NCBI GenBank assembly: GCA_951812925.1
Contig: OX638370.1
Location: 95,122,897 to 95,186,896, forward strand
DNA: 64,000 nt
Source: Calliopum simillimum
Taxonomy: Eukaryota; Arthropoda; Insecta; Diptera; Lauxaniidae
Direction of reading: 5' to 3'
Shown here one piece after another: positions 1-64,000 of the stretch (position 1 is its first letter; every line of letters begins with the position of its first letter). The notes under the pieces were generated by a model. It saw nothing but the letters and a program-made list of their open reading frames with translations, made no database searches and had not been told where the DNA came from. The translations under genes were made by a program, and so were the position numbers.

Positions 1-959
1 ACATGTTAATTTTTTCCCACGGTGCACTCATGTGTCATCGCCGATTTCTGTTAAAAATGCACTCTTTTTATTCCAAAAATTTTTAGTTCTTTACATATTT
101 CGGAATGGGTTCGGGGCATAAATTGGCAACGAACATGTGCGAAGTCACAAAAATAATACATTGCAGACGTGGCTCTGCAATGTGTGGTAATCAATCATAA
201 TCCTAAAATTGTTGTCATCCATCAAAAATGGTGTCAATGGCGATATTTTTTGACAAGCATCAGCCAGACAGACACTTTTTTACTGTGCGCTGCTTTTGCT
301 GTAGTGCAATGTGGTTGCAACAAATTAGTGCAATGAAAAAGGGTTACAATTTTGGGCTTTTTTTTATATTTTTTTTCATTTGAAATTTTTTGGTTTTATT
401 TGATTTTTTTTTTTTAATTGTATTAAATATCCCCCCTTAATGGTTCATTGATTTAAAGATATTTAGTTTTTTGATAAAAATTTTTTTTTTTAGTTTACTG
501 AAAGCCATGTATGTATGCAAACAATGAAACGCTCATATGTGTGTCATGCGCCGCTGCCCAATAATGATAATACATATGATTTTGTTTTTGTTTTTTCTGT
601 TTTTTTTTGTTTGCATAGAAGTTTACAAATTAAACCATTATAAAAATAATTTGATCTACAATAAAGATATAAGCCATTGTTTTTAATGTTGTTGTTGCTT
701 TTCTTGTCAATATTGACAATCTAGTAAACATTTTCAACGGTCACTGACTGCTATTGTCAATGTTAGAAGGAGAAAAATTAAGAGCAAACAGTGAATAAAA
801 GGAACAGGGTCTTCGATTTAAGAAAACAAAAATCATACAATTTGGGAAATGACAGCATATCTTGAACCATAGGACAAGGCCGATGGATTCGAAATATAAA
901 ATTAGTGTAACAAAAGTAATGTCATACAAATTTTGTGCCATAATGATGTGTTATTTGAT
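1..959. other. AT-rich DNA, no gene seen
   Basis: No open frame with recognisable protein similarity on either strand. The stretch has T tracts (around 360-420 and 480-490, and 596-610) and short GTT/CAA runs typical of fly intergenic or intronic DNA. No promoter or RNA gene could be supported. Confidence 0.6.
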
Positions 960-1470
960 TCCACTCAAAAATATCCATAGAATAACATCCAAAAAATAAA
1001 ATCCAATGAAAAAAATCCAAAGAATAACAAAAATAAATAAAATATCCAATAAAAAAAAATATCCCTATTCCGAAATCACACGGAAAGTATAAGCCTGCTA
1101 ATGAGCGTCTTAAGGATGTACTTAGTCGGAAATGCTGAAGGAAAATTTTAAGGATTTTCAGATGAACAATGCTATGAATATCTTTTAAATGTTAGTTCCA
1201 ATAATCATTTTCACTCAAAATAATTAACGCAAATTAATGCAATTATCCTTTAACTTTAATTTCTATTTTTATTTAGATAAGCTTTTTTTTTTAATTTTAA
1301 TACCTTAAAAATAATTAATTTCAAATTTTAATGGATTTTTTGTTTGGATTTTTATTTTTGGATGTTTTCATATTTGGATGTTTGGATATTTTATTTGGAC
1401 CTTTATTTTCGAATATTTTATTTTTGATAACATCCAAAAATAAAAAATCCAATGAAAAATATTCAGTGAA
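960..1470. repeat. degenerate CCAAAAAATAAAAT array in inverted halves
   Basis: From 960 to 1070 the sequence repeats variants of AAAATCCAATAAAAA and AACATCCAAAAAATAAA. From about 1330 to 1430 the complementary form appears (TTTGGATTTTTATTTTTGGATG), followed by the first form again to about 1460. The halves could fold back on each other. This is low-complexity repeat DNA, and the open frame crossing it on the minus strand is an AT-rich artefact. Confidence 0.55.
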
Positions 1471-1499
1471 AAACATATAAAAAATAAAATGACGTAAAA

Positions 1500-2060
1500 A
1501 CTCCCAAAAACAAAAACAAAATAACGCCCAAGTAATTTGCATACAAATTTGGGCGATAATCATTTTGGAAAATATTTTGAAAAAACGAAATAATGCCCAA
1601 AAAACCGATATAAACACCAAATTTTGGGCGTTATTTTCAAAATGATTATTTGGCCGCTATTTCTTTATTGTTTTTGGGCGTTGTTTCATATTTTTTGGGC
1701 GTTATTCCATTTTTGTTTTGGGCGTTATTACGTCATTTTATTTTTTGGGCGTTTTCGCCGAAAATAATTTGGGCGTTATTTAGTTTTATGTTTATGATCG
1801 TTATTTCGTTTCTTTATTTTAAATGAAATAACACGCAAAAAAAAAGAACAAAATAAGGCTTTATTTCGTTTTTATTTTAGACGCTATTGCGTCATTTTAT
1901 TTTTTGGGCATTGTTTCGTTTTTTTTTTTGTTTGTTTTGGTTGTTTCATTTTTGGGCGTTATTTCATTGGGCGTAATTTTTTAACTCCAAAAATAATTGG
2001 GGTGGTACTTCGTTTTCGTTTTTGGGTGTTATTTCATTGGACGTTTTTTCCTAACGACTC
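1500..2060. repeat. degenerate TTTTGGGCGTTATTTC minisatellite
   Basis: The core GGGCGTTATT or GGGCGTT recurs about ten times in plus orientation (for example at 1625, 1675, 1697, 1720, 1747, 1770 and 1955-1970). Complementary copies (AACGCCCAA, TGCCCAAAA) lie near 1525-1600. Spacing is irregular, about 15-40 bp, as in an old, slipping minisatellite. Confidence 0.65.
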
Positions 2061-2289
2061 AATTTTTCAACTTAATGCTATCAATTTCGCACCACAAAGT
2101 AAACTTTTCGTTGAAACCCGCGCAATATTTTATTAAATTCTAAGAAAATGTCACGTACTTCATATTATTACATAGCTTTTGTCACTTAGTGGACTTACTC
2201 CAAAAACTTTGCAAATTTCGAAAAATGTAACTAAGAAAAGTTGTCCCAGAAATCTTAAATTTTCCGGTATTCTACCAATTCCCGTCCAC

Positions 2290-2830
2290 ATTGTATATAT
2301 TTTTGGCTACATTTTCCATGGGAGCCTTCTGGAGAATAATAAAAAATGGTGATCGATAAACATTTTTTTCGTCTTACGGCAACTGGAAGTGTTTTTATCA
2401 AAATTTTATATGGGAACCCCGTGCGGAGAGGATTCTATGTATGTTCGGGATAGTTTTTGGTGAGTGGAATGTAATCTATGTCGATGAACATTTCTTCCAT
2501 TTCCGGGCAAATATCTTTTTTGTATCTGATCTATATGTGACCCCCTTTAAATCCTTAAGGGGTGAAAAAAGGCGGATAGAACGTTTGAGAGAATTATAGG
2601 GGAAGGGTGAATAATAATGTTCAGTAAATATTTTTTGCTTCTCCCTACAACTAAGAATTTTTTAACAAAATTTGGTATTTGATACACCTTAAGGTGTGAG
2701 TGACGAATAATGGAGGTCATTGAAAAATGCTCCCCCTGCAGAATCAAGCAGTATTTTATTAAAATAATGTACGGAAACCGCATTAGGGGAAAAGGGGGGT
2801 TGTATGTTCGGGAAAAATGTTAGGGATGAG
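2290..2830. repeat. diverged tandem module, about 100-130 bp period
   Basis: Four loosely similar blocks begin near 2345, 2480, 2610 and 2708. Each has a GAT(C/G)A.xAAACATTTxTTxC-like core, followed by a C-rich patch and then AAAATTTxxTATGGGAACCCC or AATAATGTACGGAAACCGC (2400-2420, 2755-2780). Similarity is visible by eye but low. The block looks like an old tandemly arranged repeat rather than coding DNA. Confidence 0.4.
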
Positions 2831-3185
2831 TTGGGGCCTATGGTGGATCTGATTAATTGTGATAGGAGCTTTGAAGCGTCTTAAGTGAGTTCTACGTATT
2901 ATTTTAAAACTGCCTGTGAAAGGGTTTTCAAGTTCAGCCCCGCGAATAAGGCTTAGAGGATGAATAAGAAAACGTAGTATCTGATTGAAAAAAAAAAAGA
3001 AGCGCAGAATCTGAAAAAAATAGCGCTTCGATCCTTCAAAAAAGATGCATACTGATTTCAAGAATGGAAATCCTCTTGACATTTGCTAAACATTAACTTA
3101 AGCGATAAGAAATGCTGTCATCCTCTTATCTGAAACCATCACCTCATGCGTGGAGTAACAGTTAGAGAATCTTGAAAACTCAAAT

Positions 3186-3456
3186 GATATATCGTCGGGT
3201 TAAAACTACAACTAGATATTTACATTTTTTGAATATTTGTGTTAAGTATACAGAAACATGAAAAAAAAATGGCTCTACGTTCCAGTCTAGTCAGTTTTTT
3301 TGAAATGTGATCCCTATCCAATTTTAAATAAAGCATGAAAAGCAGAAAGCTTCAAAAAACCATACAAAAAAAGAATTCCAAAAAACTTAAAACGCTTTTT
3401 TCTAAAAACATGAAAAATGTTGATGTCCAGTTGTAGTTTTAACCCGACGATATATC
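3186..3456. mobile_element. 271-bp MITE-like element with ~45-bp TIRs
   Basis: The left end, GATATATCGTCGGGTTAAAA followed by CTACAACT, is matched exactly by its reverse complement ending at 3456. Similarity continues more weakly to about 45 bp (ATATTTACATTTTT against AAAAATGTTGATGTCC). The interior has no open frame and is A-rich. Size, paired ends and lack of coding fit a non-autonomous DNA transposon. The target duplication is ambiguous because the ends contain TATATA, so no superfamily is assigned. Confidence 0.75.
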
Positions 3457-4852
3457 GCCCAGAAGACATTCAAAAATGCAAAATAGACAATAAGACTTTG
3501 TTGTTAAGGACAAGCAATGATAACATTGAAAACGTCAAAAGCTGCCCAATCTTCTTGTAGATTACTGACCCAACTTTATTGAACACTAGACCAAATCTTT
3601 GTTGGGTTTGTCCAAAATGAAAAGAATTTGAATTTCATGCAAAGAAAATTTAAAAAATTAGTAACCCTTTCCTTTATGAATTTTCGAATTAGAGCAAAAA
3701 GCTCTTAAGATCTTCATTATCATAAGTAGCGCATCATTAAGAGGAAATCCGCATTTGAGAACAAGCATCTGAAATTCTTCAAAGTCACTATATAATAAAT
3801 GACTTCCATTACAATGTGGCACAACCCAAACCATTTCCGGCAGGCATCCGTGGAAGCTTCTATATACCCAATCCTCAACCATACTACTCTTGTGGTAGAT
3901 TGTTTCTCATCAACGTTTTTAACTGTCAAACATTGATATGTCAAAAATTTTATGATTATCATCATACAATGCAGCGCATAACTTTATTATCTCTCGCTCT
4001 CTCTTTCCCTGCTTATTTCTTACACTCTTACCAATGACATTTTCTCTTTTTTGAATTTATTTGTCTGATTTGTTCAATTTTATTTTGATTAATAGTTTTG
4101 CGCAGTTTTTGACATTTGTGCTTGTCATACGCAGACAACATGGCTGCAGTAGCAGCAGCAGTAGCAGCATCACCAGCAGCATAGGGTGGTACGGTTACGC
4201 GTATTTCATTTAATACGAAATTACGTTGCTTTGGAAATGAAAGAAGAGAGCGGAAAAAATCATAACTAATTTTCATATTATTGCGCGCATGGTAAAAATC
4301 ATTTTCCGGCAGCTTTCATATTCAAATTGAAAAAAAAAAAACAACGCTGATTACAAGCAGCTGTTTTGTTTCAAAGACCAAGCGAGACTCTGCTGCTGCG
4401 GCGTTTTTGCATAAATTTTATTTCCGTTGCGCAATTTATTAATTTCACTGGCTCCATTATTAATGCCTGTGTCATATTGGTGTAAATGTTTTGGTGCATT
4501 TTATTACAAACAACGGATATTCATTACAAATTAGTTGAGCTTTTAAGGGGAGACCTACAGGCGAAAATGCAAAACAATTTAAAATATGGCTCGAAGGAAA
4601 TAATAAAGTTAAGAAAAAAAAAACAGATATCAATTACTGACAATTATTAAAAACAAAAACAACCAATAGAAAATTTTATAAAAAATAGCTTACGTATTTG
4701 TGGCTTTGTTATTTGCTCGAAAAATTTTGGCCGTTCCCAACCGTTAAGTTTGGGTATTCATTCTGAAAAGACAAAAAAGTTATGAGCAAAAAACATGCTT
4801 TTGTACTTGTCTATTTGTTCGATAAAAAATCGAATGGTCTTGCTCCAGTGAA
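3457..4852. other. no gene seen; CAG-rich patch
   Basis: Only short, compositionally uninteresting open frames occur. A GCAGTAGCAGCAGCAGTAGC patch near 4144-4183 resembles opa-type trinucleotide runs common in fly non-coding DNA. I find no splice-flanked exon with family similarity. Confidence 0.5.
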
Positions 4853-4988
4853 TTCGGGCTTAGCCTTTCTCTCCTTGGTCTTCTCACAAGACTTTTACCA
4901 TCTTTTCTGACGAGTCCAAGTTTAATTTATGCGGATCGAGTGGAAACAGTTTTATAAGAAGACCAAGGAGAAAAAGGCTAAGCCCGAA
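4853..4988. repeat. 32-bp inverted duplication of transposase coding DNA
   Basis: 4853-4884 is the reverse complement of 4957-4988 with one mismatch. The right arm is genuine Tc1-type coding sequence (an RRPRRKRLSPKYT stretch). The left arm sits where upstream transposase codons should be, so it is a copied inverted segment at the truncation point rather than an element terminus. A template-switch repair event is the simplest reading. Confidence 0.8.
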
Positions 4989-5460
4989 ATATACAAGAGG
5001 AACTGTCTAGCATAGAGGTTGTAGAATCATGGTGTGGGGATGCATCTCTGCGCAAGGAATCGGTTCAATTCAAAGTGTTGAAGGCATTATGAAGTCTAAT
5101 GATTATAAAAGCATACTACAAAATACTATGATGCCATATGCAACTTGAAAAATGACACTAAAATGGATATTCCTGCATGATAACAACCCTAAGCACACGT
5201 CGAAAGTGGTAAAAGATTGGATAAAATGACAAAATATCGATGTTCATCAATTCCCCGCGGAGTCGCCAGATCCAAACCCAATCAAATCGTCAAGTGACGA
5301 AAATGCATTGCTTATTATGCAATCAAAAATTTAGAAAACAGGATGAGTTGTTTAATGAAGTTAAAAAACGGTAGCAGGTCATTCCGCACTTATTTGAAAA
5401 TAGTTTTATCGCATCCATGCCAAAAAGATGCACTGCTATTATAAAAAACAGGGGTAATTC
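4886..5460 (+). pseudogene. Tc1-like transposase relic (catalytic domain)
   Basis: Translated in the plus frames, this stretch gives the Tc1-family catalytic signature. There is TIFSDESKFNL with the first acidic residue (about 4891-4930), then IMVWGCIS (near 5026-5051), DNNPKHTSKVVKDW with the second acidic residue (5179-5220), and a tryptophan-less, damaged SPDPNPI region where the third should follow. The coding frame carries several stops, for example after TRGTV near 5008, inside YAT* near 5147 and after WIK near 5227. The N-terminal DNA-binding half is absent; the sequence begins at the inverted duplication. In intact relatives this enzyme cuts and pastes the element at TA sites. This copy cannot encode a working protein. 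Confidence 0.88.
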
Positions 5461-5506
5461 CATTAAATATTAATTGTTTTAGTTATTAATTTTTAATTTA
5501 GATTAA

Positions 5507-5730
5507 TAGTTGCAAATGTTTTGCACAGCCAATACCAATACATTTTTATATTGCACTTAAGTTTTAGTTTTGTGTTAGTGAAGTATGGACTTTTTATTTT
5601 TGTTTTATAAACAACAATATAAATGACATAAAACCTCATACCAAGTATTTTATTTGCATCTGTTTAAGTGGCCGAAAACTGGTGATTCAGTTTCAAGTGT
5701 TTTTGGTTGCAAATGTTATGCACAGCACTG
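5507..5730. mobile_element. right inverted repeat of the Tc1-like element, IR/DR type
   Basis: TTGCAAATGTTTTGCACAGC (from about 5508) and TTGCAAATGTTATGCACAGC (about 5708-5727) are near-identical direct repeats roughly 200 bp apart. The outer one ends in ...GCACTG at 5730, followed by TA. Read inward from the end this is CAGTGCTGTGC, the CAGT-type Tc1 terminus. Two direct repeats within a long terminal repeat match the IR/DR arrangement known from several Tc1 subfamilies. No matching left end is present, so the element is 5'-truncated. Confidence 0.75.
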
Positions 5731-5732
5731 TA

Positions 5733-6735
5733 CTTCAAACCATAAAGATGTCTAGCAATCAAGAAAAAACGCGAACTTATTTTGTACACTTACCTGAAAA
5801 TACCAGAATTAAAATATTCAGCCATAGCTAAAAAAACAGGTACATCAAAAATCACTGTCCAAAGGGTCAGGTAGAAAAACCAGTATAGACCAGTATAGAA
5901 GCGCCTTTTAAAGCAAAATCCCAACACTTCAGAGCGAGATATGGCTGCCAGAGCAGGAACCTCAAAATCGTCTATAAACAGACTAAAGAAAAAACTTAAG
6001 CTAAAGACTTACAGAGTACAAAGAGTGTCAGACCGTTCCGATGAAAAGCAGTTAGAGGCTCAAAAGCGAGCTCGAAAGATATATGTCGGTTACCTGACTG
6101 AATTTGACTGCTGCATAATGGACGATGAAAAATACGTTAAGGCAGATTTTGAACAGCTACCAGGATACGAATTTTATACCTGTTCGGAGAAGGGGCCGGT
6201 ACAAAGCAAATTTAAAGAGAAGAAAATTACAAAATTTCCCAAGCGTACATGTATATGGTTTGGCAGGCCATATGCACCTGCGGTCTGAGAAACCATTTTT
6301 TTTGTAACACAAGGCGCAATTAACTCGAAAATTTATGTTGATGAATGCCTTCAAAAACGTATTTTGCCATTTATTCGTGAGCACGGGGGTACTGTAATAC
6401 TCCGGCCTGATTTAGCAACCTCTCACTACTATAGAGCCACCATGGAATGGTACAGTAGCAATAATGTAAATTTTGTTCCCAAAAATGCGAATCCACCTAA
6501 ATGCCCAGAGCTTCGACCTATTGAGAGATATTGGGCTCTAATGAAATCAGATCTTAGGAAGAGTAAAAGTACTGCAAAAAATTTAAAAGATTTCAGAAAT
6601 AAATGGCGAAGGTCGTACGGTACTGTCGACGAAACAACTGTACAAAACTTAATGAAGGGTCTTAAGAAAAAAGTAAAATATTTTTATATAAAATAAATAT
6701 TTGTTAATAGTGTAAGGTTATTTATGTTTGTTATA
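5733..6735 (+). mobile_element. DD37E element copy 1, both ends lost
   Basis: This segment aligns by eye with the complete element at 41169-42446 from the 5' leader through the region after the stop codon (to TTTGTTATAC). It is bounded on the left by the TA next to the Tc1-like terminus. On the right, at TA (6734-6735), it changes abruptly to unrelated DNA beginning CAGCCC. Neither AGGA-type terminus of the family is present. The TA boundaries suggest later insertions of TA-targeting elements split it. Confidence 0.7.
5748..6696 (+). pseudogene. DD37E transposase, frameshifted
   Basis: IS630/Tc1/mariner-superfamily transposase. An ATG at 5748 starts the N-terminal segment (SSNQEK...), which hits a stop after about 27 codons and has lost about 40 bp relative to the copy at 41.3 kb. 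From 5941 the frame is open for 115 codons, including the second helix-turn-helix region (GTSKSSINRLKKKLKLK) and the first catalytic Asp in CIMDDEKYV. A frameshift near 6250 ends it. The C-terminal 110 codons (6364-6696) carry the second Asp (RPDLATSHY) and the final Glu (LRPIERYW). I count 37 residues between them, which gives DD37E, a group described in mosquitoes. All three catalytic residues survive but the frame is broken. Confidence 0.85.
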
Positions 6736-6828
6736 CAGCCCAAGAAAATAAGACGAAAAAAGAGCTGCTGTGCGAAAAAATTTCAAGTGAATTTTTTTCA
6801 CCGGAATTATATTTATTTATGCATGGTT

Positions 6829-7812
6829 AATAATGTGTAAAAAGTCCATTGAAGTTCATTGTGCGCATAAAAAGTTATTCAGGCTCAAAGGTCGCTAAAA
6901 TCAGTTTTTTGCAAATATCTCGCTAACGCAAACATTTACAGAAAAATTTTTCTCCACAATTTTGTAACACACAAAATTTCCTATTATGTAAAAGATGCAA
7001 AAAATGTTTTCGTTCAGCTTATAGTTTAGGAGATAACCCAATTCAAAAAGTTGTGCACAGTTTTTTTATGTAAATGCTACGTATAAGTTAATATTAAAAT
7101 ATCTTACTTTTAAAATTGCGAATACTCTTTAACGAAGAGTCGTACAAAACAAAATTAAAAAACCGTTCAAAAGATAATTGGATTCTGTATACATCGTATT
7201 AAATTTTTTTTGGAGCGACTCATGGTCCAAAAGATATTCTTTAAAAACCGTTAAGGTTTCGAAAAAAACTGGGTTTGAAGGATATCTCTGAAACGGTAAG
7301 TCATACGACAAAAAGCAACAGCCATTGTTGCCATTGCTTTTAATCGTATGACTTACCGTTTCAGAGATATCCTTCAAAAACCAGTATTTCGAAACCTTAA
7401 CGGTTTTCGAAGAATATCTTTTAGATCATGATTGGCTCCAAAAAAAAAATTAATACGGCGTATACAGAATCCAATTATCTTTTCAACGGTTTTTTAAGTT
7501 TTTTTGTACGACTCCTCGTTAAAGAGTATTCGCAATTTTAAAAGTAAGATATTTTAATATGAACTTATACATAGCATTTACATATAAAAACTGTGCACAA
7601 CTTTTTAAATTGGGTTATCTCTTAAACTATTAGCTACACGAAAACATTTTTAAATAGGAAATTTCCTGTGGTACAAAATTGTGGAGAAAAATTTTTCTGT
7701 AAAAGTTTGCGTTAGCGAGACATTTGCAAAAAACTGATTTTAGCGACCTTTGAGCCTGAATAACTTTTTATGCGCACAATGGACTTCAATGGACTTTTTA
7801 CACATTATATTG
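6829..7812. repeat. ~980-bp foldback palindrome without coding capacity
   Basis: The left arm (from AATGTGTAAAAAGTCC) and right arm (ending GGACTTTTTACACATT) are inverted copies of about 490 bp with only a ~15-bp centre near 7319-7333. Arms differ at scattered bases and small indels. A CTGAAACGGTAAGTCATACG stretch and its complement lie next to the centre. The minus-strand open frame inside is a by-product of the palindrome. It is a non-autonomous foldback or hairpin element, family not known to me. Confidence 0.85.
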
Positions 7813-7990
7813 GGAGATGTTTAAATAGTAAAAAAATACTGAAATTATTGTATAAATAATGGGAAATGGGATCTTCATTTTCCTTTGCTTACTATAGCAT
7901 CCGTTGAGATGAGAATGGACCCATGTTTTTGCTCAATTCGTCGACTGTATCAAGGATGTAAGTGCAGAGCAAAAGTGAGCCAATTTTGGC

Positions 7991-8224
7991 TCGCCTACAA
8001 CAACAAGAATATTTTAATATTTTGCAAACTTCGCATAATTACAACAATCACAGAAATAATTTTTGTTGTTATTTTTTGAGCTCCTCAAAATTTCGCGGAA
8101 TTAAAACATTTCTGAAAAATTGTTTTTGTTGTTTTGCATGAAAAAAATAACAAACAATTTTTCATGTGTGTTGTAGTCCTCAAAAATTTTAAAAATTATT
8201 AAAATATTGTTGTTGTTGTAAGCG
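7991..8224. repeat. ~230-bp inverted repeat with GTT/AAC-rich arms
   Basis: TCGCCTACAACAACAAGAAT at the left matches the complement of ATTGTTGTTGTTGTAAGCGA at the right, both next to an AATATTTTAAT stretch. A smaller hairpin (GAAAAATTGTTTTTGTT against AACAAACAATTTTTC) lies near the centre. This may be a small MITE, though the simple composition makes the call uncertain. Confidence 0.5.
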
Positions 8225-11129
8225 AACCACCAAAAAAACAACAAAAATCAGTTTTTCTTATTGTTGTACTTCGAGGAATTTGAAGTTATTGTAAAATCGA
8301 TAATTTTGCGCTGACTGCGCTTAGCTCAGTTATCTTAAAACGCTGCCACCCTTGGATTGTAGGACAGTCACTCAAAATGATATGATCAGGTCTGTTCCGC
8401 AATCCGTGTAGTTCCAATCACTTTTTATTTAGGAGGGTTTTTCATAATTTAATAATAATTTCATAATAAATTTGATTCGCAAAACAAAATTGAAAAAATC
8501 TTGCAGTGGAAACATACAAAAACAGAGTAATGTAAATATTGGTAGCTTCGACACAACTCCGTTCTCTATCGATAGATTTTCTTCACATATACTTTTTATC
8601 TTCTCAAACGTGCAATGTTTTGTTTCCAAATAAAAAAGAGTTTTTAGTTAGTTTTTCTACTTTATCGTCTTCTGTAAATGCATAGAATTTTTTATTTTTT
8701 TTTTTTTCATATAAAACTCAGAGAAATTAATGAAATGGACAATATTTTTGGTACATGTGTTTACTTTGACAACTGGTTTGACAGCTATTTCACTAAGATA
8801 TTCTATAACTCTATAAAAAAACACAGTATTTTAGTCTATTATACTAATATCACTAATTAGAAAAAAATTTACAAGACAGCTATTGGAAACTTGCTTACCT
8901 TAAATTTAATGTCTTGTGATGTCCAACTGGGCGTTTTCGTCTTTAGATATGTCGAACGTGACAATCGAACACATTAAAAGTAAAAAAAAGTAAAAATAAA
9001 ACGGATTTTTTAATAGGCTTAACTTACAGCTCTTTATTAACGCTATAATTAGTGAAATGTTGATTTTGGGCAATTATCTCAAGATAATTGCAAATAACCA
9101 AGGCGTTCGCACGGCACAAAAACAAAATTGGCTTTCGCGGCCCACAACTCATGAGCCAATTTTAGAATGTTGTGCATTGATGCCTCTTCAAAATGTTTTT
9201 GATTTTACCCAAAAATGATTTATACTTTTTTTATAATTTAATTTTAATCTCAGTCGCACGGGACGTGTCGCATGGGACATTTTTTTCCACTATACAAATT
9301 TTAAATTGAAAATCTTACAAATAACCAAATTCCCTCTTAAAAATCTAGAAGTCGAATTTTTTTATGTTTTGTTTTATTTCTTTTTTTTTCAGTTTCAGCT
9401 ACTACTGCTGCTGGCATTACTTATTGTCATGGTAAATTCCAATAAGAAAACAAAGTGTGAGGTTCTCTTTATAATAAAATTATAATGAATTGCGTTTTGT
9501 AGATCATTGGCATGGTTGACCTATTTCTGATTTAATTTCTAATGGCGCTTGAAATAAGAAAACATTGTGTCACACATGTTTGATGAGAAATTTTTCTTGT
9601 AGGAAAAGAAATACGAGTACATATGAAAAATTTATGATTTTTTGTTTCTACTCATTAATTTTATTACACATTTTCAAGATGATTCAGAACATTATAAAAC
9701 GGAGCTTAATTTGAAAACAAAAATGTGTAAGTCGTATAAATTTCTCAGTGCTTTTCAAAGCAGAAGTTAAATTTATTTTTTGGAAAGATGTCTATATAAA
9801 TATCAAGTTTGAGACAGTGCATTGTAAAACTTGTCTTAAGGCAAGGCAACCTTTTAATATATCATAAAAGCAAAACCTATCCAAAGGTATATGAAAAAAC
9901 AGTGACTACAAAAACATCAGTGCAACAAAAACATTTAACTCAAATTAAACTTGTGGCAAAAGTCACAAACAACAACAACAAATGGCACAAAAAATTATGG
10001 TATGTGCGCCTAAAACCTACGCAATGCAAAATACACGTAATTACGCTTAACTCTATCCCTCACAGCCAGATGACGTTGAAGTTGGTGGAGTCTCAAAAAC
10101 ATCATTGCAGCCCATTCATTATGTCAAACCTGGCAGCAGCAGCAATGCGTTTGCGGGCAATGAATGTGTGGTACCTACACATCCCAATTGAATGTACGCT
10201 GCTGCGCCTGCGTAGAACCAACAGAGTTCCTGTTGCATTCAGTTGAACTGCTGCATCATTAGTTAGACAACATAAATGACTGCAGCGCACAAAATTAAGT
10301 TGCATCGCTTGTTGTTGCTGTTTCAGTTGATGCCCAAAGCAGAATTCTTGCTGCTGCTGATCCACTACTCCAGCACTGTCTTGCTGCTGCCCATTGGCTA
10401 CTTGACCAATTAACATATTAATTGTTGCCAATTGCCGAGTTCAATGTAAGAAGAAAAAATGCTGTAGGCTCTTGACAGAGCAGACGACATTCAGCCTCTT
10501 ATGCTTCCTAGTGAACCTCCACAATTCTGTCTGTCTATCTATCTGTGAGCCTGGAATATCTTATCTTAGACTGGAAATCGATTTAGCCGTTAAAGTTTAA
10601 CGTTGCATCGCATAATTTGATAATAAATTATAATTAATGTTGAATTTGTTAAAGAAATTTGCTGCTGCGTTTGAATTGCTTTTAGTGCAACCAATTGCAT
10701 TATTAGGGTGCTATTTTATGCTCTGAATGAATATAATTATTTGCTTGAGGTCTTTGATTTATTTTTAGAATCAAGGAAATTTTGTAATAATTCTTTTGGT
10801 CGGTGAAGAAATTATATTTAACTTGACTAGCTTTAGATAATGCACAGTTTGTCATCACGAAACTTGGTTGTTTCCATTATATCAGAGCTTGTAAAGTTTA
10901 AATCTAAAGATTTTTTTGTAACTTTTATCATACAGAATTTTTTTAAAAATTTTCCTTATGTTTTTTTTTTTTTTTTTTTTTCCTAAAACTACAAAAAACA
11001 ATTTAATAAGATTGAGAAAAAAAACTTTTAAGGATAACAGTTAAAAAAACAAACAATTCAAACAACTTTTTCAATGAACTTTTAAGGATAAGAGAAGCCA
11101 AAAAACATAAAAAAAATTATTTTATTTAC
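8225..11129. other. no gene seen; CAG/CTG-rich patch at 10.1-10.4 kb
   Basis: Two overlapping open frames (plus 9809-10246, minus 10102-10431) occur where CTGCTG and CAGCAG triplets are frequent. Their translations have Gln and Ala runs but no family resemblance or domain, and I do not call them genes. A run of about 24 T occurs near 10960. The remainder is AT-rich without supported RNA genes. Confidence 0.5.
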
Positions 11130-12110
11130 TATACAGAGTGTATTTCATAAGGCTACGAAGCTTCTGGGAGGTGACAGAGGAGGCCTAGACTAACAAAAAA
11201 TTGCACATGGAGGGGGGTCTCAAATGTACCCCTGAGCAGTTCAGGGTTAAAACTCATTTTGTAATTTGTTTTAGAAAAAAAATGTTCCTAGATCACCCTA
11301 ACGTTTCAGAGAAAACATTTCTATGGCGAAGTTTTAGGGAGGGGGTCTAAAATGTACCCCAGAGGAGTTCTAGGGTTGAAACTGATTTTCTGACTTGTTT
11401 CAGAAAAAAAATGTTCTTCGATCACCCTAACGTTTTAGAGAAAACATTTTTATGGCAAAGTTTTAGTTAGTTGTAAGAGCTTTCAGATAGTTTATATGGT
11501 TAATAGGGTATAAAAAGATTTTGCAAAGTTCTGGACCTTTAAAGTTGATATTTTAATTTTTTTCCCAATTTTTTGACTTTGGCGGCCATTTTAGTATGAA
11601 AAAGGTCTTAGTAATATATCTTTTTTTAGTTTTTTTGAAATTCTCGTTCAATTTTGTTTAGTACACTTGCTATACCATTTTTATTGATTGATGTCAGAAA
11701 AAAATTATTTTTTATGTAACTCACGGGTTACTCGAGCTGCACGCGCTACCCTTTATCTACTGGAGCTTTCAAACGGATTGTTCTTGAAAAGTATTTTTTT
11801 CTGACATCAATTAAAAAAATTAGTATGACAAATGTACTTCCAAATTAAAGAAAATTGAACGAAAATTTCAAAAAAAAACTATAAAAGGATATATTACTAA
11901 GACCGCCAAAGTCAAAAAATTGAGAAAACAAATTAAAATATCAAGTTTTAACTTTGCGAAATCCTTTTAAACCCTAAAAACCATATACACTTTCTGGAAG
12001 CTCTTACAATTTACTAAAATTTCGCCATAGAAATGTTTTCTCTGAAACCCTACAGATCTTCATCATCATCTCCCAGAAGCTTCGTCACCTTATGCAATAC
12101 ATCCTGTATA
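11130..12110. mobile_element. ~980-bp foldback element with CAG-type ends
   Basis: The ends are TATACAGAGTGTATTTCATA and, as complement on the right, TATACAGGATGTATTGCATA. Both run on through AAGG.(T/G)ACGAAGCTTCTGGGAG. The element proper probably begins CAG and is flanked by TA/TATA, as for Tc1/mariner-type targets. The left arm contains a 127-bp tandem duplication (units start at about 11214 and 11341) that the right arm lacks. The central part differs between arms. No open frame of note. A diverged relative lies at 24.0-24.7 kb. Confidence 0.8.
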
Positions 12111-13618
12111 TCGGCATTTCTGGCAAAAAGGTCCACCATGACCAAAATATTAAAACTCATTAAAAGCTTATCATTTTATGATAATATCTTAAAGAAATAT
12201 TAAAATTTTACTAATTTAAGCAATTTACATACAAATTCCTAAACCATGATGTTTAAACCGACTCGAAGGTTGCACCAATGTAGTTTTTCTTTTTAAGTGG
12301 ATGTGTTTTTTTTTTTTTTTTTTCTTCTATAATCTTCATTGATAACAGTTGTTCCACAAAATCTCTCTTACAACATTAATGATACAATACAAAAAACTGA
12401 AAAGAGAACAATGCAATCCCGAATAACTGTAATTTTTTCTTTCATCTACTGTCCGGTTCGTTACTGAAAAAGGTAATTTGTCATCATTGCTTCACAAATC
12501 AAGTGCAAACCAAGCAGCAAATGTTTCAAAAAAAAACTGCAAATATGGGATAGTACACACAATTAAAAAAAATAAATTTATTGCAAAAAATAAAATTTTA
12601 AGTTATTTAAAGTTGGTCCCGTTCGTCACTTTTGGCTCAAAAGTAACGTATTTTTGAAATTTTATTCTACTGTAAAATTCTAAAACTATATTATGGATAA
12701 ATCTTGTTATCCTAAGGTCATAATAAAATCGTACGAGTAGCATTTTCTTAGAACACATTAACCCATTATATCCTGTTTTATGGTTTTTTTGACACCTTTT
12801 TTAGAAAAAACTTGGTTATAATGGGTTAAAGTATCCTTTAAAAATATTCTACGTTAAATTTCACTAGTGGTCATCAAATGCAAGAATTTCTTAAAACTTA
12901 GAAATAATGCGTAAAAAAGTAATTAAAGTGTTGCAGTTGTCAGATTAGCAAATTTCACAATTGCCAATAGAACAGCGCACAAGATTTTTTCGCTCCCAAA
13001 ACTGAATTTGGCTTAAATCAACCTTACTAAATAAACTTAAAATACATACATATGCAAAACGTTACCCGATTGAATCATAATGGAAAAAATATCACGTTCA
13101 TATTGTCACGTATCGATTCAGATTACGACCAAAACGAAAAAAAGTATAGAAGATATTTGAATCAAACAAAATAAATTAAAGAGTAACATCATTGCATAAT
13201 ACTATATAATTAGTTGCACGAAAAAGTTCTGACTTGTTTCGCTTGATTCTGACTTTCTTTGAATAGGCACGAAAGCTACTTCTATTTTTGTCACGTTCGT
13301 TTTGTGTCTTTTTTTTTGCGTGTATCTTGGAACCAGGACTTCTTTGCTAAAATTAGTGTCTTAGCATGTGTTCAACTAAGGCGCTAAATGTGCACTTTTT
13401 TGTCGGAAGCTGCCATTTTCTGATCCCTCTTTATTAGGTGTGAGCTTTAACATTTTGCGTTGTTCAAAAGTGTTCCTATTCTAAAAATTATAACGCGAAA
13501 ATTCTCTTGTGTTTTTTTTTTGGAGGTTTGTTTTTCGAATAGAGATAAAACTGGCATTTTGTGGTCAAATCTGGCAACTCTAATGTCATTTATGTTCAGT
13601 TTGGTTTGCCATTTCATC
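12111..13618. other. no gene seen apart from a tiny TTAA-flanked hairpin
   Basis: AT-rich DNA with long T tracts (12308-12324, 13310-13317). The 72-bp hairpin at 12758-12829 is listed separately. The stretch just before 13619 is the presumed leader of the rosa-like transposase. Confidence 0.5.
12758..12829. mobile_element. 64-bp hairpin flanked by TTAA (piggyBac-like micro-MITE)
   Basis: TTAA at 12758-12761 is followed by CCCATTATA. The mirror TATAATGGG is followed by TTAA at 12826-12829. TTAA target duplications with CCC/GGG outer bases are the piggyBac hallmark. The element would be only 64 bp with about 9-bp ends, so chance cannot be excluded. Confidence 0.45.
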
Positions 13619-14128
13619 ATGAACAGGTTGACAAAAAAACAACGCTTGCAAATCGTGCAAATTTATTTCGAAAATAATGGTTCAGTTCGCGAAGTTTACC
13701 GCAAGCTCCGTCCATTTTATGGTCGACATAATCGTCCATCAGAGCAATTAATTCGGTTAACCATGGATCGTTTTCGCACTACGTTTACTCTATGTGATAA
13801 TACGCATCCGCAGAGACGTCGAACAGTGCGCACCGAAGAAACAATTGCCGCTGTAGAGCAAAATGTTGAAGAGGACCCGAATGAATCGATTCGCCACCGT
13901 GCACAGCAATTGGAGCTTTGTCCATCAACTTTATGGAAGATTTTGCGCAAAGATCTTGGCTTGCGACCTTACAAGATCCAGCTTGTGCAAGAATTAAAGC
14001 CGCGAGACCATGCAATGCGTCGTGATTTTGGTGTATGGGCCGAAAATGAGATTGATCTCGATGCTGATTTTCATCGCAAAATTTTGTTTGGTGACGACAA
14101 ACCCCAAAAAACATATCTCATTCAATAA
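13619..14128 (+). pseudogene. rosa-like (mariner group) transposase, N-terminal half
   Basis: The ATG at 13619, in the MNRLTKKQRLQIVQIYFEN context, is the likely true start. An upstream in-frame ATG at 13460 adds a segment with no family likeness. The protein has an N-terminal helix-turn-helix (about residues 1-60), a basic linker with RRRTVRTEE, and a second helix-turn-helix (CPSTLWKILRKDLGLRPYKIQ). It then reaches the first catalytic motif, KILFGDDK, about 155 residues in. Family members read FSDE there. The sequence breaks off immediately after this point into unrelated residues and a stop, so about half the protein, including the two remaining catalytic residues, is missing. From memory the N-terminus resembles DD41D/rosa-type transposases of insects. 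The diagnostic spacing cannot be checked because that part is gone. Confidence 0.8.
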
Positions 14129-15583
14129 TTTAATTTCTTTTAAATGCTCATGCTTTCACTGCATTAAATTGGCAAAAACGATACGAGTTTTTCTATAAAT
14201 ATTTTTCATTTTTGCAAGCAACAACAGCAACCCACAGATGAAGACATCGTTGTGTGAAATTTAACAATCATTGACAGCTGAACCTGTCGTCTTTATCATG
14301 ACATACGATGATGACAACAACATTCAAAATGAACATAAAACTGTATAAAAAAATAACCAGCCAGCGCACAGCAACAGCAAATGTTGTTGCTGCTGATGCA
14401 GGTGACAGTGAATGCAGCAACAAGAAAGTTAAAAATTAAAAGGAAAAATATATTAAATCCTTTACCACAAACACAACAAAAAAGTAAAGGAAACTGTTCA
14501 GCACGTTCAAGCCATGCTTGTCAAGCATGCAAATGACGATCACTTGTGATAAAATTGAATTATTAGCAAAAAAATGTAAAAAAAAAAGTAAAAATCAGAA
14601 GAAAAAAAATGTTGTTGCTGCTGCTGTGTTGCTTCTTCTTCCTTGTCAACATCTACTGCTTAGCCATGACAACAACAACACAACAACAACAACAACAATC
14701 TCAACATTTGCGTGTAGTAAGCTCCCTGCTCTGTTGCATTCAGTGAATGCGCGCTTTGTATGCAAATTTCCTTGTCCTTCTCGCTGCATCTCTCCTGTTG
14801 CTGTCTGTTGTCTGCGTTGCTTGCATTAAAAATTAGAAAGAGATAGAAAATATTTAAAAACAAAAAATCTGAGAAAAAACTTTGACTCCTCAAGAAAAAA
14901 TTATCCTAGACAAGCTAATCGATCATCTTCACCTGGTGCGGTTGAACGGTTGCAGCTGGTGGTTGGTTGCTGCTGCTTTCGTTGGTAACATGTTGCACTT
15001 CCGATGGCAAAGAAGACGACGATGAGACACGGTTTTATGTCTTTATTTGACAGTTATTTGCGCGTGCATTGATTTTAAGAAAAATCACATTCCTTACAGT
15101 TAGAGAGTAGAGGGAAGGAGTAGTGTGTTTGGTTAGACCTTTGGAGTTTTTATTGGATTCGATTGATTGGTTGATTGAAAAATATTTCTTTTCAAACGTT
15201 GCTGGTTTTGGTGGTATTTAATTTAGGTACTTGTATCATTGAGGTATTGTCCAACGAGTGGTCGAAAGTAGGCAAAATCGCTGTACCGTGTCTTTCCTTG
15301 ACGACAAAAATTGAATTTAGACCAAGTTCATTCAGGTTCAAAAATCAGAAAGTTTCATTAAGCATTCTCAAAACATAGCTATTTAACTAATTCAATGCGT
15401 GTTCAGAAGATTGTAACGTCCTCAATTTTTGACCAATTTGGATTTAATTTGACTTGGACTACAATAATTAAAACTAAAGAATACAAAATATTCCTGAGTA
15501 TGCCTTTACCGTGGAATAAAGTGCTTTTTTCCTTTTATGAACTAAACAAATTTAATTTACATCAAAAATGTGTCTTTCAAACA
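14129..15583. other. no gene seen; CAA microsatellite and CTG-rich DNA
   Basis: An interrupted CAA run occupies 14669-14698, and GCTGCTG/CAGCAG triplets recur at 14380-14420, 14610-14640 and 14950-14990. Overlapping open frames on both strands here are products of these triplets. Nothing else could be supported. Confidence 0.5.
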
Positions 15584-17493
15584 CACGGTGGTTTTTAAAA
15601 AAATTCAACTTTTTGAAATACCACCCGCGATTTTTTTCGGGGATAGTGTTGGGGGACCCTTCTAGTAACAGAATCCGGGGACCGCGAAATCGAACGTCCA
15701 GCCGTTTTTTTTTTTTCGACATTTTAGTTTTTTTAACGATTTTTGAGAATGTCTCGGATTTATATACATATTATGTACACATATATATGTATGTACGTAC
15801 ATATATATACTTGTGTATGTATGTATGTGTAATATATATATATGTATATATATATACATACATGCATACATACATATAAAAGGTATCGTTTCCGCACCAT
15901 TTATTGTTAAAAAAAATCGGTTTTTTCGTATATAAAAAAACACAAACAAAAACCAGATACAGCAATAGTCACTCCAGATGTGATTTTTGATGCTTAATCC
16001 GAATCCGGTCTTAGAATTGCTCTATTACTTCTGGACTTTGAGATATCCTTACATATATGTATAAAGGACACCACTTTTTTTCCTATTTTTGAAGTTATAT
16101 AACAAGATAAGATAATATTATGCCGTAAAATCTGGTATGACAGTTAATAGCCCTAGTTTTTTTCTTGAAAACTCAATCAAACCGATAACGATATCTTTTT
16201 TTTTGTCGGAGATATCTTTACCTAAAAAGTTAAAAAAGTGCAAAAACACGATTTTTGGCTATATTGGATGTTATATGCAGGACACACAAAATTCTTCTGT
16301 GAATTTCTATTGCCAGAAGCATTTAGTGCTTTCTTTTGGCTTTCAACTGAGCTATTAAATGTTCATCTGCAATATTTCTCTGCAAAGTTATGTTAACTTT
16401 AAAAGCACACCATGAAACTTAAAGCGAAAAATCTCGGTTTTTGGCTATATTTGAGGTCGTATACAGTACGGACGAAATTTTTCTGCTCTTTTTTACCAAC
16501 CGAAGCATTTAAAACCATTCTTTATCTTCAAAATGAGCTAACAAGTGGTCTCTTGTAATAGTTTTCTTAAAAGTTATGACTATTTTAAGACGACATGTTG
16601 CAGCAATACGTATATAAGAAATACTCGTACACTAGACACCCCTGTGAGTTTGCACTTCATAATGTAATTTTTAAACGGTCATAACTTTGTAGAGGAATAT
16701 TGCAGATGAACATATAACAGCTCAATTGAAAGCCAAAAGAAAGTACTAAATGCTTTTGGTAATAGAAATTCACAGAAGAATTTTGTGTGTCCTGCATATA
16801 ACATCCAATATAGCCAAAAATCGTGTTTTTGCACTTTTTTAACTTTTTAGGTAAATATATCTCCGACAAAAAAAAAGATATCGTTATCGGTTTGATTGAG
16901 TTTTCAAGAAAAAAACTAGGGCTATTAACTGTCATACCAGATTTTACGGCATAATATTATCTTATCTTGTTATATAACTTCAAAAATAGGAAAAAAAGTG
17001 GTGTCCTTTATACATATATGTAAGGATATCTCAAAGTCCAGAAGTAATAGAGCAATTCTAAGACCGGATTCAGATTAAGCATCAAAAATCACAACTGGAG
17101 TGACTATTGCTGTATCCGGTTTTTGTTTGTGTTTTTTTATATACGAAAAAACCGATTTTTTTTAACAATAAATGGTGCGGAAACGATACCTTTTATATGT
17201 ATGTATGCATGTATGTATATATATATACATACATATATATATATTACACATACATACATACACAAGTATATATATGTACGTACATACATATATATGTGTA
17301 CATAATATGTATATAAATCCGAGACATTCTCAAAAATCGTTAAAAAAACTAAAATGTCGAAAAAAAAAAAACGGCTGGACGTTCGATTTCGCGGTTCCCG
17401 GATTCTGATACTAGAAGGGTCCCCCAACACTATCCCCGAAAAAAATCGCGGGTGGTATTTCAAAAAGTTGAAATTTTTTAAAAACAACCGTGA
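15584..17493. repeat. 1.9-kb near-perfect palindrome (giant foldback)
   Basis: Arms of about 810 bp (15584-16395 and 16677-17493) are inverted copies with few differences. Even the ATAC/GTAT microsatellite inside each arm (15765-15880, 17195-17315) differs by only one 4-bp indel. The 280-bp spacer is not unrelated: it contains a diverged extra copy of arm sequence (TTTTTGGCTATATT at about 16253 and again at 16440, each followed by similar text). The many open frames on both strands are mirror images created by the palindrome. No protein family is recognisable. Such a unit, if transcribed, would form a long hairpin RNA. Confidence 0.9.
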
Positions 17494-18197
17494 ACATACA
17501 GACAGTACCTTGAGCAGAAAAAAATTAAAATATAACCTTGAAACTTTTATGCTCTTTTAAGTGCAAAAAAGCTTTACCGTGTTACCGTGATATTTTTGAA
17601 ATTTACTATAAAAAATTACATGAGAAATGAATTTATCATTTTTATTATGTTTGTAATGCCAACTTTAATTTGAATCAATTACTTATTTCCGGCACCGGAA
17701 AATTGTATATTTTGGTTTATTTTTGCAGAATAACTTCTATATTTTAGTTGGATTTTTGTAAAAGATTTTTTTTAAGCTCACTTTGACCACGGAGACAAAG
17801 TTCAAAATTTCATTGAATTATCTTGCTGCCAAAAAATGATGAAGATAATTTACTCGTATGACAGCTAGACAGACGGACATAGCTATATAGACTCAGGAGA
17901 TGACACTGGTCAAGAATATGTATATCTGTGGACTTTTGACAAAAATACCTTACTCAAGATAAGACAATTTTCTAGGACTTTGGTCACAAAAATATAGTTT
18001 AAATACATTTTTTTAGTGTAATCTTCATGTCTCTATGATTTCTAGTTCCACAGATATAAGGGTGTTCCATTATTCACGAAAGATTTGAATTAAGTAAAAA
18101 TACATTGAAGAACGAGATTCAAAGCTGCATAAACGAAACTTGGCCACATTATTGAGAAGCAGCTTTTTTGCTCTCATGGAAAGTTTTCAGTTTTGAA
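17494..18197. other. no gene seen
   Basis: AT-rich single-copy-looking DNA between the 1.9-kb palindrome and the TTA-flanked MITE. No open frame, RNA gene or repeat could be supported. Confidence 0.5.
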
Positions 18198-18476
18198 TTA
18201 GGGGTCGTTCACATGTTATGTAACGCGCCAGTGGGGGAGGCAGGGGTCGGAAGATTTGTTACGAAGTGCTACAAGGAGGGGGGAGGTATCATTAACTACG
18301 TTACGTAACGTCGATTTTATAATTTTATGTGACAATAAATTTATATTCAAGTTACCAAAATTAAGATTTGTTACGTTACTAGGGGTTGTATGTTTTGTTT
18401 CGTTGCGTTATTACCGAGGAGGCAGGGGCTAAAATTGATCTAAAATTGCGTTACGTTACATGTGAACGGCCCCTTA
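18198..18476. mobile_element. 273-bp PIF/Harbinger-like MITE with TTA target duplication
   Basis: TTA at 18198-18200 is followed by GGGGTCGTTCACATGTTATG. The right end, reading CATGTGAACGGCCCC, is followed by TTA at 18474-18476. Inverted termini extend about 25 bp with two or three mismatches. A 3-bp TTA duplication and G-rich tips are the PIF/Harbinger signature. The interior is non-coding and holds the palindrome ACGTTACGTAACGT at about 18299-18312, plus further GTTACGTTA motifs that could be subterminal transposase sites. Confidence 0.78.
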
Positions 18477-18700
18477 GGTTTTTTTGTCAAAATGTCACAG
18501 ATACTTTTTTATAAGCCTACCATGCCTCACACTGACTGGTTAAAAATCCCTTAAAGCTGGCCAAAATTCGAAAAATAGAGTTTTTTCAAATAACTTTTAA
18601 CAGATTTTATCTTCTTACTGATATTCATAGAACTCGATACAACGGTCTTGTGATCGCTTCTAAAGTACGTTTCTCAGACGACATATTTCATGATAGTCCG

Positions 18701-19399
18701 GGAGCCGGCAATACTAAAAGTGCCGTCATCGCGGATTCTGAAATTTTTAATGCAAAATGGTAGTTTACACTAAGACGAATAAGAAAAGCTTGGTCAGCAT
18801 GGTTGTAGCCTGGCAGAAATATTTTTAAATGGTTTTTGAATTATTAAATTTTCGGAATGTTTTGCCGTCATCGCGGATTTTGATCAATCTTAATATTAAT
18901 CGATGATAAATTTCATAACCATTCAGAAAAAATCCGGTCGACCAAATTTTTTCTGCCGAAAATGACCGGCAGACCTATTTTAATGGTGCGACAGTGGGTA
19001 CTTCCGGCAGTTTCTAAGCTCACATACCAAGATATTTTTAAATTTGACATTAAAAGACGTAAATTAAAAAACAAAAAAAAACAAATTTCCGTGATAACAG
19101 AGAAATTGTGCCCACCATTAAATTAGGTCTGCCGGTCATTTTCGCCAAAAAAAATTGGTCGGCCGGACTTTTTCTGAATGGTTATGAAATTTACCATCGA
19201 TTAATATTAAGATTGATCAAAATCCGCGATGACGGCAAAACATTCCGAAAATTTATTAATTCAAAAACCATTTAAAAATATTTCTGCCAGGCTACAACCA
19301 TGCTGACCAAGCTTTTCTTATTCGTCTTAGTGTAAACTACCATTTTGCATTAAAAATTTCAGAATCCGCGATGACGGCACTTTTAGTATTGCCGGCTCC
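18701..19399. repeat. 699-bp foldback palindrome
   Basis: GGAGCCGGCAATACTAAAAG at the left is matched exactly by its complement ending in GCCGGCTCC at 19399. Arms of about 280-300 bp are nearly identical, including two GCCGTCATCGCGGATT motifs per arm. Divergence rises toward the centre (about 18975-19110). There is no coding potential. No target duplication is obvious next to the GGAGCC ends. Confidence 0.85.
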
Positions 19400-20019
19400 T
19401 CGCCTATGAGTTTAAAATTAAAATAAAGTGTTCACTGTGAAACTGAACCGATTTGAATGTTTGAATTTGGAATTTCTTTGTAATAGGGAGAACAATCGAA
19501 CATTTAAGCTACAAATTCCCACTAAGTTATACTTTTTCGATAAATGTGACTAGCTTAAATCATAAACCACTTCACATAATCTAATTTGTTCCGGGAGAAA
19601 CCTTTTCTAACACATAAAAAAATTGAGAAACACTTTTAAGCACTTTTTGTTTGATGCGAACTTATCTAAGGCGCTCATAGGAAAATTTAACTCATATTGA
19701 TTGCCAAGTGTAAATACGTGTTGGTCGCCCGAAATGATAAAATTTCTATATATGCGACCGTCCAGTGGAAAAGGGACCTTATCTTCAATCACAAAATTTA
19801 GCAGTACAGCTAAAAATAAGAGATAGTGTAAATTTTAACAGTTTTCAGTTTAAGGTGGAATTCAGTGCTTAGACATGTTCTGAACACTTGACAATGATTT
19901 GATATTATCAAATTACAAGTACCAATAAAAGCGGTCTCCACCATGTAAAAATTGATAGTTGACAAACTTTGAACTTCAAAATCTAAAAACTTGGTTTTTT
20001 TCACATGTACGTGGGCTGA
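19400..20019. other. no gene seen
   Basis: Two short minus-strand open frames (61 and 81 codons) have no recognisable similarity, and the second overlaps the next element's terminal repeat. Nothing else is supported. Confidence 0.5.
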
Positions 20020-20021
20020 TA

Positions 20022-20664
20022 TATATATTTCTGGCCTAGGCAACACTAATGTCAATCACTAAAATCTGGCAACACAATAATAAAGTTTGCTATTTTTTAG
20101 CATAAACGTACTCACAACTTTTTGACGTACGACCATCATTTGTGTTGTTTGCAGTGACTTGAAAAAATCAATTTGGCAAAAAAATGGAATTAACTCGTGA
20201 ACATTTTCGTGCGATCATTTTGCACAACTTTCGACGCGAATTATCACGACAAGAGTGCACCGATGAACTTAAATCTTTATATGGCAATGAAGCACCATCC
20301 AATAGCACTGTGCAAAACTGGTTAAATGAATTCAATCGTGGCCGACGCTGCGTGAACTATTAATGAAATATCGTCATGTGACATACCGTAAGATAGAGGC
20401 ATCCTTGGGCATTCTAATACATTCGATTTTGCATGAACACTTAGTTGTAAAAAACGTTTGTTCTCGTTGGAAACGCCATAATTTATTAGTCGCTTAAATT
20501 ATCAATGGAAAAATTAATTTTCTTAACTCACTGTAAACAAAATAAATAGCTTTTGTAAATCAAAACGTTGTGAGTACGTTAATGCTAAAAAATGTCAAAC
20601 TTTATTATGGTGTAGCCAGATTTTAGCTATTGGCATTAGTGTTGCCTAGGCCAGAAATATATAC
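20022..20664. mobile_element. mariner deletion derivative with >100-bp TIRs
   Basis: The left end (TATATTTCTGGCCTAGGCAA near 20024) and the right end, read as complement, match for at least 105 bp with about 10% differences, through GTACTCACAAC. TATA at both edges fits TA target use. The 640-bp unit contains only the DNA-binding part of a mariner transposase, so it is a short non-autonomous derivative with retained termini. Confidence 0.8.
20184..20497 (+). pseudogene. mariner transposase, DNA-binding domain only
   Basis: The ATG at 20184 begins MELTREHFRAIILHNFRREL and runs 59 codons to a stop at 20361. It covers the first helix-turn-helix of mariner (YGNEAPSNSTVQNWLNEFN). After a deletion and frame change, the second helix-turn-helix follows in another frame (RHVTYRKIEASLGI... 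ILHEHL) and continues through CSRWKRHN to a stop at 20495. The whole catalytic domain is absent. Full mariner proteins are about 340 residues. This remnant cannot transpose, though a bipartite DNA-binding fragment of this kind could in principle compete for TIRs if its frame were open, which it is not. Confidence 0.82.
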
Positions 20665-23600
20665 AGCAGCTTACGTATCTAACATTATGCTCAATAATTT
20701 CTTTTTCATTAGAGAAACATTCTGTAGCGAAAACTTCACTATCAGCATATTATTTAGCATACCACATTACCCGTCAACGTTTCAAACACAAAAAATTTGG
20801 CTGAAATTGATCTAACAATTTGCTAGGAAATTCCATTAAACAAATAGTTACACCACAATACCCGAAGTTCCCCTACTTAAGTTGGAAACCTGTGTAATCC
20901 CCTGCTTGACAAACAAAAATGCAAAAAAAAAACTCTTCATTACAAGTGGAAGCTGCCTACAAAAAAGGATGGTTCACAAAAATAGCAACAAGAAATTGAT
21001 AAAATGAACTCAAAATTCTTCAAATTACACGATTTTGGTAACCTTATCAAGGCGAACCACGACGAATGTTTTAAAAACTTGTACGAAATTCATTTCTAGG
21101 AAAAGGGCCATTTATTATAAATGTCAATGAAAGTCTGAATAAATTATAAAGAACTCTACAGAAAACATCGTCCTCTGGTATCCAAGACCGAATTTTTAAG
21201 TCAGCGATCTTGGAAAGTATGCATTCTAGAGTGAAAGATTCCCTGATCTAAGAGTCAACAATTTCTCAAGTATCTCGCTGATTTTCGTCAGCAATTTGAA
21301 TAGGGTGGGCAAAATCAAAATGCCTCTTTATTTTTATTGATTTCAACATATTCTTATAAGTCGACTTAAAAAAAATCCCATTCTACCATAGTTTTGGACT
21401 AATCAAAAACTTACAAGTCACTATGAATTGCAGACAATCACTGCCGCCAGACTTGTACAGCAATTGACAGTAGTATTTTCTTGTTGTTTCTTTTTTATTG
21501 CTGTCGTCAACATTGTTGTCGCACAGTTGTTGCAGTAACATGTTTAACATATAATAGATAGCGCCACCTATGGTCAGAAGCAGCAGCAGCAGCAATTTCT
21601 GTGCAACGATCTAACAAAAAAAGTCAACAGCAATTGCGGCAAAAGACATTTTGCGTTAAATTGAATTTATTTGACAATTTAATGTTGTTGGTTGGTTTTT
21701 TTGTAGGCAACATTTTCTTGTTTACTTTTTTTGCATAAAACAACAAACAAGGAAACGACAACATATCGAAAAACTTAACAAATTTATTGGTTGATTTGCA
21801 TTTTTATAGCAAATTGATAGGAAACTACGAGTACGCGGAGTACATAGAGCCGGCAAGTTTATTTTGTACTTATTTTTTTTTTTTTTGAGACTTCATTGCG
21901 ATTCGTTGCAGTTCATTTGACCAATGGTAGAAATGCAAATTTTATATCACTTGCCAGCCAGCAAGTGATTAAGGTTCTTTTTGGTCCTTTTTTTGCCATT
22001 TGTGTCCAATTTATATTTTCCATTTTGTTCCTTCAACTCAATAACTCTTGTCTAGTTTTTTACTCAATTAACATTGATTTACTTCGTACTCAGACTTTTA
22101 TCTTTATCTTTATTGTGTCATATCTTATATTTTTTCCATAATTTTATTTACATATTAAATGCATTCCTTCGTCGCATATCGGATTTGTAATCAGCGACAT
22201 CTAATTGACAGGCAACATTTGTGTGACACGCATATCGTCAATTGCTCAAGACATAGTGGGTGAATGTAAATATAAATAATTTAATATTATAGAAACTATG
22301 TATTGAAAGTCTGGGAGCTTTTAGAGGATCTAGAATTATAAACACTTTAATATATAGGAAGTTTGAAAATCCACACAGTAAAAACTTTAGTTTAATTTTG
22401 AAACTAAAAAGTATATATAGAACAATGCCAAAAATGTATTAATTTTAAACTATTTTGGAATAAATTTTAAACTTTTTTGGAAAAAAATCGGAATTTTATA
22501 CCTAAAAAGTTTAAAATCAATAGTAAAGGGAATCAAAACCAAAAAAGTAAAATATTATTTTTTAGTGTGTAGCATAACTTCAGCAAAAGTTGGAAAAGTC
22601 GTTTAGAAGGAGAAAAAGTTATTCAGAATTTTCATCATCTCCATATGCTCCTCCTAAGGTTAACAGCAGTAAACTTCCTCCAATCATCAATATGGTTTCT
22701 GTAGAGAATGTTATTTTAGAGATCTAATAAGATTTCAAAATAGAAAATGAAACCAATGCGTTCACCTCTGTTTATTTCAAAGTCGTTTTGTTCGAGCTCT
22801 TGCATCAAATAACTAAGTAATTGCATAATGTGTCAGAGAGTTCTTTCCTTGTTCAACTATGAGGTTCAACACAGAACGTGTTGTGAACTATGGTTTCACG
22901 TCTTAAATGCACTGCATCAATGGTGGAGTTTCCCAGAGATATGTATGCCCAATTCAACTCTTTTCCAAATGTGTGTACTCTTGTTTTTATCCTACTAAAG
23001 TAAAGTATACAGTAGAAAGAAAGGTTAACATATTTTTATTTCTTATATGGATTCCACGATCCTAATCGTTTCTTTCAACACATTGAATACAGAGATTGCT
23101 TTACAGTCACTTGAGAGAGTAGTATTCACATGCCGACTTTTAATCTCAACCGCAGCAGGCCTTAAGCTCTTTCTGAAGCCAATAAGAGTAACAAATTTTA
23201 CTTCTCTCTTGTTGATCTTTCTACTGTGTACTTTACTTTAATAAGATCACGGCTAGTGATGTGCTAACCAAGACTAAGACCTTAGTCTTGGTCTTGGACA
23301 TTGAGTTTTGGTCTTGGTTTTGATATTAAGTTTTGTTCTTGGTCTTGGTCTTGTAAATATTTCTAAAAATTAATGAGTATTAATTATTTCCAACCCTTCC
23401 AAAATAATTGAATTTTTAAGATGCCAAATTTTGTATTGAGACTATGTATACATTTTATTTAGAGTGCAAACCTTCCTTCACTAAAAGCTTTCACATATTT
23501 ACACCAAAAACATCATTAATATCTGTCATAGCAAACCAGATCAAGCTACGAATATGAAACTGAATAGTACATACTTTCCGGAAATGCTCCAATAAGGCTT

Positions 23601-24019
23601 GTCACCAACTCACGCTTCGATTTTATTAAGGAAAATTAGCAAAGTAGTAGATAACGTGAAAGACGTAAAGTCATGTGAAATACTTAAATACTCATTTGAC
23701 TATGTAAATCCAGGAATCGGGGAAAATTGAAAGGGAAACCAAAGTTATTGCAAAAGATCGTAGACGCTCCATTTGGTCCCTATATTCCCCCTGTGTGTTA
23801 TTGCAAGTTTTTGGTATCCCATCTGCACTGCACTTTTGCGCTCCATATTCGTTTTCCCTAAACGCTTGACATAAATCAACGAATGAAGTGTAAAAAATGT
23901 TTTATGACTTCTCATCACAGAAACCAAAAATTGATTGCATGTACTCGTTGTGTTAAGACCCAATGAGAAATAGTTGTGGGAGGCCACCTACTTGAAATGA
24001 GACAAAGGAGACAAGGCTT
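20665..24019. other. no gene seen; short TTGGTC and CAG repeats
   Basis: Contains a CAGCAGCAGCAGCAG run near 21580, a T tract at 21871-21886 and a TCTTGG/TTGGTC hexamer array at about 23273-23355. Open frames of 60-92 codons show no domain or family likeness. Confidence 0.5.
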
Positions 24020-24725
24020 CATATCATAAGGGTTGATAAAGGAGGCCTATACTAACAAAAAATTGTACCTGTTGGTGATCTAAAATGTACCACTAAAGAA
24101 TTATAGGAAAAAATGTATTTTCTGACTTGCTAGCAAAAAAATTTTCTTGAGTCATCCTAACGTTCTAGGGAAAGCTTTTCTATGAGCTTTTTAAGAGTAT
24201 TTGGCTTATAGGGTTTAAAAGAATTTTGCAAATTTCTGGACCTTTAAAGTTGTTATTTTCAATTTGTTTTTTTTTTTACGTCTTGACTTTCGCGGCCATT
24301 TTATTATAAAAACGGTCTTGCTAACATAACCTTTGGTATTTTTTTTTGAAATTCTCGTTAAATTTCCTTTTATTCAACATACCAATTGTTTAATTTGAGG
24401 TCAGAAGAAAATAGTTTGCGCTTTCTATGTAACAACATATTATGTACGTCTTACTCGCATCCGTTGCGCTTCCAAAAAATTCAAAATGTCAACTTTAAAG
24501 GTGCAGAAATTTCCGAAATCCTTTTAAGCCCTATAAGCCAAATATTTTTTAAGAAAGCTCATACAATGAAAATGTTTTCTCTAAGTGTGACCCAGGATAA
24601 TTTGTTTTGTAAAAAAATTCAGAAAATCAATTCTTTCCCAATAACTCCTCAAGTGTACATTTAAGACCCCGCAGGTGCAGTTTTTTGTTAGTCCCAGAAG
24701 CTTTATAACCTTATTATTTGTACCC
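24020..24725. mobile_element. diverged relative of the 11.1-12.1 kb foldback
   Basis: Left-arm sequence (AAAGGAGGCCTA.ACTAACAAAAAATTG, then TCTAAAATGTACC, CATCCTAACGTT, TTCTGGACCTTTAAAGTTG, CTTTCGCGGCCATTTTA) follows the order of the 11.1-kb element with many substitutions. It has a single copy of the module duplicated there. The right arm (24480-24725) is the inverted counterpart, ending in CCCAGAAGCTTTATAACCTT and TACCCTGTGG. Older and more decayed than the 11.1-kb copy; non-coding. Confidence 0.75.
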
Positions 24726-25640
24726 TGTGGAATGCAGATTCAAAGCACAGATGATTACCATTTTTATTAAGTTTCTAAGTTTTTCCATTTGTGCGCGGCA
24801 CAAATGATGTGCCGACCACTGTTGTGCACTGATTTTCCCCACTCAAACGTAAAAATGTCAAAAAAAAATGTCTCATAACTACTCAAATCGTATATGGGGA
24901 AATCTCAGCAAGAGTGGACTTCGGTGTGAATAGGTCTCGGTTCGCCGAGTCAGCACCCGTTGGATTTCCCATTCATTCCAACATGTCTGGGACACTTATT
25001 GGATGATGTTAAATACAAAAACATGCGTGTGCTACCGCCTAGAAACTTTATTTTTTTTTTTTTTTTTTTGCCGAAATTCGAGCAAAATCCACAAATTTTG
25101 AGTGTGAATTGAATAAGCCGCTTCTATTATTGAGCCATAACTTTTGAGGCGGTTCAGCAAATTGTTTTGGGCTTTTAGTATCTTTAACATGAATGTTAAG
25201 ACGTAAGAAAAACTGCATTTTGTTGATGTGCCTCAGGTAGAACCCTAGATATGGGTCTCCAAAGTTGTGTGAATGGTTTTTACCCAAAATCTGGTAATTT
25301 TCGGTTTCTAACATGCTGCTCTGGAGGCGATTATTTTTTCGCAATATTGCTCATGAAATATGATTTATTAATGTTATGACTAAAAGTAATGTCGAGATAA
25401 AAGGGTGTGCCACCACTGGTTCGGTGGTAACACACTTGAGAAGAAGCTCAAATGTCGATTTTTCATGCGAAATTACGTCTAAAAAAATGGTATTTTGAGG
25501 GGCACAAAAATCTGAGGGCACAAAATTGTCTCAAACCTTGCGAAATCATTGAACCTAGGGCCAATGAATATGTAAAAAAATCGCCCCTCAGAACATTCTT
25601 CAACGATGGCTACTAGTATGTACAATTTTTTAAGGTTCAT
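24726..25640. other. no gene seen
   Basis: A T tract of about 20 bp at 25051-25070 is the only notable simple feature. The 98-codon minus-strand frame ending in a lysine run starts from that tract and shows no similarity. Confidence 0.45.
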
Positions 25641-25689
25641 CTATGTATACAATGACTGTGTGTGTGTGTGAAGCATTATCACTCAGGAA

Positions 25690-25935
25690 CTACTAAGCCA
25701 ATTCAGCTAAAATTTTGGGAATGAGTGTATCTCAGGTATGGAAATGTGTTGATGCTATGCACGAAGGTTTCCGAAGATCACCCGAAGGCTTCATAGTCAA
25801 AACGAAGAATATCTGGGTACACTGGAGGGGAACTTTAACAGGTAGATTTTTTAAAATACCCGAAGGTTCCCGAAGGTCACCCGAAGGCTTCGTACTCAAA
25901 ACGAAGAATACGAGAAGGAAAAAATGCATGGCGAA
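25690..25935 (-). repeat. dispersed copy of the 56.5-57.5 kb satellite unit
   Basis: Two units about 101 bp apart carry CCCGAAGGCTTC followed by (A/T)(T/C)AGTCAAAACGAAGAATA or TACTCAAAACGAAGAATA. These are the reverse complement of the TATTCTTCGTTTTGACTA(T/C)GAAGCC core of the 123-bp array near 57 kb. Upstream, AAGCCAATTCAGCTAAAATT is the counterpart of the 57.5-kb flank (TTAGCTCAATTGGCC). This is a small, inverted member of the same interspersed family. Confidence 0.75.
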
Positions 25936-26204
25936 CTATCAAAAAACCTTAACTAATAGTTTTCTGTGACACCCGAAGATTATATATTATATAATTATAA
26001 TATTATTATATAATTGTTTAATATATTAAAAACTTATGAAAAGATAAAAATAAGTTGGAAATAAAAAAAACAACAAGCAAAAATTAAAATAGTAATTTTT
26101 AATGTATTTGGCGATGCTAAATCGGCGCAGCAATATGACCTTAAAAAAATTTTTATACTAGGTGCCACCCTAAATATACATATGTATGTATTCTCCTTTA
26201 ACTC

Positions 26205-26950
26205 CTAGGAGGAGCATAGGGCCAATATGAAATCTCTCCATTTGTCACGATCCCTTGCGATGACTTTGATCTCTTGCCATGATTTTCCCGATTCTTGAAT
26301 TTCCTTTTCCAACGACCTTTTCCAGTTGGTTTTGGGTCTACCACGTCCTCTACTGCCTTGTAGATTCCACTCAAGGGCCTGGCGACAAACTTCGCTGTGT
26401 GGTTTCCGGAGAGTGTGACCAATCCATCCCCATTTGCGCAGCTTGATCTCGTTTGCTATATCCTTCTGTTTGCATTTTTGATGTAGCTCGGCATTTGATA
26501 TAGTGCGAGGCCACCAAATCTTTAGTATACGCCTTAAGCATTCGTAGACGAATACTTGCAGCTTGTTCGTTAGTTGTTCAGTAACAAGCCATGTTTCGCA
26601 CCCATATAACAAAACCAATTTCACATTCGAATCAAAAATGCGCACTCTCGTTTTGGTGGATATAACGGATGAAGACCATATTTTGTTCAGTTGAGCAAAC
26701 GCGCCTTTTGCTTTTGCTATTCTTGAGTTAATATCCTCTTTTGCTCCACCATCCATGGAGATAATGCTGCCTAAGTACGTGAAGCTTTCGACGTTTTCGA
26801 TGTCATCGCTGCCAGCTCTAAACGTGATGTCATTCCGGTTTGCCTTTAGCTTCATGCTTTTAGTCTTGGATACGTTGATTTTCAGGCCGGCCTTTTGTTA
26901 TTCCAAGACAAGGTCTTCAATTTTGTTTTGCATATCTGAATATACATAAA
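26205..26950 (-). pseudogene. non-LTR reverse-transcriptase fragment (C-terminal)
   Basis: The minus strand is open for 216 codons (26205-26855), and the frame continues upstream past one stop (LVLE*QKAGLKINVSKTK) to about 26950. Visible motifs in order are the end of the RT palm/thumb (FTYLGSIIS), the YGCETW motif, LRRILKIWWPR, KWGWIGHTLRK and the basic GSRGRGRPKTNW stretch near the C-terminus. This is the endonuclease/RT type of LINE polyprotein, RTE/CR1-like. I cannot settle the clade. The endonuclease domain and most of the RT, including the catalytic YxDD, are missing: a 5'-truncated copy as LINEs usually leave. The 3' side runs into ATACATACATATGTATAT, a plausible tail. The copy has landed within the CACCCTAAATATA repeat that continues at 27.1-27.3 kb. 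Confidence 0.85.
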
Positions 26951-27019
26951 TGCTAAATTTTTTTCTTCAGAAATATTCCCTTCTATTTCCATGCTTACTT
27001 TCATCAAAATCGGTGCAGC

Positions 27020-27290
27020 ATAACCTTAAAAAAATTTGCACCCTTAATAAAAGTTTTTTAACCTAAGCTGTGCCTCTTGATATAAAAGGCAAATTCCATG
27101 TGAATTGAGAAAATATGATTTAAAAAATTGTGTGAGGGCCACCCTAAATAAAAGTTTTATAGTTAAAGCAGTGCAACTTAATATAAAAACCACGTGGTGT
27201 AGAATTAATGTGAATCGATTAACCGGTATGTGAGAAAATCCGATTTAAAAAATATTTTTGTATGCGGGCCACCCTAAATATACACTCTTG
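27020..27290. repeat. two to three diverged ~115-140-bp tandem units
   Basis: GGGCCACCCTAAATA(A/T) recurs at about 27129 and 27267, and a third partial copy (GGTGCCACCCTAAATATACA) is at 26160, beyond the LINE fragment. Between them AATGTGAAT(T/C)GA...GAGAAAAT(A/C)(T/C)GATTTAAAAAAT repeats with similar spacing. The LINE fragment separates the units, so it probably inserted into an existing array. Confidence 0.6.
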
Positions 27291-28263
27291 CGAAATGAAA
27301 TATACTTTATAACCGATTTCCATATCTACCAAATACATATAAAAAATTTCATAAAAATCGGGCGAGCCGTTTAAGAGGAGTTCAAACACAAACACCGTGA
27401 CGCGAGATTTTTGACGATATTGGGGGAGGCGATCGAAAAAAGTCAGTACCGCTGGCTGTAAAATACTTCTAGTGTATCTCAAATTAATAATTCGCGGTCC
27501 AAAAAAGGGTGCCACATGTTTGAAAAATAACTTCTTTTTTTTCGAAAAAGCCACACTTGCTGAGATTTTCCCATATATTCATGCGAAAATGGAAATGTGA
27601 GTCGAAACTTCCTTAACTAACGATTAATTTGTATATATTTACCTTTTCTTGAAAAACTGATCGAAAGTATTACAAACAAAATTGGTCTAGAAACTATTCG
27701 AAAATTTTTAAAACACATTACATGGAAAAACGCTCATAGTCCGTGTTTACTTAATGAACTTTAGCTTAAAAGTGAGGTTGCATTAAGAAACAATATTGAA
27801 ACTTGCTACCGACCGTCAAACATCTGAAAAGGAGCTGTCTTACAACTCAACATGTCTCTTAACTTCCCTATATACTGTAAAAATTAAAACAAAATAGTTA
27901 AGATTGCAATAATACTTTATTTGCATAAATTTGATATAAAAAAAAATTATAAAAGATTTTTATATAGCGATACTTCTCCTACTATAAACTTGAAAACATC
28001 TATAGGTGTATTAAAACGCAAGACAAAAATTTGTCCTACCATTTTTACTATGTTAGAAATGGAGCACGAATTTGAATTATATACCGTTAAAAATATATTT
28101 GTGTGTAAATGCACAACGACAAAATACGAGGTCACACAGAGCTGAAAAAAGGATACAGCACAAAAAGAAAGACAAAAAGCTGACTGACACTGACTTCGTG
28201 TTTTTTGTTTTATTTTCGTTTCACAATTGTCACTGTTCCAGAGATGGTAAATGAGCTTTTTTA
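27291..28263. other. no gene seen
   Basis: Open frames of 60-110 codons on both strands have no recognisable motif. GCGAGCCGTTTAAGAGGAG (27361-27380) is reminiscent of generic arthropod repeat text, but no boundaries could be drawn. Confidence 0.4.
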
Positions 28264-28385
28264 TTTTGTACCAAATAGCAAAAACAAGTACTAAAATTGT
28301 CCAAAAAGTACCAAAATTATTTTATACATTTGTGGTCAAATTTTGACTCTTTGGCGATTCTATTAAGTAACAAATCGGTCTCTTT
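28264..28385 (+). repeat. dispersed repeat, copy a
   Basis: About 120 bp beginning TTTTGTACCAAATAGCAAAA and continuing through GTCCAAAAAGTACCAAAA and TACATTTGTGGT. It is roughly 85% identical to 30839-30965 in the same orientation. Non-coding; element ends not determined. Confidence 0.7.
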
Positions 28386-28599
28386 TACATGAACCAAATT
28401 TTTGTTATTATTATTACCATATCTGTTTTTCTTATTGGGTTGGAACTATTCAAGTATTCCACACTACTGCGTTATACATTTCTACAGGGTAATAGCTGCT
28501 TTTTGTAGGTGTTGCGTATAGTTTGTTCCCAACAGAAAATTTCGATGCGCATCCCCAAGATGCAATAGCGATGCGCGTCCTTCTCGCATCCAAAGAGCT

Positions 28600-28765
28600 G
28601 ATTTGTATGCGCATATTTTCTTCGCTATAGGTAGTGAGAGCGAAGCGCATCCAAAGAGCATTTATGAATGCGAGAGCGATGCGCATCCAAAGAGCATTTC
28701 TGGTAGCGAGAGCGATGCGCATCCAAAGAGCATTTCTGGTAGCGAGAACGATGCGCTTTCGGTCA
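28600..28765. repeat. 36-bp minisatellite, array 1 (about 4 units)
   Basis: Unit of 36 bp: CATCCAAAGAGCATTTCTGG followed by TAGCGAGAGCGATGCG. The junction GATGCGCATC is a perfect 10-bp palindrome in every unit. Because 36 is divisible by 3, a 12-residue peptide repeat (RIALATRNALWM) stays open on the minus strand. I regard this as a consequence of the unit length, not evidence for a gene. Confidence 0.85.
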
Positions 28766-28831
28766 TGTTTTAGCGTAAAAAACAAAATAAATCAATAAGT
28801 CGTCTTCGTAAGAGCGTGATGATAGAGCAGT

Positions 28832-28903
28832 GGTCTAGCGACTGGCACTGCGATTGAGAGTTGTAGCAACCGTGAGGTCCTCGGTTCAACTCCGGCCCAG
28901 ACC
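28832..28903 (+). other. 72-nt tRNA-like module
   Basis: The 72-nt segment starts GGTCTAG and ends CCAGACC, which pair at 6 of 7 acceptor positions. Near its 3' end GGTTCAACTCC matches the T-loop/B-box consensus, flanked by a partly paired stem. TAGCGACTGGC near the 5' end resembles an A box. The D and anticodon arms do not fold canonically, so this is probably a tRNA-derived SINE head or pseudogene rather than a functional tRNA. It lies between two 36-bp arrays. A similar module is at 42894-42947. Confidence 0.55.
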
Positions 28904-29059
28904 TAACATAAAAGTTTTCAACTTGCAATTTTTCAATTATAATTAATTTAGTAAAATAAAAATAATTATAATTACATCAAAAAAAAAATAATAGTCTGAT
29001 GTGTCTTTATTGACGAAAGACGTAAAATTTCAATTAAAAATTAATTTTTTAAATATTTT

Positions 29060-29335
29060 TATTGTCATCCAAAAAGCATCCAAAGAGCATTTCTGAATGC
29101 GAGAGCGATGCGCATCCAAGGAGCATTTCTGGTAGCGAGAGCGATGCGCATCCAAACAGCATATCTGGATGCGAGAGCGATGCGCATCCAAAGAGCATTT
29201 CTAGAAGCGAGAGCGAAGCGCTTCGTTCCAATGACATGCCAATGTTAATTTCAGCGCTTTTGGCAACGAGAGAGATGCGCTTCACTGCTGCTTTAGAGCG
29301 CTTCAGAAGCGCTATTGATGCGCTCCATTCCCCAT
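29060..29335. repeat. 36-bp minisatellite, array 2 (about 5 units plus decayed tail)
   Basis: Units like those of array 1 run from about 29069 to 29230 with more variation (AGGAGC, AACAGCATAT). They are followed to 29335 by degenerate AGCGCTT/GAAGCGC motifs. Both strands are open for 119 codons with 12-residue peptide periods (ESDAHPKSISGS-like on plus, LLEMLFGCASLS-like on minus). Simultaneous openness on both strands points to the repeat geometry rather than selection for protein. Confidence 0.85.
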
Positions 29336-29421
29336 TGGGTTGTTTCCTTATGTGTTTGTGTTGGTGTTTCTTTTTGGTTTTTCGTAAATTGGCAACATTG
29401 GCAGCCATTGTGCCACTTTAG

Positions 29422-30838
29422 TGTCAGTGTGGGAATTTCAAAGCACTGACCATTTGTTTTTGTTTCTGTTGTGTTACTGCTCCCTATTTCAGGTTTCCTA
29501 AGGTTAGGTAAGTGAGTTGGTTAGTTTGTTAGTTGCTTTGCTTGTTAGCTACTTTTTTTAATTTTGATTTTTTTTTTTTTTTTTTTATTTGACTTTTTTT
29601 ATTCAGTTTCATTGAGTTTTCTGTTTGCAGTTATTTTTTTAGGAAAAACATTCCCTTCGACCCTTGGGTGCAATAAAATTCCATAACAAAGTGCACTGTG
29701 TTGACCTTATGAACGCATTCTAAATATGTTTTGTATATAATTTTATATTTTTACTTCAAGTCAGTCTTCTTGAAAAAAACAAAAACAGATAGGATGAAAA
29801 TTGTTGCAATTCCTTCATTAGGTTCTGCATACAACAAACAACTGTTTAAAATTTAAGTTTCGTTTCCTGAACATTATTAAAAATGAATATATCAAGATAT
29901 TCCATCTAAGCATGATATTGAAAAATAATGCACAAATCATGGAAACATAATCAATTGATTTCTGTTCAAAATATTTTTGAAAAACAAATTGAAAAATAAT
30001 TCTGACAATAACTTCCCTTTTCTACTAAAAGTATACACCAATTACTCATCTTTAACAAAGTTGAGGTGAATAATGTAATAGCAAGTAGTAAGAATTAATA
30101 TATGACGTAGCCACTTGCAATTTCATATAATAAACTTGTCCAGTTCAAAGGTTGAATGCATAAATTTTCACATTTCATTTTCCTCCAATCTCACATGGAC
30201 AATACAATGTTAAACATAAATTTCCACATCCTTGCAGAGTCAACTTCAAAACAATATCCTGTTCTGCACACATTTTCATATTTTATGCCTTGGAAGAAAA
30301 CTTTTCACAACTCACTTACTACAGTATTGCCAACATGAAAAGACACCGTTAAAGAAAATTTTAAAGAGAAAAAACGAGTATAAATTATTCGCATTAAACG
30401 CTCATAAATAAGCGCCTTAAGTGCATTAAAAGCAAACGATACTTGGCAATGTGCAGCAAATGCAAGCAATGTTGCTGACTATGATGATGATGATGGTGAT
30501 GCACACATGCTCTAGAGACAGAAGCTCATGCACACGCTAATACACATTTGCTCTTCATTCCAATAGATATCAGTAAATTTTACGGTTTGGCTCTTTTTTC
30601 GGGAAATTCGGGCTTGAAAGTTTTAGATAAAACGAACCAAAAAAATCCATGAAATATTTTCATAAAATATGTTCCATTTTTTTTTTAACTTTTGCCCTTA
30701 GAAAGTGCACAGCCACCCAAAAAAAAAAAAACAGGAATAAACTTTTAATGTTTTGTATGCAGTTTTATGTACTTTTCGACGTTGAATCGGACTCCATCAT
30801 CAAAATTTTGAATATTTTGGCAGGATTTCAAGATACAC
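29422..30838. other. no gene seen
   Basis: Includes a T tract (29570-29586) and a GATGATGATGATGG run near 30483. No supported coding, RNA or element. Confidence 0.5.
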
Positions 30839-30965
30839 TTTTTGTACCAAATAGCAAAAAAAGTATTAAAACTGTCCAAAAAGTACCAAAACTATTTAAT
30901 ACATTTGTGGTAAATTTTTGACTATTGGGCGGTTCTAGTCACTAAAACATTACAAATTCCCATGG
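30839..30965 (+). repeat. dispersed repeat, copy b
   Basis: Same orientation and order as the copy at 28264-28385 (TTTGTACCAAATAGCAAAAA, GTCCAAAAAGTACCAAAA, ATACATTTGTGGT, TTGACTxTTxGGCG). Small indels separate the two. Confidence 0.7.
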
Positions 30966-32920
30966 AACCTTTTTAATAGATTTTTCTTAGTACCACAAAA
31001 AATTTTAAGACTAGAACAATTTAAAAATATCGATACATTCTCTACATCACCAACAGTCATACAAACACAACAACCAGCAACCGTTAACAGCGCGTCTAAA
31101 CTGAATGCATCGCATATCATTGCACAGAGTTAAGCGCCTGCTGGCTGCACGCGCCATGACACCATGGTGTCACATGCTGACATTTCGGATCGTCGTCATT
31201 ATCGTCCTAGGTCGATGACTACCACCACACACATGTCACACGATAAACTGAAAAAAGAAAAAATCAAGAAAGGAAACTATCGCGACAAAAAACAAAAGAA
31301 AGTGAAATATCAACAAAAGTTTATGTGTATGGATGCTTGCCGGAAGCGGAAGTCTTGCTAAATTAGAAAAATGAATGAAAGTCAGCGTAGTAGAACAAAA
31401 TGCCTTAAAAAAATAAATTCTAGACGCTGTTCATTGAGCGCGCAATTTATGTCATTAATAAAGCAATGAAAATGTTACCAACAGCAGAATATCCTTAACG
31501 CTTATCATTCAAGTGTGAAGCAAGATATATGGAAAATGGACGATAAGAGGGTTGACACAAAAGTTCATGCTGTATACTTTTATGTGTTATATGATGAATT
31601 GAGGAATTGCAATATTTAAATTAAAGGTAACTCATACGACGTGTGCCGCAAAAAATGCATTTTCATTCAATCTGCCTCTTTGAGTTCTGTTTTAAGCAGC
31701 CCATAATAAAATTTCAAAAATTTTAAGTAAAATTATGTGGAAAATCTTATAAATCGTAAAAAAAGCTGCTATGTTGTATCGAAATTGAGTTAACAGCAAG
31801 CAGTTGGACAACTCTAAATAGCTTGATTTTGTACTTTTTGATAAATTGTGTCTCTTTACAATTTCCATGCACAAAAATCTTATTAATTTAAACGCACTAC
31901 ACTAAGTCAATATTTATCTAACATTCACCCATATATGATACTAATCAGCTTAAAACATTTTTCCAATAAAGCAACTACTCACACTTTTGCCAAAGCATTC
32001 CCAACAGCGCTATCGATATCCTTCCTGCCGCAACGCATGTACTTACATCCATACATTACACAACTGCCAAAAGCTATACATGGACTTTAGCAGATGATAA
32101 AACTTAAACTCAGCAATAAAATACAATAGAAACCACAAAGATAACCAATAAAACTAAGTGAAGAAAACCAAATAGCCAAAAAGATATTGTAGAAAAAGAA
32201 ATTCTCATCCAAAATGAAGATACCACTAGAAGAAAATTTAAGCCATGGAAGTGTGTGGTGGAGCAAACAAAAAACCAACGGAAGAAACATAAGACGATTA
32301 ATAATCCTTTTTCCACATGTTGACAGCAGCCAGCCTGCTCCTACTTCCCACTTCCCTTATACTGCTTTCATTATCAGCTTGTTTAGTTCTGAAAGCTACA
32401 CAGCGTTGCTTTAATGCTTTAGGTCAATATTTAGCAATGAGTAGCTGCACTGCACTTCCCCCGAATGTAAGTCAAATATTTATTTTCGACGGAATTCGAA
32501 CAAAAAACTCCAACTTTCAAAAAATTTGAACAGTGAAATAGATACCCACCGAAATTGTATACTGGATAGAATTCATTGATTTTGATAGATTTTCTTAAGA
32601 ACAAGAAAGTATGAGAAATTGGGTTTATGTAATTGTTGAAATTATATACAAAAAATTTTATTGTAGGCTTTCTTAAATAAAAAAAATGACAAATTTATAA
32701 AATAATTGTCCCAAAATGACTTCCACGTCTCCTTTGGAAGAAATTTTTAAATGTTCACTGGACTGTTTAAAATAAAGCGATATTTTGGAAGCTCCGCAAT
32801 TACCCCTTCAAATTAGAGGGACGCACAGTGGTCGGAAAACGGAAAAGCTGGTCAAAATTCTGAATGTCTGTGAGAGGTTTTCGATGATGCTGATAACGAA
32901 CCCGAAAACCATTTTGCAAA
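30966..32920. other. no gene seen
   Basis: Open frames of 60-70 codons on both strands near 32.1-32.4 kb overlap one another and have no family likeness. No repeats or RNA genes recognised. Confidence 0.45.
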
Positions 32921-32925
32921 AAACA

Positions 32926-33312
32926 AAATGGCGGATCACCATTGTGGACAAAATAATGCTAAACTGGATCTATTCCCACAAAAGTCGGTAATAAGGTGTG
33001 CTTGATGATGTTAATTATGAATCTTGGATTCATTTTTAAAAATCAAAATACCAGATCCAAAATGGTGGACTTAATACTGCTTAGCTGCATCTATTCCCAC
33101 CAAAAACGGTACATGCGTGTTTCTGATGTTGCTTATAACGAATCTGAAATGCATTTTTCGAAACACAAAATGGCGGATCCACAATGATGAACCGCTTAGC
33201 GCAAGACTACATTAATCAACAAGAAGTCAGTATATTGTAATTTTGAGGTGGCTGACTTAGAATCTGAAATTAATTTTTGTAACACATTTTAGCACATTCA
33301 AAATGGCGGACA
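32926..33312. repeat. AAAATGGCGGA(T/C) tandem repeat, 110-132-bp spacing
   Basis: AAAATGG(C/T)GGA(T/C) occurs at about 32927, 33058, 33168 and 33300. Between them GGATCTATTCCCACAAAAG / GCATCTATTCCCACCAAAAA and GAATCT(T/G)(G/A)(G/A)AT.CATTTTT recur in order. This is a short array of diverged units, non-coding. Confidence 0.7.
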
Positions 33313-35399
33313 AAATAAGTTTGGTTTCTGGGATCATTCATTACGAATAGGAAATGCTTTACAAAAGCCCTTATAACATTCTTCGAGGCACTTCAGGGCA
33401 GCTCTGAATACGATACTGGCAGAAAGTAGAACTTAATACTCGAACGAGAATGGTGCATAGGTTTTTCTAACCTCTGAAACGAACAAAGAAGATCGTTCTA
33501 TACCATTTCCAAAGGTCCATAAAGTGAGCCATGCGGGTGTGATGAATTTCGATGTTTTTGGGTTGGGAATTTTGAACTTTCCCATTTTCCCGAAAAGCGG
33601 AAAGATTATTTTGCATAGCGTTGTTTATTTTTTCAGCTAGACAAATCCGCAAGAAGAGTTAGCGATGAAATCTTTCAATGCAGAAATTTCGAGCTAGTTT
33701 CTAACTGGCCTTGAATGAAGTGTTCTCCGGAAAACCTTAAACTTCCCCGGAAAATCAAAAAAAAATTTTTGAGCGCTTGCTGTAAAAACAGCTATCAAAA
33801 ATGTAAAAACTACTACAAATGACATAATATGTATATCATTGAAAATGAACACTTTTCAATAAGTCTGCACCTTAAACAGTTAACATTAGACGTATGTTGT
33901 TCTCCCGCAGAAGACCTCAACGTCCGATCTAGGTCAAGAATCTCAAATAGTTTTTCGTTTCATATCGCTAGTTATGATGAAAACAGAAATTTTTTTCGAG
34001 CTAAGATTTTAGATCAAATAATTTTTGATTAAAAACTATTAACATCTTGATCACGTTTTCATTATATTAATGGTCTGAGGTTAAAAATAGTTCCATATAA
34101 CACTTTCTTAAAAACGGAAAGAAGGTTTTTAGCGGTAAACACCTGCAAATGCGCCTAAGTATCATAGTGTTTCTCATAAATGGTTCAGTTTAGTGACGAA
34201 TGGTGAAGCTACCAATTCGGCGATATGCCTCTGAAAGTTGTAATTTTCTAAAAAAAGGTGGCAGTATACAAATTCAATCCAGTCTATGTAGACAGTCCTT
34301 AGACCTAAAATTTGAATAATTATGAACAACCTGGGATAGTTTCCCTCAAAGTATTGAAGAACACAATTGTTTCATTCCATTTTTTTCTTATTCAATGGTA
34401 AATATTAACTCTCAGCTAGTTTACAAGCTAACTTCGCAAGGATACTAACAACATCTTACCATAGCTAAAAGATTTTTCGTTTATCCATGGCATGGCAGTA
34501 AGATGTATAAAAAGAGATGGAATATAAACAAAAGAGAGAGACGCATGCATTATTGAATAAAAATACATAAATATGGACGAGTTTGTTTACGTTTTTTTCA
34601 ACTATTCATGTTTTGCAAAAAAACTCTGGATGATGATGGACATGTTTATGCGATGCAAACAATATCGTATGGTCGACGACGATGCATTGCAATCCATCTA
34701 CAGAAGCAGGACGACGACGACGCTATTGAGTGAATGAAAGTAAGCAGCTGATGAGACGACATTGAGCTGCTTGTAGCTGTCTTATACGAGTAGCTTCAAC
34801 GTACGAAGGATACTTTCTGTTGGTCGTCGTAGTCGTCTGAATGCTCTCTACTTAAAAGATGCTAATGTCAACAAAGGATAATGTTACATGTTTGCTTAAG
34901 GATGTTTACGCACAACATGTTGTGTGTTGTGTATTATGCTGCTGTTGCTATTTGTTTTTTTGTTTTTCTTTCATGTGATTTTATTCAATTTTTCTTAAAG
35001 AAATTGCTTCTTTTTTTTCTAATGTAAAAGTTTCCAACAGAGACAAAATTTAATTGGCTTTTTATTCAAAGAAATTCTTTCGTTTTAACGAAATTCTTCT
35101 TCTTATATTTAATTAAATTTATAGCTTAATTTAAATAATTGTTATATGAGAGTGGATTATATTAAACTCACCGCTTCCGCTGCTCAAACCCAAAATGCGG
35201 TGCATCTAAGTCAAGCGCCCAAACTCCTCTACCGTTCCCATACTGACATGTTTGCTCATTTGCATTTTAATGTTGCCCAGTTTTTTTTTTTCGGGGCGTT
35301 CGTTTCATGTTTGAATTTAATGACAGTTAACGGTGGTGGAGTATTAATGTTGAGACTTAAATGGGAAATTAAAAACCTATGTTGCTATTATGGTTCTCG

Positions 35400-35431
<32 letters not shown>

Positions 35432-35730
35432 ATATGCCATGTTGAAAATTTGTTTATGCAAATGTCAATTTAACATTAAAGTAGCAGTAGCCACTAATAA
35501 CCAGCAGTTATAACAAAAACAACAACAAAAACTAACAACCCAAAAACAACAAACAACAACAAATTAATATGTGCAGCATGTTGTTGACTAATTGAAATTA
35601 ATTCAATGCGGATATCTCAATTGGTTTAGCGTTAAAAAAATCACAAAAAAAATTAATTTTCATTTGATTTTCAAAGTTCTAGCATATGAAATCAAGTGAA
35701 AATAGAGTTGTTTCGTATCATTACTTTTGG
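33313..35730. other. no gene seen; GTT microsatellite
   Basis: A pure GTT/TTG run fills 35399-35431, with CAA runs at 35515-35560. The 99-codon plus-strand frame at 35146 ends in a cysteine run encoded by that microsatellite and is not considered real. Confidence 0.5.
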
Positions 35731-36830
35731 AAGTATATCGCGACCTTAGAACAACAGGGTTCTAACTGACATTTTTTGTGAAATTGAGTTATATATTGCT
35801 TCGTACTAAATAGACCACGCTCTTTCGATTACCGCTACTCAAATATTTCTATCTCGTATGGTTTCTGAGATAATTAATGAAATTGAGATGCACAAGGTTC
35901 TATCTACACATTTTCGAATTAAAATTAATTTCACAAAGTTCTAACTGCCAGATAGAACTTTATGCTTCTGTAAGAGAGCAGCCAAATTAGATAAAATCGT
36001 GTTATTTTGTTAAACAAGCCCCGATTTTGAACCGACATGGCTCATTTTGATAGTAATTGAACTTAGAAAAAACTAGCACTTAAGATTTATGCAGTTTTTG
36101 ATAAAAGGTCGAAAAACTGTTTTGGAAAATTGAAGAATTCGAATCAAAAATAGTCATTTTCGATAAATTTGCCAACGCTAAATCCGAATCTGGCATCAGA
36201 ATCGCTATATCTTGTAGTGTTTTCGAGATATCCTACCGCAAATGTTCAAAAATGATCAAAAACACGAATTTTGAGGTTGTTTCGAAGACGTCCCAAATTG
36301 TTTTACTCTTTTCCATTGAATGCAACAAAGTTATACTCGCTTTAAATGATACATATTAGTATGTCAATTTTTCAAAAACCCTTTTTCGACCTTTTTTCAA
36401 AAACTACATAAATCTTAAGTGTTGGTTTGTTGTAAGTCCATTTACTTACAAAATAAGCCATGCCGGCTCAAAATCGGGGCTTGTTTAACAAAATTACACG
36501 ATTTTAACTAATTTCTCTGCTCTCTTAGAGAAACACAAAGTTCTATCTGGCACTTAGAACCTTGTTTCTCAATTTCAAGTACCTTATCGTTTAGCAACAA
36601 AGTTCTATCGATTTTTTAAAACTTAAGTTCCTTCTTAATTAGACAACGTAATTTAATTATTTTAGTATCAATGAAATCCTCGCTACAATCAAATGCTTGT
36701 AATATAAATAATATTGTGATTAAATTCAATTCCTAAAAGTTATACGACACGAAATATTCAAACATAGATTTCTCGAAAGTGATGTGAGTGTAGATAGAAC
36801 CCTGTTGTTCTAAGGTCGCGATATATTCTT
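35731..36830. repeat. 1.1-kb foldback palindrome
   Basis: AAGTATATCGCGACCTTAGA at the left is matched by TCTAAGGTCGCGATATATTCTT at the right. Arms of roughly 380-440 bp follow, more diverged than in the 15.6-kb palindrome, with a non-mirrored centre (about 36130-36385). The centre contains AATCCGAATCTGGCATCAGA...TTTCGAGATATCCTACC, close to text inside the 15.6-kb palindrome. No coding potential. Confidence 0.85.
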
Positions 36831-37186
36831 CTTAAATTACGATTTCAAGACTTATAATTTGAAGTATGATTTATAGAAGTTATCTGTCTATCCTGTATTG
36901 TGAGATTCCTTATACTCGAAGGTTAGATCAATGAGGTTTGATTCTAAATACTTGAACTTGTGTAAGCCCCAAAGTGGTCCGCGTACTATATACTGATAAA
37001 ATATGGTATTTCTCTTCTTCTTCTAACTTTTAGAGTAATTTTATTGCAATTTATTTGCTAATTTAACACATGGGTTGACAAGTCCGTGGTCTCATATAAA
37101 AAAAACAAATTTTTTGGATAAAATGGACTTTAAACAAACTATGACTTATTCAAGACCGATACCATCATTCCAGAGTTTCTCATGTT
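36831..37186. other. no gene seen between two foldbacks
   Basis: About 355 bp of AT-rich DNA. No open frame or repeat supported. Confidence 0.5.
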
Positions 37187-37971
37187 CAGTAAGAAGCAAA
37201 ACTGTCAACATTTTTGCTATTTTCGACTTAGTACTGCTATAGCGTCCGTTCTGATTACATGACCAACAAGAAATATGATCCAAACGGAAGCTTAACCTTC
37301 CCTCTATTCAAATATGTGAACAATTTTACCGAACTTCACACCATAAAAAAAAATAATGAACAAAAAACCATTTTGAAAGCATGGTTTTGCAACACTTTAA
37401 CTGATGAGCGGACAAACCTGGAACGTGAATTTTTCCTAGTTTAAAACTTGGATATTACATGAGGTCATCTTAGATGCGCCATAACTTTGCAAAGAAAAAT
37501 CGTAGATGACCATTCATCACTTTTTTTGAAAGGAAAAGAGCAAGATATTCTAGTGCATTTTACGGAATAGAGCAGAAAAAATCCTAGTGTCCTGGAATTT
37601 AATTTGAAAAATTGCAAAAACGTCGTTTTTTTCACTTTTAGGTTGGGCTACTTCGAAATCCTGACGAGGTAGAGATTTTGTGGCCATTGGAATTGTTTTT
37701 TTAAACTTGGAAAAATTCACATTCCAGGATTCCACGAACAACAGTTTTAGTGGTGCAAAACTGTCAACATGTTTTCGAAATGGTTTTTTGTTCATAATTT
37801 TTTTTTTTTTTTTTTGGTGTGAAGTTTGGTAAAATTTTTCACATATTTGAATAGAGGAAAGGTTAAGTTTCCGTTTGGATCATATTTCTTATTCGTCATG
37901 TAATCAAGACGGACGCTATGGCAGTACTAAGACCAAAATAGCAAACATGTTGTCAGTTTTGTTTCTAACTG
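37187..37971. repeat. 785-bp foldback with CAGT ends
   Basis: The ends CAGTAAGAAGCAAAACTGTC and its imperfect complement (ending TTTCTAACTG) lead into arms of about 260 bp. These include a TAGTACTGCTATAGCGTCCG stretch with its mirrored form and a CTTAACCTTCCCTCTATTCA stretch with its mirror. The 265-bp centre is unpaired and includes CATAACTTTGCAAAGAAAAA...TTTGAAAGG. CAGT tips are Tc1-like, but the flanks (TT/TA) do not give a clean duplication. Confidence 0.82.
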
Positions 37972-38164
37972 TATTTCGATACTTTTCCTGCAGAACGATT
38001 TAAATTTCGTCTCAAAACAGGCGTTTTTTCAGTGATCACTTTCTTTTTTGAGCGAAATCTTTTTCCGGTGTGCACTTTTTTTAGATCCGCAAATGGGTAG
38101 AAGTCGCTGGGAAACTTATTCTATAAGGTGCATGGAGAAGGAATTTGAAACGGAACGTACAAGC

Positions 38165-38625
38165 TACAAATTATTTTTTTTTTTTTTTCGTATGACCTAT
38201 TGTTTAGGAGATATTTTTTCAACAATTTAGAAAAAACCATTTTTTCTAAATATCTCCAAAACGGTTCATTCTAGAAAATAAATAGTTCATTTTTTAGAAC
38301 GTTCAATTCTCTATACGGATCTCTTTGTACCAATTTTTCGTCAGACTTACTCTTCATGAGATATCGCGACTTGAAAATCATTCAAAATTTAACATACAAT
38401 AGTAGTACGCATAGTACAATGTACAATTTTGAATGATTTTCAAGTTGCGATATCTCATGAACGATAAGTCGGACGAAAAAACAGTTCGAAGAGACTCTTA
38501 TAGAGAATTGAACATTCTAAAAAATGCATGAACTATTTATTTTTTTTTTAAGTTTCAGGTTTGCTAAAAAAATATCCCCTAAGCTAAAAGTCATATGAAA
38601 AAAAAAAACAAGAGCACATCGAAAT
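38165..38625. repeat. ~460-bp foldback, centre near 38.4 kb
   Basis: Arms meet around TAACATACAATAGTAGTACG (38389-38425). Mirrored text includes ATTTTGAATGATTTTCAAGT, GCGATATCTCATGAA, ATAGAGAATTGAAC and AACTATTTATTTT, continuing to TCGTATGACCTATTGTTTAG against GCTTAGGGGATA on the other side. Weak similarity may extend the arms to about 38080 and 38670. No coding potential. Confidence 0.75.
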
Positions 38626-40720
38626 CTAAAAAATTACTCATTTGCCAAAATCCCTAAAAACTTTCCAGGTTAAACTACCAAATGACTAAACTAATAATAC
38701 TCTATTATTTTTGAAACCAATCGGAAGCGTATAAATTATAAGAATGTATAATGTTTTTAAATCTACATTTTTTTTTAAATTAACACAAAAAATGGATGAT
38801 ACTACTTCTTAGTCAGTGTTTTTTAAATAACTCTTTATAACGATATTAGCCAATGTGTTTTTACGTTTCCGTATTGGCCAAACTACATGGAATTTTTTTT
38901 CTCTTAGGTCTCTCTACTGTTGCTGTTGCTGCTGATGACATGCAACAAATAAATTTATGTCGTTAATGCAAATTGTCTGTAACTGTTGGCGGTTGCAAAA
39001 ACACTGAAACAAAAGAAACAACTGCGTGTTTACTCCTTTGTAAGTACACGGAAAGAATAATCTGTTTAGCGTGCCGAGAAAGAGAATTAGGTACTTGGAA
39101 AAATTTATCTGTAGAAGTAACCTGAACTAAGAGCATGTTTTTGGATTACATTTTTTTCAGTTTATATTGGTAATAGGGACAACACATAGTGTGTTGTTAT
39201 TCTTGTTATTATCATTGTTGTTGCCATTGTTACTCGTAGCTTGGCACTTTTATGATGGTTTGCAAAGTTTTAGTTTTAAGGTTACAATGGCAACACTGTC
39301 CAACTAATATTTCTAGTCCACAGTGATGGTAGGACGCACCATTAAAAGTATTACAAAACTAAAAGAAAAATTTAAAAAAAACCTTGCTACATGAAAACAT
39401 ACGTTCATATTGGTAGTGGGATTTTACTTTAAAGTTGTAAATGCACGTGTGCAAAGTTACAAGCCAGCAATGTTGTACAAACTGAGCCTTTATATCATAA
39501 AAAAAAACAAGGCGTACTTTTTACTTAGTTTTATGCAGAAAATTTTTAAAAGGTGGAAACCACAGAAAACGCCTTTCAAAAACGCCTTTCAAAAACGCCT
39601 TTTGCTGGCTGTTGCATTAAAGTGTTTCAATTGAATTTATAGCAAATTTGTGTTTTTTTTATAATTTATTTATATCATATAACTTGGCAAAATTGAAGAT
39701 AGACAAACAGGAAAAATTGCCAATCAAATATTTTAATAAGGTGGCGGAAAAAGAATCCTGAAAACCTTAAAAATAATACATACAGCAATTACCGCTGTAT
39801 ATACCGCAAAACTTTAGTACTTTAGTAAAAAAGCGCCAAGAAACTAGTTCCCCCGCCAAACACAAAAAATAAAAAACAAAAGAAGAAAAGGAAATCAGAG
39901 CTACAAAACTTTCCCCTCGCATATCCACACTCCTCCTTTTATGGCCATCGTTTAATTACGCCAAATTTAATTGGTCATCATAATATTTTATTGACCACGC
40001 TTGAGGGGGTAGATTTTTAATGACTGCAACAGATTTTATTATGACCAACAAAAGTAGAAAATTTTTGATTTCCTTTTTTCTCTTCGTTCCATAATTATTG
40101 TCGGTAATAAAACTTCAAGTAGAGAGCTACACATTGTACTACTATTATAGCTTAGAGTTAATATTGTTGTTAGTTATGTTTACTTATGAGTCGCGGTAAT
40201 AAAACATCATATTTTGCCACTGATTGTAGTGAAAAGCCGCATGAAATGTTTTTATTTGCAGAGTAACAAATTCATGTAGTGGTTTTTATGTAATAAAATT
40301 ATTAAATTGTAATGAGTCCTTATAAACTTTTAGAAAAATGAGTATAAAGAATTTTTATCAACGACATTATGCTTAAAGAACTTCGGAACGACCTTGCCAA
40401 TAAATCTGATAACTTAAGTGTAAAAGTTTTTGAAATATTAAATTCATTGTATTTCAAAAAAAACATAGAATTGAAATTATTCAAATAGGCCTGCTTCGTT
40501 ATCCATGCAGTTTCAATTACTTTTCATTAGGAAAGTCTTTTGACAAAGCGATAAAAAGTATACATATGTACATACAGCATTCAATATTAAGCCTGTAGAA
40601 CCAATGAAGACAATTGTCTCAATAGTCCCATCTTTGGTCCAGTTATTTTGTAAGTAGACCAAAACGGACTACACCTTAAACTATACTAAATTCACATAAT
40701 TTATCAATTATAACATAAAT
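38626..40720. other. no gene seen
   Basis: Includes GTT-rich DNA (39195-39230) and a small AACGCCTTTCAAA tandem triplication near 39570-39600. No supported gene. Confidence 0.45.
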
Positions 40721-40814
40721 GGTCCAAGTGTAATGCAAAGTCGGTCTTTTGTATCAAAAGTGGTCCAAATGTAATGCATAATCTGTCATTAGTACCAAAA
40801 GTGATCCAATTGTG
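40721..40814 (+). repeat. 41-bp tandem repeat, 2.3 units
   Basis: Two 41-bp units (40721-40761, 40762-40802), each starting GGTCCAA(G/A)TGTAATGCA and ending ATCAAAAGT or ACCAAAAGT, are followed by a partial third (GATCCAATTGTG). The partial unit is cut off at the TA where the GGGG-ended element begins. Confidence 0.8.
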
Positions 40815-41166
40815 TAGGGGTAAGTGGGGTAAAGTGGGAAGTGGGGTAAAGTGGGAAATGCCCCTTTCGGGCAAACTAGCAAAGTATAGCTGTCATGCGC
40901 TTCTGACATGTACTTGCAATGACCGTAAGCAAATCTTTATGGTATACTGATGCGTGAATACGTATTTTTGTGATCTCTGGAATCATGTAAAGTTTTTAAG
41001 TGATTTTGAAATTTCATTTTGAAATTCTTAAGCATCGATATTTTTACTGTTTCTGCCCAGTGTGCTAGACGGTTCATATCTTCGCTTGTTTACCCGTTAC
41101 GGATCCGTTACTGATCCGTTTGCGAGAGAAACTCCAAAAAAAAAAACGATTCGCTTTTTTTTCATA

Positions 41167-42448
41167 TAAGGACTGCCCCAACAAAATTTGTCCCTTTTAT
41201 TCCTTAAGATTATAATTTACCTGATGATGGGTGCTATATTTTTTATATAACATGACGATTAAAAAAATATATAACACTTGGCAAACAAACTTCAGACGAT
41301 AAAGATATCTAGCAATCAAGAAAAAAAGAGCAAACTCATTTTGTACACTTGCATGCAAAAACGAGAATTAAAATATTCAGCCATAGCTAAAAAAACAGGT
41401 GCATCAAAAATCACTGTCCAAGGGGTTATTTCGAATTATAGAAAGGGTCAACTTATTACGCGGAAAAAGAGTTAAGGTAGAAAAGCCAGTATAGATCCAC
41501 AATTGGTGAAAAAAGTGAAGCGCCTTTTAATCAGAATCCCAACACTTCAGAACGAGATATGGCTGCCAGAGCAGGAACCTCAAAATTTTCTATAAACAGA
41601 CTAAAGAAAAAACTTAAGCTAAGAACCTACAGAGTTCAAAAAGTACCAAACTGTTCCGATGAAAAGCAGTTAGAGGCTCAAAAGCGAGCTCGAAAGTTAT
41701 ATGTCGGTTACCTGGCTTAATTTGACTGCTGCATAATGGACGATTAAACATACGTTAAGGCAGATTTTAAATAGCTAACAAGACACGAATTTTACACCTG
41801 TTCGGAGGAGGGGCAGATACAGAGCAAATTTAAAGAGAAGAAAATTACAAAATTTCCCAAGCAGTATATGGTTTGGCAGGCCATATGCACCTGCGGTCTG
41901 AGGAGCATTTTTTTTGTAAGACTGGGCACAATTAACTCAAAAATTTATATTGATGAATGCTCTGAATACCGTTTTTTGCCATTTATTCGTAAGCACGGGG
42001 GTACTGTAATGTTCTGGCCTGATTTAGCAACCTCTCACTACTCTACAGCCACCATGGAATGGTACAATAGCAATAATGTAAAATTTGTTCCCAAAAATGC
42101 GAATCCACCTAACTGCCCACAGCTTCGACCTATTGAGAGATATTGGGCTCTAATGAAATCAGATCTTAGGAAGAGTAAAAGTACTGCAAAAAAATTAAAA
42201 GATTTCAAAAATAAGTGGCGAAGGTCGTACGGTACTGTCGACGAAACAACTGTAAAATACTTAATGAAGGGTCTTAAGAAAAAAGTAAAATATTTTTATA
42301 TAAAATAAATATTTGTTAATAGTGTAAGGTTATTTATGTTTGTTATACTACTCACTAATAAATAAAAAAACAAAATTTAAAAAAAATTCATTACGTATTT
42401 TTTTGTTAATGAAAAACAAAGGTACAAATTTTTCCGGGGCAGTCCTTA
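41167..42448 (+). mobile_element. DD37E element copy 2 with both TIRs
   Basis: TA (41167-41168) is followed by AGGACTGCCCCAACAAAATT. The right end, as complement, reads AGGACTGCCCCGGAAAAATT and is followed by TA (42447-42448). Termini match for about 30 bp. The element is about 1.28 kb, the usual size for Tc1/mariner relatives, and holds one broken transposase gene on the plus strand. Sequence from the leader to TTTGTTATAC matches copy 1 at 5.7-6.7 kb. Confidence 0.85.
41278..42308 (+). pseudogene. DD37E transposase of copy 2, several stops
   Basis: The N-terminal segment (41278-41475) carries the first helix-turn-helix (YSAIAKKTGASKITVQGVIS). The second DNA-binding segment follows at about 41560-41700 in another frame. 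The first catalytic region reads CIMDD*TYV, with a stop directly after the Asp pair at about 41746. From 41868 the frame is open for 146 codons: MVWQAICTCGLR, then the second Asp (FWPDLATSHY) and the third acidic residue (LRPIERYW), 37 residues apart, to a stop at 42306. The enzyme class is a TA-targeting cut-and-paste transposase. This copy is non-functional but its C-terminal domain is the best preserved of the three here. Confidence 0.87.
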
Positions 42449-42893
42449 TATTTTTTTCAGCAAAATCATTATTTTTTTTCATATTTACTCCTATGGGTGT
42501 GTTCCTTGAAACTTTTTTGACTAACAATAAAGATATTAGAATTTTTTCCAGCATTCGTATTAGTTTTAATGAGTTTTGAAAGTTTCCCACTTTACCCCAC
42601 GATTTTTAATTTTTGCCATTTTGGGCATCCTCGATCAAAGCGTCGTACTCAACGGAAAATCCATATTTTTGGTTTGTTTCTTCGGCAAAAATATAGCTTA
42701 TTTATTTTCTTTATTATGGGAAGTTGAAGCATGAAAAAATAAGAAGTTTTGTTCATTTTAAGGAGCTTCGAAAAAAAATTTCCCACTTTACCCCACTTTC
42801 CCCTATCGATTGTGTCAGTGAAATTATAACGTTACTGACAACGTACTGTTTTGTAGTTCGTCGATTGTAAAGAAGAGCAAATGATAGTTTATC

Positions 42894-42947
42894 GGTCCAA
42901 TGACTTGCGCTGCGTGGAGAGACCAAGGTTCAAATCCTGTACTCGGT
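42894..42947 (+). other. tRNA-like fragment with B box
   Basis: GGTCCAATGACTTGCGCTGC is followed by GTGGAGAGACC and then AAGGTTCAAATCCTG, a good B-box/T-loop match. The order GGTC.A..GACT.GC.CTGCG, GAGAG and GGTTCAA.TCC is shared with the 72-nt module at 28832. It is too short for a complete tRNA and lacks a paired acceptor stem. Confidence 0.45.
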
Positions 42948-43284
42948 ATTTTTCAATTCCAATTTTTAAATTTCCAATATTTTGTGCACAATTTGTCTGA
43001 AGAGTGAAACATGTATCCAAGGTAGTCGAGTTATAACATTATAAATAAAATTCAAAAAATAAAAAAAATAAAAATTTATACGCGCTGAGGTTTGAATCAT
43101 GAATTGAAATATAAATATAAGGAGTGAGATTGAAAAAATCTTAACACACGTTTTATTGTATCTAATAATTTTTTTTTTTGAGTGTAAAATTTAAAAATTT
43201 CTTTGACCTAGTTAACTTTGTAAAATATGTCAGATATTTTTTTTTTAATGACAAACATGTTGATTTGTTGTGAGTTTGATCAAA

Positions 43285-44546
43285 ATGAGTGAAGAAAAAG
43301 AAGTACGTCTTTAAATTTTTAAAAATTAAAAATTGATTTTTTAATTGAACTTTAAGTCATATAAATGCAAAGATCGATTTACATATAAATCTATCAATGC
43401 ATTTTCTAACACATAATTATGACAAATCAAGGAACGGATTAAAAACACGGCTATAGTGACATATGTTTCATTTTTCGCCACAAGGACTCATCAGACTATT
43501 TTTGTTGTAATTATAATTGTATTAATTTCACTAAATTAATTATAATTAATTAAAAAATTAATTAAAAAATCAATTTTCAATATATAAATGTCATTAAGTA
43601 ACACACTTAAAAAATTCTTAAAATTTTTAAAAATTTTCAAAAAAATCCAAATTGGTCCTACAAAAAATTGGCCAAAGAATTGAAGGTCTGCCGTCAAACT
43701 GTTTGCAATGTTATTAAACAGTTTCAGGAGAATTTGACCATCGATAAGAAACCTGGTTCTGGAAGAAAACAAGGACCATATGATATTGGGAAAGCCAAGA
43801 AAATTTGAAGCATATTGAAAAGATCTCCAAACACATCTGCTAAAAAAGCTACTCGGTTAGCCCAGTGCTCTGACTATTTGCTTCGAAAAGTTGAAACCAA
43901 TGCAGGTTTGAAAATATACAAAGTCCAAAAAGTTTCAGACAGGAATGCTGCAAAAAATTTAGACGCCAAATATAGGGCTCGGAAATTAAAATCCAATTTC
44001 ATACAAAAATATTTATGTTGTATAATGGACGACGAAACTTATGTACTGGCAGATTTTACGCAGCTTCCGGGTCAACATTTTTATGTTTCTGATGCTCGAG
44101 GAAATGTCGAAGAACATTTTAGAATCCAAAAGCAGACAAAATTTTCTATATGCAGTTGCGGCAAAAGAATCAAGTCATTTGTTACAGTGGGCTTTATAAA
44201 TACCGAAATATAAATCAAAGAATGTTTGAAAAAAAGACTTCTTCCTTTCATAAGAGAGCACAATGTGTCCACATATTTTTTGGTTGATTTGGCATCATAT
44301 CACTACAGCAAGAAAGCTCTGGAGTGCTACCAAAGTAATGAGATAGTTTTTGTACCAAGAGAGGCCAATCCTCCAAATTGTCTGAAGCTAAGACCAGTGG
44401 AGAGATATTGGGCTCTTGTGAAAAGAAACCTTAAGAACACAAAAAGGTGTGCCAATATTTCGAAGATTTTAAAAGGAGATGTTCAAACTGTTCCAAAAAT
44501 CTCTAATGGAAGGCTTACCAAAAAAGATCGACGAGTTAATAAATAG
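43285..44546 (+). pseudogene. DD37E transposase of copy 3, interrupted
   Basis: The ATG at 43285 begins MSEEKEVRL and is interrupted by the insertion listed separately. Past the insertion the reading resumes with IFKNF...NPNWSYKKLAKELKVCRQTV, the first helix-turn-helix, followed by a GSGRK linker. A stop occurs at about 43806. The 132-codon stretch from 43815 carries the second DNA-binding region and the first catalytic motif, CIMDDETYV. Another stop follows NTEI at about 44211. From 44226 come the second Asp (FLVDLASYHY) and the final Glu (LRPVERYW), again 37 residues apart. The C-terminus is probably frameshifted after KILK. All catalytic residues are visible; at least two nonsense changes and one insertion break the gene. 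Confidence 0.85.
43309..43635. mobile_element. 308-bp AT-rich insertion in the copy-3 transposase gene
   Basis: A 19-bp direct repeat (CTTTAAATTTTTAAAAATT at 43309-43327, CTTAAAATTTTTAAAAATT at 43617-43635) flanks AT-rich DNA. The ends of that DNA are inverted to each other (AAAAATTGATTTTTTAATT against AATTAAAAAATCAATTTTC). Deleting one repeat plus the interior joins the two halves of the helix-turn-helix region in frame. The long apparent target duplication is unusual for a MITE. It could be a shorter duplication plus chance A/T identity. Confidence 0.7.
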
Positions 44547-44690
44547 TGGTTAGAACTATAAAAGTTATATTTTTCTGTAATTTGTATAATATATTATCAA
44601 TTAAATAAAAAAAAATCAAAACTCTAAGATCAACCGTTTAAAAATTATTGAATTTTATATATGTTAAGATTTTTTTGATCTCACTCCTTA

Positions 44691-46589
44691 ATTGAAATGA
44701 AATGTAAATATCGATACGTCCAACGTAAAAGTTGGTAACTCGAAAATCGTAGTGAAAAGCTTTATTTTCTAAAAAATATTTCAAGAAATAAAATTATTGT
44801 TATTTTTTCTTTAAATCCAATTCTGTGCGACTAATTAATAAGCTGTCTGTATTTAATTTACTCCACCAACATTTTCTACACCCCACACACATTGTAATCC
44901 AAAAGTTTGGGGGCATTTCAACTTATTTATGCGCCATTTTTAATCAAAATCCAATTATATGCCGGAAAAAAGGAAGAACAAAAATTCTCATCTCCCGTAA
45001 GTACATTCCATTCATTATTTTTTCGCCAAATAAGTGAATACATTTCATTTTATTTTGCACTTTCTTTCAACATTTCAGCTTAATTTCAACATGGACATTA
45101 GTCATTTTGAACATTTATTCATCAGACGTCGACATTATGGGGTCGGTCGCATGAAGGTGCCCAATGTTCAGACTTAAGCTTTCAGTGTTTTTCAGCAGCA
45201 GCGTGCGCTAATCAGCGCCATTTTTAGTTGCTTTTACTTAAGTTAATCTTGTGGTAATTATGATAAGCTGATTAGAGGAAATAAAATTACATAACATATT
45301 TCTGTTAATTTTTTGTGTGCTTCCCCTTTGCAATTTTAGCATTTTAATGTTTGGTTTTGTCCTGCTACTGGCTGATTCCCATGTGCGTGTTATGTGTTTC
45401 GGCGAACCTTAAGCATTTCGCTTGGCTCCAATGTTTTCTGCTGTTGAGCGCTTTTTACTTTTGGAATTTTATCTTAAATTATTTTGTGTCGTTTTGCACA
45501 TGAAAATTCCACTTCTTTTCATGTCATCAAAGCACGAGGGCCTAAAACTTTTCAAGCGCATGTCGTTAGGTTTCTACTCGCAATAAAGCTATTTCTCTAG
45601 ATTTGCATGTTTAATTAGGAGTAAATTTTGTTGGCGTAAAGCCTCATGGGTAGGGTTTCGCAATTACTTTAACATAAGCCGATTAGATAAATGTTAAATT
45701 GCGGTTAAAGTGTTGTTTTACAGTTTAACAAGTGATTTTTTATTTGGCTATCGGAATTTTTGTTACGATAATAAAATGTACTTCGTATTAAGTATAGCTT
45801 GTTAAGCTAAACAATTAATTATAAATATCTTAATGATAAACTGCAAAGATTTGGGGGTAGCTGTAAATAGTTGTCTGTCAGACTAGAGTAGCTTCTGGTA
45901 CAGAATAGGAGGAAAAATTATATTCAGATTACGTTGAGTGAAATGGTACATTTCCTATTGTCCGCGTGAGACAGAATGAATCCTTAACCACTTAAAATAC
46001 AATGAGTATTAATAGAGCAAGAAACATAGTAAGAAACGGTATACCCATAAAATTATTCTCAGGGAAAGGGACCTTACCATCCGAAAGTCAAAATCTTTTC
46101 TTTTGCGTTCTCCAAAAATAGATATTATTTTGAATAAAAAAAATGAAAACAACAAAATTCAAAAAATTGAAGAGTTATGAGCATTTCAAAATTGTAAAAT
46201 TAAAAACTCATGTTTGTGGTTATCAAAATACAAAGCTTTACAAATTATGTGGTGATTTCCTGAAATATAAGAAACGAATTAAGAAGCACATAAGTCAAGT
46301 AAGTATATTCAACCGGTACTATGACACATGGGAGAGAAAACGTATCATCAAAATTCAATAAATTGACAATATAATGGATCGTTTCATATACACTTACATT
46401 TTTCAGAAATTTTATGTTTCCTCGTATGGAAGAAGAAATACGGTCAAGGTTTATCCACCACTATGATAACGTCTCAAAAATATGGGAGTTAAGGTTTGGA
46501 AATAAAAATACAAACTTTTTTTTTCCTTTTTAAATGTTTTCTTTCATAGCCCTCAGATCTCTCAAATAACGTATTAATACCATCGAAAA
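44691..46589. other. no gene seen
   Basis: AT-rich DNA. Open frames of 70-72 codons (44825, 46143) show no similarity; the latter is lysine-rich by composition only. Confidence 0.45.
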
Positions 46590-46810
46590 AAGATATTTTG
46601 TCTTTGGTGTTCAAATAGGCCAAAATCGCTGACTGACTTCGTCATAGTTGTTAAATATTTTTTCGCGCAGCTCTTTTTTTATCTTGAAGAATAAATATCA
46701 GTAATTATTGACCAGGTCTAGACTGTAAGAAGGTTGAGCCAAAACTTCAAAGCCCACCTTCTGCAGGGCGGCCTTCGCAATACGACTCTTCGGGACAAAG
46801 AACGTTTTCG
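46590..46810 (-). pseudogene. mariner transposase scrap, C-terminal catalytic part
   Basis: On the minus strand the translation reads RIAKAALQKVGFEVLAQPSYS, then LDL, then YLFFKIKKELREKIFNNYDEV and FWPI. This follows the mariner/SETMAR order around the third catalytic position (...ALQK.GF..L.HPPYSPDL.PSDYYLF...KKEL). A stop falls next to where the catalytic Asp belongs, and the Asp itself is lost. No termini or N-terminal parts were found, so it is an old isolated fragment, from a different mariner lineage than those at 52, 59 and 63 kb. Confidence 0.7.
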
Positions 46811-47000
46811 TGCGAAAACGGACACATTTGGTCAAGTGTCGGCTTCTTTTTTCTCTGATGACCTGAAATGACCCGAAAAATGAAATGAAAAATGTCTTAG
46901 GTCAAAAAAAAATATATTCAAAATGAAAAATAGAGAAGAATGGTCATATGTGACCCAGGCCCAGAGCAAGCGAAACATAAGAATATAATTTTTTGTTTTA

Positions 47001-48293
47001 TGTACATTAGGGCTGTTCAAAAAAAAAAAATTTTTCGAATTTCCAAGATATACTTTGGCATCACGATCTACATCATGACAGAATATCCCAAAAAATTTTT
47101 CAGATTTTTAAATTCATATTTAAAGGTGGCTCAAAGCAGAAATATATTTTTATTATTTTTTTTTTAGCATTAATTATAAAATGTTGTCAAACAATTTGAA
47201 AAATTTGTTTTAGAGTAACTTAAAAACATTCATTTTGTTTGTTTTTTAATGAACTTTAAAACCTACGTTGTAATTTTGACAAAAAAAATTTTACACTTCT
47301 TAAAAAACGAAAAACTGCCCTAAGAAGGCGAAATTTTACAGTTTTTCAAAGAAAAAAGTCATCGTGCTTTAAACGAATTGAACATTTTTTAATTTGCAAG
47401 ATCTCATTCAAAAGAGCTCTTAAAAACCTTCAAGACAAGACATGTTAAGACTTTTTTGGGCCAGCAGGCTCGATGACATAACGTTTGAAACATAGTAATG
47501 CAGCCCTGTGAAGGGCAAAACGCTTTTTACTCAAGAGGGAGGCATCTTAAAAAAAAGTGCCCATGGCTTAAAATGCTTAGAATCATCCAAGGGACAAGTG
47601 TAAATTGTTTTTTTTTTTTACTTAATTTTAGAAAAAAATTTTTTTTTAACGTCATTTTTAATAAACTTTTAAAAAAAAAAAAAAAACAATTCACACTTGT
47701 TCCCTGGATGATTCTAAGCATTTTATGCTATGGGCACTTTTTTGTAAGATGCCTCCCTCTTGATTAAAAAGCGTTTTGCCCTTCACAGGGCTGCATTACT
47801 ATGTTTCAAACGTTATGTCATCGAGCCTGCTGGCCCAAAAAAGTCTTAACATGTCTTGTCTTGAAGGTTTTTAAGAGCTCTTTTGAATGAGATCTTGTAA
47901 ATTAAAAAGTGTTCAATTCGTTTAAAGCACGATGACTTTTTTCTTTGAAAAACCGTAAAATTTCGCCTTCTTAGGGCAGTTTTTCGTTTTTTAAGAAGTG
48001 TAAAATTTTTTTTGTCAAAATTACAACGTAGGTTTTAAAGTTCATTAAAAAACAAACAAAATGAATGTTTTTAAGTTACTCTAAAACAAATTTTTCAAAT
48101 TGTTTGACAACATTTTATAATTAATGCTAAAAAAAAAATAATAAAAATATATTTCTGCTTTGAGCCACCTTTAAATATGAATTTAAAAATCTGAAAAATT
48201 TTTTGGGATATTCTGTCATGATGTAGATCGTGATGCCAAAGTATATCTTGGAAATTCGAAAAATTTTTTTTTTTTGAACAGCCCTAATGTACA
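47001..48293. repeat. 1.29-kb near-perfect palindrome
   Basis: TGTACATTAGGGCTGTTCAA at the left is matched exactly by TTGAACAGCCCTAATGTACA ending at 48293. Arms of about 640 bp read nearly identically. Differences are confined to A/T-run lengths and a few bases around 47500-47760. The centre is an A/T-run region near 47650. The plus and minus open frames at 47498-47767 are mirror images of each other (both contain MLRIIQGTSVNCF), showing they come from symmetry, not coding. TA precedes GGGCTG and follows CAGCCC, so a TA- or TTA/TAA-targeting DNA element is possible. Confidence 0.9.
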
Positions 48294-51289
48294 TCAATAA
48301 TCCAAAATTTATTTTTTTTTTTTAATTTCAGTGGCATACTTAATTAAATTGCCTTCCAAAGGGAAACATTTCACATACATATATTTTTTTTTGGAAATGT
48401 TACAGTTTGTATTCAGTTTCTACATATTTAAATGATAACAGAGTGAACATACATCGAAGATAGACCACTGTTGTGTTGAAATACAAAATAAAAATGTTAA
48501 AAAATTACATACAGGGTGCCCGAAAAGTCCCTAGATGGTCAAATATTTTGAAAGCGTCACGTTAAATCATGAAACCAAAAAATACGACTCCAATAATTTG
48601 AAGAGGCCTATTTAACGATACTAATCTTGACCTTCATCACCCTTGGGGGGTTGACGGGTCAAGATTGGTATCGTCGAAAAGCTTTATTAAAAATATTGAA
48701 TACGTGGGATCATTATTTTTCATTGAGTCATTATCATAGAGTTTTGATACATTTGTTTCAATAGAAGATATCGTTGCGTCAATTTTTTTTTCATAATTTT
48801 TAGGAGAGTTAAAAAACAGCTTAGAACTCCATTACTACTGAAGTTTGAAAAAATGGTTTTCTTCTGTTTGATAGATCGTCATCCTGTTTATTTAATAGAA
48901 GACAAAATTTTAACCTCTGCAAAAAAATTTAAAAAAAAAGATCGGATAGTTTACAATTGATCCAACGGTGTCGCGGAAAGTTATGATTCAATTGGAAAAG
49001 TTAACAGGTACACTACACTACGTGCTGGATGAGCATCATACGTCTGAAAAAAGCGTGTTCTGCACTTTTGAGCCAGGGTAACTTGAATTCTTGGGCTGAT
49101 ATAGAAAAATTGGTGCCAGATTTGGATTCAGCCACCGCAAATTAACTAAAAGAAAGTCATCGAGATCTAATGCAAAATTCCGTGTTTTTGTATTCTACTA
49201 TTTCAGAACATGGTTAGAAAACTTGATTTTATAAAAAATCCCTACTTAAATACCTCTTAATCATTTTCGAATAAGAAGTAAATGTGTATGTAAAAAATAG
49301 TTATATATTTTATCTGTTTTTGCATTTTTAAAGGGGGTGGGCGCAAGCTTGTTAGTTCTTAACATAATGAAGTAGACCCCGAAGGTATCGTGGAAACGAT
49401 AGACAAAGGATATGGTGAAATATGTTATTAGAGAGAAATGTTGAAGACAATCGCTGTGCACGATGAAAGAGTTTTTTGTGTTGGGCCTATGCTCGGAAAT
49501 AGAGCAAAGAACACAATAGAGAAACGATAAAGTTCAAGAATAACCAAATCATTAGTATTCTTATTTAGATCATATCTGATGTATTTATGTTGCAAAAACT
49601 GCTTTTATTTTCAAAATATCACTACGGAAAAGTCCAACTATACGTGTGTGTCCAACTGTACTTCTCATTAAATATATTTATTTTAATAGCTTCACATAAT
49701 GCCATTTCATTTTATTTTACTAAGACATTTAAAAGTCTCTTTCATACAATATTTTTGTGCTTATGAGTTTTTATAACGTACATAACATTGAATTTACTGC
49801 CATTTAGAATATCCTTTTCTTTTTTTTTTTTTATTTGCTTTTTATGCTGTGAAGGACTTCCCATCCACTTAAGCAAATATTTACGGACATTTAGAGGTGT
49901 GTGTGTGTGCGAGTGTGCATCTCCATGCTTTTACCAAATGCACAGTAACGACCCTGACGTCTAACTTTCTTGGTCATGGACTTTTGCACTAAAATATGTT
50001 CACCCCTGTGGGGGGAGGGCTATGAAAACTTGAAGCGACTTCTTTGCGCTACTGCTTTTAAACTCTGCGTAAGTTCCATTTGAGTTTTTTGTTTTTTGTT
50101 TTTTGTTTTTTTTTTTTTTTTTTGTTAGCAAGTTTGCATGTCCTGCGCTATGATTCCGTGTTGCATTTTATGCATATTTGTGTAGTACCTAGTAGTAGAA
50201 CAAAAAAATCTGCTGCGTTTGGAAAAAGTATGAAAATTTATTTCCATGTAAGCTGAATTTGACACATTCATGAATAAAACATTTCTAGACGATTCAACAA
50301 ACTACATACGATGTATGTATGTGCGCTGTAAGCTAGGATATGGCTATAGAATGGACTTTGACAATTTTTTCTCAGATTTATTTATTCCTGTTTTCCTTTT
50401 TTAGTTTGCCCATGGTTGCAATTAACTTGCAACAATCCAAATAACCCTGTATCAAAATGAAGAGAAAAATAAGTCGTTTATTGAAAATATCCTACTACTT
50501 GATTTTAATAATACAAATATTTTTCTTATGCGAAACCTGTAAGGAAATGTAAAAAATCTGCAGCAGCAGAAAATGTCAACATGTTGGGTGAAATTTGTCG
50601 CATGGGAAGTTGCATGTATGTGCTATGGAAATGTATGAAAATTGCTGTTATGCTGAAAATGTCCCATTTTTATTTTAAGTATTTTCCGCAACTTTTATGT
50701 TGGCATGCATGCTACTTATTCTCATTCTCCCGCTTTTTCTTTTGCTTCTTCTTGCAACCACCAGGATATTGCAAGTACAAGTAAATTTCTTATTCGCCTG
50801 ATTGTATGCAATGAAAAGTTATCGATATGCAACTATGCATGCCGCGCAGGAAGCAAACAATGTGGGTGGGAGACAGCGAGTAAATTGTAGCAAACTACCT
50901 CAACATATTGACGCAGACATACATAAGTTCACAGAAACTTGACATTTAACGCAAATAAAAGTTGCAATAAAAATATTTTCTTTGCTGAAGTTTGAAACGT
51001 CAGCAAGTCAAGTGTTAAATATGCAACAATTTTTCCTTGGTATTTTTTTTTATTGTTGAAAAATTTTAAATTTCCTTTGGAGAAATTCAAAGAGGAAGAA
51101 TTTTTTAAGTAAATTAAAATAAAAGGTAATATTCTGCCTTGCTAAAAGTTGGATGAGCTATGTTTGATTTTGCAGCTCAAATAAATCTTTTTAGACAGTG
51201 TAATATGTGAAGTGTACTGAATCTATAGTGGTCACAAAATTGAGCGTCGTTTTTAAAGTAAATTTATGAATGAAAACATTTTTTTTTTG
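48294..51289. other. no gene seen; one orphan terminus-like sequence
   Basis: TACAGGGTGCCCGAAAAGTC at 48512-48531 resembles Tc1/mariner-type ends (TA then CAGGGTG), but I found no inverted partner within the next kilobase or so. A weakly open stretch at 49030-49170 (KKACSALLSQGNLNSWADIEKL) may be a transposase scrap, not assigned. T tracts and a short GT run (49899-49920) also occur. Confidence 0.4.
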
Positions 51290-51870
51290 ATAAATAACGT
51301 GACACCCCAAGAGGAAAAATTTCTAGCGCTTCTGATCCAAGCAATTCAAAAAGTTGTCCCATAGAAACTTAGAAGCATTTTCACAATGATTTTTTATAAG
51401 GCTGCAGTAAGAACAACGTGGGTTCGAACCCAGTTGGGAAATGTAAGTAAAAATAATCTGTTTCTATCTATCACACGGACGGACTTGGATTCAAATCCTG
51501 GTGCTGCCGGTTTTTTTTTTTTTTAATTTTATTGAAAAAACGCTTACCGCAGCATTACAAATAAGCGCTTCAAAAGGCCTTTTTACGTAAAGCTGCGGTA
51601 AGCTTAAGCGCGCTTGCATCCTATGACATTCAATGTTAAAAAGAATGAATAGTTCTTACGGAGCGGAAGCGCTTATTGTTGAAAAAAATGCACTTCAGAA
51701 GGGTTTTTGAAGAACTTATTTTCCCATTGGGACTCTAGACCGGTCCCAAGCGGAAAATTTTCTAGAGCTTCTGAACCAAGCAATTCAAAAGTGCTTATCC
51801 CATAGAAATTTAGAAGCACTTTCACAATGATTTTTTATAAGGTAAGAACAACATGTTTTCGAACCTAGCC
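51290..51870 (+). repeat. tRNA-like/AGCGCTT repeat, copy a
   Basis: In order: TTCTAGCGCTTCTGATCCAA; GGCTGCAGTAAGAAC; a T-arm-like palindrome TGGGTTCGAACCCA (51419-51432); CTATCTATCAC; a second B-box-like GGATTCAAATCC (51487-51498) followed by a T tract; a hairpin GCTTACCGCAGC...GCTGCGGTAAGC (51542-51603); and GGAGCGGAAGCGCTTATTG. From 51755 a second partial run repeats TCTAGAGCTTCTGAACCAAG through AAGAACAACAT. The order matches 52905-53520. T tracts after B-box motifs resemble Pol III terminators, but no complete tRNA fold exists. Confidence 0.65.
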
Positions 51871-51988
51871 CGGGTGATTATTTTTTTTAGATTCTTTTTT
51901 GCTTTATTTTTTTATTTTTTATTAATATATGTATTTTTTATTCAACATCTTTAATTCCACTTTTCTATTTTATTTTATTTTATTAATT

Positions 51989-52885
51989 TATTGGGTGTAT
52001 AACTTAAAAACCGGAATTTTTTAGCGAAATTTGATGCTTTATTGTGGAAAAATGTTACAATATATTTTATTCAAAGTATTGTCCATTGGAAGCTACAACA
52101 TTTCCCCATCTTTCAGGCAATTTATGAGTTCCATCCCAAAAAAATTGCGCCGGCTTGGCGGCCAAAAATAAATCGAGCCAATTTTCGATATCTTGAACTT
52201 AAGTGAAGCGTATTCCTGATAGGGCATTCTGCATCGATCGGAACAAATGGTAGTCTGATGGTGCAATGTCTGGGCTATAAAGCGGGTGAGGTAAAATTTC
52301 CCATCCGTTGTTTTCCAGGTAATTTTTGACTGGGGCAGCAATATGTGGCCGAGCGTTATCGTGGTGGAAAATGATTGACTCATGTCTGGTCGCATACGTT
52401 GGCCGCTCTGCCTGGATTTTCTGCTTCAATTGGATCAATTGTTGACGATAGAATTGAGCATTAATGGTTTGGTCACCTGGCAACAGCTCATAATGGATCA
52501 CACCTAGCTGGTCCTGACCAGGACGTTTTTTGTCTTCGACATCAAAATAACCACTTTTAAACCACTCACGATAGCTTGATTTAGCTGGAGCATAGTCCCC
52601 ATAAACTTCTACAAGAATGCGATGACTTTCGGCAGCTGTTTTCTTTGCAAAAAAAATGACCCACTAGAACCCCCCCGCAAATGCTGTCTTTTTCTCCAAT
52701 TTTCGAAGTTATTCATCGTGAAAAATAATAATGATGCACACAAGATAAAATTGTTTTGTTGACTGATTTTGACAGCTGTCAAATGTACCTTCAAAATGAC
52801 ATATATATAAAGTTCGAGCTTTCACGATATTTGTTAGTACGGACATCCACCGTCAAATTCCGGTTTTTAAGGTGTACACCCAATA
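51989..52885 (-). mobile_element. mariner element copy 1 (893 bp) with TA duplication
   Basis: TA (51989-51990), then TTGGGTGTATAACTTAAAAA. The right end, as complement, reads TTGGGTGTACACCTTAAAAA and is followed by TA (52884-52885). TIRs continue through CCGGAATTT, about 29 bp. A complete mariner is about 1.3 kb, so roughly 400 bp is missing internally. The surrounding repeat provides an unoccupied paralogous site at 53068-53069 (TTAATTTACTTTTGTTTAAT), matching the two flanks joined across one TA. Confidence 0.92.
52067..52716 (-). pseudogene. mariner transposase, internally deleted (copy 1)
   Basis: Start ATG at 52716 (MNNFENWRKRQHLR). A frameshift near 52660 follows, then AAESHRILVEVYGDYAPAKS with the first helix-turn-helix, down to KKRPGQDQLG. 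There a deletion joins the linker in frame to GVIHYELLPGDQT, removing the second helix-turn-helix and the first catalytic Asp. The remainder carries the second Asp (HHDNARPHIA) and the third (SPDIAPSDYHLF), 34 residues apart, i.e. mariner DD34D. A stop after SGIRFT (52199) precedes the C-terminal KLPERWGNVVASNGQYFE, which ends at 52067. Non-functional. The frames overlapping on this strand are shadows. Confidence 0.9.
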
Positions 52886-52904
52886 CTTTTGTTTAATTGA
52901 ATTG

Positions 52905-53520
52905 AAAGTGATAACACAATGATTCCATGTAAAGCTGCAGTAAGAACAACGTGAGTTCGAACCCAGCCCGCGTAATTTTTGTTTGCTTTATTTTTTTTTT
53001 TTATTAAAATATTTTTTATTCAACCTTTTGTTATTTCACTTTTATATTTTCCTTTCTCTTATTAATTTACTTTTGTTTAATTGAATTGAAACTGATTATA
53101 GGGCTATAGGAGCATTCGAATGTCAAATCCACCATTTGCTTAATATACAAATTTAATGCCTCTTCATATCATTGGGCATTGGCGTAGCGGTCTAAAGAGT
53201 TGGTAAATGCAAGTAAAATAATCTGTTTCTATCTATCACATAGACTGTCGTGGATTCAAATACTGGCGTGGCCAATTTTTTTTCTTTTTTTTTTAATTTT
53301 ATTGAAAAAATGCTTACCGCAGCATTACAAATCATCAAAAACCCTTTTTTGATAAGGCTGCGGTAAGCTTTTACTCGCTAACATACCATGACATGCAATG
53401 TAAAAAAGAGAGAGTAGTTTTTACGGAGCGGAAGCGCTTATTGGTGAAAGTGATGCACTTCAGAAGGGTTTGTGACGCACTTATTTTCCCTTGGGCGTAT
53501 ATGGGAAGCTTTTAAGCACA
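52905..53520 (+). repeat. tRNA-like/AGCGCTT repeat, copy b, with the empty mariner site
   Basis: Repeats the order of copy a: AAGCTGCAGTAAGAACAACG, GAGTTCGAACCCAGCCCG (52949-52970), a T tract, ATTGGCGTAGCGGTCTAAAG (A-box-like, 53178-53197), CTATCTATCAC, GGATTCAAATAC (B-box-like), CTGGCGTGGCC, a T-rich tract, the GCTTACCGCAGC...GCTGCGGTAAGC hairpin (53312-53367) and GGAGCGGAAGCGCTTATTGG. The 53178-53273 part has tRNA-like box order but no complete cloverleaf. Confidence 0.65.
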
Positions 53521-55840
53521 AAAGCGAAAATGGCCGCGGGCATAGGCGTTGGAGTTCACTGCTCTAGACTATGATACTCATGAAATTTTTTCTGTTGCGG
53601 TGTATTTTTATAAGAAAATGTTTTATATTTGAAAACAATGACAGTTTTCTATGTGTTACCATTTTTATGATATGGCACTCATCACAATGATTTTATACCC
53701 AGAATACTTTTTACCACATGTTTGAAATTTTATGTTCAATGCAACCAGTGCGCCTTTACTACATAATATAACACGAAACCAGCTCGATTCAAGATTTTTC
53801 CAGAACAAAAGTTCTAACCCACTATTGAAAGAACTCCCATAAAAAAATTAAGTCTAAATAATAAGACGTAGGTTAGCCGCTGGCACTTTGTCCATTAGTT
53901 TTGATTGAGTTTAAAGATTTTGTTAACGTGTTAATCAAATTGCGACATTTTTATCGACTCCTTCGATAATTATAATTAAAATGTCCATATTGACTGTGAC
54001 ACTCATGACAGTCTGCCTACGTTTTCCCTCTCAATATTTTCATTTCACCTCTATACAATTTTCAGAAATTTTTTATTATCCGTAGACGATCTTACTTATC
54101 TAAGGGTTAAGTGATAGAAGCTCATCATTCAAAGTGGACCTACTGTTACGGCAGAGTCCTGAGCAATCTGTTTGAATGCGTACAGAGAATTCGTCGTCTT
54201 TGCGGAATCTGCAGCTGGTATTCCTGGTGAGATGAATTGTATAAGGGTGCTTAAGTAGTTGATATGGTCGGGAAGCATGAACTCGAAAAATTTTTATGAA
54301 TATCAAAAATTCTGTTAAAATTCAAATTTTTGCGGAAAATTTTAGAAAAATACAAAAAAAAACATTAAGCAACTCAGTACTTTTGAAAAAACCCAAAAAC
54401 ATAAAATATAGCGATGTATGGCTTTCCGACAATTTTCATTGTCTAATAGCATTCACTTAAACCGTTTAATTGAATTGCTTACTTTTGAGATCACTTTTGC
54501 CAGCCTTGCTAACTTAGTGTCGCCACCATTTGTGTTACCACAAATATTGCAAAAAAAAATAGAAAAAAAAATTCAGACCAAAAAAATGAAAAATCGCTTG
54601 ATCGTTTGTGCCACAGCGTTAGATGCAAATTAAGTAGAATTTGTTGTGGTCGCGTCGTCATTGCAACAAGTGGGTTGCTACTTGCTCGTTGGGGCAAAAA
54701 CCGCTACATCATGGAATGTAGGTAGTTTTTGCAGAAAAAAAAAAAACGCAAAGTGAATAAACCAACAAAGAAAAAAAAATTCAACCGATAATCACAAAAA
54801 AAAAAGTCAAAATTTCAGGGGGCGCCGAAAGCAAGTAACAAACAGCTGAACGATTGAACGCGCCAAGCGTCAAAACAAGTTCAAACATTTTTTTGCAACG
54901 TGTGGTCGTCATTGGCGTCTTCGATCGGTTAAACTGCTTTCGCTGCTGCTGCTCCATGTCTGCTGTTGTGTTACAAAGGTTGGTAGGTTGTCGCACCACT
55001 AGCAGTTGATATCGTTGGATTGCTGCTGGTGGGCTGTAGTCATAGTAAAAAACTTTGCATCGCTCACTCGACAGCCGCTGCCAGTTGTTGAGCCACTCAA
55101 ATTTATAGATTTCAGCAGGGAATTATTATGAGTCCCCACTCATTTTAGGCAATTTTTTAATTTTGGTGCCATGCAGTCGCTTGGACTTTGCACATTTTGC
55201 CAGACAACGCTTTTCCTATGTATTCTTAAAGCCTATGGGGCAGTTTGTCCAGCAATTTTTTTAATTATCACCAAGTCATATTTCAGCATCAAAATTGACA
55301 AGTTATTTCAAAGTTGAATGGGCGACATGATGTTGCGCGTGGCATGATCAGGCTAATCGGGTTTCATTTTATGCCTAATAAGTTTGCAAATCTCTCAGAA
55401 ATTAAATGTTATTTAAATATTAATGATTTATGGTGGATTATATCGAATGTAATTAATTTTTTCATCTTATGAAGACTTTGTGGAAATTAGTGGCATCAAT
55501 AAAATCACTGCTATTGAGAATACGAACTTAACTTGGCATTTCTTAAAGAAAGCTATCAACGGGTAAGTTTATTGCAAGCGCCAAGTCTGCGTCTTTTCTC
55601 TCCTCTAAGAGCATAAAGTCTCCACAAAATTTCTGCATCTTCCATATAAACGGAGGCTTACCCTCATTTATACGTAAAAAATAATGTCCTGTTGTGATTA
55701 AAATATATGGATAATTAACACGTTTAGGAATCTTCTTAATGTAAAAATGCTGCTCTTATTAAAAAAATTGGATCCTAAAAATCATGAAAAACTCAATGAA
55801 AATAATCAATAAATATATTTTTTATTTTTGCTTTATCTAG
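53521..55840. other. no gene seen; CTG-rich patch
   Basis: TGCTGCTGCTGCTCC near 54941 and GTTGGTTGC-like text around 54970-55030 resemble other opa-type patches. Poly-A runs occur around 54545-54790. Small open frames show no similarity. Confidence 0.45.
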
Positions 55841-56079
55841 TACTATCTGTGTTACCCGGCGTTGCTCGGGTTTTGTTTTATTTTTACGGGGTTATTCGCA
55901 GAAAAAAAAAAAAAAACAATTCACAAATATTATTAATAAAAATATGTTTTTAAGCAAGAAAGCATTAAAGAAAGCTAATAGGAAAACTATTTTTATAAAC
56001 TAATGTTCCAGAAAAAGGTGCTCTTATATTTATGTTCATTTAACTGTATAAAACTGTTACCTCTTAAATATTGGTAAAA

Positions 56080-56470
56080 ATCCAAAAATATCGGAAATCA
56101 TCTCAAATGTCGATTATAATTCAAAAGTATCGAAAAACATCTTAAAAACAAAAAGTCCAAAAGTATCGAAAAAAATCCAATATATCAATAAAATTTCAAA
56201 AGTATCGAAAAATATTGAAATACATCGAAGAAGTCGGTAAATGTTCAAATATATCGAAATCTTCTTAAATATCTGTAAAAGTCCAAAAGTATCGTAAAAC
56301 ATCTACAATAACAATTAAAGTCTAAAAGGATTGAAAAATATTGAAATACATCGAGGAATTTGGTAAAATTTCTGAAACAACTTAAATATTAGATAAAGTC
56401 CAAAAGTATCGTCAAATTCCAAAAATATCGAAATATATTCAAAATATCGGTAAAATTTCAAGTGTCGAAA
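56080..56470. repeat. ~38-bp degenerate tandem array
   Basis: TCCAAAAGTATCGAAAAA and variants recur every 37-39 bp at first (56124, 56161, 56200), then less regularly (about 56287, 56404 and 56424), separated by AAATATCxxTAAAATTTC-like text. It lies directly before the 123-bp array. Confidence 0.7.
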
Positions 56471-56519
56471 ACGATTGGTATAAATTTCAGCTGTCCCAGG
56501 AAACTATCAATTTAAGATG

Positions 56520-57500
56520 TTTTCCTCTAATATGCCTAGATATTCTTTGTTTTAAGTATGAAGTCTTCGGGTGATCTTCGGGAGCCTACGGGCTAACCAG
56601 AAAACTATCAGTTAAAACTTGTTTATAGTCCGCCATAGATGTTTTTCCTCTATTATTCTTAGATATTCTTCGTTTTGACTATGAAGCCTTTGGCTGACCT
56701 TCGCGATCCTTTGAGTTTACCAGAATACTATTAGTAAAGGCTAGTTGATAGTTCAAGATAGATTTATTTCTTCTAGTATATCTAGATAATCTTCGTTTTG
56801 ACTACGAAGCCCTCGGCTGACCTTCGCAAACATGCGAGTTTCCCAGAAAACTATCACTAAAGGCTAGTTGATAGTTTGTCAAAGATGCTTTCTCTCTGTT
56901 ATACCTTGATATTTTTCGTTTTGACTATGAAGCCTTTGGCTGACCTTCACAATCTTTCGGGCTTATCAGAAAACTATTAGTAAAGGCTATTTGATAGTTC
57001 ACCCTAGATTTATTTCTCTAGTGTACCTAGATATTCTTCTTTTTGACTATGATGCCTTCAGGCGTCCTTCGGTAATCTTTCTATCAGTAAAGGCTAGTTA
57101 ATAGTTCACCATAGATTTATTTCCTCCAGTGTACCTAAGTAGATATTCATTGTTTTGACTACGAAACCCTCGGCTGAACTTTGGGTTTGCCAGAAAACTA
57201 TAAGTTAGGCTAGTCCACCATAGATGTTTTTCCTTTGAGTTTCCCAGAATACTATTAGTAAAGGCTAGGTGATAGTTCAAGATAGATTTATTTCTTCTAG
57301 TATGCCTAGATAATCTTCGTTTTGACTACGAAGCCCTCGGCTGACCTTCGCAAACATGCGAGTTTCCCAGAAAATTATCACCAAAGGCTAGTTGAAAGTT
57401 TATCAAAGATGCTTTCTCTCTGTTATACCTCGATATTCTTCGTTTTGACTACGAAGCCTTCGCGTGACCATCGGGAACTTTCGTGTGTAGCATTAAAACC
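56520..57500. repeat. 123-bp satellite-like array, 8 units, higher-order copy
   Basis: TTCTTCGTTTTGACTA(T/C)GA and variants recur at about 56549, 56672, 56795, 56918, 57040, 57151, 57319 and 57441: mostly 122-123 bp, with one short and one long interval. Each unit also has TTCG..(G/C)CTGACCTTCG, CCAGAAAACTAT and AGGCTAGTTGATAG. Units 3-4 (from about 56740) and 7-8 (from about 57250) are almost identical to each other, 523-524 bp apart, and more so than to their neighbours, which indicates a higher-order duplication. Confidence 0.85.
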
Positions 57501-57735
57501 TTAGGTACACTCAGTGCCAAATTTTTAGCTCAATTGGCCGAATGGTTTCCTCTCCCTTATCACCCCCTTAAGGGAAGATTTGAGAAATAAGGACTATCCT
57601 ATGTCCTTTCTACGCTCCGAAACTTTCTTCACACCAAATTGCATCTAAATCCGTTCAGCGGTTTAGGCGTCAAAAAGTTAAAAGACAGACAGGCAGACAG
57701 AGTTACTTTTGCATTTATAATATTAGTATGGATTG

Positions 57736-59079
57736 CATAAATCAGTTAACAACGTAATCAACATTGGACACTCATCAGTTTGAATCACAGAAGTAGCATT
57801 GCGGATGAAGAGCTGTTTGCTCGAATGAATAGACGAATAAATAAATCCCAATGCTTTGTAATAATGCGCACAATGAATGCAAAAGGTATTTTGAACCACC
57901 AAGAGCTACAACAATGGTAAGCGTACTTTAAACCCACATGTGGCACCTCAACACATGTACCATCATGCCTTAGTGTCCAAGATAGATATCGAGCACCATC
58001 AACGCTCGCTGTTAAATTCTACTTTTTACCACAAATAAACCCCATATTGCGTATTTGCTATAAAACATGCAATTGCATGCGCTCATCAGTAGCAACCAAA
58101 ACAAAAGCATTTTAAGGTTCATTGCAAAACTCCGCTAAAACCAAACCATTTAATGCAACCGTTGTCCATTCATGAACTTAAAACTTCGACATTCAATCAT
58201 TCATGAGCGCGCGCTCAGCGCAAATGAAATGGAGCGTTCAATCGAATCATTAAAATACGGCAACAGCAATCGAAATAAAATTTAAGCGAACAGAACTATT
58301 CGAGTGAATTCCAAATCTTGTATACAATGCCAACAATTTGAAATAGCAATTCCAATATGAAACAACAACTGCAATAAAACTCAAAGTGAAAATCAATAAT
58401 TGCGATAAAAGTTAATTATCGAACAATCAAATTTTCGTTTTTGTGGTGTAATTATTTCGCGAGCTACTTCACCTCCATCCACTCACATTTGTTGCTTTTA
58501 ATGAATGACCCATGTTCCCTAGCCCAACAATATGCATTCATTTATTCATTTCATTTCCCCCTCAAGGCAAATGGAAACTTTTCATCATCAGTAGAACCAA
58601 AAAACATGAAAGGAAACAACAGTCTGGCTTGTGGTACAATATTTGGCAGGATTGACTGGTAGTAGGAAATTTACGTTTACAGATATCAAAACAAAAATGC
58701 TGATATGAAAAGCAATTAAAACGGAATTTTTAAAATGAATACCAAAGTTATACTAAGAAGGAGTTTGGCTAAATGAGCCGTCCTTAAAAGACTTTTCAAT
58801 AGATCAAGTGCAACATACAAAAAGCAGGCGCATTACAAGCTCCACGACGTTTGTGTTCCCGACAATTTCGACGATGAAATAAAAGTTTTCAGTAGCACAA
58901 ATCTCTAAAGTTCAATCGAAGAAAAGTCTTATTCCTTAGGAGTAAGTGTGATTATACGTATACTTCGATTTAAAGTAAGCAACAAGAAATCCTGGATGAA
59001 CGACGAAATTTAGAAGAAGCGAAATGTTTTTGAATATTATATGAAATTTTCAAATCTATTGTAACTCAATTTTATTATG
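57736..59079. other. no gene seen
   Basis: AT-rich, single-copy-looking DNA. A 73-codon plus-strand frame at 58441 has no recognisable motif. Confidence 0.45.
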
Positions 59080-59961
59080 TATTGGGTGTACAACTTAAAA
59101 ACCGGAATTTTTTAGCGAAATTTGATGCTTTATTGTGGAAAAATGTTACAATATATTTTATTCAAAGTATTGTCCATTGGAAGCTACAACATTTCCCCAT
59201 CTTTCAGGCAATTTATGAATTCCATCCCAAAAAAATTGCGCCGGCTTGGCGGCCAAAAATGAATCTGACCAATTTTCGATATCTTGAACTTAAGTGAAGC
59301 GTATTCCTGATAGGGCATTCTGCAACGATCGGAACAAATGGTAGTCTGATGGTGCAAGGTCTGGGCTATAAAGCGGGTGAGGCAAAATTTCCCATCCGTT
59401 GTTTTCCAGGTAATTTTTGACTGGGGCAGCAATATGTGGCCGAGCGTTGTCATGATGAAAAATTATTGCTTCGTGTCTGGTCGCATTTTCCGGGCGTTTT
59501 TCGACGATGGCACGCTTCAAACGTATTAATTGTGTTCGATAATGGTCACCTGTGAGCATTACAGAGCATTACCTTGGCACCATGGATATTTGCCTTTGGC
59601 TGGGAAGGTCCTGGTTGTCCGGGCTTCATATATGAATGTTGCGTTTCGGGTTGTTGTAATGGATCCATTTTTCATCCCCAGTCACGATCCGATGCAAAAA
59701 TGACTTTTGGCAGCAGTTTTCTTTGCAAAAAAATGACCCAACAGAACCTCCCGCAAATGCTGTCTTTTTCTCCAATTTTCGAAGTTATTCATCGTGAAAA
59801 ATAATAATGATGCACACAAGATAAAATTGTTTTGTTGACTGATTTTGACAGCTGTCAAATGTACCTTCAAAACGACATATATATAAAGTTCGAGCTTTCA
59901 CGATATTTGTTAGTACGGACATCCACCGTCAAATTCTGGTTTTTAAGTTGTACACCCAATA
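59080..59961 (-). mobile_element. mariner element copy 2 (878 bp) with TA duplication
   Basis: TA (59080-59081), then TTGGGTGTACAACTTAAAAA. The right end, as complement, is identical over these 20 bases and is followed by TA (59960-59961). The element is almost identical to copy 1 at 52 kb along the shared 3' half and the N-terminal leader, but carries a different internal deletion. Confidence 0.92.
59158..59792 (-). pseudogene. mariner transposase, internally deleted (copy 2)
   Basis: Start ATG at 59792; MNNFENWRKRQHLREVLLGH, then FFAKKTAA, is open here, unlike copy 1. Directly after this, a deletion removes both helix-turn-helix segments and joins to the first catalytic region (IVTGDEKWIHYNN, about 59655-59690) in a shifted frame. 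A stop and another short deletion follow, then MLTGDHYRTQLIRLKRAIVE and the second and third Asp (HHDNARPHIA, SPDLAPSDYHLF; 34 residues apart). A stop after SGIRFT precedes the C-terminal ...LPERWGNVVASNGQYFE, which ends at 59158. This stop is shared with copy 1. Confidence 0.9.
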
Positions 59962-60387
59962 CTTATTTCGTGAAAAAAATGGGAGAAAATTAATAACCGA
60001 ATATCATACCCGTATCAATGTCATTACTGTCCCAATGTCATTACTGTCACTGTTTCATTCATACAGTCTTGGTATTATGGTTTGGTGTCAGCCAATGGCA
60101 ATATGCGTTTTCTTGTGAATCTAAAAAAAAAAAACAAAAAATAGCATGATTTGATCAAAAAAAAAGTAAGGACCGAAAAAAAAAATTGATAACGTCGAAC
60201 AGCGGCTGTACAAATTTTAAAATAAACCAGCCAAAGTGGAATTTTTTTTTTTTTTTTTTTTTGTAAATTTCGAGAAAAACTTTGGTGTGTTTTTTCCAGA
60301 AAAAAAAAACCAATAGGAAAACAGTTCGCCTAGCCTTCATTTCGAAATCACCATACACACTGATTATTCGAAAATGGACTGTGGCGT

Positions 60388-61215
60388 GTGTGCGGGTGCA
60401 TATTCAAAAGTCCTCAATATAGTATATCTCAATTTTTAAGCTTACCTAATTCAGCTAGCGTCTTTCAGGCGGTAGTTTACGCCATTCGCAAAGCCTGCGG
60501 GCTGGTAGAGACCACTAATCTCAGCATGGACAAGTGGCGATCTTCTCTGGCAGTCGGGCCGCTCTCAAAGCGCTGAACACAGTAGCAATTAAATCAAAAC
60601 TTTTTGAGGAATGCAGACAAAGCTTAACCGAACTGGAGCGTCAATCTGAACTTACTCTCATTTGGGTTCTAAGTCACAGCAACAATGAAGATAACGAAAA
60701 GCCGGATGAAATAGCAAGACATGGCTCCTCTCTAAGAGGGGCATATTCTGAGTGTGTACATATATACTTCGATAGGTCTGGTAAAGAAAAGGATTTTCTT
60801 ATATTTCCTCACCGAGATGAATTTTAGATGGAAAGCTTTAGAAACATGCAGGATTTCCAGAGCAATTTGGACTTCATTTAAAAAATCAAAAACCTCAAAA
60901 CTGCTTTCCAGAGACTGCACTGATATTTGCGAGAATCGCTGCAGTTTGCACTGGGCACTACACCAACGGTACACATACCGAAAGACTGGGCATCCCCTTT
61001 AATTCTTTTGTCGGAGTTGCATGGAAGGTAACGAAAAGAAATATCTCGAGCACTTTCTCCGCAACTGCCCCACTCTAAGGCTTAAGGCTCTAGGAAAACT
61101 CTTTTTCACTGATTTGAGTGAATTCGCCGATATTGATATTGGCCCCTGCTTAATTACATCAATTGAACAAACAGGATTTAAGTATCCTTTACAGTTTCCT
61201 TTAAAGGATATCTAA
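60388..61215 (+). pseudogene. LINE RNase H / C-terminal relic (LOA/I-type)
   Basis: Read across frames on the plus strand, the order is as follows. LPNSASVFQAVVYAIRKA (about 60450-60500) is the RNase H core strand. FSGSRAALKALN (60545-60575) carries the DSxAAL-type motif with Gly in place of the catalytic Asp. Then come CRQSLTELERQSELTLIWV and LSHSNNEDNEKPDEIARHGS, corresponding to WVPGHxxIxGNExADELAR. Next is a spacer with RWKALETCRISRAIW and HWALHQR. A C-terminal zinc-knuckle-like region follows, with CMEGNEKKYLEHFLRNCPTL then FFTDLSEFADIDIG, to the stop at 61213. Frames change at least three times. RNase H followed by this Cys/His tail is found in LOA/I-group non-LTR retrotransposons. RT and endonuclease are absent. 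Confidence 0.85.
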
Positions 61216-63003
61216 TCCAGTTTCCGACAACCTCTCCTATCAGCCATCCCAATCACTTATGTTGTTTTAAGACGGCAATAACAGTCTACTAACACTCTAA
61301 TCTAACCTAAGTGACATTTTCATTGTGTTTGGATATGTTTTCAAATGCGACACGCTAGAGTATTAACAATTATGCCATTTCACCTCAAGAACCCAAAACT
61401 GTGCGGTATGTCATTAGTGTCCATGTCGCTGCAATGGTTTTTTCCAATTTCAATATATTGGTGGGGAAAAATAGATACCGATATATCAAAGTGGGCTTTG
61501 AAGACTAAAAATTGCATAGTCATACAATTTAATCTCGAAATTGACAAAGCTCAGTGTTGAGAGGCAAATTATTTTTTGATACTTCATAGATCAATGGAAC
61601 CAGGAAAATTAATAGAAATTTTTCAAGTAAAATTCAAAATATTGTATGATGTTTTTGGTATTTTCAATTCAATGACATTTAATTACGCAATTTTAAGTCT
61701 TAGCAAAATCTTTTCTAAGCCATTTGCAATAAGATATGTACTAAGATATTAAAATGTAAAAACATAGCAATACTGACAAAAATAAAATAGGGCTACGAAC
61801 AACTAAAATGTTGAACGTAATTCCAAAAACGTACACTTCGCAAAGAACTCCTTTACACTGGTTACACTGTCATACATATTACTGTAACACAAGTTACAAG
61901 TTTCGAAAGAAAATGTTCGATGTACAACATTGCGCTGAAAATGACTACAAGATGACTTAATATTGCTGTCTGTACTCTGCCATACCATACCCAATGCCCC
62001 CCAATGCCAAAAAGGATAACAGTGTCGTGCAATAAATAGTGGGTGTTCTGTGTTTTGCTGTCCATAGACCTACAACAGCCGTCGTACAAGGATAACGTTT
62101 ACTACAATTGCAATAGTACGAGGAGTCGATATTAAGTAAGAAAAAAAATAAAATAAAAATTCGAACAGCAACAACGTAGAGCAATAAATACACACCGGTT
62201 TAAAATTGGAAAATGTTTTTCGGAAAAGAACATGTTGTGACATGTTTTGGGAGTTGACAAATTCTTAGTCAAGACGGTCGTCGGTGTGTGCCTAATACAA
62301 ACAACATAAGAAATTGCATTCAGTTACGGCAAAGGTGCTTAGTAAAACATTGAATTTTCGATGTATATCTAAAGAGACGCAAAGCAAAAAGTCTTAGGTA
62401 TAACCTGGTGTGTGAAGTAGGCAGTTGCAGAAATTTTATTTTTGAAAAAAAAAATTTATTTTTTAAAAATTGGTAAAGTTGCATTTAAGTAAAAAACTAA
62501 AAACTTGTTGTACTTAAACTACTATGCTGTTGTGTTATCTTGTCAAATTCAAAACAATACCAATGCTTTTTATAATAAGTACTAGAAAGTTATAATTGCT
62601 TTGCCAATCTTTCTGAATTCAATTACAAATGTATTGCATAAGACAGCTTTTTAATATTTTTCTTAAGTAATCGATTTAATACTTTTTCTGTATGTTCCAA
62701 AACTATGTAATGCAATTATTTTTTTAAATATTTTTGTATTTGAACATTTCGATCTTATTGATATTTTTACACTCTTCGCTACTTTTTTTACTTTACCCAA
62801 CTCATACGATATTGTTCAAATATTTTGATATTCTTCGACGCTTTGCAGACCTCCAGCTTTGCTTCTACATTCTTGATATAATTCAATGATTTTTTTGAAT
62901 ATGAACTTTCAATATCTAACGTACTAGTTCGATAGATCTTTTTAAGATACAGTTTTTTCACTGCAAGTTTAATCTTTTCAACATCATATTGTTTTTTTCC
63001 AAA
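61216..63003. other. no gene seen
   Basis: The first 100 bp may be the LINE 3' UTR (ends not determined). The rest is AT-rich with small unconvincing frames (61345, 61803-62193). Confidence 0.45.
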
Positions 63004-63931
63004 TATTGGGTGTTGAAATTAGTTTTAAAGGTTTTCTAAGAGATGGCGTAACTATCAATAGATCGCATCGGGCACACCTGTGACTATATTCATTTCAAAG
63101 CACATTGTCTAAGCTTCATTTTTCAGTACGTGTCATTCCACTGAAGTGTGAACAACATATATTTTTTCTCTGTGAACATGTTGACTTTCGTTCCAACAAA
63201 ACGCAATTTGCGGGAAGGTTTACTTTTGTGCTTCCATTTGAAGAAAAAAGCGGTTGAAGCACAACGATGAAGCACTGGCGATGAAAAGTGGATTCATTAC
63301 GATAATTTTAAGTGAAAAAAATCGTGGGGACCACCCGGCCATGCATCAACATCGACGGCCAAGCCGAATATTTATGGCGCCAAGCTTATGCTGTGTATTT
63401 GGTGGGATCAGAAGGGTGTCGTGTACTATGAGCTGCTAAAACCTAACGAAACCATCACTGGGGAACGCTGCCAACAACAATTGATGCAATTGAGCCGAGC
63501 ATTAAAGGTTAAACGGCCGGAATATGCCAAAAGACACGACAAAGTGGTTTTTTAACATGACAACGCACGGCCACATGTTGCAAGAACCGTCAAGGAAACG
63601 TTGGAGGCGCTGAATTGGGATGTGCTACCCGACCCGCCTTATAGCCCAGACATAGCCCCTTCCGACTACCACCTATACAGATCGATGACGCATGGCTTGG
63701 CTGAGCAGCGCTTCACTTCTTACGAGGATACCAAAAAATGGGTCGATTCGTGGATTGCCTCAAAAAACGAGTCGTTCTTCCGGCGCGGAATCCATATGCT
63801 GCCTGAAAGATGGGAAAATGTTGTAGCTAACGATGGACAATACTTTGAATAATATACATTGTAACGTTGTTTCTTAATAAATGCTCAAAAACTGAAAAAA
63901 AAACCTTTAAAATTAATTCCAACACCCAATA
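63004..63931 (+). mobile_element. mariner element copy 3 (924 bp), a distinct family
   Basis: TA (63004-63005), then TTGGGTGTTGAAATTAGTTT. The right end, as complement, reads TTGGGTGTTGGAATTAATTT and is followed by TA (63930-63931). TIRs extend about 30 bp through TAAAGGTTT. It shares the TTGGGTGT tip with the 52- and 59-kb elements, but not the rest of the end or the protein sequence. Confidence 0.9.
63178..63852 (+). pseudogene. mariner transposase, DNA-binding region deleted (copy 3)
   Basis: The ATG at 63178 starts MLTFVPTKRNLREGLLLCFH, the usual mariner N-terminal helix, and stops at 63268. In the next frame STGDEKWIHYDNF gives the first catalytic Asp, showing that both helix-turn-helix motifs were deleted in between. 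Then come GVVYYELLKPNETITGERCQ, the second Asp (HDNARPHVA, preceded by a stop at about 63554) and the third (SPDIAPSDYHLY), 34 residues apart. The frame stays open to the stop at 63850, ending LPERWENVVANDGQYFE. Wording around WWDQKGVVYYELL recalls the mellifera subfamily, a tentative placement. Confidence 0.9.
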
Positions 63932-64000
63932 CAATGAAAATTCTCACTTATCAAAGTAAGACTTTTACTGTTCAAATTCAATTTTTTGCAAAAACTTATC
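63932..64000. other. window edge, nothing seen
   Basis: Sixty-nine bases of AT-rich DNA after the mariner copy; no feature. Confidence 0.4.

Follow-up and report, generated by a model that had tools for sequence, protein, structure and literature searches.

Internal modules common to foldback transposon families with different ends in Calliopum simillimum

The classification of DNA transposons into families relies on ends and transposases, and a 64,000-nucleotide stretch of the Calliopum simillimum genome (contig OX638370.1; hereafter, the window) raises the question of whether palindromic elements with unlike ends can have an interior in common. The original prediction described the giant palindromes of this AT-rich window as possible assemblies of one ancient module of about 100–190 bp, arranged as inverted and tandem copies and fitting no named family. 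The large palindromes are several multi-copy families of non-autonomous, non-coding DNA transposons of the large MITE or foldback type (Table 1). As in foldback-type elements, inverted arms make up most of the element length in F1, F5, F6, and F0, and for F0, F1, and F5 as they stand in the window, stop-to-stop open reading frames reach at most 139 aa in length. Every family has ends and arms of its own, so the elements are not mere assemblies of modules.

Table 1. Foldback elements and internal modules in the window
Feature	Position	Strand	Evidence or remarks
F0, shortened copy of ~1.36 kb palindromic family, module C	6736..7808	+	profiles and consensus
F1, complete palindromic element, 1909 bp	15584..17492	+	ends CACGGTGG...CAACCGTG, TSD AACA/AACA
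Module B, F1 left arm	15951..16066	+	nhmmer and module profiles
F1, module A, tandem copy 1 (A1)	16235..16416	+	nhmmer and module profiles
F1, unpaired loop, module A, tandem copy 2 (A2), diverged	16421..16603	+	58 bits to inverted A1
F1, module A in inverted orientation (A1')	16656..16837	-	nhmmer and module profiles
Module B, F1 right arm	17006..17121	-	nhmmer and module profiles
Weak stray module B	30767..30839	+	E=0.0011, profile without this copy; 74% to L037 flank over 89 bp
F4, palindromic element	35739..36820	+	ends CGCGACC...GGTCGCG, TSD ATAT/ATAT
Module B, loop of F4	36148..36250	+	nhmmer and profiles
Module A in F4, shortened by deletion in window copy	36247..36337	+	longer in family consensus
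F5, shortened copy of ~1.2 kb palindromic family	37187..37971	-	left end CAGTAAGAAGC, right end TTCTAACTG
Module A in F5	37456..37645	-	nhmmer and profiles
Module B in F5, diverged in window copy	37621..37723	-	profiles; few-base overlap with start of A
F6, part of copy of ~1.39 kb palindromic family, module C	38150..38693	+	diverged right end at 38693
Stray module B outside large foldbacks	49059..49152	-	F4 as nhmmer query, E=3.1e-4

The families differ in their end types and in their target site duplications (TSDs). F1, which has CAC...GTG ends and a 4-bp TSD, occupies 40 scored places in the genome, one of which is the element in the window; at the remaining 39, identity to the 1417-bp query is 97–99%, with one of these matches spanning only 1–1371. 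F1 copies are 98.6–99.4% identical to their consensus, and the TSD is exact in all 18 fetched copies with both ends (20 fetched, two without an end), while the left end of copy L017 reads CAT. F4 has CGCGACC ends, 40 scored candidates in the genome, and an exact 4-bp TSD in 15 of the 16 copies for which both ends are present, a count that includes the one in the window (20 loci, four without both ends); compared with the family consensus, the window copy has a deletion in its loop. F6 has TAGTAC ends with an apparent 3-bp TSD, found in 3/3 copies, and no consistent TSD was seen among five copies of F0, whose window copy appears, from the consensus, to be missing the central ~200 bp and the right end. 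F5 has CAGT...ACTG ends, from which certain single copies deviate by one base, and is flanked by TA on both sides in 9/11 copies by one script and in 11/14 by a looser one (15 fetched), a constant TA that is indistinguishable from part of the TIR. Ends of the CAGT...ACTG type are typical of Tc1/mariner elements, which those of F5 presumably resemble. A further family found here, F9, shares CACGGTG and 4-bp TSDs with F1, the TSD being present in all three copies with both ends (six loci). The ends of F1 and F9 fit the published hallmarks of Chapaev (CMC) elements, namely 5'-CAC...GTG-3' ends and a 3- to 4-bp TSD (PMC4079192), a likeness read here from ends and TSDs in elements that are mostly palindrome. 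For the module itself, the prediction that no named family fits is upheld within the reach of the tools used.

Within these dissimilar elements, F1, F4, and F5 have an internal non-coding module in common, which consists of a part B (~95 bp) and a part A (~190 bp). The two sequence pairs on which the prediction was built (15995-16049 with 36180-36238, and 16680-16745 with 37480-37554) lie at these positions and align as described, and both links score far above decoys when family profiles are used. Single-sequence nhmmer searches within the window match F1 to 37455-37654 (E=3.9e-7) and to 36140-36249 (E=2e-5). With E-values scaled to the 690-Mb genome, the family profiles connect F4 with F1 (E=5e-13, and 2.8e-10 for F1 against F4) and F4 with F5 (E=1.8e-9, and 6e-8 for F5 against F4). 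Most of this signal comes from part A; by itself, part B scores less well at the same scale, with E-values of 0.002–0.003 between F1 and F4 and of 0.02–0.4 between F1 and F5.

Chance similarity among AT-rich palindromes would be a simple explanation, and the composition of the window lends it some footing, as do the off-diagonal matches (E<=1e-3) given by 10 of 25 random non-foldback queries in this repeat-rich sequence. The controls have already refuted this explanation, leaving it next to no probability. Only two of ten reversed-query decoys, the two halves of F1, gave matches, all of them in F1's own AT microsatellite, and the A and B profiles performed far better on their targets than on decoys: in 338 kb of sequence from the window and the loci, read in reverse, their best E-values were 1.9 and 0.83. 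A variant of B 18 letters long, which departs from the F1/F4/F5 consensus, has 1600 exact matches in the genome, and its reversed pattern has none. The word GAGATATC occurs nine times against 0.93 expected, with 8/9 occurrences within F0, F1, F4, or F6. Chance and low complexity were rejected on these counts and decoys. A crude gapped scoring of 36 foldback pairs against 20 dinucleotide shuffles per pair proved too permissive, and nhmmer was used in its place; in the gapped scoring, seven pairs beat all shuffles and 29 did not, with scores of 390 vs 343 for F1-F4, 437 vs 373 for F1-F5, 438 vs 289 for F6-F0, and 323 vs 285 for F1-F6, and with F2-F8, F3-F6, and F6-F7 ahead only narrowly. F2, F3, and F7 were rejected as module members, since none of the three cross-matched at E<=1 when used singly as an nhmmer query in the window; F3 is touched by the module C profile at E=0.34, and F8, as a single query in the window, matches solely 24168-24584 and 11304-11390.

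The sharing extends to a second module, C, which joins F0 and F6. The predicted third link, between 7340-7372 and 38193-38215, is real in that the two families are otherwise related, although its 22-bp match carries little weight when taken alone. F6 matches F0 with E=3e-7 by single-sequence nhmmer in the window, and the F0 consensus is 68.5% identical to an F6 copy over 267 bp (E=3e-20). A link between module C and A/B is only suggestive and consists of a short phrase (E 0.002-0.6). The idea of an old module of ~95–190 bp that recurs, in tandem and inverted, within unlike-looking foldbacks thus stands; the number of such modules has to be raised from one to at least two, with B+A in F1, F4, F5, and stray copies (B also in F9), and C in F0 and F6.

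The position of the module within the elements differs from family to family. F4 carries the module once, in the loop. In F1, B lies in the arms, and A is present as two diverged tandem copies, the second of which is in the loop, and one inverted copy. F5 has the module in both arms, and F9 has B in both arms, with no match to A at E<=0.001 inside the element. Families with an old internal sequence in common and unrelated ends suggest that an internal part can move from one transposon family to another, with the enzyme-recognised ends remaining distinct. We consider it probable that these foldback or MITE families carry an interior that was copied between elements, probably by template switching, and was then drawn into the arms. 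Each family would be moved by whichever transposase recognises its own ends; the module would be copied from element to element during template-switching repair of a broken or excised palindromic element; the arms would then grow inward until the module of the loop formed part of each arm; and transposition would multiply the composite element. The arrangements in F4, F1, and F5 (with B of F9) may correspond to different stages of such a process, and among the families compared here, no breakpoint or donor–recipient pair displays a capture event. Arms within one F1 copy are 96.8% identical, and the same arm is 98.1–98.5% identical across copies, indicating that the arms are not equalised in every round; in F5, the two arms of a copy are only slightly more alike (94.0%) than the same arm is across copies (91.9–93.2%). 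The arms of F6, for which one of three copies was oriented the opposite way, are left out of this comparison. Both parts of the proposed mechanism have precedents, as the TIRs of Galileo lengthen and absorb non-TIR sequence (PMC4168063), and chimeric TIR transposons arise by template switching in animals (PMC8277862).

Plain common descent from one ancestral foldback, in which ends and arms diverged past recognition and the module, being under constraint, evolved at a lower rate, could also produce a common interior. F1 and F9 agree with such a history: for all their common ends and 4-bp TSDs, BLAST at E<=1e-6 confines their likeness to the stretch that holds the module (roughly 402-682 of the F1 consensus), so that the module is the slow-changing part there, and the TSDs of F4 are likewise 4 bp. 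However, the CAGT ends of F5 with TA and the TAGTAC ends of F6 with 3 bp do not agree with it. Because the transposase sets the ends and the TSD length, drift between such types is unusual, and we regard common descent as unlikely. Similarly doubtful is a nested insertion, whereby an older short repeat with its own ends would have entered several MITE families independently and been amplified along with them. Stray copies outside F1, F4, and F5, in the fetched flanks and in the window, would be expected of such a repeat, as would the about equal limits of the stretch shared by F4 and F5, but the tandem A of F1 and the occurrence of B without an A match in F9 mean that the inserted unit would have to vary.

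The module could instead be a cis element required by foldbacks, either for binding of a transposase or host factor or for hairpin initiation, and kept by selection. Internal tandem repeats of Galileo hold extra transposase binding sites, and TIR-220 of Tetris may act alike (PMC4079207); the coral CMITEs, too, retain an internal region across families (PMC2872659). The module accompanies at least three end types, however, and is thus not simply the binding site of an element's own transposase. The RNAalifold fold of A is weak, with a positive covariation term (+1.24), and B has no clear 3-base periodicity (0.69/0.70/0.73 in an 11-row alignment), so that a conserved RNA structure of A and a coding origin of B were both rejected; functional constraint appears improbable. 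In a search with one open reading frame that runs across module A, no candidate had three words in common with it. A viral carrier was also rejected: one pattern gave no stretches, and another gave nine in viral contigs, which were treated as chance because the module profiles match scarcely beyond the 18-mer.

Among known systems, the nearest case is that of the coral CMITEs, which are MITE families with different TIRs, a common conserved internal region of unknown origin, and tandem arrays (PMC2872659). A common interior with different TIRs is found here as well, whereas CMITEs are about 100 bp long, bear the piggyBac hallmarks of a TTAA TSD and CCYT ends, which are absent here, and belong to one superfamily; the present elements are about 1–1.9 kb, mostly palindrome, and their sharing spans end and TSD types. 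Galileo, of the P superfamily, has foldback-like long TIRs extended by internal duplication and non-TIR uptake, but its TSDs are 7–8 bp, a length not seen here, with a palindromic target motif, and the available part of its description makes no mention of an internal module common to other superfamilies (PMC4168063). Tetris is a non-autonomous foldback with ~220-bp tandem modules (TIR-220) in its TIRs; unlike the families here, it has 8–10 bp TSDs, with Mutator suggested, and its module occurs in one family and its satellite arrays (PMC4079207). Foldback4, analysed with ModuleOrganizer, is likewise a palindromic element of repeated, inverted, and truncated modules, but within one D. melanogaster family (PMC2955051). 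The unclassified Calliphora vicina repeat 'Unknown 6', compared by description, is 488 bp long and palindromic at nucleotides 1-465 (PMC3630058). Four module words had no match in published papers, and in the literature as available, no interior shared across superfamilies was found, CMITEs alone coming near (PMC2872659).

Judged from ends and TSDs, the families compared here would belong to different superfamilies, and their common interior would go beyond the coral case in spanning different end and TSD types. One further speculation, to which we give little credence, is that B+A is a transferable internal domain passing between non-autonomous elements of different superfamilies, which would make palindromic elements more successful regardless of the transposase that moves them; in a parallel manner, SINE families that differ in head and tail have a central domain in common. 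For annotation, a library entry based on the module would fuse unrelated families. With interiors homologous across end types, the histories of ends and interiors can be separate. Such homology also offers a way to study how foldbacks arise and lengthen, and these families provide several natural constructs for probing internal cis sequences.

The palindromic foldbacks F0, F1, F4, F5 and F6 of the window (Table) belong to multi-copy, non-coding families with different ends and homologous interiors in inverted and tandem arrangement, and target-site duplications (TSDs) mark F1, F4, a further family, F9, and three copies of F6. The F1 family gave 243 matches; 40 of 2719 first-look candidates were scored, the window's own place among them, and the remaining 39 match the 1417-bp query at 97–99% (one of them across 1–1371). 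All 18 copies having both ends, from 20 fetched, carry an exact 4-bp TSD whose sequence differs from place to place, and as these copies and the window element are 98.6–99.4% identical to the consensus, the family is young. For F4, F5, F6 and F0, 40 candidates each were scored from 2951, 935, 2619 and 2785, respectively. F4 ends in CGCGACCTTAGAACAACAGGG and its complement, and an exact 4-bp TSD was read from the printed flanks of 15 of 16 both-ended copies, the window's own included (4 of the 20 loci lack an end). Full F5 elements are palindromes of ~1.2 kb with ends CAGTAAGAAGC, matching their consensus at 92–97%; among 15 fetched, one script matched 11 copies, 9 of them with TA next to each end, and a looser script gave 11 of 14. 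Three longer F6 copies (~1.39 kb, 91–94% palindromic, ends TAGTAC) all have a 3-bp TSD, and the F0 consensus (five copies) is ~1.36 kb long, 94% palindromic, and ends in TAGCCC; its five copies gave no consistent TSD. F4, F5, F6, and F0 are each represented in the window by a shortened copy.

The original prediction had paired segments of F1 with segments of F4 and F5, and a phrase of F0 with one of F6, and all three pairs were found as described. Single-sequence nhmmer searches within the window linked F1 to F5 (E=3.9e-7), F1 to F4 (E=2e-5), and F0 to F6 (E=3e-7). With E-values scaled to 690 Mb, profiles of the family copies gave the links F4–F1 (E=5e-13) and F1–F4 (2.8e-10), F4–F5 (1.8e-9) and F5–F4 (6e-8), and F1–F5 (1.5e-6) and F5–F1 (1.6e-6); part B alone was weaker (F1–F4, 0.002–0.003; F1–F5, 0.02–0.4). 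Reversed queries gave matches in 2 of 10 cases, both F1 halves, confined to the F1 microsatellite. On 338 kb of reversed sequence, neither module profile scored better than E=0.83. Random non-foldback queries gave off-diagonal matches at E<=1e-3 in 10 of 25 cases; four of the 10 lie on transposase-like sequence, and one corresponds to module B.

F1, F4, and F5 agree in the order of modules B and A, with a mean column identity of 71% for A (five rows, two each from F1 and F5 among them) and 68% for B (four rows); across 11 B copies or families, the mean pairwise identity in the alignment is 56%. Stray module copies occur in the window and in flanking sequence retrieved for unrelated purposes (L005, L028, L039, L044, L051, L066, and weakly L037); the L028 copy matches F4 at 79% and could be its older relative.

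Features of the window (positions 95122897–95186896; assembly of 690 Mb in 334 contigs, at least five of which measure 117–163 Mb)
Feature	Positions	Observation
F0	6736–7808	
F1	15584–17492	B, ~160 bp gap, A1 and A2 in tandem, then inverted A1', B'
F4	35739–36820	B and A, one copy each, in loop
F5	37187–37971	In the family, B and A both in each arm
F6	38150–38693	
F2	18693–19407	Palindrome without clear relatives in window
F3	20008–20677	Palindrome without clear relatives in window
F7	46997–48297	Palindrome; arms 629 bp, complementarity 98%; loop 43 nt
Foldback pair	11432–12048; 24168–24584	Related to each other, E=8e-25
129-bp tandem repeat	11213–11466	Adjoins foldback 11432–12048
Module B	36159–36250	One of the 10 random-query cases with matches
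Stray module copy	49059–49152	
DUF6451 ORF	26205–26897 (-)	Best match 66%; relatives have reverse transcriptase domain
Related stretches	5730–6749; 41775–42308; 43854–44621	DDE_3 match under curated cut-off in 41775–42308; no such match in 5899–6285
123-bp tandem repeat	56515–57473	Isolated inverted match at 25743–25832, ~31 kb off
36-bp tandem repeat arrays	28630–28756; 29076–29221	Two nearby arrays with a unit in common

The pattern GCTGAATCYRAATCYGGC, which differs from the F1, F4, and F5 consensus, occurs 812 times forward and 788 times in reverse in the genome (reversed control, 0 and 0), with at least 16 inverted pairs spaced 378–515 bp apart among the matches listed. Six loci with such pairs led to F9, a family of 952–960 bp with ends CACGG...CCGTG, an exact 4-bp TSD in all three copies having both ends, and B in both arms; module A gave no match inside it at E<=0.001. 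F1 and F9 begin with seven identical bases and are ~70% alike in the module region, with no further match between them at E<=1e-6. Among four single GCTGAATCYRAATCYGGC loci, L108, L110, and L111 contain part of B, and L109 is an F4 copy; the 1600 occurrences are therefore not all new families.

F0 and F6 are linked by module C (68.5% over 267 bp, and a profile match). The original prediction had tentatively joined all these segments in one ancient module, but a single module is not demonstrated, because the B profile reaches C only with E-values of 0.002–0.6, in its GAGATAT phrases. Each F0 arm (6890–7748; L112–L116) is matched by the C profile on either strand across nearly the same interval, as though older inverted copies lay within the arm. 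F2, F3, and F7 gave no cross-match to other foldbacks at E<=1 in single-sequence nhmmer within the window; the C profile reaches F3 at E=0.34.

As to the nature of the modules, no conserved fold was found in A, no clear codon periodicity in B, no homologue for one ORF across A, and no viral relative with two patterns tried. Pfam matched five of seven submitted window ORFs, including one with DUF4817 (a helix-turn-helix domain) and one with Transposase_1 and HTH_48, with DDE_3 and RNase H matches under curated cut-offs; the other two had no Pfam match. No tRNA was found in the window, and Rfam gave no match that reached the gathering score. The source is probably an insect, perhaps a higher fly.

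The closest precedent found in print is that of coral CMITEs, which are described as likewise having different TIRs (terminal inverted repeats) and a common internal region, together with piggyBac hallmarks of their own (PMC2872659). Tetris and Foldback4, as far as their descriptions go, have modules inside a single family, whereas here interior sharing crosses end and TSD types; no earlier report of this was found in a mostly open-access literature, with Repbase and Dfam outside the comparison.

The arms of F1 are 96.8% identical within a copy versus 98.1–98.5% between copies, an argument against a simple model in which the arms are repeatedly converted; F5 shows the opposite order, by a small difference (94.0% within versus 91.9–93.2% between). 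Galileo TIRs are described as extending to take in non-TIR sequence (PMC4168063), and chimeric TIR transposons in animals as arising by gap filling and fork switching (PMC8277862). By a comparable route, the interior may have passed between elements through template switching during repair, and the arms would have grown inward.
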